Virus record (IMG/VR): IMGVR_UViG_3300030104_001428
Location: 1-41,475 of that record
From: a virus
Length of the DNA stretch: 41,475 nt
Reading direction: 5' to 3' (one strand)
The translations under genes were made by a program, and so were the position numbers. This document shows positions 1-41,475 of this stretch, piece by piece. The first letter of the stretch is position 1; each line of letters opens with the position of its first letter. The notes beneath the pieces were generated by a model. That model was not told the origin of the DNA, made no database searches, and was given only the letters and a program-made list of their open reading frames with translations.

Positions 1-17
1 CGGTAGTGGAGGACGGC

Positions 18-887
18 TTACGCCGCCTCCTGTTCAGTTTCAGTTTCTGGTTGTAGCGACTGGAGATACTCCAGCGCCTTTTGAGCTTCCTTCGCCGCGT
101 TGAAGATAAAGCTCTTGTCGTCGCCCAAAGCCTGTAACCAGCTGGCTACATACTGAGCGTGATCCGCTCTTACCACTGGGCTAATTCCTAGCTCAGCGCA
201 TGCCATGGCCGCGCCGATCTCAGCAATTAATTCTTCGTAAGCGTAGTCCTCATCTCCAAATGAAGCACCCTTCTTTCGGTCCAGTCTTTTGTCAGAACCA
301 GTCCAGTGAATCAGCTCATGAAGCTGAGTGCCGTAAAAGTTTTCAGTAGCTGAAGAGTCAGCAGTGCCTGAAAAGTTTTCACGGTTAGGCATGTGAATCG
401 AGTCAGTCAAACGATGGTAGTAAGCGCGTCCCTGAGAAGTGAATCGAATCTCAGCAGATGTGTTTTCGATAAACTGGTCCACTTCTTCAAGCTGGACAGT
501 TGAGTCAACCGCGTCAACGACAGGCTCCTCCCAACCCTCAACCTGCGCTGATGAAAATACAGCCGCGCCCTTGAACAAAATTTTAACAACCTTGGTAGGG
601 TCTTCCCTGTCCTTAATGATGATTGGCACTGAGATGTAAGTAGCAGATCCGGGTCCGCTAATAACTTTAGCGCCAAGATCGTTCCACTGCTTGAAGGTAG
701 CCCAGTAGGTTTGGCCTTGAAGACCTAACCACAAAGAGTTAACGCCAGTGTACTTGCGTCCAGTCTTTGCGTTGACTGGAGCGCCAGCCAAGTCCGCGAA
801 AGGCTTAGTCCAGTTAGAGCCATGCGTCTTCATAAGATCAATGATCTGGTCAGTGATCTCTTTCTTAATGTCTCTTTTGTTTCCCAT
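18..887 (-). CDS. ArdC-type antirestriction protein with zincin metallopeptidase domain
   Basis: The protein has 289 residues. Residues 8-120 look like the ArdC N-terminal ssDNA-binding domain (NWTKPF at 25-30, then NAKTGRKYTGVNSLWL). Residues about 180-289 form a zincin-like domain with HELIH at 190-194 and the downstream helix EELIAEIGA at 219-227, which would supply the third zinc ligand. ArdC family proteins protect incoming DNA from host restriction, so cytoplasmic action early in infection is expected. The frame is open further upstream, but I chose the ATG at 887 because it follows ACCGGAGATAAAG, a leader shared with four other transcription units; the longer form would read through the promoter. 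It is the last gene before the left edge. Family assignment is firm; anti-restriction activity is inferred. Confidence 0.88.
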   Translation of the reverse strand: MGNKRDIKKEITDQIIDLMKTHGSNWTKPFADLAGAPVNAKTGRKYTGVNSLWLGLQGQTYWATFKQWNDLGAKVISGPGSATYISVPIIIKDREDPTKVVKILFKGAAVFSSAQVEGWEEPVVDAVDSTVQLEEVDQFIENTSAEIRFTSQGRAYYHRLTDSIHMPNRENFSGTADSSATENFYGTQLHELIHWTGSDKRLDRKKGASFGDEDYAYEELIAEIGAAMACAELGISPVVRADHAQYVASWLQALGDDKSFIFNAAKEAQKALEYLQSLQPETETEQEAA

Positions 888-891
888 CTTT

Positions 892-972
892 ATCTCCGGT
901 TCGTTCAGTTGATGGATATAAATATACGCTATTTCCGTGTCCATGTCTACAAGTTTATAAAAATTTATACAA
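892..972 (-). promoter_or_regulatory. Early-type promoter P1 for the ArdC gene
   Basis: Reading the minus strand: TTGTAG (952-947), GACACGG (941-935), an AT box TATATT (926-921), then ACCGGAGATAAAG just before the start codon. The same order of elements occurs before four other units. The TTG-to-TATATT spacing is 20 nt, too long for a standard sigma-70 promoter, so GACACGG may be the true anchor. An AT-rich palindrome TATAAAAATTTATA lies immediately upstream (956-969). Confidence 0.7.
935..972. repeat. 38-nt exact direct repeat, copy 1
   Basis: This stretch is identical to 1363-1400, in the same orientation. It covers the GACACGG element, the TTGTAG box and the upstream AT-rich palindrome of promoters P1 and P2. 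Flanking sequence diverges at once on both sides, so selection or a short recent duplication kept only the control core. Confidence 0.9.
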
Positions 973-984
973 TTTATTTTAGGC

Positions 985-1009
985 AAAAAAAAGGCCACTT
1001 GCGTGGCCC
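985..1009 (-). terminator. Intrinsic terminator after the 94-aa gene
   Basis: On the minus strand a perfect GGCCAC stem, GCAA loop and GTGGCC stem are followed by eight T residues (992-985). It lies 20 nt past the stop of the 94-residue gene and just upstream of promoter P1, so it separates the two units. Confidence 0.9.
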
Positions 1010-1027
1010 TTGTAAAAAGTGTTTGAG

Positions 1028-1312
1028 TTAGTCGCAAATGTTTTGGACACAAGAGATAAAAACCTTTTTGTTTACTACATCAATGCTGGCAACTTTGTCA
1101 GCATCTCTATAACGCAAAGCTCCGCGAGAACTTTGTGCTGGCCTCAAAACTTTTGCAGAGTGCATTGCTTTTACAATTCTTTCGCAAACTGCGTCAGTAA
1201 CCTCTCCATCAAAAACAAAGTCAATTGACTCAGTCCAAGTATCGCACCAAGCGTGTTGCTTTCTTGATCCTTCCACAACCTGCCTAGTGTTAATTTTTAA
1301 AGCTCCGTTCAT
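1028..1312 (-). CDS. Hypothetical early protein, 94 aa
   Basis: I do not recognise this family. The 94-residue soluble protein starts MNGALKINTRQVVEG, has tryptophans at WCDTWTES and ends in a short cysteine-containing segment (VFISCVQNICD). There is no membrane segment or known catalytic motif. The ATG follows ACCGGAGATAAAA, the shared early leader, and the unit has its own promoter (P2) and its own terminator at 985-1009, so it is monocistronic. Its position beside an antirestriction gene and its shared control suggest an early host-takeover or defence-related role, which is inference. Confidence 0.75.
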   Translation of the reverse strand: MNGALKINTRQVVEGSRKQHAWCDTWTESIDFVFDGEVTDAVCERIVKAMHSAKVLRPAQSSRGALRYRDADKVASIDVVNKKVFISCVQNICD

Positions 1313-1316
1313 TTTT

Positions 1317-1400
1317 ATCTCCGGTTAGTTATTTATCAATTCAGGAGTATTATGAACTAATCCCGTGTCCATGTCTACAAGTTTATAAAAATTTATACAA
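1317..1400 (-). promoter_or_regulatory. Early-type promoter P2 for the 94-aa gene
   Basis: On the minus strand: TTGTAG (1380-1375), GACACGG (1369-1363), CATAAT (1354-1349), then ACCGGAGAT before the ATG at 1312. The upstream AT palindrome is identical to that of P1. As in P1, the TTG box and the -10-like box are 20 nt apart, while GACACGG to the -10-like box is 8 nt. Confidence 0.7.
1363..1400. repeat. 38-nt exact direct repeat, copy 2
   Basis: This is the second copy of the repeat at 935-972. It holds the core of promoter P2. Confidence 0.9.
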
Positions 1401-1426
1401 CTATTTTCAGTTAATTTTTAGTGGAG

Positions 1427-2140
1427 TTATGGATTAGCTTGGATCAGATCAACGACACGGGATTTATTGTAGAGCCAGAAGACCAGCAGATACCTATCGC
1501 CCTTACTGACGGTCAGGCCTCGATGGTTGTGGGTGAAGGAAGGAAAGATTAAACCATGGCCGTTAGGCAATGGCTTGAGCTTGCCAAAGTTATGAAACTC
1601 TGTGCCGCCGCCTGTGTATGATCCCGTGTTCAATGGAACAACCACAGAGATGTCTGATGACTCGTCATGATGCCAATGCCCCATTTCTGTCTCAGCTAGA
1701 TTGTAGTTAGCAATCTGAATGCTTGCAGGGTCCGGGCAACTACGTTGCCAGATTGACATAATGATGGGATCAATCACGTTGCGAACTACAAACCACATGT
1801 TGGTATAAAGCTCTGGGCATCTCTCCCTCAACACAATCTCAGGGATCTGCCGCAGGTCATCCTCGCTTGAGTTAGATTCAAACCCAAACTCCTTTTTCAT
1901 ATGCTCGATCTCTTCGCACATCATCTTGCACCAGCTTCGCCTGAAGATGGGCATGGTGTAGACATCAGGAAACGGGTTCTTCAACATTTTCTGAATCGGC
2001 GTGCGCTCCATCTTATCCATGCCACGCTGAGCCATGTAGCGTGTGATCGTGGGCAGTGAATCTTGCACGGCTTGATACGTGTTCTGATTAATCATCCAAT
2101 GGCTCTGCATCGAGAGCATGTAGTTCTTTAGTACATACAT
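1427..2140 (-). CDS. 2OG-Fe(II) oxygenase (prolyl-4-hydroxylase-like fold)
   Basis: The C-terminal half (residues about 140-228 of 237) carries the double-stranded beta-helix signature: GHWHHD, giving the H157xD159 iron ligands, a GGGTEFH strand, a distal H206 in THNHRG, and the 2-oxoglutarate-binding R216 in KGDRYLLVFW. Such enzymes hydroxylate proteins, nucleic acids or small molecules using Fe(II), 2-oxoglutarate and oxygen; the substrate here is unknown. The N-terminal 120 residues are less conserved and helical. The ATG at 2140 is used; an in-frame TTG at 2158 is possible, and neither has a clear Shine-Dalgarno sequence. It is divergent from the RHH operon and upstream of the early 94-aa unit. 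Confidence 0.82.
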   Translation of the reverse strand: MYVLKNYMLSMQSHWMINQNTYQAVQDSLPTITRYMAQRGMDKMERTPIQKMLKNPFPDVYTMPIFRRSWCKMMCEEIEHMKKEFGFESNSSEDDLRQIPEIVLRERCPELYTNMWFVVRNVIDPIIMSIWQRSCPDPASIQIANYNLAETEMGHWHHDESSDISVVVPLNTGSYTGGGTEFHNFGKLKPLPNGHGLIFPSFTHNHRGLTVSKGDRYLLVFWLYNKSRVVDLIQANP

Positions 2141-2142
2141 GT

Positions 2143-2204
2143 TTGCATATTGTCGCAAATATTTATAAAATGATCTACAACTTGTAACTTACCAAAGTAA
2201 TATT
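2143..2204 (+). promoter_or_regulatory. Promoter/operator region of the RHH operon
   Basis: TTGCAT (2143-2148), a 17-nt spacer and TAAAAT (2166-2171) form a sigma-70-like promoter reading right. Between it and the ATG at 2205 lie short palindromes, ACAA-C-TTGT (2178-2186) and TTAC-CAAA-GTAA (2189-2199), typical of sites bound by ribbon-helix-helix regulators. The region also overlaps the start of the divergent oxygenase gene, so one regulator could control both. Confidence 0.5.
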
Positions 2205-2381
2205 ATGAATGACGTTGAAGAGGTAAACACTAAGACTAGAAAGTCTTTGGCTCTGGATGTTCGCACCTACAATATGCTTCAGGAAATTTGTAACAGCGAG
2301 CGTCGAACCAAGATAGATCAGTTGAAGGTTTTGATCGAAAGAGAACACAAAATTATATTCCCAGAAGAAGTGAGCGCATGA
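2205..2381 (+). CDS. Small ribbon-helix-helix (Arc/MetJ-like) regulator, 58 aa
   Basis: The 58-residue product reads MNDVEEVNTKTRKSLALD, then VRTYNMLQEICNSER, then RTKIDQLKVLIEREHK. A polar N-terminus, a short strand (KSLALDV) and two helices match the RHH fold, in which the strand pair contacts DNA as a dimer. Its stop overlaps the start of the next gene (ATGA at 2378-2381), so the two are translationally coupled. The palindromes just upstream suggest autoregulation. An antitoxin-like role is also possible, but the downstream partner does not look like a known toxin. The Shine-Dalgarno sequence is weak. Confidence 0.72.
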   Translation: MNDVEEVNTKTRKSLALDVRTYNMLQEICNSERRTKIDQLKVLIEREHKIIFPEEVSA

Positions 2382-2629
2382 ATTTGTTCAAGCGAAAGAA
2401 GCCTGTTCCCCAGACTTACCAGCCAGTCCTTGAAGCAAAGGAAGTGATCGATTTGTTTTCAAGGCTCACCCTCCACCATCAGGCGGCACTCATGCGTTTG
2501 ATATCACGTAACCTTGTCATACAAGTTGGCGGCGAACAGTACATGGGTTATGAGTTTAATTACGATGTAGATAGCGCCGTCATCTTAGCTCATGAATCTG
2601 AGCCACAAGGCGAGTTGGATCTAGACTAA
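2378..2629 (+). CDS. Hypothetical protein coupled to the RHH regulator, 83 aa
   Basis: I do not recognise a family. The 83 residues start with a basic MNLFKRKKPVP segment, contain a helix (LFSRLTLHHQAALMRLISR) and end acidic (EPQGELDLD). It is co-transcribed with the RHH gene through an ATGA overlap. Its 3' end overlaps the 3' end of the convergent virion gene by 9 nt (TAA at 2627-2629 against TAG at 2623-2621), with no terminator between them, so transcriptional interference is possible there. Confidence 0.75.
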   Translation: MNLFKRKKPVPQTYQPVLEAKEVIDLFSRLTLHHQAALMRLISRNLVIQVGGEQYMGYEFNYDVDSAVILAHESEPQGELDLD

Positions 2630-4897
2630 ACCGCCAATGCCAGATCGTCTGGCGCGTAACCGCATAGCAAGTTCCCTGTCATCATCCCTAGGCAATATTG
2701 TGGGAGACATGGATGGATCAAAATCTAACGGCGCTCCAGTTTGTCCCGGCATTACGCCCTCGAAAATATCTACATCTAGAGAGCCTTGCGGATCATTAAG
2801 AGAATCTTGAGTTTGTTCAATTCTTTGCTGGATCATCTCGTCAAGCTTGCCTTGTGTGGGTTTGTAGGCCTCATCTTCTGATGTAATTTTGTCAACAACC
2901 TCAGCAGCGCCTCTGGTGACTGCTTGTTTTACTCCAAAGTCAAAAGTATCTAGGTAATCGTAAGCTTTCTGTATGTCAGCTATTGAGTCAGGATCAAACA
3001 AGACATCAGCCAAAGTTTGATAATAGGCGTCTGCCTGCTTCATGTTAATGTTGCGAATCATGTCATCGCCTATAGTGCCATTCAGCGTTCTACCAAATAT
3101 ACGAAGCCCCGATAACAAAAACTTAGTGGTTCTCATGCCCAATCCAGCCGTATCTTCCATCAGCTGCTTTTCAATTAACTGTAAGGGTTGTGTATCTGAT
3201 CCGCCTTTTGATACGCGCATAGCTTTTCCAACCATCTCGATCAAGCGACTAAAGTTGGCATATTCTTCTGGCTCTAACATTTCTCGCATAAGCTTGTTTG
3301 TTTTGCTTTTTGCAAAAAATTGTTGAAATTGAGGAAGACCCTGATCGATATTTTGACGCATCAAATCATCAAGTTTATCTATAACAAAAAACTTTTTAGC
3401 GTCTTTGTAAGCTTCTGGATCTACCGCTCTAAGCACACGTTTAGCGTTTCTTGCAGACTGTATTGATACATTAGGGTCAAACAAATCTTTTACAGCTTTA
3501 GCGCTTGCCTTGTCAGTCATAACTCTGGAAAGCTTTCCTATCGCTGAAGACTCAACCATTTGTAAAGATGGCTTTGTAGGATCGTACACTCTTCTGGCCA
3601 AACGATATGTGTCGTCTGCCGCATCAAACAAAGTAGTCAGATCCTCTCTTAATGAGATAAGCTTTGAACCTTGATCTGTGCCTATATTCGCTTTGATTAG
3701 GTTTTCAATTGATCCGGCTCTGCGATCATGCAGTGCCATCATGTTTTGTATTTGTTTCCCTTCTGTATCAAACAAAAGATTTTTAAAAGCTGTTAATGAT
3801 TCAATCACATCAGGATCTAATTCTGTGTTTGATAGCTGATCATCAATTTTTTTAATTAAAGGAGTGGTATCCACCAAAACAGGCTCTGGAGCATTACGAA
3901 TAGAGTCGTATAGTTTTGTGGCTCGTTCTTTTCGTTTTGACGCAAGTCTTTCTATTGCTTGTTTTCCAGCCGCCGATACTCTAGCGTTCACATCGCCAAA
4001 CTGTTGCTTCATGCTTCCAAAGCTTTCTGCCAAAGCCTCAATTGCTTCTCTGGTCCTAGTAGCTCTGCTGTCGTAAAACCTTCTTATAGATTCAATCTGA
4101 GGCTGTCTAGTAAGATAATACTGTATACCTATAGCCCTTGAGCCAATGTCTGAAGCTTCAGCTGATGTGAGCTTAATTCCCATCTTAGCAGCTTCATCGA
4201 TAATGCCTTGGTTGGTTTCCCGCAAAGTCATCAAGTATCTAAGCGTGTCCTCTTTCCCCACAAATTTATTGACTACATTTCTAACTGGTCCAGCACCAAA
4301 AGGGATTGCTGAAAAACCAGAGGACACCAACAAGTCGTCGTAAGCTGCCTTGATTTCTTCAGGAGGCAGATTATAAAACATATCAATCATCGCCTCTCGG
4401 CCAGTTCTTGCAACTCCGCCGATTAAAAAGTTTCCGCCAAAACCGCCAATTGCGGTGGTTCCCAAAGTCACTGCCATTTTAGCCAAGGGGTTTTTTATGT
4501 TTTTAGAAAGGTCTAAGCCTTTTTTAAATCCAGCAGTAGCCCCCGCTAAACCACCGCCAACGTCAGCAACGAATGTTGATGTAGGCACAATGTTTGGGAA
4601 TACATAGTCTTCAAACCAACCAATATCTTCTCCGGGTTCAAATACTTTTTTTGTAGATCCATCGTAGTCTGTGTATATCAGCTCACCATCTTTGTATCTG
4701 AAGCGAGCTACTGCCGAAGGATCGTCTGGAAACTTTTCTGAAGCAAAGTATTCGAGCATTGCGTCGTCGCTAAAAAATAAATTACCCCTTGCTTTCATCA
4801 GACCATAATCCATGAAGTCGCGGTCTTCTTGCATCTGGTTCTGCATCATTCGCTGAGTAAGCTTTTCTATTTCATCGTCGTAGTTTGTTTCAGCCAT
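2621..4897 (-). CDS. Putative internal virion / DNA-ejection protein, 758 aa
   Basis: This is a large, mostly alpha-helical protein. Residues about 108-165 are glycine-rich and hydrophobic (VADVGGGLAGATAG, then TTAIGGFGGNFLIGGVA) and could insert in a membrane. Residues 220-600 are helical and charged, with likely coiled coil around AIERLASKRKERATKLYDS. The C-terminal 90 residues are polar and end RLRARRSGIGGLV. There is no enzymatic motif. It is the promoter-distal gene of the structural operon, 2 nt from its neighbour. In podovirus-like phages large proteins with this composition are often ejected internal proteins; that role is inferred from size, composition and position only. Confidence 0.6.
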   Translation of the reverse strand: MAETNYDDEIEKLTQRMMQNQMQEDRDFMDYGLMKARGNLFFSDDAMLEYFASEKFPDDPSAVARFRYKDGELIYTDYDGSTKKVFEPGEDIGWFEDYVFPNIVPTSTFVADVGGGLAGATAGFKKGLDLSKNIKNPLAKMAVTLGTTAIGGFGGNFLIGGVARTGREAMIDMFYNLPPEEIKAAYDDLLVSSGFSAIPFGAGPVRNVVNKFVGKEDTLRYLMTLRETNQGIIDEAAKMGIKLTSAEASDIGSRAIGIQYYLTRQPQIESIRRFYDSRATRTREAIEALAESFGSMKQQFGDVNARVSAAGKQAIERLASKRKERATKLYDSIRNAPEPVLVDTTPLIKKIDDQLSNTELDPDVIESLTAFKNLLFDTEGKQIQNMMALHDRRAGSIENLIKANIGTDQGSKLISLREDLTTLFDAADDTYRLARRVYDPTKPSLQMVESSAIGKLSRVMTDKASAKAVKDLFDPNVSIQSARNAKRVLRAVDPEAYKDAKKFFVIDKLDDLMRQNIDQGLPQFQQFFAKSKTNKLMREMLEPEEYANFSRLIEMVGKAMRVSKGGSDTQPLQLIEKQLMEDTAGLGMRTTKFLLSGLRIFGRTLNGTIGDDMIRNINMKQADAYYQTLADVLFDPDSIADIQKAYDYLDTFDFGVKQAVTRGAAEVVDKITSEDEAYKPTQGKLDEMIQQRIEQTQDSLNDPQGSLDVDIFEGVMPGQTGAPLDFDPSMSPTILPRDDDRELAMRLRARRSGIGGLV

Positions 4898-4899
4898 GA

Positions 4900-6468
4900 C
4901 TACTTCGTAAGTCCAAAGTTTTGTATAAGATAATCAGGCACTGCCAGACCACCGTCCAACATTCTTTGCAGCTTTTCTTTTTTAGCTTCAAAATCCATGC
5001 TTGTGTCTTTACTAATTTGTTCAGCTAAATTTTCAGAGCTAGTGTTAATGTTGACCTTTGCTTCGCTTGTGCCGCCAGTAATTTCTTTCGCTGCCTGTAT
5101 TTGTTTGTATTGTTGTATGCTGTCGCTTACGTCAAACCCCTCAGCTATACCAGCTCCAGCCCCGCCAACACCTAGTTTATTGATTGCCTCGGCTTCGCCT
5201 CTGGCAACGCCGCTAAGTGTTTCAAACTCTTCAGGTTCAAATATAGGGTTTTTGCGCTGCCATGTAGCTGCAAATCTGTCCAAACCTCTTTTTTGTTTAG
5301 CTTTAGAAAATTTAAGCCCTTCAAGCCTGTCAGCCTCCTCAGAGTAAGCAATAGCATAGTCTTCAGATCTTTTTGCTATTCTTTCTAAGTAGTCAAGCTG
5401 TTTCATAAATCCGTTGTAGGTGCTTGTCAAAACCGGGGATGCAGCTAAAAACATTTCCATTTCACGGTTAGAAATAGCACCTTTGGTTTGACCTACAATT
5501 GCCATGGCAAAACCAATGCCAAGCTGGTTCATTAATATTTGATCGCCAACCCTGCCACTATCGATCATCCCGTCTAAACCAACGCCTACCAGTATTTTTT
5601 TAATTGGCAACAAAAACGCTTCTTGTGGTCCATAACCACTTTCGCCTATGCGCTCTGCAACCATTCTTGCATACTTAACCTGATCAATAACGCCAGAGGC
5701 AGCTCTCGACTCCTCTGTAATGGTGTTTTCATTTGCGATCATGGCTTTCGTGTATTCTTTGTCTCCAGCCTCTCCTTGGTTGATTACAGTGTTTGGGCTT
5801 TTAATTTGAATGCCGTTTCTGTTTTTTAACAAGTCGTTAATTACAGACTTGTTTGTCGCGTTGTCTCTAAACGTCCCTTGTTTCCGCACGCCACTAGCAA
5901 CCATGACCGGTTTGCCATCGTCGTCTAATACTGGCTCGCCCTGCTCATCTACACTTGGAACCATCTCGTCAAACTCAATGGTAACTAGATCGCCCGGATC
6001 ATTGGCCAGTTTAAGTAGCTCTAAAGAATAGCGCTGCAAGTAGTCTTGCGCTTTTTGCTCGTCTTGCATGGCAAGATTCATAGCTTGAAAAGCAATCTGT
6101 TGATTGGCTTTTGCGTTAGCTTCTTGATTGGCTCTAGTCCTTGCGGAAAAGTTTCCAAAACCTCTGCCTATTCCCTCGTAAACATTCCCAGATTTTGGGG
6201 TAGCTAGTATTGCCGCACCCAAATCAGATGCTAAATCATATATCCCCATTTTTGGAGATTGATACGCGTAAGGCGCAAGTCTTTTTTGATATTTATCAAA
6301 ACTAGTTTCATATGTCGGTTGATTAGCTTGCATCATCATCAACCGCAACGTATTTGGATCAATCGAGCTTAGATCAATAGAACCGGAGAAAGGATCTGTT
6401 TTTTCAACAGCGCCTGCCTCTGCAAAGCCTTCGATCTGTTCTTCCATTTGAGGTCTACCAATAGCCAT
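4900..6468 (-). CDS. Putative virion structural protein, 522 aa
   Basis: The family is unknown to me. The protein is helical and soluble. Residues about 100-160 contain the alanine/glutamine-rich segment RANQEANAKANQQIAFQA; a later region (MEMFLAASPVLTSTYNGFMKQLDYLERIAKRSEDY) suggests a helical bundle. Its ATG overlaps the stop of the upstream 677-residue gene as TAATG (6470-6466), so translation is coupled. It lies between two other large putative internal proteins, so a role as a virion-internal or portal-proximal protein is likely but inferred. Confidence 0.6.
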   Translation of the reverse strand: MAIGRPQMEEQIEGFAEAGAVEKTDPFSGSIDLSSIDPNTLRLMMMQANQPTYETSFDKYQKRLAPYAYQSPKMGIYDLASDLGAAILATPKSGNVYEGIGRGFGNFSARTRANQEANAKANQQIAFQAMNLAMQDEQKAQDYLQRYSLELLKLANDPGDLVTIEFDEMVPSVDEQGEPVLDDDGKPVMVASGVRKQGTFRDNATNKSVINDLLKNRNGIQIKSPNTVINQGEAGDKEYTKAMIANENTITEESRAASGVIDQVKYARMVAERIGESGYGPQEAFLLPIKKILVGVGLDGMIDSGRVGDQILMNQLGIGFAMAIVGQTKGAISNREMEMFLAASPVLTSTYNGFMKQLDYLERIAKRSEDYAIAYSEEADRLEGLKFSKAKQKRGLDRFAATWQRKNPIFEPEEFETLSGVARGEAEAINKLGVGGAGAGIAEGFDVSDSIQQYKQIQAAKEITGGTSEAKVNINTSSENLAEQISKDTSMDFEAKKEKLQRMLDGGLAVPDYLIQNFGLTK

Positions 6469-8501
6469 TATGTAGGCGCCCTCATCCCATATTGTGGGGG
6501 ACTAAGGAAACTACCAACACCTCCCAACGTACTCAAACCAACTCCAAGCCCTGCCATTAACGGGCTAGGCGGAGGCGTAAATTGCTGTTGGGTTTGTTGT
6601 GTGCCAGCTGTCTGGGTTGCGGTTCCAATGAACGGTAACAGCGCTGAGTATTGCTGTAGCGGAGCCTGCTGAGCTTGCAATGCGTTTGCTCGTTGTGCGT
6701 TCAATATCTGCTGCTGTAGAGCCTGTTGTTGTGCGCCCATACCAGAGAGTAAACCAATATTAGATAACCCAGCTTGCTGCGCTTGTCCGCCAAGGCCTTG
6801 CATGAATCCGCCCAAGCCTTGTTGCGCTTGGAATCTCTGCTGTCCTATCTGGCCTTCGAGTCCTCCCATCTGACCAAATGCACCCGCCAGTTGACCCGCC
6901 GATCCTAACGCCGCCTGTCCAGCCCCAGCTTGCGCTTGTTGGCCTGTCTGACCGAAGCCCACTAGTGTTTGCCCTAAGCCAGTACCAGCACCGTATCGCT
7001 GCCCTGCTGTCTGCCCAAGCCCACTAGCAAGTTGTTGTTGTGATCCAAATCGTTGAGATCCAAGAGCGCCCAAGCCGCTCGCCAATCCTCTTTGAGCGCC
7101 CAACACATCGCCTGATATTCCTCGAAGAGCGCCGCCTAATTGTTGTTGTGATCCTAACCTTTGTCCAGCCATTCCAGCTAAACCGCTGGCCGCTGTGCGC
7201 TCTGCCTGCTTTTGTCTTGCAAACTCAGAAGTACCCATCCTCTGAGCTTCTGTAAAGCCTCTAGAGCGAATGCCTGCTATCTCTTTAGCCAAGCCCCTGC
7301 CGAGCGCTTCTGTGCGCTCATCAGCGCTGAGACGCGCCCTAGAGCCAAAGGCTGACTCTCCTCCAGCTCGTATATTTCTAGCGGTATCAGCTATGTCTGC
7401 AATGTTAGCCTGTTTAACCGCGTCTTCAACGGTTTGCTGAACCACACGATCCTCGTATGGGTCAAAAAATTGTTCAGTCATTGATTGGTCGTAACCGCCC
7501 GTAGTACCTCTTAACAGATCCTCTGACTCTCCCAGAGCGCCACCAAATCCTTCTGTTGCGCCAATTTGTCTTCTGGCTATATCTCCAGCAGATCTTCCAA
7601 ACTGATCTGTAGCGCCCCTCTGGATGCCTTCAGCCTCACCTAAACGCCTGCCAAACTCATCCGTTGCTCCACGGCGTATGCCTTCGGCTTCGCCTAAGCG
7701 CCCATAAAGGTCTGTCGTTGCACCTCTTGCTAAATCCCGTCCTTCCCCAAGAGAGCTAAGTAAACCCTCTAAACCGGATTGGCGTAATCTTCTTTCTTCA
7801 GCAACACCCGTTTGTGTTGCGTCTAACCCTCGTAATCCATAACCCCTTGCGGCTTCTTGGCCTGTCTCTAATTGACCAATGCCCGTCTTGTAAGCTTGTT
7901 CTGCCTCACTCAAAAATCGGTCTTGTACGCCACCGAGATCACGCGCCGCCTGCATTGCGTCCAGCTGGTCTTGAGACATGCCTGCCACTTCTTGTGGCGT
8001 AATGATGGGTCTGCCCTGCTCGTCAAAAAACGTGCTTTTAACTGCCTCCATCGCTCCGGGGATGAAACCGCCTTGGCCGTCTAGGCCAAATAAAAGCTGT
8101 TGTAACGCTGGATCTCTTGAAGTGGTTGCGGTTTGTGCGCCAGCCATGTAAGGGTCTTGAGAGCCATCATCTTGTACTGGAGCGCTTTCTTGTCCAAAGT
8201 TTGGATCAACATAACCGCCGTCATAGGGGTCTTCTTGTCCAAAGTTTGGGTCAACGTAACCTCCGCCGTAGGGGTCTTCGTAACCTCCGCCGTAGTAGTC
8301 ATCGAATCCGCCGCCATAGTAGTCGTCGTAGTATCCTCCAAAGTCGCCTAACCCGCCTATGCCGCCGCCGTAATAGTCATCGTATCCGCCTGTGTAGTAC
8401 GGGTTTCCTTGGTTAGCTACCTCCTCAGATAAAAATCCACCGCTTCTGCCTCCGCCATAGCCAAACGATCCATCCATGTTTGATCCGGGGTATTGACTCA
8501 T
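6468..8501 (-). CDS. Repeat-rich Gly/Gln/Tyr virion protein, 677 aa
   Basis: It has three kinds of low-complexity sequence. Residues about 30-105 are acidic YGGG/DDYYGGG repeats followed by two DPNFGQE copies. A central part (about 245-335) shows a period near 18 residues, for example RGATDEFGRRLGEAEGIQ, as in extended helical or coiled-coil rods. The C-terminal 250 residues are rich in glutamine, glycine and alanine (SQQQLGGAL, QAQQGLGGF). The start was set at 8501, preceded by GGGGGTCGCCTG; an in-frame ATG at 8519 lacks a Shine-Dalgarno sequence. It lies in the structural operon and is probably a tail or internal virion component; no family is recognised. Confidence 0.6.
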   Translation of the reverse strand: MSQYPGSNMDGSFGYGGGRSGGFLSEEVANQGNPYYTGGYDDYYGGGIGGLGDFGGYYDDYYGGGFDDYYGGGYEDPYGGGYVDPNFGQEDPYDGGYVDPNFGQESAPVQDDGSQDPYMAGAQTATTSRDPALQQLLFGLDGQGGFIPGAMEAVKSTFFDEQGRPIITPQEVAGMSQDQLDAMQAARDLGGVQDRFLSEAEQAYKTGIGQLETGQEAARGYGLRGLDATQTGVAEERRLRQSGLEGLLSSLGEGRDLARGATTDLYGRLGEAEGIRRGATDEFGRRLGEAEGIQRGATDQFGRSAGDIARRQIGATEGFGGALGESEDLLRGTTGGYDQSMTEQFFDPYEDRVVQQTVEDAVKQANIADIADTARNIRAGGESAFGSRARLSADERTEALGRGLAKEIAGIRSRGFTEAQRMGTSEFARQKQAERTAASGLAGMAGQRLGSQQQLGGALRGISGDVLGAQRGLASGLGALGSQRFGSQQQLASGLGQTAGQRYGAGTGLGQTLVGFGQTGQQAQAGAGQAALGSAGQLAGAFGQMGGLEGQIGQQRFQAQQGLGGFMQGLGGQAQQAGLSNIGLLSGMGAQQQALQQQILNAQRANALQAQQAPLQQYSALLPFIGTATQTAGTQQTQQQFTPPPSPLMAGLGVGLSTLGGVGSFLSPPQYGMRAPT

Positions 8502-8537
8502 CAGGCGACCCCCATACAAAACTTTAAGTTAAAATCC

Positions 8538-10319
8538 TTAACTGGTTGCATTGGCATACCTCTCAAATGCATTCATCATTTGATACATAAGCTGGGTTCC
8601 TCGCTCTCTGTCCTCTGAGCTGGATGGCACTAGAGCCAAGATACCATCTGGTTGTTCGTTTAGCTCGAAAGAACCAGCTCCTCGAACCGCTTGGCCTGTC
8701 ATCACAAACTCACCATCGCTAAGCATAGCGGGAATGTCGTCTGAAGTTTCAGTTCCGGGTCCGCTGATATAACCGTTCATTTCCTGAAAGTCTTCCATGG
8801 CTACGTTGCCGCCATTTGCGTATGCCATCGGGTAAATGGCTCCACCGTTTGCCACTTGAATAGGAGGCTGTTGCTCAATGTCTCTGGGGTCATAGTCTGG
8901 CATGTTTGGGTCATAATATTGCGACACTCTAGCAGGCCCAGTTGCTCTGGTTACCATGGTTGGGAACCGTGGTTGTAATCCAAACTCAACGGGGTTGGGC
9001 GCTTCTCTGCCCATCCTACGAGCGATCTCAGCTTCTATGTTGTATCTGCCACTAGCGTCCATTGTGGTTAAAGGAACCATTGGCACGCCTTTATCTCTTT
9101 CTGCTTCTTCCTTGGCCAGCTTGCCAAGCATGTAAGCTGCACCGCCAGCCAAGCCTAACTTGCCGAGGTCGCCTTTTTGGCCTAAGCCAAGCATACCCAG
9201 AAGTCCCGGCAAACCGCCTTTGCCTCCAACTACAGAGTCGCCAAGACCAAGACTTAAAGTTTTTTCAAACCGCCCTACTGTTCCTTGCGCTTTTTCTTCA
9301 AGCATCTCAACAATTTCGGGATTAGCCAATTTTTGTGCGTCAGTCATTTGGTCTAATGTGTCTATCGCTTCCCGCGCTTCAGCATCCGAAGCTATTTGAG
9401 TTGGAGTGCCGCTACCAAGGCCAAGCCTGTTGGCTAAACCTTTGCCAGCCATTGGACCTCCCTGATAGGTTGATCCAAGCTCTCCAAATACTCCGCCAGC
9501 TAATGGATTTCGTACAGCATCTTGCAGCGTTCCTAAAAAATCACCTGACCCCTCAAGAGCGCCACCCGCAATCGGTGATACTCCGGGGATTCCTAAACCA
9601 GCAATGCCGCTAGCAACAGTGCTTCCTACAGCTCCTAACGCTTTTCCAACGACTGGTATTTTTGCAGCCAATCCACCAATACCGCCTAGCGCTGCACCGA
9701 CAGCGGTTCCAACGCCGGGAACTAACATAGCAATAGGAGCAACAACTTTAGCGGCTTTCCCAAGAAACTTGCCTACCTTTTTAAGAAAACCAAACTCTTC
9801 TAAGCCAGTTACAGGGTTCAGGCTGGCAATGCCTGCGCCCACAACATATTGTTCTGGGTCTACTCCAATTTCGTTCAGCCGTCTTTCAACAACTTCTTCA
9901 AACGCTGGATCTCGCATAGCTTGCACTGGCAAAACGACTTCACCGGGAGTCAAGTGAGCAATCGTTGTGTCTCCTCCTCGCCCTTGAGCAGCAGCAAGTT
10001 GAGAAACGTCAGACAAGGGAGCATTTGCAGCGTTAATAACATTTTCAGCCATGCTGGAAAACATAGCTTTTTCTTCTGGATCTTCAGTCATGGCTTGTTC
10101 AGCCATCAAACCATCAATTGCAGAAGCAAGCTCTGCATTGGGGTCAGCGCCCTCAAACATGCGAAGCTCTTGATCTGATACGGAGCCAGTTGCTGGCATA
10201 TTTGGCAAACCAACCATAGATGGAGCGCTATCTTCAAACGCTTGCATTTCTTGATTAGAAATTGATCCAGCGCCAGCAAACCTATTAATTCGTTCTAAGA
10301 GTTCCGGTGATATATTCAT
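8538..10319 (-). CDS. Virion-associated protein with repeated LxxGExV motif, 593 aa
   Basis: Residues 18-30 (GSISNQEMQAFED) and 45-57 (GSVSDQELRMFEG) are an internal repeat. LTPGEVVLPVQAM (123-135) and LSDGEFVMTGQAV (533-545) are a second repeated motif near opposite ends. A glycine-rich hydrophobic stretch (VAPIAMLVPGVGTAVGAA, then GIGGLAAKIPVVGKALG) around 190-245 could be membrane-active. The C-terminal part has NGG elements (VANGGAIYP, YANGGNVAM). I remember GPGTxTSDxIPAMLSDGEFV-type sequences from marine phage virion proteins of unknown function. It precedes the repeat-rich 677-aa gene in the structural operon. Confidence 0.62.
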   Translation of the reverse strand: MNISPELLERINRFAGAGSISNQEMQAFEDSAPSMVGLPNMPATGSVSDQELRMFEGADPNAELASAIDGLMAEQAMTEDPEEKAMFSSMAENVINAANAPLSDVSQLAAAQGRGGDTTIAHLTPGEVVLPVQAMRDPAFEEVVERRLNEIGVDPEQYVVGAGIASLNPVTGLEEFGFLKKVGKFLGKAAKVVAPIAMLVPGVGTAVGAALGGIGGLAAKIPVVGKALGAVGSTVASGIAGLGIPGVSPIAGGALEGSGDFLGTLQDAVRNPLAGGVFGELGSTYQGGPMAGKGLANRLGLGSGTPTQIASDAEAREAIDTLDQMTDAQKLANPEIVEMLEEKAQGTVGRFEKTLSLGLGDSVVGGKGGLPGLLGMLGLGQKGDLGKLGLAGGAAYMLGKLAKEEAERDKGVPMVPLTTMDASGRYNIEAEIARRMGREAPNPVEFGLQPRFPTMVTRATGPARVSQYYDPNMPDYDPRDIEQQPPIQVANGGAIYPMAYANGGNVAMEDFQEMNGYISGPGTETSDDIPAMLSDGEFVMTGQAVRGAGSFELNEQPDGILALVPSSSEDRERGTQLMYQMMNAFERYANATS

Positions 10320-10323
10320 AAAG

Positions 10324-10635
10324 TTAACTAATCGTGACCGTTACAGCGCCCACGCTTACAGTTCCTCCAAGTCCAGTCAAATAGGTTTGATGCTCATACA
10401 AATTCCTAAACTCAGTGCCATCAAAAGCCTGATGCACTTCTACCGTACTGTTAAATATTATAGCACCCGTTGCAAATTGTAACGTAGAAATTTCGTCAGC
10501 GTTGAAGGTAGGGGTGCGGTCAATGTCCGCGTCTCCTAGGTTGATTTCGAGTATCCTGACCAGTCGGTTGAATGTGTCACCAGAAACCGTCTCTTCAGTA
10601 GCCAGAGGCAAGCGAGTCTCTAGCAGCTTGCTCAC
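10324..10635 (-). CDS. Small structural-operon protein, 103 aa
   Basis: This 103-residue protein is predicted to be mixed alpha/beta. It ends GTVSVGAVTVTIS, close to the end of the 104-residue protein at 14651-14965 (GLGEVTITIS). Its start overlaps the stop of the upstream 636-residue gene (10635), so they are co-translated. The family is unknown to me. Its position between the stabiliser-like protein and an internal-protein candidate suggests a small tail or connector component. Confidence 0.68.
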   Translation of the reverse strand: MSKLLETRLPLATEETVSGDTFNRLVRILEINLGDADIDRTPTFNADEISTLQFATGAIIFNSTVEVHQAFDGTEFRNLYEHQTYLTGLGGTVSVGAVTVTIS

Positions 10636-12545
10636 TAGCCCCTCCGCCCAGAGGGCTGCATGTCTAACCTAGTGTTTCCGAGTCTCCACTTGAAGTCTTT
10701 TTGGTTGGCCGTTACTGAGTTGTCGTCATCCGACTCAACACGCAAAACCATTTGTCGGGTTCTGGTTCTTACGTTTGTGAAAGTTGTTGAATTGGTAATT
10801 TGACTTGTCGAGTCTGTCGATAGCGACTCGGCGTTATAGTTTCTTCTCTTGATAACCATGTTGACAGCTGGCGTGTTTGATACGCCTTGCGTTGTCGAAA
10901 ATTTAATGTCTGGGATCAGCTTTTTGACAAACATAAAGTTTTCGCCGTCACCCAAATCAATATCAGCTGATTCAATAAATACGTTGGACATCGCGCTAGA
11001 GTCATCATTGAAGCCAGTTTCATGAACGTAGATCACTCCGTCTCCAGAAACTTTACCGCCAGCTACTGGCTTGTCTTCTATACCTGCGTCCAGCCAGCTG
11101 TATCGTACCAAGGAGCCAATACTCCAAGACTGCTCTTCATAGTTGTACATTACATAACGTGATATTTCATTAGTATCGTCTTCTTCAGACACATACCAAA
11201 ACCACACTTCAGAGTTTTCTGCGTTGAGTGAAGCAAAGCACTTAAAAGCTTGAGTGAGGTTCAAGTCACTGAAAACGTAATCTTGCACGCTGCAAGGTAA
11301 TTTTTTGACAGCGCCGTTGTAGTAATAAAATCCGTTTTTGCTCATAAAGAACACGCCAACAGGACTGTTGACGGCTGCTTTGGGAGAAATTAAACCAGCG
11401 CCCTCGTTAATTAGGTTTAGAGCAAAAGTCAGCGGCGGTCCAATAAACGTCATTGAATACAAACTGGTATCCGTCCAGACCAACACTTCTTGACGAGACT
11501 TCAGTCCACCAATAATCAGTGAGCCTGATGATAGCCGCACAGAACCAGCCGTATTTGTAGCAATAGGATTAAAGTCTAATTCGTTTTCAGTGTCAGAAAA
11601 CGCTACTAACATCGGGTCAATAACGCCTGTGCGGTTTCCGCTGCTGCTGTCAATAGGATCAGCTCCTAACACAATTAAATGCCTGTCTACTTCGCTGGTT
11701 ACAACCTGCAACCCAAGAGTTGGCACTTTGCTGGCTCCAGATATCCCTTGCAACTCAAGTGACCTGACTGAAATGCCATTGTTTTCAACCCAGCGGTAAA
11801 TACCTCCGCCTCTTGGATTGATAATTAAGTTTTCTCCGTAGTTGTCATGAGTCCAGAGGCGAAGCTGACCAGAAGCCGCAATAGATGAAGCAGATCCAAA
11901 CGTGCCAGAACCCCAAGTCCCAACACCCCAACCAGCAGAAGGCACATACACATCTAGGCCTGAATTGATTTGATAAGCACCCACAACACTACTGCCGCCG
12001 TTTCCGCTGTCGCTTGCGTTGGCTGTAACCGTAGAGCCGCTAGTATCTTTTGCAGTGATCGTGTAAGTGTTTGTGCCTGTAACCAGCAGTATTTGATATT
12101 CTTGGTTAAGAACCGCAGCTGTCACCAATCCGCCCAATGAAGAAGCGCCTGAAAAAGTTACAAAATCTCCAGTGGCTGCGCCGTGTGATGTGTCCGTGAC
12201 TGTAACCGTAGAAGAGCCGTTTGACGCGCTAAAGGTAACGTCTCCCGCGCTGGTTGTGACGCGCAACGGCGTAACATCGTTATACTTTTCGCCCTCTTCG
12301 ATGTAATACTTGAAGGTTGTACCAATACCCAAGTAACGCGCACCGCCCAGCGAGATCCAGCTATGTAAGGCTCTGCCAGATCCTATGTAAGTATTGGTAT
12401 CAGATTGTTTTTCCCAGCCCCCAATTTTTTCAGGACGGCCTTTTCGGAATCGAACAAGGTTGCCGTCTACCCATCCGTTTTCGTTGGAGTAGTCGGTTTC
12501 CTCTTTGTTGATTCCCGGTTTAAAATTTAACGTGGTAAGTGGCAT
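10635..12545 (-). CDS. Tail stabiliser/hub-like protein (P22 gp10-type, putative), 636 aa
   Basis: The N-terminus (FKPGINKEETDYSNENGW, then VDGNLVRFRKGRPEKIGGW) is typical of beta-propeller-like stabilisation or hub proteins that close the portal channel in short-tailed phages; the analogy to P22 gp10 is structural and by memory. Residues about 95-190 form a Ser/Thr/Gly-rich insertion with an Ig-like look (TVTVTDTSHGAATGDFVTFS). The rest is beta-rich with repeated aromatic strands (VFFMSKNGFYYYNGAVKK). It is followed by a small coupled protein. Structural role is likely; the exact homology is unproven. Confidence 0.68.
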   Translation of the reverse strand: MPLTTLNFKPGINKEETDYSNENGWVDGNLVRFRKGRPEKIGGWEKQSDTNTYIGSGRALHSWISLGGARYLGIGTTFKYYIEEGEKYNDVTPLRVTTSAGDVTFSASNGSSTVTVTDTSHGAATGDFVTFSGASSLGGLVTAAVLNQEYQILLVTGTNTYTITAKDTSGSTVTANASDSGNGGSSVVGAYQINSGLDVYVPSAGWGVGTWGSGTFGSASSIAASGQLRLWTHDNYGENLIINPRGGGIYRWVENNGISVRSLELQGISGASKVPTLGLQVVTSEVDRHLIVLGADPIDSSSGNRTGVIDPMLVAFSDTENELDFNPIATNTAGSVRLSSGSLIIGGLKSRQEVLVWTDTSLYSMTFIGPPLTFALNLINEGAGLISPKAAVNSPVGVFFMSKNGFYYYNGAVKKLPCSVQDYVFSDLNLTQAFKCFASLNAENSEVWFWYVSEEDDTNEISRYVMYNYEEQSWSIGSLVRYSWLDAGIEDKPVAGGKVSGDGVIYVHETGFNDDSSAMSNVFIESADIDLGDGENFMFVKKLIPDIKFSTTQGVSNTPAVNMVIKRRNYNAESLSTDSTSQITNSTTFTNVRTRTRQMVLRVESDDDNSVTANQKDFKWRLGNTRLDMQPSGRRG

Positions 12546-12574
12546 AGAAAAAGTCTACCACAAAAGTAAAAATT

Positions 12575-13000
12575 TTAAGCTAATCTAATTATCGCTGCTG
12601 TTGCATTCGCTGCTGGAAAAACCACTGTAAAATCGCCAGCCGTGCTTGTCTTGTCTCCGCCAAAATCAATTGCAGCGATTGCCTTGTTTGAGTTTGTTGT
12701 ATTGTACAAAAGGCATCCACGCGCCGTGACTGTAACATTTGAGAAAGTCAAATCGGCAAAATCAACAATAGCTGTAGTGCCTGATGTTGTTGGCGTTACG
12801 TTCGTTAACGCAGATCCGCCTGCGCTGTAATTGGTTCCAGAGCTTTGCCCAGTTGTAACATATGCGGTTGTACCAGCCCCCAGCGTTGCAGAAGAGGTAT
12901 AAAGAGCTAGTTTGATGGAATCCGCACCGTTCGTAAGGTTGTGTCCCTCAACTAGTATTTCTTGCTTGAATGATGTAGCTATCGCGCTTGATATTGCCAT
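12575..13000 (-). CDS. Conserved beta-rich virion protein, 141 aa
   Basis: The sequence is Ala/Thr/Ser-rich with alternating hydrophobic residues (SIKLALYTSSATLG, ATAAIIRLA), typical of small phage tail or decoration proteins. No catalytic motif is seen. It follows the 97-aa gene by 1 nt and lies 29 nt upstream of the stabiliser-like gene. I judge it structural from composition and position; I cannot name the exact component. Confidence 0.7.
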   Translation of the reverse strand: MAISSAIATSFKQEILVEGHNLTNGADSIKLALYTSSATLGAGTTAYVTTGQSSGTNYSAGGSALTNVTPTTSGTTAIVDFADLTFSNVTVTARGCLLYNTTNSNKAIAAIDFGGDKTSTAGDFTVVFPAANATAAIIRLA

Positions 13001-13001
13001 G

Positions 13002-13295
13002 TCATAACTCCTTAATTATCTTGGCCATGTCTTCATGACCTTGATTCATCAACAAGTTTATCATGGTTGTTCGATCAGATGTAATAGCATTTTTAATACC
13101 ATGCAAGACTATTGTGTAAATATAGTTTTGAAACGCTTCTGCCTGTTGGCGTATATGAGGCGCTGCATTTTCAGAAATAGAACAGATTTTGTTGGTTATC
13201 TGCTCTGCCCAAAACTCTGGGTCATGCCCTTTGTTGTTGGTTGTCCCAACCGAAACGCTGCCTAACTGTATAAAGCTTTCGTTGCCTTCACCCAC
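13002..13295 (-). CDS. Hypothetical protein, 97 aa
   Basis: No known family. The protein starts MGEGNESFIQLGSVSVGT and then has helices (HIRQQAEAFQNYIYTIVLHG) ending in INLLMNQGHEDMAKIIKEL. It overlaps the end of the upstream Rossmann-like gene by 8 nt, so it is translationally coupled. It may be a small assembly or tail factor; nothing in the sequence decides this. Confidence 0.68.
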   Translation of the reverse strand: MGEGNESFIQLGSVSVGTTNNKGHDPEFWAEQITNKICSISENAAPHIRQQAEAFQNYIYTIVLHGIKNAITSDRTTMINLLMNQGHEDMAKIIKEL

Positions 13296-14007
13296 GGTAC
13301 GGCTCCGGTGACCTCATCTCTTCTGGCATTTGCACTCCAGCTCTTTCCATTTCTTCTTCTATCTTAGATTGCTCGCAAACAATCCACTCTGGTTCGTTTG
13401 GCACGGCTAGAATAGGATCTTTCAGTCTGTGAAAACCATAGATGCGTTCTTCTATCGGTACGCTATGGTCCAGCAAAGTTGACCTATGAGATACGCCAAT
13501 CTGTATTTTTGCATCCATGCATTTTGCCAACCAGAACTCAGTGCAAGCGCGTCCAGCCTCTGCAAAGTGCAGACTGTGCTTGTAAGTGTAGTCGATTCCA
13601 AACAAATCAATTCGCGCAACCTTGTGCCAATACGCAAAGGCAATTGTCATAGGAATTGTGTTGTTCAGGTACGCGCACTTCGTATCTTTTACAATCTGCT
13701 TTACCGGATACAAAACCGCACTAGGGACTCTTGGGTCAAGATCGCTTGTGTAACAAGGTATGTCACATTCTGGCAAAAACCGTTTCATTACTTCGGTTTG
13801 TGAGCCAGCATCGTCACTGTCAAAAAAACGACTAGCTGGATCTAACATGAACATTCGGTCAGACTTGTAAACAGCAGCAGCTGAATTAATCGTCCAAACT
13901 TCATCCCACTCGACTGAGTTTTCTTTTCCTATCGCAAAATCGACTTGCGAATTCCCAAGGGCCACAATCGCTATGTGAGCGCCCTCAAGAGACTCTATTT
14001 TTTGCAT
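13288..14007 (-). CDS. Putative Rossmann-like protein (DUF115/MptE-like?), 239 aa
   Basis: The N-terminus (GAHIAIVALGNSQVDFAI) resembles the first beta strand and glycine loop of a Rossmann fold. WDEVWTINSAAAVYKSDRMF and IDLFGIDYTYKHSLHFAEAG follow the pattern of DUF115/MptE-like proteins, which include sugar or pyrophosphate transferases. It sits between the adaptor gene and a small structural gene, an unusual place for an enzyme. It might modify a virion surface or glycan, or be a repurposed structural protein. Confidence in a Rossmann-type fold is moderate; the function is inference. Confidence 0.62.
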   Translation of the reverse strand: MQKIESLEGAHIAIVALGNSQVDFAIGKENSVEWDEVWTINSAAAVYKSDRMFMLDPASRFFDSDDAGSQTEVMKRFLPECDIPCYTSDLDPRVPSAVLYPVKQIVKDTKCAYLNNTIPMTIAFAYWHKVARIDLFGIDYTYKHSLHFAEAGRACTEFWLAKCMDAKIQIGVSHRSTLLDHSVPIEERIYGFHRLKDPILAVPNEPEWIVCEQSKIEEEMERAGVQMPEEMRSPEPYRG

Positions 14008-14654
14008 TAACTAACCCCAGTTCTCAGGAGGTCATAGCGATATTCGTCTCTTTGTTCGCGTCCCTCCGCAATATTCTTCATTCTAGCAATGGCTTCTTTA
14101 AAGCGTCCTTCAAACGTAGCCATTACGTCTGGAGGTTCTTTTAGAAACACTGCCGCCTCTGCGAGAGAACCATAAAGAAGAGCATCGGGATAATCAGTGG
14201 AAATGAATGTTGTGCCGCTATCTGCTCCAGCAGTCAAAGATGCTGGCTTGTGTAGATAATGAAGCTCAACCGTGTAGTTTGCGTCAGGGATTGGCGCAAC
14301 CTCAAAAGCCGTGTCATCGAAAAGCGAATAATATCTAGGCTTACCAGTCGTACTAGTGGATGGAGCAAATTCTTTCATGAAAGAAGGATGCTTGTAGTCC
14401 AAGTACGCATAGGTGCTGCTTGATATGACTGCCAGACTAAACGGCGCATAAAAATCAGTTGGCGTTGCTAAAAATCGATTACTGGAGGTAAGCGCTCCCT
14501 GCACATTCTTGCGTTGCTTAGGAAGCTCAACCAGTTTAAAGATTCTGGACTCCGCCTCTTTGATAAAAGTGGGCAGATTTGTAACAAACGAAGATTCAGT
14601 ACACTCAAGGTAGTCCTGAATAGCCGTTTTTAAAGTTGCCAGTGTAAAGCTCAT
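14007..14654 (-). CDS. Head-tail adaptor-like protein (SU10-adaptor-type), 215 aa
   Basis: A helical N-terminus (LKTAIQDYLECTESSFVTNL, then AESRIFKLVELPKQR) is followed by a beta-rich middle (YYSLFDDTAFEVAPIPDANY) and a C-terminal helix (RFKEAIARMKNIAEGREQR). This layout is typical of phage adaptor proteins that sit on the portal ring. It overlaps the upstream 104-aa gene by 4 nt. Placement next to a second adaptor-like gene (14968-15663) supports a portal-tail connector role, which is inferred by family pattern. Confidence 0.72.
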   Translation of the reverse strand: MSFTLATLKTAIQDYLECTESSFVTNLPTFIKEAESRIFKLVELPKQRKNVQGALTSSNRFLATPTDFYAPFSLAVISSSTYAYLDYKHPSFMKEFAPSTSTTGKPRYYSLFDDTAFEVAPIPDANYTVELHYLHKPASLTAGADSGTTFISTDYPDALLYGSLAEAAVFLKEPPDVMATFEGRFKEAIARMKNIAEGREQRDEYRYDLLRTGVS

Positions 14655-14965
14655 GATATCGTTATGGTTACCTCGCCTAGACCCACTGTAATTTCGTAGG
14701 TATCTAGTTTGGTCCCAAGTATACCTTTGTCCACATTTGTGTACAAGACAAATGCATTGTTATCATCTTGTGTATCTGGCCTCGCATTTTTCAAAGCTTC
14801 AGGATCAGGCCTGTGTGGTTTTGGCTGAAGCTGAGGGTGTTTTGGTGACCATTGGTCTGGACCAACCAACAAGCCGTCCCATGTCTTTTTCATCTCACGC
14901 AACTTGTAGCGAAACCCTGTTATGTCACAGATTCCGTACGCATGTTTGCCGCTTGCAAATGCCAT
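14651..14965 (-). CDS. Conserved small virion protein, 104 aa
   Basis: It starts MAFASGKHAYGICDITGFRY, a pattern I remember from small proteins of marine phages near the adaptor genes, with CDITGFRYKLREM and KTWDGLLVGPDQW. It ends GLGEVTITIS, similar to the end of the 103-aa protein at 10324-10635. No enzyme motif. It lies between the two adaptor-like genes and is coupled to the downstream one by an ATGA-type overlap, so a connector or tail-associated role is likely. Confidence 0.7.
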   Translation of the reverse strand: MAFASGKHAYGICDITGFRYKLREMKKTWDGLLVGPDQWSPKHPQLQPKPHRPDPEALKNARPDTQDDNNAFVLYTNVDKGILGTKLDTYEITVGLGEVTITIS

Positions 14966-14967
14966 AA

Positions 14968-15663
14968 CTAAGCCGAGTTATACCCGCCAAGATTTGGTGA
15001 AATTCTGAACGATGCCCTCGACTGATCTTGGGACATAGCTCTTTGAAACTCTTCTTCGTACAAGGTTTTCAACACACCAGTCCTGTCAGGCGCTTTTTTC
15101 AAACTCATATAATACGCAAGTCCAGCCGTGAAACATGGGTAAAACCGAAAGGGTACATCCATGGTATTGGTTGCTGCGTCAGCATCGTCCATGCGAGTCA
15201 AGACGTTCATGTGAATGACATAGGTAGAATTCTTGTCAGGCACTGGCCAAACCGAAATCGTTGGTGTTATTTGCTTGTCTACAAATATTTGATTTGGTTT
15301 GCCTGTGGTGCTTTTGTTCGTTATGTTTGCGTATTCTGCTCGATTAATTCTGCTAATCGGCATGTCTACATCACTACCGCCAATCGCTTCCCTGACAAAA
15401 GCGTCCAAAACATCAATTGGAGCGGTAGCGTTGGTAGAGTCAATGTTGTACGTTTTGGTGTCTTTAACCATAGAGACAGTTTTTTGCTTAACAGTCCACT
15501 GGTTCAAACCTCTGTTGGACCATTCTGCCAACATCAAGTTTATACTGCGGCGTGCGGTCTTTAGATCGTAACCCGTGCGAAGCTCTAAGCCACACCGCTC
15601 AAACGCTTCTTCGATGTACTCTGCTACATCAGGTTCAAAATCTTTGCTTCCGCTTACCGCCAT
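14968..15663 (-). CDS. Tail accessory/adaptor-like protein (P22 gp4-type), 231 aa
   Basis: A helical N-terminus (VAEYIEEAFERCGLELRTG, ARRSINLMLAEWSNRGLNQW) is followed by a beta-rich middle and the helix FTAGLAYYMSLKKAPDRTG. This layout fits P22 gp4-like tail accessory factors that extend the portal ring. It is adjacent to the upstream 235-aa gene (stop and start overlap at 15663). I assign it by pattern rather than by search. Confidence 0.72.
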   Translation of the reverse strand: MAVSGSKDFEPDVAEYIEEAFERCGLELRTGYDLKTARRSINLMLAEWSNRGLNQWTVKQKTVSMVKDTKTYNIDSTNATAPIDVLDAFVREAIGGSDVDMPISRINRAEYANITNKSTTGKPNQIFVDKQITPTISVWPVPDKNSTYVIHMNVLTRMDDADAATNTMDVPFRFYPCFTAGLAYYMSLKKAPDRTGVLKTLYEEEFQRAMSQDQSRASFRISPNLGGYNSA

Positions 15664-16370
15664 TATTTTTTCCTTTTACGCTTTTTCTTGCGTACAGGCT
15701 CTTCAGGAGCATACAGGTTATCAAAAACCTTGTTCACATCCAACGTATAATCAAGTTCGCTTTTTGAATAGTGGATGTGCTGGGACGGCTTGAAGTCTGG
15801 CGCACCCTCACCAACCGTGAACCAAGCTGGGTGTGTGACTCGCACCCTGTTGTTTGGGAGCGCAACAATGTTTCCCGTCCATTTGCCAGCATCCAGCAAC
15901 TCTAAAACGTGTGATTGTTTGTGCTGCGCTGGATCGTCTGCGATCTCGTTCTCAGCATAGTCAACCGTAAAATAATATTTTGCTGGATAAAACTCGCCAT
16001 CAATCTTGGCAAGCCATGGACAAGGCGTTGCTCGATCAATGACATAAACCGAATGGTTGTGAGATGAACAGTCCCAAGGTTGACAGGCCCAAACTGGCAT
16101 CGGCTCTGGCCAGCCTTCATAATCCGAGTCAGCAGCTAAACCAGTGATCGGCATTCTTGCCCACATGGCTCCGCCATGAACATTCTCTTCTATTTTGTCA
16201 ACTTCAGCGCCAGTAAATATTAGTTGAAACGAAAGACATCTCGTTGGCATGGTTGTGACAGCAACCGCCATCGCGTGGATAAACTCGCCATGATATTTTT
16301 CGTGATTATGCGTGTACTCTTTCCGCACCCAACATTTGAAATGCGGAATATTCGACTGCAAATAAGGCAT
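15663..16370 (-). CDS. Conserved virion-associated protein with Lys/Arg tail, 235 aa
   Basis: The protein begins MPYLQSNIPHFKCWVRKEYT and contains HGEFIHAMAVAVTTMPTRC and several His/Trp-rich segments (MPVWACQPWDCSSHNHSVYV). It ends in KKKRKRKK. I recall similar proteins in many marine phages, position-conserved near adaptors and of unknown function. The basic tail could bind packaged DNA or the portal. It is 3 nt downstream of the KGG-repeat gene. Confidence 0.68.
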   Translation of the reverse strand: MPYLQSNIPHFKCWVRKEYTHNHEKYHGEFIHAMAVAVTTMPTRCLSFQLIFTGAEVDKIEENVHGGAMWARMPITGLAADSDYEGWPEPMPVWACQPWDCSSHNHSVYVIDRATPCPWLAKIDGEFYPAKYYFTVDYAENEIADDPAQHKQSHVLELLDAGKWTGNIVALPNNRVRVTHPAWFTVGEGAPDFKPSQHIHYSKSELDYTLDVNKVFDNLYAPEEPVRKKKRKRKK

Positions 16371-16373
16371 GGA

Positions 16374-16619
16374 TTACTTTCTTTTCTTAACGGTTCCGCC
16401 TTTGTTCATCATCCTTTTCTTAACCGTTCCGCCTTTGTTCATCATCACCTTTTTGATGACACCGCCTTTTTTCATCATGCGAGGCGTTTTAACAGTTCCG
16501 CCCTTATTCATCATTCTGGCCATTTTCACAGTACCGCCTTTGTTCATCATTCTTTTGTTTTTCACAGTACCGCCTTTGGTCATTCGTTTTTTTGCATCCA
16601 TCTTACTTTTTTTGTACAT
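16374..16619 (-). CDS. KGG-repeat basic protein, 81 aa
   Basis: The whole protein is a tandem repeat of 10-12 residues with core RMMNKGGTVK (six copies, some changed, as in RMMKKGGVIKK). Nearly 30 percent is lysine and there are no acidic residues apart from one near the start (MDAKK). The ATG at 16619 follows GGAGCCAGT. It stands beside two other small basic proteins with related GG[TS][VI] motifs. It could be a DNA-binding or capsid-packaged peptide; this is inference from charge. No family with known function is recognised. Confidence 0.68.
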   Translation of the reverse strand: MYKKSKMDAKKRMTKGGTVKNKRMMNKGGTVKMARMMNKGGTVKTPRMMKKGGVIKKVMMNKGGTVKKRMMNKGGTVKKRK

Positions 16620-16627
16620 ACTGGCTC

Positions 16628-16936
16628 CTATCGTCTGCCGAACAAACCCATGTTCGATTGTTTGGTTATTGTACCACCACTGCTTGCAAATGTTTTTACG
16701 TTAGTCGGCTTCCCGCCCACGCCTTGCCGCTTAGATCTTTTGCGTTTAACCGCAGACGCAATTTGGCTTTTAGACATTCGGTTTGCCTTGGATCTCGGCA
16801 CACACTTGGGGTATTTGCGTTTTGATTTTTTTGCAGAAGACCTTCCGCACGCCTGAAACTTGCCATCCTTCTTGGGAGCGCCAATGTCAACCCAGTCACC
16901 TTTTGATCCCTTACCAAACCAATCTTTTAGGCTCAT
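16628..16936 (-). CDS. Small basic cysteine-containing protein, 102 aa
   Basis: It starts MSLKDWFGKGSKGDWVDIG and contains FQACGRSSAKKSKRKYPKCV with paired cysteines, then SANRM-type basic helices (ASAVKRKRSKRQG) and a C-terminal SSGGTITKQ element. I remember KKYPKCxP-containing small proteins of unknown function in marine phages. The basic nature and neighbouring KGG genes suggest a nucleic-acid or virion-internal role. Start at 16936 overlaps the stop of the upstream gene. Confidence 0.68.
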   Translation of the reverse strand: MSLKDWFGKGSKGDWVDIGAPKKDGKFQACGRSSAKKSKRKYPKCVPRSKANRMSKSQIASAVKRKRSKRQGVGGKPTNVKTFASSGGTITKQSNMGLFGRR

Positions 16937-17415
16937 TAGGTTCTAGGCACTCTAGTCTTTTTTTGTTTGCTAGGGTCAATCGCACCACAACCACGGCCTT
17001 GCACCATTGTGATGTTTTTGTTCACCGTGCCGCCACCGTTCATGTAACCCATGCGGTTACGAACTTTAGTAGGTAGCTTGCCAAGGCCTTTATTGCCTTT
17101 TGGTATTTCTTTTAGTGACACATCGCCTCCACCGTTTTTTCGGATTGCTCCGCCTTCAGCTGCGTATGTGCCGCCCATTCTTTTGTATTCTTTAACCATG
17201 TAGGCGTTGGCATAGGCTGAAGGGTAAACATCAAATTTAGCTTTTGCTTTAGCTTTAGCTTTTGAATAAAGCGAAGGGTTTTTCACGTTATCAGGTATGC
17301 TACTGCTTCCGCCTTTTTTCATCTTGATTGCGCTCAAAGTTTTTGCCTGTTGCGCGTGTAATTTGCTCGCTTTCTTCAAGCCTTTGATTACTTTGTTCAG
17401 TTTTTTTTGCGCCAT
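16936..17415 (-). CDS. Basic KGG/NGGG-motif protein, 159 aa
   Basis: Residues about 47-75 contain LYSKAKAKAKAKFDVYPSAY followed by ANAYMVKEYKRMGG, and residues 100-130 contain KGNKGLGKLPTKVRNRMGY and MNGGGTVNK. Both blocks are ones I remember from small proteins of marine phages with unknown function. It is Lys/Gly-rich with no acidic clusters. It shares the GGGTV core with the 81-aa KGG-repeat protein two genes downstream. Translation is coupled at both ends. Confidence 0.7.
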   Translation of the reverse strand: MAQKKLNKVIKGLKKASKLHAQQAKTLSAIKMKKGGSSSIPDNVKNPSLYSKAKAKAKAKFDVYPSAYANAYMVKEYKRMGGTYAAEGGAIRKNGGGDVSLKEIPKGNKGLGKLPTKVRNRMGYMNGGGTVNKNITMVQGRGCGAIDPSKQKKTRVPRT

Positions 17416-17999
17416 TATCCAATCATCCTTGAGCCTAATCTTCCCGTTTGATAAGGTCGCATTATTAGCGGGTCAGAAGGATCTCTGTTACGCATTCTTT
17501 CTTGAAATCTTTCAAATGCTTGTTTTTGCTCACTTGTGCTATCGATTAGATTTCTGACAAAAGACCGATTGAATTGTTGAGGTCTATCAGGGACAACAGG
17601 AGGCGGAGAAGCATTTGCCATACGATCTTGTAGCTGTTGCAAAGCAACCGGATCTATTTGCGGTATGTATCCGGGCCTGATTGGAGGCATGCTCGGCATT
17701 GGCATTTGCGGCATTGGCTCCCTCGGCATTGGCATTGGCATGTTTGGCATTGGCATGCTCGGCAAAAACCTCTGAGGTAATTCCCCGCCCCGAAATATTG
17801 GAAGCATTGGCCTTCTGATTGGCCTTGGCATTGGCCTTCTGATTGGCCTTGGCATTCTCCCTCGATTTACTATTCTTCCTAACAAACCGCCAATTCCACC
17901 GCCGCCGGGGAAGCCTCTGACTATACCGGGATTAGGTTGAAAGCCTCTGCCACCTCGACGGAAAGGGCTTGCTAATTGATCAGCCCGAAAAAATGCCAT
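17415..17999 (-). CDS. Pro/Met/Arg-rich virion protein, 194 aa
   Basis: The protein is low complexity: two RPIRRPMP copies (about 50-66), then MPMPNMPMPMP-type repeats (about 80-105), then a more ordered C-terminus (QQFNRSFVRNLIDSTSEQK, FQERMRNRDPSDPLIMRPY). The repeats are also visible as GGCATT-rich DNA on the plus strand. The ATG follows TTAGGAGTTAGTA. Extended proline/methionine repeats suggest an unstructured linker in the virion. No family known. Confidence 0.65.
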   Translation of the reverse strand: MAFFRADQLASPFRRGGRGFQPNPGIVRGFPGGGGIGGLLGRIVNRGRMPRPIRRPMPRPIRRPMLPIFRGGELPQRFLPSMPMPNMPMPMPREPMPQMPMPSMPPIRPGYIPQIDPVALQQLQDRMANASPPPVVPDRPQQFNRSFVRNLIDSTSEQKQAFERFQERMRNRDPSDPLIMRPYQTGRLGSRMIG

Positions 18000-18008
18000 T
18001 ACTAACTC

Positions 18009-18413
18009 CTAATCATACTTCTTGATCATCTCAAGAATAATGGAATACGTGTCACCGCTACTATGCCCGGTTGTGGTTATAAGCACATCTCCAGTTTTAC
18101 CAGATCCCGCGTTATTTGGGATAGCCGTAAAATTATCGTAATACTCGTCACCTGTTGAATCTGCTGGCAAACCAACAAGCAATACATTAGCAGTTGCATC
18201 AAAATCCAACTTAACGGACATACCTACGGTAGCCCAATAAATTCTTTGAATAGCAACTTCAGTGCAAGCCTGTCCAGCCGAGTTTGCGGCTAAGGCAGAC
18301 ACATCCACTTTTACTACCGCAGATTCTCCCGTGCCATCAGACACGTTGGTGAACCGCATTACTGCGGTTCGCTCTCCGTCCTGAATAGTTTGTGAAGCTA
18401 CAGCATCAGCCAT
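18009..18413 (-). CDS. Beta-rich capsid/virion protein, 134 aa
   Basis: It has a strong ribosome-binding site (AGGAGGTGAACC before the ATG), typical of abundant structural proteins. The sequence is beta-rich (RTAVMRFTNVSDGTGESAVV, MSVKLDFDATANVLLVGL) with no enzyme motif. It follows the 236-aa structural protein by 13 nt. A decoration or tail component is likely from position and expression signal. Confidence 0.7.
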   Translation of the reverse strand: MADAVASQTIQDGERTAVMRFTNVSDGTGESAVVKVDVSALAANSAGQACTEVAIQRIYWATVGMSVKLDFDATANVLLVGLPADSTGDEYYDNFTAIPNNAGSGKTGDVLITTTGHSSGDTYSIILEMIKKYD

Positions 18414-18426
18414 GGTTCACCTCCTA

Positions 18427-19137
18427 TTATAGTTCAGTGACCGCAGTGCGTTCTTTGTGAGCGCCGATATAATCGACAGTCAAAGTTTTTGCAGCAGCAG
18501 CACCATTTTGTATACCAAATGACAAAGCTAACTCTTCATCGTCAGGCACGTTTGTACTAACTACTGTGCCAGCTAACACATTGTTTTGGAAAACATGAAA
18601 TTTCTGATCTTTAGGATCATATACAAATCCTACAGTCATGAAAGTATCGTCAGCTAACGCATTAGGCAAATCTAAAGTCGATTGCGTGCTGTCTTTTTCA
18701 ACTATAAAAGTAACAGTTGTTGCTCCATCAGACTTCAAAAAGAAAATGCCATCGGTAACGTCTAACGGAGATGTGTCCGTCAGCTGCAAACCAGCAACAA
18801 TATCAGTTTCCGTTGCGTCATTGGTTTTAAACCGCATGTTGAACGCTAATTGCTTGCCAGCTTCATACTTGAAACCTTCTTTCACTAACTGGAAAAAGTC
18901 ATTGTCATTATCGCCAGCGGCGTTGGTGACTAACAAAAGACCGCCATCACCATCAGCTAATGCTTCTGTTGCAGACCCAGTTCCGTCTTCTGTTGTTGTA
19001 ATTGTCCAATCGCTTGCTAAGTAAGTATCAAAGTCATTGAAATAACTGTGGTACTTGTGTGGTGCTGGAGTTTTTAATTTTCCTAATGTTGAATCCGCTC
19101 CAACATTGGTTACTCCCGAAGTAAAATGTGTTGTCAT
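18427..19137 (-). CDS. Beta-sandwich virion protein (lectin-like fold possible), 236 aa
   Basis: It has alternating beta strands (LAFNMRFKTNDATETDIVA, DGIFFLKSDGATTVTFIVE, TLTVDYIGAHKER), a layout seen in concanavalin/LamG-like sandwiches, hence possible glycan or capsid binding. It begins the downstream late operon: the ATG at 19137 follows TTTAGGAGGACTGTAGC, with a 5' UTR hairpin at 19164-19184 and an extended -10 promoter at 19200-19208. The strong signals imply an abundant virion protein. Confidence 0.7.
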   Translation of the reverse strand: MTTHFTSGVTNVGADSTLGKLKTPAPHKYHSYFNDFDTYLASDWTITTTEDGTGSATEALADGDGGLLLVTNAAGDNDNDFFQLVKEGFKYEAGKQLAFNMRFKTNDATETDIVAGLQLTDTSPLDVTDGIFFLKSDGATTVTFIVEKDSTQSTLDLPNALADDTFMTVGFVYDPKDQKFHVFQNNVLAGTVVSTNVPDDEELALSFGIQNGAAAAKTLTVDYIGAHKERTAVTEL

Positions 19138-19163
19138 GCTACAGTCCTCCTAAATTTAGACCA

Positions 19164-19184
19164 GCAACCAGACCATCTGGTTGC
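19164..19184 (-). promoter_or_regulatory. 5' UTR stem-loop before the 236-aa virion gene
   Basis: A perfect 9-bp stem, GCAACCAGA with TCTGGTTGC, has a 3-nt loop and sits between the inferred transcription start and the AGGAGG. It is not followed by a T run on the minus strand, so it is not a terminator. Hairpins near the 5' end of phage late mRNAs can protect them from decay; that role is inferred. Confidence 0.6.
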
Positions 19185-19199
19185 CGTAGTGACGCAGCC

Positions 19200-19208
19200 A
19201 GTATAACA
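19200..19208 (-). promoter_or_regulatory. Extended -10 promoter for the downstream structural operon
   Basis: On the minus strand, TGTTATACT matches an extended -10 (TGnTATAAT with one mismatch). A start near 19193 would give a leader that contains the 19164-19184 hairpin and the AGGAGG. It lies just past the helicase terminator, which explains why transcription must restart here. No good -35 at 17 nt was found. Confidence 0.55.
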
Positions 19209-19224
19209 CTAAAAGATTAAAAGC

Positions 19225-19249
19225 AAATAAAAAGGGCCGAAGCCCTTTT
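19225..19249 (-). terminator. Intrinsic terminator of the helicase gene
   Basis: On the minus strand AAAAGGGC, a TTCG loop and GCCCTTTT are followed by TATTTG. It begins 2 nt after the helicase stop. The TTCG tetraloop and GGGC stem resemble the terminator at 21187-21212 on the other side of the helicase. Confidence 0.88.
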
Positions 19250-19250
19250 G

Positions 19251-21101
19251 TTATGAGGTGTACACCTTGTCGTATTTTTGACCCAAGCCAGAAGCTACGA
19301 TCTGCCTCTTGTACTTCTTAACCATAGTCTTGGCAGCGTGTTGTTGAGCTGGAGTCCACTCGTCTTGCCTTGCCAAAGAGTTACCCAAACCGCTGTCCAT
19401 TTTGTTGAAGCCAGAACCGTCCTCTTCAAAAGCTCCGTCACATGCGCTTGCAACGCTTGCTACGAAATCTTGTAAAGAAGAAACTACAGCTTTTGGTAAA
19501 GGCTTAGGAGACTTTTTGGTTTTAGCTTTGAAAGTCTTTTCGACAGCCTCAACATCTAGAGCAATGTCCTCGATGCTGATGTTGTTCACAACCACATTGT
19601 CTAGAGCCTTATCTAACACTCTTTGCTTGCCAACCAAAACCTGTGCAAGTCTCGCGTCGATAGATCCGTCAACAACCAAGTGCTGAACCAAAACTGAGCT
19701 GTCTTGACCGATTCTGTGGCAACGATCTTCTGCCTGTGACATGTTGCCCGGAACCCAATCTAACTCAGCAAATACAACGTGGCTTGCTGAAGTAAGCGTG
19801 ATGCCAACACCAGCTGCTCCTATTGTTCCAATGAAGACATCTGCATTACCATCTTGAAAAGTCTCTACCGAGTTTTGTCTGTGAGCTTGGTTGCAGTCAC
19901 CAGTCAGAGTAACCACTGATTTGCCAGCAGCCTCCAAGCCAGATTTGATTCCGTCTACAACATCTTTGTGGTGAGCCATGACCACTACCTGATGATCAAT
20001 TGCAGCAACGTGAGTTACAACATCGTTTACTTTTGCCAAAGCTGTCTCATGTCGTACACCTGACATTTGCTCGAACTCGATGTCTTCAGAAGAAGTTTCA
20101 TCAACCGCGTCAGCCAAGGTTTCAAACTCTTTTTTGATTTGGTCGCTGTAGTCGCTGTTAGGCAACACAATGATTTGTCGAACCTTCTCAGGAAGCTCTT
20201 TGAGAACCTCGTCCTTTTTTCTTCTAATCATGAAAGACTGTCGTAACACTCTCTGTAACTCGTCAAGGTTGGAAGATCCGTTGAAGTCCCAAACAGTCTT
20301 ACGGCCAATGTTGATTTGGTGAGCGCCAGCGTATCGAACTCCAAACTTGAAGTAGTTACCAAAAGTAGCAGGGTCAAGATAACCAGCGATAGGCTGTAGC
20401 TCAATAGGACGATTAGTGATTGGAGTGCCAGTCAAAACCACTTTGCGATTGGCTTTGATACCGACAGCAACTTTAGTGCGAGCAGCTGTATTGTTTTTGA
20501 TGTAGTGAGCCTCGTCCATAATCACTAAGTCCCAAGTGCGAGCATTGATTGCGTCCTTATGCTTAGACAAAACATCATAGTTAATGATGATCACATCCGG
20601 GGTAGCAGGGATCTGCTCGCCGCCACCGTTGACGATCTGGATGTCCCTGTCAGCAACCAACCATTTGGTCATCTCGTTTTTCCAGTTGATCTTCAGAGAT
20701 GCTGGGCAAACAACCAATACAGTCTTAGGTGCAGTCGCGTTAATTACTCCGATGGCCTGTATGGTTTTGCCTAAGCCCATCTCGTCACCAATCAAAGTTG
20801 AAGAGCGCTTGATAGCGTAAGCGATTCCAGCTTTCTGGTAAGGAAGGTAAGACAAACCAGCTGGCACTGGGATATCAATGTCTGCATCTGTAGCTTGAGA
20901 ATCAGCAATCGCCTGATCGTTGTCTCTGTAACGAGTGACAACCCACTTGTTGTCTACCTTACGAACAGAGTAACCAGCTGCTTTGATCGCAGCTTTCTTC
21001 TCGCGCCATACGGTCCAAAACTCTTGGGTAGGAGAAGCAGTGCTGACAAAACGTCCATCTGTGTGGACCGTTTCTTTTGACCAATCTAGCTTCAGTTCCA
21101 T
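19251..21101 (-). CDS. SNF2-family (DEAD/H-like) helicase, 616 aa
   Basis: The protein has the SNF2 helicase core: Q-like motif YLPYQKAGI (86-93 region), Walker A DEMGLGKT (106-113), DEAH (196-199), LTGTPI (223-228) and C-terminal motif VI QAEDRCHRIGQ. Such ATPases translocate on double-stranded DNA. In phages they have been linked to remodelling or DNA repair; the role here is inference. Start at 21101 follows ACCGGAGATAAAC. It has its own early-type promoter P3 and is bounded by terminators at 21187-21212 and 19225-19249, so it is insulated from the capsid operon that surrounds it. Codon use does not obviously differ by eye. Confidence 0.93.
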   Translation of the reverse strand: MELKLDWSKETVHTDGRFVSTASPTQEFWTVWREKKAAIKAAGYSVRKVDNKWVVTRYRDNDQAIADSQATDADIDIPVPAGLSYLPYQKAGIAYAIKRSSTLIGDEMGLGKTIQAIGVINATAPKTVLVVCPASLKINWKNEMTKWLVADRDIQIVNGGGEQIPATPDVIIINYDVLSKHKDAINARTWDLVIMDEAHYIKNNTAARTKVAVGIKANRKVVLTGTPITNRPIELQPIAGYLDPATFGNYFKFGVRYAGAHQINIGRKTVWDFNGSSNLDELQRVLRQSFMIRRKKDEVLKELPEKVRQIIVLPNSDYSDQIKKEFETLADAVDETSSEDIEFEQMSGVRHETALAKVNDVVTHVAAIDHQVVVMAHHKDVVDGIKSGLEAAGKSVVTLTGDCNQAHRQNSVETFQDGNADVFIGTIGAAGVGITLTSASHVVFAELDWVPGNMSQAEDRCHRIGQDSSVLVQHLVVDGSIDARLAQVLVGKQRVLDKALDNVVVNNISIEDIALDVEAVEKTFKAKTKKSPKPLPKAVVSSLQDFVASVASACDGAFEEDGSGFNKMDSGLGNSLARQDEWTPAQQHAAKTMVKKYKRQIVASGLGQKYDKVYTS

Positions 21102-21106
21102 GTTTA

Positions 21107-21178
21107 TCTCCGGTTCATCAATTTATGCGTTAAATATACAAGATTCCGTGTCGTTGTGCAAGTTTTTATACAAGTATA
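21107..21178 (-). promoter_or_regulatory. Early-type promoter P3 for the helicase gene
   Basis: On the minus strand: TTGCAC (21161-21156), GACACGG (21152-21146), TATATT (21138-21133), then ACCGGAGATAAAC. TTGCAC to TATATT is exactly 17 nt, the best sigma-70 geometry of the five. A palindrome TATACAAGTATA (21167-21178) lies upstream. Confidence 0.78.
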
Positions 21179-21186
21179 TACAGGCA

Positions 21187-21212
21187 TAAAAAAAGAGGGC
21201 CGAAGCCCTCTA
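21187..21212 (-). terminator. Intrinsic terminator after the major capsid gene
   Basis: On the minus strand AGAGGGC, TTCG and GCCCTCT form a 7-bp stem followed by TTTTTT. It lies about 80 nt downstream of the capsid stop and just upstream of P3. The plus-strand side has a weaker T stretch, so it may act in both directions. Confidence 0.85.
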
Positions 21213-21292
21213 ATTTTTCTTTTGATTTTACAAAAGAAAGAGTCATGTCGAAACAGGGGTCTGAGACCTCCTCATTTCGATTCTAAGAGGTT

Positions 21293-22210
21293 TTAAGCCC
21301 CTTGGGACCCATACGCGCCCCTCCAATCACTGAAGCCAAAAGAGTAACGCTCCCTTGCCTTGTACCTGATGTTGCCAGTCGTAAAGTCTGGCTCCATGCT
21401 GGTTTCCATTGCAGTGCGCTGGAAACCTTTCAGGCCTTCGCCTGCTTCTGTGACAGTGGTCAGTAAGAAGAAAGCATCTGGATCGTTCAGATAGTGGTTC
21501 ACAGTGTAACCACCGGGAAGAACGCCAGTGTTCCTTATCGCGTTTATGTCATTGTCCGCAGTTCCTGATCTACCGGGAGAGTTTAAGATCCTGTCCGCAA
21601 TGAACGTAAGTTGTGGTGGAACCACAAGCTTAGTTGCTTGAACAGAGATCGTTAGACCTCGGTCATCAGTGAAAGTGGAAATATCAATAAGAGCATCTTC
21701 AAGACTAGTCTCGTTTAGGTCGGCCATTGTGGTCGCCCTATTCGCTGCGGTCCCGCCACCTGCTAAGGGGTGAGCTGTATTGATCAGAGAAACGCCGTCT
21801 CCTCCAGTAAAACTTGAAGAAAATGCGTTGTTCAGAACGTCTGCGGCGGTAACTTCTTTGGTGTGAGCCATAGAACGTGCTAACGCTTTGACGTATCTCT
21901 TTCCTAACGAGTCATACAAATTGTCTTCGACACACTCTTCCGTAAGGGCAAATGCCAACGCAACCGTGCTATGCGTATAGCGTGCGCTGAAACTTTCGTT
22001 AGCATTGTCAAAAGACACACCTGCCGATTCCGCCTTAGTTGGGGCAGCTCCGAAACCCGTGATCAGGACTTCTTCCTCGAAAGCTCTCTGAGAATCTTCC
22101 ATAGGGAAGATGTCTGCGAACTCGCTATCGTAACTGTCATATGACATTCCAAATAACGAATTCAATCCCGGCTCAAGTTCTTTCGCTAATTGCGCTCTAG
22201 AAATAGCCAT
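21293..22210 (-). CDS. Major capsid protein (HK97-fold type)
   Basis: The 305-residue sequence has the features of HK97-fold, Mu gpT-like major capsid proteins: N-arm (LAKELEPGLNSLFGM), an E-loop-like acidic part (FAALTEECVED-type segment FALTEECVEDNLYDSLGKR), P domain helix (VKALARSMAHTKEVTAADVL), and the C-terminal FTTGNIRYKARERYSFGFSD with an A-domain strand. It has a strong ribosome-binding site (AAAGGAGAATAACTT) and follows a capsid-associated gene. Size fits the family (about 300-400 aa). No protease domain is seen in the window. Confidence 0.85.
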   Translation of the reverse strand: MAISRAQLAKELEPGLNSLFGMSYDSYDSEFADIFPMEDSQRAFEEEVLITGFGAAPTKAESAGVSFDNANESFSARYTHSTVALAFALTEECVEDNLYDSLGKRYVKALARSMAHTKEVTAADVLNNAFSSSFTGGDGVSLINTAHPLAGGGTAANRATTMADLNETSLEDALIDISTFTDDRGLTISVQATKLVVPPQLTFIADRILNSPGRSGTADNDINAIRNTGVLPGGYTVNHYLNDPDAFFLLTTVTEAGEGLKGFQRTAMETSMEPDFTTGNIRYKARERYSFGFSDWRGAYGSQGA

Positions 22211-22223
22211 AAGTTATTCTCCT

Positions 22224-22808
22224 TTAAGCCAATCCAGCGCCTTTAACGCCAAATATGTGGTTTTGAATTACGACATACACGTTGGTGTTAGCAGAAGATA
22301 CATCATCGTTTTCTGGGTCTTCAGAAATGTCGATTGCCTTAATAGACAATGAAGTTCCTGTTGCGCCGTCAGCGACTTTTAACTCTGCACCACTTATGCC
22401 AGTGACTGTGCTTCCACTTGATGTGTAAACAATATCGAAGTTACCGAAAAGATCGGCAATCGGAAATGCAGCGTCAGCTTGCACCTCAAATACGACATTG
22501 GGATCATCAATTATGAAAGCGATTATATCCGAAGCGTTAGTGCTTGCTGGATAGTAGTTGCTGTACTTCTGCTCACCCGTAGTCGGGTCAGTGTATTCGC
22601 AACCATTAAAAACTCCTACTATCGGTACTGTGCCTCCGTCCGCATGGACTTCCACAGTTCCGCCAGTGACTTGAGCAACCATATCGCCTTGAAAAATTGC
22701 GGTTCCGTAGTTAGCGGCTATGCGATATCGACTCGTACCACCAGTGTAGGGAGCGCCACCAATCATTTTGACTGGCTTCATTCCAAAAGCGGCATCTTTA
22801 TTAGCCAT
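22224..22808 (-). CDS. Capsid-associated/decoration-like protein, 194 aa
   Basis: The beta-rich sequence (ANKDAAFGMKPVKMIGGAPY, SRYRIAANYGTAIFQGDMV, TNVYVVIQNHIFGVKGAGL) is typical of small head decoration or stabilisation proteins. It has an AGGAGG ribosome-binding site and lies directly upstream of the major capsid gene, 13 nt apart. Role inferred from position and composition. Confidence 0.72.
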   Translation of the reverse strand: MANKDAAFGMKPVKMIGGAPYTGGTSRYRIAANYGTAIFQGDMVAQVTGGTVEVHADGGTVPIVGVFNGCEYTDPTTGEQKYSNYYPASTNASDIIAFIIDDPNVVFEVQADAAFPIADLFGNFDIVYTSSGSTVTGISGAELKVADGATGTSLSIKAIDISEDPENDDVSSANTNVYVVIQNHIFGVKGAGLA

Positions 22809-22821
22809 TTGGGCCTCCTAG

Positions 22822-23301
22822 TTAGGTTTTACCGAAGGTTACCTTGGTGTCCCTTTGAGGATCGTACTTAACGTACCTGCCATCACGTTTCGCATCACTA
22901 AAAACACTATTGTCTAAAGCCTCAACAGCATCGACATTTTTTTGTTGATAGTAAGCGTTACGCTCAGCAATTGTCTCATTAGGAATTTTTGCCAAAAGTA
23001 AACCTTCATTACTTATTACACCAGTATTGCGGCCCTCGTCAACGCTTGGCATGTGTTGCCATTCTGCGGGTAGATCCTCTGCCCTTACCAATTCCCATCC
23101 TTCGCGGACGCGCCTTGATACGTTTGCACGATCTTCATCGCCTAGCATTTCTGCCCTAATCCACCTGTAGGTAAAACCGGGAGGGGGAGGAGGGGTTTCG
23201 AGCTTTCTTACTGGTCTCCATGGTTGTCTGCGAGCTTGTTTATCGTGAGTCTCGGATTCACGCGAGTTTCGATTCGTTTCTTTCTTTTCTGCCGTAGTCA
23301 T
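22822..23301 (-). CDS. Conserved head-cassette protein, 159 aa
   Basis: The protein starts MTTAEKKETNRNSRESETHD and has a proline cluster (KLETPPPPPGFTYRWIRAEM) followed by a helical, charged C-terminal part. Proteins with this layout occur in marine phage head cassettes by memory. It overlaps the scaffold gene at 23301 (TAATG). No catalytic motif. Function unknown; assembly chaperone or head-closure factor are possible. Confidence 0.65.
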   Translation of the reverse strand: MTTAEKKETNRNSRESETHDKQARRQPWRPVRKLETPPPPPGFTYRWIRAEMLGDEDRANVSRRVREGWELVRAEDLPAEWQHMPSVDEGRNTGVISNEGLLLAKIPNETIAERNAYYQQKNVDAVEALDNSVFSDAKRDGRYVKYDPQRDTKVTFGKT

Positions 23302-24245
23302 TATACTGCCTCCCTTTGAGCAATTTTTTGCTTTTCTTGAGCTACCCGCTTCAACCAGTCTTGTTCAGACATGTTGTGCGGTTTTAACCCTCGAAGGCGC
23401 TCGACTTCAGATTTCGAGAAAGTTACGCCGTTCTTTACTTTACCGCGTGTTTGTTGACGACTTCCTACGGAAGCAGATGAGACTCTTTGCACGGGGGGTC
23501 CACCATCTTTTTGACCGTCACCCTCATCAGCAGATTGCAGATGTGGATAAACTTTGTAAATTCTATTGTTCAGCTCGCCATAATACTCATCAGAGTCAGC
23601 TTCAAAGCCTTCATTGATAAGCATGTTATGTTGAAAAAAAGCAAACTGCGTAGCTTCTAAGTTGCTGGGATCTTCCTGATCACCATACCATTTGTTTTTT
23701 TCATACCAACCCAAAGCCTCTTGTGTTGGCTCTACGCTTTCTTGTTGCTGAGCTGCTGGCTCTTGATAATACTGCTGCTCGACTGGCTGGCCTTGCGGAA
23801 CAGCTTGCTGCCTGTTTTTTGCCAGCCTAACTTTTTCTTTCTGTATGCTGATGTCTGACTTGAGCGTGTCGGCCTTGCTCATCAGATCTGCATCTCCAGA
23901 CTCCACGGCTCTCTTATAAAGATCATCAGCTTGCGTTTCTTTTGCCTGCAAAGCCTCCTCTTCTTTCTGAATCACCGTTGCCTGTTGATAAACTTGATTT
24001 TGTTGCATCGCAGACAATTGAGCCTGTTGCTGCCTAACCATATGCTCTAGTTGCGCGGCTCGTTCTTCGGCAGCGCGTACCTGCTGGTTCTTTTTGTTGA
24101 TTCGCTTGCTGACGTTTTTGGTATAGCTTGCAAGCTCTTCATCAGTATCAACACTAGCAGCAGAACCCTGTTCAGGCTGATCTGGCTGAATATCTACCTC
24201 AATCTCTTCAGATTGGTTTTCTTGAATTTCGTTTTTTTCTACCAT
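23301..24245 (-). CDS. Scaffold-like protein, 314 aa
   Basis: It is acidic and glutamine-rich, with a long coiled coil (residues about 40-130: AEERAAQLEHMVRQQQAQL, then the RAVESGDADLMSKADTLKSD region) and a C-terminal basic helical segment (RLRGLKPHNMSEQDWLKRVA). This pattern of unstructured acidic N-terminus, coiled coil and basic C-terminus is typical of capsid scaffold proteins. It precedes the capsid genes, which fits. Confidence 0.8.
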   Translation of the reverse strand: MVEKNEIQENQSEEIEVDIQPDQPEQGSAASVDTDEELASYTKNVSKRINKKNQQVRAAEERAAQLEHMVRQQQAQLSAMQQNQVYQQATVIQKEEEALQAKETQADDLYKRAVESGDADLMSKADTLKSDISIQKEKVRLAKNRQQAVPQGQPVEQQYYQEPAAQQQESVEPTQEALGWYEKNKWYGDQEDPSNLEATQFAFFQHNMLINEGFEADSDEYYGELNNRIYKVYPHLQSADEGDGQKDGGPPVQRVSSASVGSRQQTRGKVKNGVTFSKSEVERLRGLKPHNMSEQDWLKRVAQEKQKIAQREAV

Positions 24246-24247
24246 GG

Positions 24248-24673
24248 TTACATACTCACTATATCATCAGGACTAAGAATCGTTGCTATAACTTCATCAT
24301 CATTGATGATTCTAACTTCAGCACCATCCTCCAGCTTGAACCTAGCGCCAGCATAGCGTCCAATCAAAACCCATTGTTTTTCCTCGCACCAATGAGATTC
24401 GCCGTACTTCGCCGTGTCGTTATAACACTGCGGCCCTTTCTTGACAACGTAAGCTACAAGCGTAGCGAGATTCTCTCGCTCGATTGTCTCATGTGTTAGC
24501 AGTATCCCGCCTTTGGTTTTTTGACTGCCAGTATATGGCAAAACCAAAAGCCTCCATCCGGTAGGCTGAGGCATTCTTTCTAAGACTGACTTGTCCAGAA
24601 GAGATGGATCTAAGATTTTATCCTCTATGTCCACATATGCATCTGCAATTGCTGTTTTTGCTGCTTCAGACAT
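24248..24673 (-). CDS. Phage GroES-like co-chaperonin
   Basis: Residues 37-141 align with the GroES (Cpn10) fold: the first strand (PTGWRLLVLPY), a mobile loop at 48-68 with GGILL (55-59, matching the GGIVL anchor of GroES), then LATLVAYVVKKGPQC and the C-terminal RFKLEDGAEVRIINDDEVI followed by ATILSPDDIV. The N-terminal 36 residues are extra. Phage GroES homologues (T4 gp31 is the classic case) replace host GroES on GroEL to fold the capsid protein. Its place between portal/terminase and scaffold/capsid genes fits that. No GroEL is in the window. Confidence 0.9.
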   Translation of the reverse strand: MSEAAKTAIADAYVDIEDKILDPSLLDKSVLERMPQPTGWRLLVLPYTGSQKTKGGILLTHETIERENLATLVAYVVKKGPQCYNDTAKYGESHWCEEKQWVLIGRYAGARFKLEDGAEVRIINDDEVIATILSPDDIVSM

Positions 24674-24678
24674 TTTTA

Positions 24679-24861
24679 TTAAGATTCCTTGTTAAACTCT
24701 TTCATCTCCGATTCGATGTAGTATAACGCAGAAAGCTCACCTTGCAAAAACTTGTAATGTTCAATACTTTCGAGCGATCCTGACATAAGCGTTTCACTGA
24801 TCTGCGACTCTCTATCCTTAATCACTCTTTTTATTTTGTCGTAGAGAGTTAAATCTTCCAT
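24679..24861 (-). CDS. Small hypothetical protein, 60 aa
   Basis: The sequence (MEDLTLYDKIKRVIKDRESQ, then SALYYIESEMKEFNKES) is helical and highly charged. It overlaps the 47-aa gene as TAATG (24863-24859) and ends 5 nt before GroES. Small helical proteins often occur at this place in similar phages; function unknown. Confidence 0.65.
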   Translation of the reverse strand: MEDLTLYDKIKRVIKDRESQISETLMSGSLESIEHYKFLQGELSALYYIESEMKEFNKES

Positions 24862-25004
24862 TACGCCCTGACTTTAAAATCCAATCCTTTTGTTGCAGCT
24901 CCGCCGCCTCGCACTTTAACAATCTTCTCAACTCCAGCATTAACTACAACGCCCTGCTGAGTGCTTTGGATGGTTTTAGGCTTGTCTCTTCCAAACTTTT
25001 TCAT
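24861..25004 (-). CDS. Small conserved protein, 47 aa
   Basis: It reads MKKFGRDKPKTIQSTQQGVV, then VNAGVEKIVKVRGGGAATKG, then LDFKVRA. It has a good ribosome-binding site (AGGAAGGACTA before the ATG). Its stop overlaps the next start as TAATG, and it sits 9 nt after the 105-aa gene. The RGGGAATKG motif is one I remember from small marine phage proteins. It is too short for most gene callers. Role unknown. Confidence 0.68.
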   Translation of the reverse strand: MKKFGRDKPKTIQSTQQGVVVNAGVEKIVKVRGGGAATKGLDFKVRA

Positions 25005-25013
25005 TAGTCCTTC

Positions 25014-25331
25014 CTATTTTGATTTTTTCGCCTTCGCGGTTTTCTTTTTTGCTGGCGCTTTTTTCTTTGGCGCTTCGACTTTCGGTTCTGGAGCCTCTGC
25101 CTCTACTTCTGGCTCTGCCTCTACTTCTGGCTCTGGCTCTGGCTCTGGCTCTGGAGCGGGTTCTCCTGAAATTATTCTAGCTTCTTTCGCAGCAATACGA
25201 GCAAGGTTTGCCTGATGGGCAACCTCTGCTGTTTTTCTGGCCTCTGAAAGCGCTTGCTCTTCAGCTTCTCTATCTAATTTTTTCTGAGCCTTCAATTCTT
25301 TGATGGCTTCGAGCTTATAACTTGTGGTCAT
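25014..25331 (-). CDS. Low-complexity acidic/basic protein, 105 aa
   Basis: The N-terminal half is a charged helix (KLEAIKELKAQKKLDREAEE); the middle is a PEPEPEPE/VEAEPEVEA run; the C-terminus is lysine-rich (KKKAPAKKKTAKAKKSK). This mix of acidic linker and basic tail is common in DNA- or portal-associated phage proteins. It directly follows the portal gene with 1 nt between, which suggests a portal-linked or packaging-linked role. Confidence 0.6.
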   Translation of the reverse strand: MTTSYKLEAIKELKAQKKLDREAEEQALSEARKTAEVAHQANLARIAAKEARIISGEPAPEPEPEPEPEVEAEPEVEAEAPEPKVEAPKKKAPAKKKTAKAKKSK

Positions 25332-25332
25332 G

Positions 25333-27822
25333 TCATCCTCTCATTTTTTGCTCTAATTCAAGCAATTTTAAATTTGCCTGTTGATCGAGTCTTTGTAATG
25401 AAACATCGAGTTTATCATCGGCAACCTCTTTTTGTACATTGATGCGTTGCTTCTGCAACTCGTTCTCTAACAATTTTTCTTGTGCGCGTTGATCTTGTTG
25501 CGCCTCGAATTGACTTTGCTCCTGATCTATCTGCTTGTTACGCAGCTCCACTTCGGCTTGCCTGATAGCAACTAACGGATCATCTCCACCTTGTCCAATA
25601 GACTGTAAAAACTCTTCGCTTAGTTGAGCCATAATTGGTGAGGCAAATTGATCTAAAAGCATTTGTATTTGTTGTGCTTCTTGTTGCTGCTGGTCAATTG
25701 GCATTTGAGCGAGCTGCTGCTGCACCTGTTGGATTCTTTGCATTGTCTCAGGAGGCATCTGTTCTTGAGCCAGCTCTGAAGCAAGAAACTGCAAGTGCTG
25801 CATAATGTGACTGATAATCATAGCCTGTATCTGCGGGTTCTCTTTTACCACTTGCGTTAAAAACAAAGCTCTGTGAGTTTCAACGTGCGCCCTGTGGTTT
25901 TGACCCTCAAAGGCTTGCGCTGGCTGACCCATCAAAAACCCAGAGTTCTCCAAACCAGCATCAATTGGTCGAGGGGTCATGTCTGGCGGCGGTTGTAACA
26001 AGCTTTCTACGTTGTCTATTCCTAACGCGCCATACATTCGCTTGTACGCTTCGTAGATTCCGTTAGGCCCATGCACTTGTGGATTTGATTGCACCATCTG
26101 CAACAACTCTTGTGCAAGCGTAATACGCTGCGACTGACTAAATATGTTTGGATCAGAAACAGGAACCACATCTATACGCTCATCGAAATCAGTTTGTTTG
26201 ATCTCTCTTGGGCCAGTGCCAGTTTCGTAAGCGTATTCCGGGGGCAGGTATTCAGCAAAAAGTTTGGACAGCAATCCAAACTCTAGCCGCTGAGCATAAT
26301 GCAGCCTCTTGTGAATCGCAGACATCACCTTGGTTCCGCGCTCTAGCAGGGCTACAGTTGTCCCAACGGGCATGGCTTGATTCATGTCGCCCACGTTCAT
26401 ATCAGCTATAGCTGCAAAACGCTTACCAGAATCAACCAGCAGGCCAAGAAGCTGCATCAAGACATTGCTTGGTTCCTTAATAGGAAGCGGTATCAGGTTT
26501 TCTCTTAAAGAACCGCCTGTCGTATCGATATCTCTAAACTCTCCGGGCTGTAAAGGCTCGTCCTCATCCCTAATCCGCATACCTCTTGCCTTGAAGCCAG
26601 CAGGCAAATTTGCCAAAGTCCCCGCGTCAATAAGTTGGCGGAGTATTGAGGTCGAGGCTTTGGACAAACCGCCAATCATATGACTTAGTCCTAAGCCATA
26701 GAAGCCTAGTCCGGGCAGAAATTTATACTGCACAAAAAAGTTGATTTTGTTCTTGTACGGGTCGCCTTCTAAATAGTTTCTGCGAATCGATAAAACGGTT
26801 TGCGAAGACTCGTCTATTGTTACGATGTAAGGAAGCTTCAGTCCAGTTGGGTTGCCTTCTTGGTTTACATCTTCAAACCCTTTGAGGTCCAGTATCGTAT
26901 GCACTTCGTAAACCGTGTGGTCTCGGTCTTCTGCGTACGAGGGTGACATGCCCTCAATATCGTCTATTTCTTTTTGTACGTCAGACTCGTCTGCCTCGTA
27001 AGAGTTTTCTTTAATCTCCACATCTGCATAGAAACCAGACAGCTGTTGTTTTTTGATTTCGTTACGAGACATGCTAATTGCATGCGTCACTCGCTCAGCG
27101 CTCGATAAATCTGAAGCTTCGTAAGGCACGATCAGATCTTCTGGAGAAACAAACTTCGATACCGCTCTATTCAAAACAGAGTCAAAATAAATTTTCTTAA
27201 ACGCACTACCCGCGAGCGGCAAGTAAAACAAAAGCATGTCCAACTCAGGATCATAATCTTGCATCACATTCATAATGTAGAAGTTCATAAACTCCTGAAC
27301 GCGATCTGCTTGGGCTTCAGTCTCTGCGCTTCGTTGCCCAATCAATTGTGTTTTGACCGGACCCTTAGCAGGCAACATTTCTTTATAAGCCTGTGCTTGG
27401 AATTGGGTAACAGCTTCTGCAAGAATAGGATGGATTACGCCGCTTGATCCCTCAAACGGCTCTGACCTTGACTCGTCAAATTTCATGCCCAAATACTTCA
27501 GGCCATCAACGTAGGTTTTTTCCCACTCGCTTCGAGAATCTTTGTCTTGTCGAATACTGGATAAGATATCGCTAGAAAGACTTTGCAGTTCTCCTTCATC
27601 GATTTCGTTAACAAGGTTAGCGTCAAAAGGAGCCGCATTGACCTCTGGAGCTTCTTCCATCATTTCATCGCCAACCAGAACGCCTTCTTCGTTGACTAAT
27701 ATTTCCGCAGCTTCTTTGATTTGATCTTGACGGCTTGGTTCTGGAAACACCTCGATAGCGTTACCTTGAACGATAACGTCAGGGTCGTTCTGCGTACCTA
27801 ATTCTCTTTTTTCAATAGCCAT
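25333..27822 (-). CDS. Portal protein
   Basis: The 829-residue sequence has the features of P22-like portal proteins: an N-terminal variable part, a core with the GLKYLGMKFDESRSEPFEGS and DYDPELDMLLFYLPLAGSAF segments, FVSPEDLIVPYEASDLSS, a wing/stem region (GLGFYGLGLSHMIGGLSK), and a long glutamine-rich C-terminal coiled coil (MQRIQQVQQQLAQMPIDQQQ, LRNKQIDQEQSQFEAQQDQR), matching a barrel-type extension. It sits next to the terminase. Start ATG at 27822 has a weak ribosome-binding site. Confidence 0.88.
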   Translation of the reverse strand: MAIEKRELGTQNDPDVIVQGNAIEVFPEPSRQDQIKEAAEILVNEEGVLVGDEMMEEAPEVNAAPFDANLVNEIDEGELQSLSSDILSSIRQDKDSRSEWEKTYVDGLKYLGMKFDESRSEPFEGSSGVIHPILAEAVTQFQAQAYKEMLPAKGPVKTQLIGQRSAETEAQADRVQEFMNFYIMNVMQDYDPELDMLLFYLPLAGSAFKKIYFDSVLNRAVSKFVSPEDLIVPYEASDLSSAERVTHAISMSRNEIKKQQLSGFYADVEIKENSYEADESDVQKEIDDIEGMSPSYAEDRDHTVYEVHTILDLKGFEDVNQEGNPTGLKLPYIVTIDESSQTVLSIRRNYLEGDPYKNKINFFVQYKFLPGLGFYGLGLSHMIGGLSKASTSILRQLIDAGTLANLPAGFKARGMRIRDEDEPLQPGEFRDIDTTGGSLRENLIPLPIKEPSNVLMQLLGLLVDSGKRFAAIADMNVGDMNQAMPVGTTVALLERGTKVMSAIHKRLHYAQRLEFGLLSKLFAEYLPPEYAYETGTGPREIKQTDFDERIDVVPVSDPNIFSQSQRITLAQELLQMVQSNPQVHGPNGIYEAYKRMYGALGIDNVESLLQPPPDMTPRPIDAGLENSGFLMGQPAQAFEGQNHRAHVETHRALFLTQVVKENPQIQAMIISHIMQHLQFLASELAQEQMPPETMQRIQQVQQQLAQMPIDQQQQEAQQIQMLLDQFASPIMAQLSEEFLQSIGQGGDDPLVAIRQAEVELRNKQIDQEQSQFEAQQDQRAQEKLLENELQKQRINVQKEVADDKLDVSLQRLDQQANLKLLELEQKMRG

Positions 27823-27843
27823 AGTCGCTCAGTGTACCATCAG

Positions 27844-29325
27844 TTAGTAATAGACAACACGCTTCCTTGGTAACAAATCTGCGTCCATCTGGTAGTCTTC
27901 ATCAAGCGCTACAAACCCGCCTTGCCTGAAACGCATCAAGGCCATTGTAGCTGAGTCACAGTAGTCGTCATGATCGCCGTAAGGGAATGCAGCCATCTCT
28001 TCTATGACCTCATCCGCAAAATTATCTTCAGTTGCCCAAACCATTCCGCTTTCAAAAATAGGAGCAACAGAATTCATTCTAGCTATCTTATCTTGACCCC
28101 TGCTTGGCGTGTAAGCCGTGACAGGAATACCCATGCGTCTCAATTCTTGAGTCAGTGGAGTTCCGCTTGCTTTAGCTTCTATCAACACGCAGTCTGGTTC
28201 CCAGTATTTGTACTCATCCCAAGCGAGCTTTTTCAGTTCAGGGAAGTCCACGCGCACCCGCTTTGCATCTAACAAGATGATTTGATCAGCCTCTCCATCC
28301 TGTGGGCTAAATATGGCCCAAGTAGTTATGGCAGAATAGTCTGCGGTTTCTTTCTTACTGAAAGCCGTATCATAGCTCTGTATTACATAAGAATAGGCAG
28401 GCACATCGCCCTCCCAAGTATTCCACCACTCGCGCTTTACTATAGAGCCTTCTTCAGCCGTTGGGTTCTGTAACCACTGGGAGTTCCATTTCGAGATAGG
28501 CAGAGATGCCTTCACAGATAACAATTCTTCTTTACGCCAAAACTCAGGCCAAAGCGGTGTATCGGTTTCTGGCATTATGGCTGGGAACTCAACCACTTCC
28601 CATTTGTCAGCGTTTTCTTCGCCTTGTTTCTTGAGAACCTTTCCAACCAAGTCTTTAGTAGACCATCGAGTCATTACGATGATGATGATCCCTCCGGGCT
28701 GCAAGCGCTGGCGAGGACCAGAGGTGTACCATTCATACGCCGACTCCATTGCGGTAGGCGACATAGCGTCTTGCTCAGAATGCGGATCGTCAATGATAAG
28801 TAAATCAGCGCCTCGTCCAGTGATAGCTCCTCCGACTCCAGCTGCGAAGAATTCACCCTCCTGATTACTAGTCCATCTGCCAGCCGATTTGTTGTCAGCC
28901 TGTAGCTTCAAGTCTGGAAATATTGTGCTGTAATCTTGGCTATCAATAATATTTCTGACTTTACGTCCGAATCGAACCGCAAGCTCTGCCGTGTGAGTGG
29001 TTTGGATTATCTTGAGGTTTCCTCGCAGCCCCATCATCCAACTAGGAAAATAGGTGCTGGCAAACTCAGACTTTGAGTGTCGAGGGGGCAAGCATACTAT
29101 CAGTCGTTTGAGTTTGCCTTGAGCTATCCGGTTAAACTTTTCGCCAATAATCTTGTGATGACGGCCTTCAATAAAGTCTGGCCATAAATGTTTGATATAA
29201 GTAATGAAATCTTTTTGGCAAGATTCTTGTTTTTTCAGTTGCTCAAAACGGTTCAGAAGCGCTATCGCCTCTGCCTGATCCTGTTGAGACAGGATATCAA
29301 AGTCTTTAAGACTAATTTCCGACAA
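27844..29325 (-). CDS. terL: Large terminase subunit
   Basis: The ATPase domain has LPPRHSKSE (Walker A, 79-87) and LLIIDD (Walker B, 175-180), followed by the coupling motif TRWSTKD (219-225). The C-terminal RNase H-like nuclease has SYDTAFSKKETADYS (catalytic D319), VLIEAKASGTPLTQELRRMG and HDDYCDSATMALMRF. The start is TTG at 29325, adjacent to the lysozyme stop (TAGTTG), with GGGAGGG upstream. It packages phage DNA into the prohead through the portal. The small subunit is not identified in this window. Confidence 0.93.
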   Translation of the reverse strand: MSEISLKDFDILSQQDQAEAIALLNRFEQLKKQESCQKDFITYIKHLWPDFIEGRHHKIIGEKFNRIAQGKLKRLIVCLPPRHSKSEFASTYFPSWMMGLRGNLKIIQTTHTAELAVRFGRKVRNIIDSQDYSTIFPDLKLQADNKSAGRWTSNQEGEFFAAGVGGAITGRGADLLIIDDPHSEQDAMSPTAMESAYEWYTSGPRQRLQPGGIIIIVMTRWSTKDLVGKVLKKQGEENADKWEVVEFPAIMPETDTPLWPEFWRKEELLSVKASLPISKWNSQWLQNPTAEEGSIVKREWWNTWEGDVPAYSYVIQSYDTAFSKKETADYSAITTWAIFSPQDGEADQIILLDAKRVRVDFPELKKLAWDEYKYWEPDCVLIEAKASGTPLTQELRRMGIPVTAYTPSRGQDKIARMNSVAPIFESGMVWATEDNFADEVIEEMAAFPYGDHDDYCDSATMALMRFRQGGFVALDEDYQMDADLLPRKRVVYY

Positions 29326-29781
29326 CTACACGCCCTCCCAAGCCTCTCCTTTAAACAACCGCGACTCGGCTTCTCGCCTTCGTATCAAACCATCAAGCAC
29401 TTCGCCGCCAGCACGATTCCAGCGCTTCATCTGTCGAGGCACTTCTTCAAAGTTTCCAGAGTTTAACTCTTTTAGCATGGTTGACTCTTTCAGGTTAGCT
29501 GGGCCTAAGTTGTAGGTCCACGCAACAAGAGCATCAAACTCGTTTTGCTGTAAATTTGTTTCTACATATTTTTTAACGTAATCCTCAAACTCTACCAAGT
29601 CTTCTGCCAGCATGGTTTCTGCTTCCTCTTGCGTGCAGGTATCGCCATCCGACACACCAGACGTGTGGCCATAACCGATTGTTGGGACATCTGCTGAGCA
29701 TCTGTACGCAGTCAATTCGCACCCTTCAAATGACTTGATGAGAGATATGCCTTCCTGACTTGTTTTTAATTCATTGTTCAT
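29326..29781 (-). CDS. Endolysin: GH24 lysozyme
   Basis: Residues 15-40 hold the GH24 active site (IKSFEGCELTAYRCSADVP, then TIGYGHT). The catalytic triad pattern E-8-D/C-5-T is met by E19, C28 and T34, where Cys replaces the usual Asp as in several phage lysozymes. It has no signal peptide, so it would need a holin. The 151 residues fit the family. Its start overlaps the stop of the lipoprotein gene. It breaks down peptidoglycan at lysis. Confidence 0.92.
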   Translation of the reverse strand: MNNELKTSQEGISLIKSFEGCELTAYRCSADVPTIGYGHTSGVSDGDTCTQEEAETMLAEDLVEFEDYVKKYVETNLQQNEFDALVAWTYNLGPANLKESTMLKELNSGNFEEVPRQMKRWNRAGGEVLDGLIRRREAESRLFKGEAWEGV

Positions 29782-30193
29782 CTTTTACATCCTGTTCTTC
29801 TTCATCCGCTTTTCGGTAATATTTTATAATGCTAAGAACCTGCCTCAAATACCTTTTTACATCGGCCATATTGGTTGAAAGATTTTCGTAGCCTTTTGTC
29901 GTCAAAGCATACCAGACGTTGGTGGGTGCGTTGCCCTCGTTCAAGTCATCCAAATACTCTTGCATCAACTCAGCATTTAAGACAGTCCACTCAACAGGAA
30001 CAGAATCAATATTGTTAGGCAGTGGGGGATGATACATTGGCGCTTGCTTGACCACTGTGACAACCTCTACAGGCTGGACCTCTGGTATGTCTCTACCAGA
30101 ACCCAGCATTGAACAACCGCTAACCAGCAGAAGGATTAGTAATAGACTCAGTTTCATCAAATTGATACGGATCGGTGATTGTTTTAAGGTCAT
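29771..30193 (-). CDS. Putative o-spanin lipoprotein
   Basis: The sequence has a lipobox (LLLILLLVSGC) with the lipidation cysteine near residue 27 from ATG 30193, or residue 15 if translation starts at ATG 30157, which gives the cleaner signal peptide. The mature part (VEVVTVVKQAPMYHPPLPNN) is proline-containing and then helical. The start lies inside the i-spanin gene, in a different frame, as in Rz/Rz1 pairs. It is longer than most o-spanins. Together with the i-spanin it would fuse inner and outer membranes at the end of lysis. Confidence 0.68.
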   Translation of the reverse strand: MTLKQSPIRINLMKLSLLLILLLVSGCSMLGSGRDIPEVQPVEVVTVVKQAPMYHPPLPNNIDSVPVEWTVLNAELMQEYLDDLNEGNAPTNVWYALTTKGYENLSTNMADVKRYLRQVLSIIKYYRKADEEEQDVKDEQ

Positions 30194-30560
30194 TTAGCAC
30201 CTGTTTTGTGCCTCTGTTTATGATGTTTTCTATAAGCTTAGGCTTCCTGACTGACAACGCATCGAGCGAGTGCCGCGACCACTTTTTTCTGATATCAGCG
30301 ACCTCGTTTTGCGCTTCCATGTTTTCTCGTTGTAATCGCTCTACTTGAGCAACCATTAGTTTATGGTTTGCAATAGTTTGTTTCAGGTTGCTGTTTTGTT
30401 CTTCAATAGTGCCTTCAAGAGTTTTTTGGTTCTGAATGGATTGTTCTAACCTTATTTGGAACGAATCCAATTCAGCCTGAGATTTGTCATAGTACAGTTT
30501 GAAAGCCCCCGCCAAAAAGACTAGAGCTATGCCCAAACCAATACTTAATTTAAACCCCAT
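30120..30560 (-). CDS. Putative i-spanin, 146 aa
   Basis: It has one N-terminal membrane segment (KLSIGLGIALVFLAGAFKL) followed by a long periplasmic coiled coil (LEQSIQNQKTLEGTIEEQN, then KLMVAQVERLQRENMEAQNE), the layout of inner-membrane spanins. The C-terminal part (SVRKPKLIENIINRGTKQVL) is conserved in phage relatives I remember. It overlaps the lipoprotein gene out of frame by about 70 nt, which is the classical spanin arrangement. Confidence 0.72.
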   Translation of the reverse strand: MGFKLSIGLGIALVFLAGAFKLYYDKSQAELDSFQIRLEQSIQNQKTLEGTIEEQNSNLKQTIANHKLMVAQVERLQRENMEAQNEVADIRKKWSRHSLDALSVRKPKLIENIINRGTKQVLNDLKTITDPYQFDETESITNPSAG

Positions 30561-30562
30561 GT

Positions 30563-30769
30563 TTACACCAAAAAATTTATACTGTTAGCAGCTCTTGTTT
30601 GCTGCATTTCCACTTTACCATTTTTTGCAATGTACAGGGTAGTGTTGAGCTGTTCGACTCTTTGTCTGCGCTCTTCAACTTGCAGGTCGTCCATGAGCCT
30701 CTGATACTTCTGCTCGGCTACTTGCCGCCATGCAATCTGATTTACTGGTGTTGCTGCTCCTATATCCAT
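30563..30769 (-). CDS. Hypothetical lysis-region protein, 68 aa
   Basis: It has a charged helical middle (RLMDDLQVEERRQRVEQLNT) and a short C-terminal hydrophobic end. The ATG at 30769 follows AAGGGGATTTAAT; a longer TTG-start form (30787) would overlap the neighbouring gene. It sits between the i-spanin and the 159-aa membrane gene. Function unknown. Confidence 0.62.
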   Translation of the reverse strand: MDIGAATPVNQIAWRQVAEQKYQRLMDDLQVEERRQRVEQLNTTLYIAKNGKVEMQQTRAANSINFLV

Positions 30770-30770
30770 A

Positions 30771-31250
30771 TTAAATCCCCTTACCAAATAATTTGATTAC
30801 TAAAGTAACTGTTACTACTGCAACAGCTATTGCTAAAATAATTAAAATTCCATACTGGCTGATGTCTTTAAGCATTTGCTTGCGGCGTTTTTGTTTTTCG
30901 ATTGCCTCTTTAACACTTTGTTTATGCCTCTGCTTCTGCGCTTCTAGCTCTTCAAAGTAAACATCAATTACGCGAGCCGCCTCCGAGTTTGCACTTGAAA
31001 GCAATCTCAAATTTTCATGATACCTGTCGAGTCGCGCTTTTTGGGCAGCGAGTCTCATGGCCGATTCACCATCGAGGGGAGCGGTTAGCGAGTTGCGCCT
31101 TTCAATCTCGTACTTATCGATGCCAGAAGAGATCGCTCCGAGTTGGCCGAGTAGTGTATTGACGTTTTTAGTACCTTCTTCGACCTGCTGGAAAAGGCCA
31201 TTGACAGCCGAAACAGCACTAGTTATTGCGACAATCGATTCAAATATCAC
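30771..31250 (-). CDS. Coiled-coil protein with C-terminal membrane segment, 159 aa
   Basis: Residues 60-125 are a long charged helix (KARLDRYHENLRLLSSANSE, QKQRHKQSVKEAIEKQKRRK). Residues 135-153 form one hydrophobic segment (YGILIILAIAVAVVTVTLVI) ending in KLFGKGI. Start is GTG at 31250. It looks like a tail-anchored membrane protein; in the lysis region it might regulate the holin or be an antiholin, but this is inference. Confidence 0.65.
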   Translation of the reverse strand: MIFESIVAITSAVSAVNGLFQQVEEGTKNVNTLLGQLGAISSGIDKYEIERRNSLTAPLDGESAMRLAAQKARLDRYHENLRLLSSANSEAARVIDVYFEELEAQKQRHKQSVKEAIEKQKRRKQMLKDISQYGILIILAIAVAVVTVTLVIKLFGKGI

Positions 31251-31259
31251 GGGAAGACC

Positions 31260-31580
31260 TTACGGTTTTCTAGACATGTAGGCGGTAGCGCCGAAGTACA
31301 ACCCTATAATCGAAGCTTGTGAAAGGAAGAGCATATCACTCAGTGAAGACAAAGTTGCGAGGCGTTCTTCTGGGACAAAAGGTAATAGCGGTAACAATGA
31401 ATATAAAACCATTGAAGACATTGCCACCCAAGCTATACGCCTTTGTGAGTCTTGCTTCTCTTCTCGTAGGTCCAATTCCAGCATTTGCGTTGCTCGCTCA
31501 AGCTCCTGATCGTCCACGGTCCCGTCTTTATTGATATCGTATTTTGCCCAAACAGAATTTTCTTGTAGTTTCTTAGGCAT
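31260..31580 (-). CDS. EF-hand membrane protein (holin-like), 106 aa
   Basis: The N-terminus contains one complete EF-hand loop (DINKDGTVDDQE, residues 15-26, with D1, N3, D5, T7, D9 and E12 liganding positions). Residues 47-64 (AWVAMSSMVLYSLLPLLPFV) and 78-102 (LSDMLFLSQASIIGLYFGAT) are two hydrophobic segments. It lies in the lysis cluster next to spanins and other membrane genes, so a holin or holin regulator sensitive to calcium is one hypothesis. The EF-hand loop is seen directly; function is inferred. Confidence 0.78.
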   Translation of the reverse strand: MPKKLQENSVWAKYDINKDGTVDDQELERATQMLELDLREEKQDSQRRIAWVAMSSMVLYSLLPLLPFVPEERLATLSSLSDMLFLSQASIIGLYFGATAYMSRKP

Positions 31581-31680
31581 TTTTTTTCAGCCGTTGTTGC
31601 CGATAAAACGTCATGTACTCGTCCCATCGCACAAATTGTTTTTTTTCGTGCAGGTAAAATAAACCTTTGTAAATGCTCAT
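31573..31680 (-). CDS. Small protein, 35 aa
   Basis: It reads MSIYKGLFYLHEKKQFVRWD, then EYMTFYRQQRLKKNA. It overlaps the start of the EF-hand gene by 8 nt and begins 2 nt downstream of the secreted-protein gene at 31683. Both linkages support a real, coupled gene, though the ribosome-binding site is weak (GGGA). Aromatic and basic; function unknown. Confidence 0.5.
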   Translation of the reverse strand: MSIYKGLFYLHEKKQFVRWDEYMTFYRQQRLKKNA

Positions 31681-31682
31681 AA

Positions 31683-31910
31683 TCAATCCCAAAACTTTTG
31701 GTTTCTACCCGCCATTACAGGTCTGCAATAAGCCGTTATGTTGTGTTGCTTAATTCCGCCTCGGCAACGGCTATCTCTGCAATTATGTTCTATCCAGTAT
31801 GCAAATTGTTGACAGCGATGTATATCTCTAAATAACATTTGGTCTGCACCCTCAACGACATTGCCCTCAACAACCGTTATGAGCATAAAAGCTAGGATTG
31901 CGCCTTTCAT
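31683..31910 (-). CDS. Secreted cysteine-containing protein, 75 aa
   Basis: Residues 1-14 are a short signal-peptide-like segment (KGAILAFMLITVVEG). The mature part has four cysteines (RCQQF, HNCRDSRCR, AYCRP), likely forming disulfides in the periplasm. I remember similar short proteins with FRDI and ITAYC motifs from marine phages. It lies in the lysis region; a periplasmic lysis or superinfection-exclusion role is possible but unproven. Confidence 0.68.
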   Translation of the reverse strand: MKGAILAFMLITVVEGNVVEGADQMLFRDIHRCQQFAYWIEHNCRDSRCRGGIKQHNITAYCRPVMAGRNQKFWD

Positions 31911-31913
31911 CTG

Positions 31914-32096
31914 TCATAAGAATTTAGTAGCAAGTATGCTAATAGCGATAAATGGATAAACGCCCCATATAAGCATCTCTAAACGCTTAAACTTTGCCGA
32001 ACCCTCATCAAGACGTTTTTCGATATGTTCATATCTTACAGCGCATTCTCTTTGGTGTGCCTTTATCTCACTCAAAGCCTCTTGCGCTTCATCCAT
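31914..32096 (-). CDS. XhlA-like small membrane protein, 60 aa
   Basis: A charged helix (QRECAVRYEHIEKRLDEGSA) precedes one C-terminal hydrophobic segment (MLIWGVYPFIAISILATKFL), the layout of XhlA-type holin partners. It is coupled to the 68-aa gene by TGATG (32098-32094). It is a candidate holin or antiholin component. Confidence 0.65.
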   Translation of the reverse strand: MDEAQEALSEIKAHQRECAVRYEHIEKRLDEGSAKFKRLEMLIWGVYPFIAISILATKFL

Positions 32097-32302
32097 CAGT
32101 CGGACCTTTTAACAAACTTGATTGGGTTTGTAGTAGTGCCTTCTTTGGCCTTGCCAATATTAAGCGCGATTGTTTCAAGCACAGGGTATATGTACTTACC
32201 CATAAACTCGTTGTCTCTAGGCGTAGGTGTAGCCGCACAGATCGCACTACTCACCGTTACAAAAAGACTTGCGTATATGAGCAGGTCTGCAATTAAATCC
32301 AT
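32096..32302 (-). CDS. Small membrane protein, holin candidate, 68 aa
   Basis: It starts with one hydrophobic segment (LIADLLIYASLFVTVSSAIC) followed by AATPTPRDNEFMGKYIYPVL, ETIALNIGKAKEG and a basic end. I recall short proteins with ATPTPxD and ALNIGKAK motifs in marine phages, annotated variously. The single segment plus location in the lysis cluster makes it a holin candidate. Function unproven. Confidence 0.62.
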   Translation of the reverse strand: MDLIADLLIYASLFVTVSSAICAATPTPRDNEFMGKYIYPVLETIALNIGKAKEGTTTNPIKFVKRSD

Positions 32303-32319
32303 TACTAATCCTTTAAGTT

Positions 32320-32535
32320 TTATTCAGAAGAAGCTTCAATTTTTGGCTCTTCATTTGCAATATTAGCCACATTACCCTCTGCTGGGGCTTGCTCTTTTAA
32401 CTCAGCATGGAATCGCTCGCGCATTGCTCCAATTACGGCTAATTGATCTCCAGCAAAAAGACCTTGTTTTGCTGCTCCATCAATCAAAGTAATAACATTC
32501 GCTAGATCGTGGGTTTGTATATGTTTAGTTTCCAT
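32320..32535 (-). CDS. Hypothetical protein, 71 aa
   Basis: The N-terminal half is helical (ANVITLIDGAAKQGLFAGDQ) and the C-terminal tail acidic (NEEPKIEASSE). Strong ribosome-binding site (AAGGAGAAATAA). It lies between a small membrane gene and the 91-aa gene. No family recognised. Confidence 0.7.
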   Translation of the reverse strand: METKHIQTHDLANVITLIDGAAKQGLFAGDQLAVIGAMRERFHAELKEQAPAEGNVANIANEEPKIEASSE

Positions 32536-32548
32536 TTATTTCTCCTTG

Positions 32549-32824
32549 TTAAAGGCTCTCAGCCTCGTCACGTTCTTTGCGTGTTTTATAATCATCTCTG
32601 CCAGTTATCAAGGTTACAAAGTCTGCTTGATTTGATGGGATGGAATCTGTGAAGCTATTGTCGTTCATAAGCTTCGTAGTCCACTCAGACTGCATACGTT
32701 TCCAGCAGTTGTTTTGCTTACCTGCTACAGCGTCCTTAATCCAATCTTCTATGGATAACAAGTCGTTCAACATGATTTTTTGCATCGTGTCGTTTACCGT
32801 TATTTCTACTTTTAAATCTGCCAT
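32549..32824 (-). CDS. Hypothetical protein, 91 aa
   Basis: A soluble helical protein (TMQKIMLNDLLSIEDWIKDA, NCWKRMQSEWTTKLMND). Strong ribosome-binding site (AAAGGAGATAAAAC). It is placed between tail fibre and lysis genes; possibly a fibre-assembly chaperone by position, which is only inference. Confidence 0.68.
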   Translation of the reverse strand: MADLKVEITVNDTMQKIMLNDLLSIEDWIKDAVAGKQNNCWKRMQSEWTTKLMNDNSFTDSIPSNQADFVTLITGRDDYKTRKERDEAESL

Positions 32825-32861
32825 GTTTTATCTCCTTTAAGATAGGTTATTTCGCCTGTGG

Positions 32862-34733
32862 TTATGCTACTAAGTAGCCTGAAAAGTTACTTTGAGCGGA
32901 TACTGGAATATCCATTTGTGCGGTTCCTTCAAACTGTCCTATATCAACTAGTGCAGTGTCAGAAGCATCCATGTCTGCAAGCACAGATAGTGAAAATGAG
33001 TCTCTTACTCGATCTGCCGAATAATTAGGCTCAAAAATAAAAGTGTAATCACGATTTGAAGTACGAATTTCAACTCTGATATAAGTTGCTTCAGCATCTG
33101 AATCATTTACATAAACGATTGTGTTAAGCTGATACCTACCTGCTACTGGCGCAGTAAATGTAGAAGCACTTGCATTATAATCTGCATTATTGTCAAAAAT
33201 TTCAGTGGTAAATCCTACTGTGTTTCTACTAGCATTAGTTGCAATATTAAGAGTTTGTGTCCCTACTTGAGCAGAAAATGCTGGCTGCTTTGGCATGGTA
33301 ACGTGGCCGTTAGAATCTAATCTTACAGACTCACTGTTGCCTCCTGAATTTAAAACTAAATCGGCTTCCGAACGAAAAATGAAATCTGACACCGCCGCCC
33401 CAGAGAGCAGAGATGAGCCAGTACCGATATAGGCTCTAACCGTGCCTTGAGGATGAAAGCTAATATACCCACTCGTACTTCCAGTACCTGAATTGGTGTG
33501 AAACTCTGCGATTCCTGAATGCGCGTCACCTGTTTTAAATTGCGTTATACCTGAATTTTGGATACGCAGCCTTTCTGTTGCTGCTTCCGCTCCATCAGTC
33601 GTAGTACTAAATACAAGTCTTCCGGGCATATCATTAGTACCCGGAGTTCCATCCACAAACGCTTGTATTGAAGCACCTACTGGAGCAAGATCACCACCGT
33701 CTGCTCCTGCAAACATTATCTGACCAAGAATGTCATTAGCCTGAACTACGGTGGTTGCAGCTACAGAAGTACCCCTGCTTTTAGATAAAATTAAATAAGG
33801 GCCACCAGTATCATTTGAATTTCTTGTTGCGCTAATAGAGCTAGAAGCAGAACCAGTACCATGAACTTGCACCGTTGGTGCTACACCAGCTTGGCTTACA
33901 CTAGCACTATGATTGACTAGTATTTTGCCATCTCCATTTACATGAAACGCATTTCCACCGCCTGTTCTTTGATTATCTATCCTGAAAGCTACGTCTGATG
34001 ATGTACTACCAGCAACCAAATAAAGACCAAAGTTTCTATCGTCTGTCGCTTCTTGGTTTCTAAGAAAAGCTACATAATCATTGTCTATTGCACCGTCAGC
34101 ACCATCTACCGTAAGCTTTTTAGGTAGGGTGACTTTTTGATCTTCATCAACACTTATAGCTGGAGTTGTGCCTACCGTACTGCCTAATCCAATTACTAGG
34201 TCATCAGCAGAATCATCCAACCCAATATAAAAATCCTGTGCGTTCCCATCAAAAACCAACGAAGTATCTTCTGCTGCACCATTTCCAATTCTAAAATTAG
34301 TACCAACGCTTAAATTGTCAAAAGCCTCAGTGACAGCAGCACCGCTCCCTGCGCCATCAAGATACACGGCTTTTACAAAACCATTAGGGATTGTTATTTC
34401 TGCGCCAGAACCTTGTTTAATGATGATGTTTTGTGAGCCTGAAGTTGCGTTCTCAATAAGGTGAACTCGAGTCATGGTGTTTGGCCCGATTGTAATCGTA
34501 CAAGCCGAATCAAGAGTTCCGGTGTACTTAATGTACATAGCTCTGCCGGGGTCAGTTGAGCCATCAGCTACTGTTGTAGCATGAGTGTCAGCATTAGTTG
34601 TTATGCCTTCTGTCGCATAACCTAGAGCCTCACCGATCAGCTCTAAATTTGTATTTGTCTCAGTTCCCCACGTTCCACTGGATTCTCCAGTGCCGATCTC
34701 TTTGAGGCGTAGGTCATTAACGTACGTTGCCAT
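32862..34733 (-). CDS. Tail fibre protein with C1q-like C-terminal domain
   Basis: The N-terminus (MATYVNDLRLKEIGTGESSG) is a common start of marine phage fibre proteins by memory. Long beta-rich repeats follow (DSADDLVIGLGSTVGTTPAI, NGDGKILVNHSASVSQAGVA). The last about 140 residues (PAFSAQVGTQTLNIATNASR, FTAPVAGRYQLNTIVYVND) match a C1q/TNF-like jelly-roll trimer tip. It has its own extended -10 promoter at 34754-34762 and a strong ribosome-binding site. It binds the host surface; the receptor is unknown. Confidence 0.85.
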   Translation of the reverse strand: MATYVNDLRLKEIGTGESSGTWGTETNTNLELIGEALGYATEGITTNADTHATTVADGSTDPGRAMYIKYTGTLDSACTITIGPNTMTRVHLIENATSGSQNIIIKQGSGAEITIPNGFVKAVYLDGAGSGAAVTEAFDNLSVGTNFRIGNGAAEDTSLVFDGNAQDFYIGLDDSADDLVIGLGSTVGTTPAISVDEDQKVTLPKKLTVDGADGAIDNDYVAFLRNQEATDDRNFGLYLVAGSTSSDVAFRIDNQRTGGGNAFHVNGDGKILVNHSASVSQAGVAPTVQVHGTGSASSSISATRNSNDTGGPYLILSKSRGTSVAATTVVQANDILGQIMFAGADGGDLAPVGASIQAFVDGTPGTNDMPGRLVFSTTTDGAEAATERLRIQNSGITQFKTGDAHSGIAEFHTNSGTGSTSGYISFHPQGTVRAYIGTGSSLLSGAAVSDFIFRSEADLVLNSGGNSESVRLDSNGHVTMPKQPAFSAQVGTQTLNIATNASRNTVGFTTEIFDNNADYNASASTFTAPVAGRYQLNTIVYVNDSDAEATYIRVEIRTSNRDYTFIFEPNYSADRVRDSFSLSVLADMDASDTALVDIGQFEGTAQMDIPVSAQSNFSGYLVA

Positions 34734-34753
34734 GTTATAAATCTCCTTTATGC

Positions 34754-34762
34754 ATTATAGCA
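34754..34762 (-). promoter_or_regulatory. Extended -10 promoter for the tail fibre gene
   Basis: On the minus strand TGCTATAAT is a perfect extended -10. The start would fall near 34747, giving a leader of about 14 nt that contains AGGAG. A TTGACT lies only 5 nt upstream, too close to be its -35, so the extended -10 probably suffices. Confidence 0.62.
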
Positions 34763-34770
34763 AAAGTCAA

Positions 34771-35352
34771 TTAAGCCGCATCTCGGCCTGCCTCTATTTC
34801 TTCATAGTTTGGCGTTTGACTGGTACTCACCGCACTATAACTTGCAGTTTGACTGTCGTCTATTGTAGCGTAATTAGCCGTCTGGGCTGTATCTATTTCT
34901 CCGTAGATCAGGAATGTGCCGATAGAGAAAGTTGAAACGACTCCTGTCGGGCTTACATTAGCTTTTCCAGAGGTAGTCACGCTGCCCAGACCAGAAGTAA
35001 TCGACTGGCCAGTAACCTCGACTACTTCGTTTTCATGAATAATGACCGAGCCTAATGCGCTGGTTATTCCTAACCCAGTCAGCGTTACATTTGCCTTCGC
35101 AGATACCGTGGGAGCGCCTAGGCCACTAGTAATGCCTAATCCAGTAAGTGTGACATTTGCATCAGCTGTAGTGGTTACAGAGCCTAGCCCAGAGGTAATG
35201 GCCAGCCCAGTAAGGGTGACATTTGCATCTGCCGTAACCGAAAGAGAGCCAAGCCCAGAGGTAATGGCCTGACCCGTAGGCTCAACGGGTAAAGCAGTAC
35301 CCCAAGCGCCTTCGTTCCATGTGCCTCGGCCCCAACCGTTGATATTAGCCAT
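34771..35352 (-). CDS. Repeat protein of tail region, 193 aa
   Basis: It starts MANINGWGRGTWNEGAWGTA. Five to six copies of a repeat of about 24 residues follow, e.g. LTGLAITSGLGSVTTTADAN. The end has three copies of an 11-residue repeat (DTAQTANYATI, DDSQTASYSAV, STSQTPNYEEI). I recall both kinds from tail-associated proteins of marine phages. Coupled to the 46-aa gene by TGATG (35354-35350). Confidence 0.72.
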   Translation of the reverse strand: MANINGWGRGTWNEGAWGTALPVEPTGQAITSGLGSLSVTADANVTLTGLAITSGLGSVTTTADANVTLTGLGITSGLGAPTVSAKANVTLTGLGITSALGSVIIHENEVVEVTGQSITSGLGSVTTSGKANVSPTGVVSTFSIGTFLIYGEIDTAQTANYATIDDSQTASYSAVSTSQTPNYEEIEAGRDAA

Positions 35353-35492
35353 CAGCTAAGATCCGACTTCGCGCTTTCTAGATTTGTTTTGATCCCGGTC
35401 AATTCTTCGCGCACAGGGCTAGTGATAAAATCGAGCAAAAGGATTGCATCGATCTTTTCTATCTGTGCCTGTATGTTGTCTTTTATGGTCAT
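35352..35492 (-). CDS. Small helical protein, 46 aa
   Basis: It reads MTIKDNIQAQIEKIDAILLL, then DFITSPVREELTGIKTNLES, then AKSDLS, likely a coiled coil. Its stop overlaps the start of the repeat gene. A -10-like TATAAT at 35512-35507 lies just upstream. Function unknown; it is too short for most gene callers. Confidence 0.65.
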   Translation of the reverse strand: MTIKDNIQAQIEKIDAILLLDFITSPVREELTGIKTNLESAKSDLS

Positions 35493-35506
35493 AATCTAGT
35501 CGTAGC

Positions 35507-35512
35507 ATTATA
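35507..35512 (-). promoter_or_regulatory. Candidate -10 box for the tail-repeat unit
   Basis: On the minus strand TATAAT is followed by GC, as at the tail fibre promoter (TATAATGC in both). It is about 15 nt upstream of the 46-aa gene start, so the leader would be very short. No good -35 box was found. Confidence 0.42.
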
Positions 35513-35527
35513 ACCAATAAAAAACAA

Positions 35528-36325
35528 CTAGGAAGCGACTCCCTGAAACTTGCGAGCTATAATCTTTTGCACTTTTGTGGGGGTGAAGTTCTCAAAACCT
35601 GCGTGGGTGTTTGCTACCTGCTTGGCAATACGCCTAGCACCCAGACCGCGCTGCCTGCACTTTTCAATCGTCCTCAACACGGCCTGCTCTTCAGGAATCT
35701 CGACTAGCTTCTTACGAGTCTTCATTCGATTGCCTTGTGGCAGGCGCTCTTCCTTGAAGCAAAACCCAAAGGGTGCGGAGCCGCCAATCGAGTATCCGCG
35801 TTGCGCCCAAGCAATCTTGCCCTCAGCAAACTTCTTCTTGGTGTTCTCAAACTCCATCTCAGCGACAGCAGATAGAACCATCAGCATGATCTGGTTCACC
35901 AACGAGTTCATGTCGTATTTAGACTCCAGACCTTTTGCGGCCATCTCTTTGGGATAGACCACTGGCATGTCATTAAACTGCTCACACAGATAAAGTGTCA
36001 CTCCGCTTTCTTCGAGATGCGGTATCGTTTGCAGCAGATCGTTACAACTACGCGAGAGTCTATCGATGCGAGTCGCAACGACAATGTCATACTCATCGAT
36101 AACATCCGTCATCGCCCTGCACTGTTCACGTTCCATGATCGGAACGGTTCCAGATACACCCGCATCTACAAACCACTCGCTGATATCCCGGTTGAATTTT
36201 TCTCGCACAAACTCAGAGATCAACTCTTGCTGGGTATCGATTGAGATCCCGTTCTCAGCCTGCTCAGTAGTTGATACTCGGCAGTAGCCGTAGATGTTGC
36301 GGATCTGTTTTTTAGGATTGCTCAC
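35528..36325 (-). CDS. Serine recombinase (resolvase family), 265 aa
   Basis: The catalytic N-terminal domain has YGYCRVSTTEQ (nucleophile S18, with R16) and the ATRIDRLSRS segment. A Recombinase-type DNA-binding region follows (EEQAVLRTIEKCRQRGLGAR, RIAKQVANTHAGFENFTPTK). At 265 residues it lies between small resolvases/invertases (about 185) and large integrases (450 or more), with no zinc ribbon or coiled coil. Start is GTG at 36325, overlapping the stop of the 76-aa gene. It is the last gene of the leftward early operon driven by P4. No att or inversion sites were seen by eye. Confidence 0.88.
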   Translation of the reverse strand: MSNPKKQIRNIYGYCRVSTTEQAENGISIDTQQELISEFVREKFNRDISEWFVDAGVSGTVPIMEREQCRAMTDVIDEYDIVVATRIDRLSRSCNDLLQTIPHLEESGVTLYLCEQFNDMPVVYPKEMAAKGLESKYDMNSLVNQIMLMVLSAVAEMEFENTKKKFAEGKIAWAQRGYSIGGSAPFGFCFKEERLPQGNRMKTRKKLVEIPEEQAVLRTIEKCRQRGLGARRIAKQVANTHAGFENFTPTKVQKIIARKFQGVAS

Positions 36326-36552
36326 TTCGCACCTCCTACGAATCCATACTTGGTTAGGTCTTCATGCAGTCGCTGCCAGTTTATATCAAGCGGTCCGCTT
36401 CCGTCCGAGTAATCGCCCATGAGCAGCTGGCCATCCTTGAGCAGCTGCACTGAACGATAGTTCTTAGGCGCACCATCAAGCTGGATATCAATATCATGCT
36501 TGAGGCAGGTACGGCGCACGCGATTGTAAAAACGCTTTTTGTCGGTGACCAT
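36322..36552 (-). CDS. Hypothetical protein, 76 aa
   Basis: It is small and soluble (KKRFYNRVRRTCLKHDIDIQ, RSVQLLKDGQLLMGDYSDGS). No known motif. It is in the P4 leftward operon, coupled to the recombinase by a 4-nt overlap. Function unknown. Confidence 0.72.
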   Translation of the reverse strand: MVTDKKRFYNRVRRTCLKHDIDIQLDGAPKNYRSVQLLKDGQLLMGDYSDGSGPLDINWQRLHEDLTKYGFVGGAK

Positions 36553-36556
36553 CTAA

Positions 36557-36856
36557 TCAAAACCTCCCTATAGTTTGTTCATAACTTTCGATAACTTCTT
36601 CTTTGATCTTCAGAAACAATGGCTTCGACTGATCAAGAATCTTATGGCTTTTCGGACTGCTGATTCTGAAGTCCGTTTGATCTTCATTGAAGTTAAAAAG
36701 ATAAAATCTATTTTTACCCTCTTCCTCAATCGCCCTTCCGTAAACACGCCCTGTCTTAACAAGCTGGTCAACAATTTCTTGAGCGCCTTTTAGCTCTTTT
36801 CCATAACCAAATACTGTTGGGCGAGTTGATGGGCGCTCAGTAAATTTGACTTTCAT
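36557..36856 (-). CDS. Hypothetical protein, 99 aa
   Basis: A soluble alpha/beta protein (GAQEIVDQLVKTGRVYGRAI, NRFYLFNFNEDQTDFRISS). Coupled to the upstream gene by TAATG (36858-36854). No family recognised. Confidence 0.72.
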   Translation of the reverse strand: MKVKFTERPSTRPTVFGYGKELKGAQEIVDQLVKTGRVYGRAIEEEGKNRFYLFNFNEDQTDFRISSPKSHKILDQSKPLFLKIKEEVIESYEQTIGRF

Positions 36857-37230
36857 TAAGCTGCTCCGTAGTGAAATGCTTTTTCTTCATCGTCCATCAT
36901 CAAATAATTTGCGTGTACTTCGTTTTTCTGAAAAGCGACAGAGCCATAAATGTAACGATCAAATCTCCAGCAATCTTGATCCCACTCTCTATCTGTTTTG
37001 TTAATCTTGTTAGCGAACGCCTCAGCTTTTTTGTAATCGTCTAAACAAAAACCATAATGATGTCTGAAGACTTTGCCGTCCTCAGTCTTGGCAATGATGC
37101 TGTAAAAAGTTTTGTCTGCAACTGGATCATACTCCTGACGATCTCCGTACTCTCTGGCGTGATAATCTTCCTCTGTCGCGTGACACTCTTTACCTACCGC
37201 TGCCTCAACTATGTTTCCTTCTATTCTCAC
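36856..37230 (-). CDS. First gene of leftward early operon, 124 aa
   Basis: It starts with GTG at 37230 (MRIEGNIVEAAVGKECHATE), has aromatic and histidine segments (GKVFRHHYGFCLDDYKKAEA, EWDQDCWRFDRYIYGSVAFQ) and no recognisable motif. It follows the shared ACCGGAGAT leader and promoter P4, and heads the operon ending in the serine recombinase. Function unknown. Confidence 0.75.
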   Translation of the reverse strand: MRIEGNIVEAAVGKECHATEEDYHAREYGDRQEYDPVADKTFYSIIAKTEDGKVFRHHYGFCLDDYKKAEAFANKINKTDREWDQDCWRFDRYIYGSVAFQKNEVHANYLMMDDEEKAFHYGAA

Positions 37231-37239
37231 TTTTCAATC

Positions 37240-37310
37240 TCCGGTTTCGTTAATCAATATGACCATTATGCACATTCCGTGTCGGTGTGCAACTATATGT
37301 ATACATTTAT
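37240..37310 (-). promoter_or_regulatory. Early-type promoter P4 for the leftward operon
   Basis: On the minus strand: TTGCAC (37292-37287), GACACGG (37283-37277), CATAAT (37270-37265), then ACCGGAGAT. The spacing is 16 nt. A palindrome ATGTATACAT (37297-37306) is shared with the divergent promoter P5. GCACA and TGTGC also flank the GACACGG core as an inverted repeat. Confidence 0.75.
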
Positions 37311-37326
37311 TTGAATATACAGAAAG

Positions 37327-37380
37327 TTGCATTTGGACACGGGGTGTGGTAAGCTGTCCTCATATTCAACAACCGGAGAT
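37327..37380 (+). promoter_or_regulatory. Early-type promoter P5 for the rightward operon
   Basis: Reading right: TTGCAT (37327-37332), GACACGG (37336-37342), TAAGCT (37350-37355, weak -10, spacing 17), then ACCGGAGAT. It is divergent from P4, sharing about 35 nt between them. Confidence 0.75.
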
Positions 37381-37386
37381 ATGAAT

Positions 37387-37812
37387 ATGCAGGTAAGTAA
37401 AGAGTCAATGAGCTGGTACGAAAAGACCAACGACTTGTTGACTGCTAACAACATAGCAGTTCGATTTGCTGAGTTCGCTCATGAGGAACCAGTGATTGAT
37501 TTCAAGATCGCTCAACAAATTCTTAAACGCTGCTGGAAAAAGTATGCAGGGTTCAAGCTTGGTTCGCACGTTAAGATCAAACAAACCTCTGGCAACAGAT
37601 ACACTTGGATTCGCCATGGAGAAATATCGATCAACACCCACAAGGACTGGGGTGAATTCATTCACGATCTTTCTCATCTTATACAAACTCGATCACGGCC
37701 TCTCAAAAAATACAAAAGAGGTCGCGCATATCATTGTCCTGAACATGCAATCCTTGAATACAAGATTGCAAAGGAAGTTCTTGAATTTGTCAGCAAAAAG
37801 GAGGCTGCATGA
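37387..37812 (+). CDS. Putative HxxxH metalloprotein, 141 aa
   Basis: GEFIHDLSHLIQTRSRP has H93 and H97 in a helix-like HxxxH setting, followed by HCPEHAILEYKIAKEVLEF (H116, H120, E124), which could supply further metal ligands. I remember similar HDxSH proteins in marine phages. The ATG at 37387 is 8 nt from GGAG; an ATG at 37381 is too close to it. First gene of the rightward early operon. A metalloprotease-like role is inferred from the motif only. Confidence 0.72.
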   Translation: MQVSKESMSWYEKTNDLLTANNIAVRFAEFAHEEPVIDFKIAQQILKRCWKKYAGFKLGSHVKIKQTSGNRYTWIRHGEISINTHKDWGEFIHDLSHLIQTRSRPLKKYKRGRAYHCPEHAILEYKIAKEVLEFVSKKEAA

Positions 37813-38057
37813 AACTACCTAACAAAATCACACAAGGTTGGCTTGACAAGAATGGCTACGAGCTTGGGACCATGTATCGCAACTATGGCGGCTGGCGTCT
37901 TGTGGTTCTGCTCAAGCGCGGGCGCAAGTGGGCCAGTTTGGTAGAGCAGGGACCAACCAACGAATCCAACAAACGGTTCAAGATTAAGATGTCTGAGCTA
38001 GACAATAACTTTCAGCCGCTAAAGATTGTGCGCGGCAAAACAAGGTGGGCAGCATGA
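37809..38057 (+). CDS. Hypothetical early protein, 82 aa
   Basis: A small basic protein (GWRLVVLLKRGRKWASLVEQ, FKIKMSELDNNFQPLKIVRG). Overlaps its upstream neighbour by 4 nt and downstream neighbour by ATGA. No family recognised; early operon. Confidence 0.72.
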   Translation: MKLPNKITQGWLDKNGYELGTMYRNYGGWRLVVLLKRGRKWASLVEQGPTNESNKRFKIKMSELDNNFQPLKIVRGKTRWAA

Positions 38058-38317
38058 CAGATTTAAAAATAGAAAAAAATGTTCCTATGCCTGAAAAACA
38101 AGGAAGAAGAATATCCAAATACCCAGAACATTATGAGCTTTTGGATAACATGCAGGTTGGGGATAGCGTCTTGTTTTCCTTGGATGATTGCAAGCAAAAC
38201 TCAAACACTAACAAACGAGTTTCCTCATTTATTCAAACTGCGAACAATATATTTAAGTACAAGATGTCAGCAAGAAAACTGGGCGGCGCAACCGTTAGAG
38301 TCTGGAGGGTGGCATAA
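38054..38317 (+). CDS. Hypothetical early protein, 87 aa
   Basis: It reads MTDLKIEKNVPMPEKQGRRI and contains VGDSVLFSLDDCKQNSNTNK, a sequence pattern of small DNA- or nucleotide-binding phage proteins, but I cannot assign it. The ATG at 38054 has AAGGTGG upstream and overlaps the previous stop. It overlaps the next gene too. Confidence 0.72.
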   Translation: MTDLKIEKNVPMPEKQGRRISKYPEHYELLDNMQVGDSVLFSLDDCKQNSNTNKRVSSFIQTANNIFKYKMSARKLGGATVRVWRVA

Positions 38318-38532
38318 TGGGTAAGGTGATTTACGGGGTGTTTGATAACTCGATGTGGGAGCTACATGTGCATGTTCGGATCAACGGCGAGGAAGGTTAT
38401 GTGAGACACGTTAAGTGTGACGATAACAAGTTTCCTCAACTCATTAGCAGCAAGGTAAATGACCTTGACAAAGAGGGTGAAAACTATCGAGTCTATCTAG
38501 ACGGCGAGCTAGTGCATCAGTCACAAAACTGA
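38317..38532 (+). CDS. Hypothetical early protein, 71 aa
   Basis: A small acidic protein (MGKVIYGVFDNSMWELHVHV, RVYLDGELVHQSQN) with beta-rich pattern. It overlaps the membrane ORF downstream as TGATG. Function unknown. Confidence 0.72.
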   Translation: MGKVIYGVFDNSMWELHVHVRINGEEGYVRHVKCDDNKFPQLISSKVNDLDKEGENYRVYLDGELVHQSQN

Positions 38533-38621
38533 TGATTGAGTGGTTTTTATTTGGGTTGATAGTCAGCATGGCCGCTTTTCAGTTGGCCGCTTTGTCTTGG
38601 CTTTGGGATAACCACCGCTAA
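38532..38621 (+). CDS. Small membrane protein, 29 aa
   Basis: It reads MIEWFLFGLIVSMAAFQLAA, then LSWLWDNHR, one hydrophobic segment. Its start overlaps the stop of the previous gene (TGATG, 38530-38534), which supports translation by coupling. Too short for usual gene finders. It is the last gene of the rightward operon; function unknown. Confidence 0.55.
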   Translation: MIEWFLFGLIVSMAAFQLAALSWLWDNHR

Positions 38622-38652
38622 AACTTTGTGAGATTATTGAGCTGAGTAGTTT

Positions 38653-38681
38653 GGTGTCGGGGTGTTTGTTACACCGACACC
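38653..38681. terminator. Hairpin between convergent operons
   Basis: GGTGTCGG and CCGACACC form an 8-bp stem with a 13-nt loop that can pair further (GTGT with ACAC). It lies between the rightward early operon (ends 38621) and the leftward paralogue gene (stop 38688). No T run follows on either side, so it is an imperfect terminator candidate; it could block read-through between the convergent units. Confidence 0.5.
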
Positions 38682-38687
38682 TGCGGC

Positions 38688-39464
38688 TCATAGTCCGCCG
38701 CCAATCCTTTGCATCCTAGGTCCGCTTGGACGATAGTCCGGGTGTTGCTGGCCCTGCATGAAGACTTTACCAGTCGCTTTGTCGATTAACTGATAATAGT
38801 TTTGACCATCAGGGCTGCTGATATTGCGTTGCTCAAAAGGCAAACTCTCGATAACATCTCTCTCAACACCAGCCGCTATACCAGCAGCGTCAGGAGCCTG
38901 TATGCTCATGCCGAAGCCATACGAGTCTAATCCTCCGCCCGGACTAATAGGACCAGCAGTCTCAAGATATTGTTGCCGCGAGAATCGTTCCATGGGAGTC
39001 ATCTGGCTGAAACCAGTTGCACCCCGGCCTTGGCCTCCACTGAAAAGTCCCAAGCCGAGAATGCCACCTCTGCCTGTGCCTTGGCCTCGTCGTCGTCCCA
39101 TGATCCCAAATCCAAGCGGTCCGCCTCCTCTACGTTGTCCGCCTGTAAACTGACCCGCCATAGCCATTGGGTTTGTTAAATTGGCAAGCGTGTCTTGCAT
39201 GCCAGTAACACGGTTAACCGGACGCGCTAGTCGATTAAGAAAATTACCTATACGCCTACCGCCGGGAAGGCGTTGACCAAACTGTCCAAGCCTTGTAAAT
39301 CCTCTGGTCATTAGATTTTGCATTCTAGGACCAGCAAACGGTATAGCTCCGATCCCGGTTCTATTAGCCAGCATTCTGCCAAACATTTGTGGCGCTTGGC
39401 CGTAGATTGGCCCACGGTATCCGGGTCTGTAAGGTATAGGAGCTTGTCTAAATCGTGTAGCCAT
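38688..39464 (-). CDS. Gly/Arg-rich virion protein, 258 aa, paralogue of its neighbour
   Basis: Residues 9-92 (PIPYRPGYRGPI, YGQAPQMFGRMLANRTGIGA, RLGQFGQRLPGGRRIGNFLN) match residues about 389-474 of the adjacent protein. The Gly/Arg-rich block after it (GRGGILGLGLFSGGQG) also resembles the neighbour (KGGLLGFGLLGGRG). The C-terminal 60 residues are unique. Separated by 2 nt from the larger gene, so likely a tandem duplication. Probably virion-associated by composition. Confidence 0.7.
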   Translation of the reverse strand: MATRFRQAPIPYRPGYRGPIYGQAPQMFGRMLANRTGIGAIPFAGPRMQNLMTRGFTRLGQFGQRLPGGRRIGNFLNRLARPVNRVTGMQDTLANLTNPMAMAGQFTGGQRRGGGPLGFGIMGRRRGQGTGRGGILGLGLFSGGQGRGATGFSQMTPMERFSRQQYLETAGPISPGGGLDSYGFGMSIQAPDAAGIAAGVERDVIESLPFEQRNISSPDGQNYYQLIDKATGKVFMQGQQHPDYRPSGPRMQRIGGGL

Positions 39465-40265
39465 ATTTATCCGCCAGCATCTTGAGCGTGTTCTTTTTTG
39501 AAGGTAAAACCGCCTCCAAATCCTCCGCTACTTGCGCCACTGCCTCCAAATCCACCCCCACCGCCTAGTGATGATATTCTTGCGTAAGGGATGTTAGAAG
39601 CAAAGCCACTTGTTCCTATGATTGAGCCTCTCGGCGCTCTGGCAAAAGAGTATTCAATAGCAGGCTCAGCGGGAGTGTCAAAAATATCAAAATCACCGCT
39701 TTCGATTGTGCCAGTGTAGTTCGGTACGTTCCTAGTCGATGAATCTTGTCTACCTGTTACAACGTCCTCACCAATTTTTGGTGCATAACTTGAAGCAAAC
39801 GCACCGCTGCCTAAAATGCTGGGGGAGCCGCCATATTGTTGTCTTGCAACCTGCCTTGGGGTTCCGCGTCCGCCTAACAAACCAAAGCCTAGCAGGCCTC
39901 CTTTTCCTCTAAGGCCAAACATACCTTTGCCGCCTTGCTGGTTTCCGCCACCAAACAATCTACCGATTCCGCTGGTCATTACGTTCTGCGGGTTCATTCT
40001 GTCTTGGAACGCGGTAATCCTGTTAACAGGTCTTGCAATGCGATTAAGAAAATTACCTATCTGCCTACCGCCGGGAAGACGCTGACCAAACTGACCTAAC
40101 CTACTAAAGCCTCTTGAGAATAAGTTGGTTGCAGGCCTTCCAATAAAAGGCAATGCACCTATCCCAACTCTGTTAGCAAACATTCTGCCAAACATCTGAG
40201 GGGCTTGACCGTAATTAAAACTAGGATCTATAGGTCCACGATAACCGCGTCTGTAAGGAATAGGC
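39180..40265 (-). repeat. Tandem duplicated module (paralogous blocks)
   Basis: The sequence coding for PIPYR...RPVNR in the 258-aa gene (about 39190-39440) and in the larger gene (about 40015-40265) are diverged copies, about two-thirds alike at DNA level by eye (for example CGATTAAGAAAATTACCTAT is shared). Confidence 0.7.
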
Positions 40266-41473
40266 GGTCCGCCAATTCGCAAGTTGGGTATGTCTTCTTT
40301 ATTAACCGAATCAGGTTGTGTTGACATGTAAGCCGTTCCTCCCAAAGCTCCAGCGCCTCCTATCGAAAACATCTGGTCCTTGAATTGCTTTCTTGCCTCT
40401 TGCTTCTCAGCATCACTTGTATAGGTGACAACCTTCAAGCCCTTGTCTTTTAGCTTTTCAATAATACCTTTTTCTCGCTGCGGAACAATCGCACCCACAA
40501 ACTCGTCCAGCTTGACTGCGCGTGTTGGCTTCGATTCAAAATATTTAACATCAACCCCATGCACTTTGTCGTAGAGTTTTTTCAATTCAAATGTTAATTT
40601 TTTTAACACATCATCAGGCAAATTAGTGGGAACGTCATCGACGCTGTAAGGTACGGGGCCAATGTCATTTACGATCTCTTCTATGGTGTCCAAAGAGCCA
40701 CCAGACCTAACCGTTTGGCTAATTAACTCTTCAGGTAACCCTACAGGCACGTTTAAGTACCCTTCACCCACATCAAAAGAAGCGTCCGTTATGATGTCTT
40801 GAATTTTTCCGTATGAGTCATAAAACTCGCGTTGCAGCTCGGAGCTTGCCGTAAACGCAGCAGGCATTGACTCTCCAGAACGAAGTAACCTGCCCTCTGC
40901 TACAGCTTTGGCTTCAGCTAAAGACTGAATAGGGGTCGCCTCTGTTGAGGCAGCAAGCAGCTGGCTGATGTTTGCAATATCATCCATCTCGCCTTCGACA
41001 CCTATTTCGCCAAGAATCTGGCTTCTGCCGCCCATCTCAGCAGCAACTTCATCGGCATCAAAAGGAACGGGGCCGTCATAGCTATCTGTGTACAGGTTGG
41101 GAAAATATTTTTGAAACAGCTCGTCTTTGAAACTGTTAAATTCTTTTAGAATCCTTTCTTTGCTTTTCTGATCCATGCTATCAACAGCGCTCATGCCAGT
41201 TTTTACTAACTGGCCGTCAAACGAACTGTATTTATCTACATCGTTAACGTAATCAGTGTCGTATTTATCTTTAAAAAATTTTGTTAATAACAAGTTGTCA
41301 AAACTTTGCGGAATGCCAGAGTACATAAATAAATTTTTTGCGTCTTTTGCGTGAAAAGGGTCAGCGTTAAAGTCAGTCCCAAAAGGATCTATGTCGCTGG
41401 GGGTTTGAACGCTTGACGCGCCAATCTTGTACTCCATCAGGTTATACGCTTCTGGGTCTATGTCTTTATAACC
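39467..41473 (-). CDS. Large virion protein, partial at right edge (656 aa or more)
   Basis: From ATG 41437 it has 656 residues, but the frame stays open for 12 more codons to the edge (GYKDIDPEAYNL) and no ribosome-binding site precedes the ATG, so the gene probably continues outside. Residues 330-400 (KYFESKPTRAVKLDEFVGAI, then VTYTSDAEKQEARKQFKDQM, then FSIGGAGALGG) resemble the end of giant polyvalent phage proteins I remember, with a glycine-rich hydrophobic segment. The C-terminal half is the paralogue of the downstream gene. Likely an ejected or internal virion protein; inferred. Confidence 0.62.
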   Translation of the reverse strand, partial: GYKDIDPEAYNLMEYKIGASSVQTPSDIDPFGTDFNADPFHAKDAKNLFMYSGIPQSFDNLLLTKFFKDKYDTDYVNDVDKYSSFDGQLVKTGMSAVDSMDQKSKERILKEFNSFKDELFQKYFPNLYTDSYDGPVPFDADEVAAEMGGRSQILGEIGVEGEMDDIANISQLLAASTEATPIQSLAEAKAVAEGRLLRSGESMPAAFTASSELQREFYDSYGKIQDIITDASFDVGEGYLNVPVGLPEELISQTVRSGGSLDTIEEIVNDIGPVPYSVDDVPTNLPDDVLKKLTFELKKLYDKVHGVDVKYFESKPTRAVKLDEFVGAIVPQREKGIIEKLKDKGLKVVTYTSDAEKQEARKQFKDQMFSIGGAGALGGTAYMSTQPDSVNKEDIPNLRIGGPPIPYRRGYRGPIDPSFNYGQAPQMFGRMFANRVGIGALPFIGRPATNLFSRGFSRLGQFGQRLPGGRQIGNFLNRIARPVNRITAFQDRMNPQNVMTSGIGRLFGGGNQQGGKGMFGLRGKGGLLGFGLLGGRGTPRQVARQQYGGSPSILGSGAFASSYAPKIGEDVVTGRQDSSTRNVPNYTGTIESGDFDIFDTPAEPAIEYSFARAPRGSIIGTSGFASNIPYARISSLGGGGGFGGSGASSGGFGGGFTFKKEHAQDAGG

Positions 41474-41475
41474 TG

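Follow-up and report, generated by a model that had tools for sequence, protein, structure and literature searches.

The heptamer GACACGG is a virus-specific DNA element, more conserved than its surroundings and held at a near-fixed place within a promoter frame, and in the window, i.e. the whole stretch of 41,475 nucleotides analysed here, it recurs at five sites in a pattern far above chance. Judged from the sequences, the promoters are of a sigma-70-like kind, their spacers measuring 16-17 bp if TAGACA is taken as the -35 at two sites, and their unusual feature appears to be the heptamer itself, which at about -26 to -20 does not vary while the adjoining bases drift. Ordinary bacterial promoters carry no fixed sequence in the spacer, where sigma-70 promoters are as a rule under the least constraint. 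The invariant spacer box suggests a phage-made switch, and the explanation we prefer, with a likelihood just short of even, is that of host sigma-70 promoters whose GACACGG spacer is a putative operator for a phage regulator. To our knowledge, almost nothing is known of regulation in uncultivated marine phages; here a large group of phages, mostly uncultivated and marine, appears to begin its accessory genes from one common kind of promoter. Standing before about 76 protein families, this signature marks accessory genes, ArdC being already tagged, and lets candidate host-takeover or counter-defence genes be picked from metagenomes without expression data; the heptamer also provides a concrete DNA bait in the search for its regulator.

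Five GACACGG sites in the window

An earlier sequence-only reading had claimed five sites combining GACACGG with the leader ACCGGAGAT, and all five were confirmed where it had placed them. The sites and the genes behind them are as follows.

18-887, minus strand: ArdC-type antirestriction protein, 289 aa (PHROG 7245, E 1.2e-68; Pfam ArdcN and MPTase-PolyVal)
892-900, minus strand: ardC ribosome-binding leader ACCGGAGAT
921-952, minus strand: ardC promoter TTGTAGACATG-GACACGG-N8-TATATT (box 935-941, -10 921-926, -35 TAGACA 944-949, PWM score 25.3)
990-1011, minus strand: terminator-like hairpin with T run, directly upstream of the ardC promoter
1028-1312, minus strand: 94-aa protein, function not assigned (no match in PHROG or Pfam)
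1317-1325, minus strand: leader ACCGGAGAT of the 94-aa gene
1349-1380, minus strand: promoter of the 94-aa gene, TTGTAGACATG-GACACGG-N8-CATAAT (box 1363-1369, -35 TAGACA 1372-1377, PWM score 25.8)
19230-19249, minus strand: terminator-like hairpin downstream of SNF2
19251-21101, minus strand: SNF2-family helicase, 616 aa (PHROG 62, E 3.4e-105; Pfam SNF2-rel_dom)
21106-21114, minus strand: SNF2 leader ACCGGAGAT
21133-21161, minus strand: SNF2 promoter TTGCACAAC-GACACGG-N7-TATATT (box 21146-21152, PWM score 55.5)
21164-21173, minus strand: A/T-rich conserved upstream element TTGTATAAAA of the SNF2 promoter
21194-21211, minus strand: terminator-like hairpin upstream of the SNF2 promoter
35528-37230, minus strand: recombinase operon, encoding proteins of 124, 99 and 76 aa and a 265-aa serine recombinase (Pfam Resolvase, 1.3e-24)
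37237-37245, minus strand: recombinase-operon leader ACCGGAGAT
37265-37292, minus strand: recombinase-operon promoter TTGCACACC-GACACGG-N6-CATAAT (box 37277-37283, PWM score 47.2)
37327-37355, plus strand: HxxxH-operon promoter TTGCATTTG-GACACGG-N7-TAAGCT (box 37336-37342, PWM score 24.5)
37372-37380, plus strand: HxxxH-operon leader ACCGGAGAT
37387-38532, plus strand: HxxxH operon, small uncharacterised proteins of 141, 82, about 86 and 71 aa

The pattern TTGYA-N3-7-GACACGG-N5-9-[TC]A was observed five times against a mean of 0.015 expected from 200 Markov-1 simulations, GACACGG-N20-50-ACCGGAGAT five times against none in 200 simulations, and ACCGGAGAT by itself five times against 0.13 expected. 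When 210 permutations of GACACGG were placed in the identical frame, the true box gave five sites and the runner-up three, the latter being the true GACACGG sites shifted by one base. Without the frame the heptamer is mildly enriched (8 observed vs 2.9 expected), and the remaining three copies (1454+, 14309-, 24412-) have no leader. With a PWM whose training left out the ardC, 94-aa and HxxxH-operon sites, the window sites scored 24.5-55.5 against a null maximum of 14.9. The count of five members was nevertheless too low, as there are at least six: one more site, at 40911, is present in G001, a near-identical record of 51.7 kb.

The distances from GACACGG to the -10 (8, 8, 7, 6 and 7) and from the TTG hexamer to the -10 (20, 20, 17, 16 and 17) agree with the earlier values of 6-8 and 16-20. 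The variable TTG distance had been taken to speak against a plain sigma-70 promoter, an argument that had to be rejected because at both 20-bp sites TAGACA sits exactly 17 bp from the -10 (TAGACA-17-TATATT and TAGACA-17-CATAAT); what stood was the dedicated shared element, non-random and found in many related phages. The other three sites have a TTGCAY -35 at 16 or 17 bp, so that all five can be read with hexamers 16-17 bp apart, inside the 16-18 bp range of a sigma-70 promoter. Some hexamers in the window match sigma-70 weakly (TAAGCT, TTGCAT), and most relatives have a canonical -10. In the upstream element of the SNF2 promoter, positions -20 to -13 are conserved.

Behind these promoters stand small, separately transcribed accessory genes, namely ArdC, the recombinase operon, many ORFans and SNF2, whose gene is inserted among virion genes; the promoter of the replication module is another one and not of the GACACGG type. 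That no virion gene is served holds within the window but not in relatives, since in G003 the variant site GACACGCT precedes a tail-fibre gene at 52376; across relatives the element marks almost exclusively non-virion genes. The start of the HxxxH operon was put at the ATG at 37387, because 37381 lies too near the GGAG. The first two proteins of this operon gave no Pfam match, and the label "metalloprotein", once given to the HxxxH protein, is backed by no PHROG or Pfam match.

Spread across phages and the divergent pair

In relatives the consensus reads TTGTATAAAnAs-TTGCACA-nC-GACACGG-gAT-n3-TATAAT, and it was found upstream of about 76 protein families on many contigs of one broad phage clade. 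At least 119 motif-bearing stretches were counted in IMG/VR, where altered boxes gave 5 and 12 matches only, so the motif is not a product of random sequence, and the earlier reading withstands the first of its own refuting checks. A host-derived promoter was rejected, as 257 Gb of prokaryotic genomes yielded six consensus matches, all chance-like, in a scan that demanded TATAAT and TTGYRCA and that a looser host promoter could escape. Nor did named relatives turn out to be carriers: a PWM search in the first 50 kb of HTVC023P, HTVC027P, 023Pt_psg01 and DSL-LC04 gave no match, and when 50,697 phage records were searched by blastn with a consensus, nothing credible was returned. Literature searches for a GACACGG motif retrieved no relevant description, and promoter analysis is absent from the HTVC027P transcriptome paper.

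When promoters of SNF2 orthologues were gathered by protein similarity, blind to the box, GACACGG was near-invariant and more constant than the -10 itself, while the adjoining spacer bases drifted. Box-less sister phages of lower G+C keep the promoter frame without the heptamer. Box and leader are separable, for the box occurs without ACCGGAGAT in L030, L037 and other relatives, while in G001 an ORF at 41265 is preceded by the leader but not by the box. The divergent recombinase and HxxxH boxes of the window lie 53 bp apart, and in 10 of 11 lineages this spacing is either 53 or 43 bp, a difference of one helical turn, as would be expected if bound proteins must hold a rotational relation.

Candidate regulators and rival explanations

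According to the preferred explanation, host sigma-70 RNA polymerase would read these promoters through a -35 of TTGCAC or TAGACA, a spacing of 16-17 bp and a TATAAT-like -10, an A/T-rich element directly upstream presumably being part of the promoter. The heptamer at about -26 to -20 would be the putative binding site of a phage-encoded regulator; most likely a small repressor, Arc-like or other, would occupy the spacer, and this occupancy would set the timing or level of dispersed, separately transcribed accessory genes. We infer that transcription starts at the sites, that a phage protein binds the box and represses, and that the genes are early genes. In favour of a regulator we count the identical box before about 76 unrelated gene families and the conserved Arc-like protein encoded in box-bearing phages. 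The asymmetry of GACACGG argues against a repressor; the sites of dimeric repressors are usually symmetric or repeated. The extra conserved bases of T4 early promoters, which are thought to serve host polymerase (PMC2988021), also argue against a regulator. The candidate pair encoded in the window is the following.

2205-2629, plus strand: candidate regulator pair, a 58-aa Arc-like protein (2205-2381) and an 83-aa partner (2378-2629)

Both genes are transcribed opposite to their neighbours, from a promoter of their own without GACACGG. Five of ten homologues of the 58-aa protein match the Arc-like repressor PHROG 3180 (best 2.3e-5), and the copy of the window gave no match. Every box-bearing record that covers the locus carries the gene; since box-less sister phages encode it too, a simple one-to-one partnership with GACACGG is argued against, and the case for the Arc-like protein as the only partner of GACACGG is weakened. 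Its predicted contact strand KSLA[LIV]D shows no matching change between box-bearing and box-less phages, its model (of the monomer only) is a single helix, and no ribbon-helix-helix match was obtained in Pfam, PDB sequences, a CopG comparison or a fold search. A 63-aa protein adjoining the exonuclease occurs in 13 of 13 box-bearing exonuclease-carrying records and in 0 of 15 box-less ones, a co-occurrence that follows a single clade split; a fold search with this three-helix protein gave no relative. No homologues of MotA or AsiA were identified among the selected proteins scanned.

A further reading, possible although on the unlikely side, is that GACACGG represents a new phage promoter element, in which an undescribed phage factor such as the 63-aa protein would read the spacer box together with a host-type -10, thereby creating the accessory-gene promoter class of a widespread clade, with the phased divergent pair as control hub. 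Somewhat unlikely in our estimate are very strong early promoters of the T4 kind that would be read by host RNA polymerase only, box and upstream element optimising contact: T4 early promoters carry consensus regions beyond the host elements (PMC2988021), the upstream element TTGTATAAA lies at the position of a proximal UP element, and in the lower-G+C sister phages, which perhaps live in other hosts, the frame lacks the box. Yet the spacer, usually least constrained, here holds a box more constant than the -10, and nothing similar occurs in the sampled prokaryotic genomes, which is equally true of other phage-type promoters.

We hold it unlikely that the promoters work by an activator or by sigma appropriation on the model of T4 middle transcription, where TTGCACA-nC-GACACGG would replace a good -35 and be read by a phage factor, and host sigma-70 would read only the -10. 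TTGCAC is a poor -35 (3 of 6 matches) beside a -10 that is good in most relatives, and the 63-aa protein is distributed with the box as described, but that distribution amounts to one clade split and the protein's fold is without known relative; moreover, TAGACA provides a good -35 for both ardC and the 94-aa gene, and GACACGG stands 6-8 bp from the -10, as against 12 +/- 1 bp for the MotA box (PMC2988021). Very improbable, finally, is the absence of any regulatory box, the similarity merely reflecting descent from a mobile terminator-promoter cassette copied beside newly gained genes. Long leaders are common to the 94-aa site, G001:40911 and G002:4978, and the ardC and SNF2 sites each have a terminator-like hairpin ahead of them, but the box is kept across diverged orthologues while flanks and leaders change; cassette copying may well explain the spread of the sites, but not the retention of the box.

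Comparison with known systems

The GACACGG promoters resemble the early 'uber' promoters of T4 (UP/-35/TGn/-10) in that both belong to the sigma-70 type, have added conserved positions besides an upstream element rich in A/T, and are scattered before non-virion genes (PMC2988021). The combination of UP-like element, sigma-70 hexamers and extra consensus is found here as well, whereas a discrete invariant 7-bp spacer box is not mentioned for T4 in that source (PMC2988021). In T4 middle promoters (MotA box, AsiA), too, a good sigma-70 -10 is preceded by an element specific to the phage, but the MotA box is centred at -30 (PMC2988021), and the heptamer, ending 6-8 bp from the -10, does not share the T4 middle spacing. 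The SAS/ESAS of cluster K mycobacteriophages likewise involve a short asymmetric sequence that is repeated ahead of numerous genes, often small and from different families, and is kept across the phage cluster (PMC3203893). Our leader ACCGGAGAT resembles SAS in its position and in its overlap with the ribosome-binding site, but the SAS sequence, GGGATAGGAGCCC (PMC3203893), is unrelated. ESAS consists of 17-bp inverted repeats, none of which were found in the aligned sites, where a promoter frame containing a spacer box takes the upstream position.

Arc of phage P22 is a small phage repressor that occupies the -10/-35 spacer in the promoter it targets, its operator being a symmetric pair of half-sites. 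The likeness lies in the Arc-like protein encoded here and its putative action at the spacer, the difference in the asymmetry of GACACGG. The PeSL of T4-type phages, as reportedly described by Arbiol et al. in 2010, are mobile regulatory cassettes in which a terminator and a promoter can be moved before accessory genes; such a terminator-promoter unit before accessory genes is shared, whereas here the promoter contains the spacer box, and the phage clade is a different one.

The window promoters and their geometry

The 41,475-bp window encodes terminase, portal and other virion genes and is evidently a fragment, as shown by the near-identical longer record G001 (51,745 bp), in which a primase/helicase-like protein (44440-46623) carries three unresolved residues (XXX) where the stored sequence reads N. 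The nearest named phages are 023Pt_psg01, the Pelagibacter phages HTVC027P and HTVC023P, and DSL-LC04, with terminase identities of 57-61%; a DNA search of annotated phages with the first 25 kb of the window found no near relative. The box carriers examined have virion genes in common and all belong to one broad clade.

All five sites that the sequence-only reading had placed before ardC, the 94-aa gene, the SNF2 helicase, the recombinase operon and the HxxxH operon were recovered, with the spacings between elements that it gave. Its frame of TTG element, GACACGG box and -10 region occurs five times, against a mean of 0.015 in 200 Markov simulations, and the box followed by the ribosome-binding leader ACCGGAGAT five times against 0. 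GACACGG alone is only mildly enriched (8 versus 2.9 expected), and the leader is absent at its three remaining copies. The two long TTG-to--10 distances, which had been taken to speak against plain sigma-70 promoters, disappear once TAGACA is read as the -35 element (17 bp), so that all five promoters are compatible with sigma-70 geometry (16-17 bp). The box itself falls between about -26 and -20, within the spacer.

Distribution and conservation of the box

A scan of IMG/VR with TTGYRCA-NN-GACACGG-N5-8-TATA returned at least 119 stretches, compared with 5 for the identical scan with a permuted box and 12 with another altered box. Among the matches listed, 119 of 121 show a Shine-Dalgarno-like motif plus an ATG within 110 nt, and the upstream element recurs outside the queried letters (-15 A 98%, -13 A 92%, -18 T 88%, -20 T 85%; 40 non-redundant sites). 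Bacterial and archaeal genomes totalling 257 Gb contain six matches to the box pattern with TATAAT, none of them in promoter context. With a position weight matrix (PWM), whose training omitted three of the five window sites, those five score 24.5-55.5 bits, against a maximum of 14.9 bits in 1.24 Mb of simulated sequence; box-bearing records contain 1-6 such sites, and none was found in 15 box-less sister records or in the first 50 kb of the four named relatives.

SNF2 orthologues, gathered by protein similarity and blind to the motif, commonly share the upstream pattern TTGTAYAAAAAc-TTGCAYA-nn-GACACGG-(5-8)-TATAWT; those that do are mostly ≥78% identical in protein sequence. GACACGG is near-invariant there, while the two preceding bases and several following ones drift, in a profile that leaves out orthologues lacking a recognisable box and thus describes promoters that possess the box. 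AACACGG or GACACGA replaces it in some orthologues, others have lost the box (the group of record L065), and still others have no such promoter whatever; in some lineages the leader ACCGGAGAT is swapped for AACAAGGAATGG and the box retained.

In the window, the promoters of the recombinase and HxxxH operons point away from each other, their boxes 53 bp apart. Over 11 distinct lineages, tallied with orientation duplicates merged by eye, this distance is 53 bp in seven, 43 in three and 61 in one, and the DNA between the boxes has diverged despite the kept distances. The recombinase of one 43-bp record (G028) is 93.5% identical to that of the window, those of two others (G014, G015) only about 60%; the change of one helical turn therefore occurred more than once or spread via recombination. 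This pattern, from few independent events, suggests that the paired sites have to hold their rotational relation.

Served genes and candidate regulators

The first reading frames 3' of the sites form about 76 families (median 97 aa), mostly of unknown function; recognisable products are the SNF2 helicase, ArdC, an HD-domain protein, a GHKL-type ATPase and a DUF2786 protein, besides the recombinase operon. One of the served genes belongs to the virion, a tail fibre in record G003 behind the variant box GACACGCT. SNF2 forms a self-contained cassette amid virion genes, flanked on both sides by terminator-like hairpins. The served set looks like moron-type accessory genes, and its early expression is plausible. 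In record G022, a 1.3-kb stretch (14945-16235) holds four box promoters ahead of short unknown genes, a dense accessory-gene cluster. The replication/recombination module has a different promoter without the box, present in box-bearing and box-less phages alike. At about 44330-44480 of G001 and at orthologous places, the promoter of this divergent module is compact, with a TGTGTAMAATA-type -10 region and no GACACGG.

Loci of small candidate proteins and a neighbouring gene:
window 2205-2381, plus strand: 58-aa candidate regulator with an 83-aa partner; homologues match an Arc-like repressor PHROG (best 2.3e-5)
window 1427-2158, minus strand: 2OG-Fe(II) oxygenase gene (PHROG 61), flanked by the box-promoter genes on one side and the Arc-like pair on the other
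G001 41977-42168, minus strand: conserved 63-aa protein adjoining the exonuclease (AARFVW..TW.QWWE.MF)
record G002, site 4510, minus strand: box promoter of a 64-aa protein (MLILKIDQVLRND...)

The 58-aa protein is present in every box-bearing record that covers its locus, adjoined in most relatives by the oxygenase gene, and occurs in box-less sisters too. These sisters retain the frame around spacers such as TTTGTGCAAAA, some forming TTGCACA-NN-TGTGCAA, an inverted repeat, or a close version of it. Since the Arc-like protein accompanies the same frame with a different spacer, the shared part is possibly its target; it might read that part while another factor reads the box. Seven lower-G+C sisters (G034, G035, G036, G038, G040, G044, G045) keep TTGTATAAA..TTGCACA with TTTGTGCAAAA-type spacers replacing GACACGG, possibly a diverged operator.

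The 63-aa protein occurs in 13/13 box-bearing records carrying the exonuclease and in 0/15 box-less ones. It is missing from G004, whose box set is degraded, and present in G042, which has a variant box, while absent from the sister G049. In the exonuclease tree a single, weakly supported split parts the two groups, so this co-occurrence makes the protein a lead as regulator candidate and no more. Its structure is predicted as a confident three-helix model, for which no PDB relative was found. By eye, the 64-aa protein of G002 looks like a further small ribbon-helix-helix candidate; it has no Pfam match.

Mechanism and known phage promoters

Most likely, host RNA polymerase would initiate at the box promoters, and a phage protein on the spacer box would govern them, probably as a repressor. 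Strong promoters of the T4 early kind, needing polymerase alone, and activation in the manner of T4 middle promoters are both live rivals. Searches of the open-access literature turned up no description of an invariant heptamer within the spacer of a virus-specific promoter family from this clade. Like the box promoters, T4 early and middle promoters are phage motifs common to many genes, and the start-associated sequences (SAS/ESAS) of cluster K mycobacteriophages are likewise shared before multiple phage genes; shared phage promoter motifs are, as a kind, already known.
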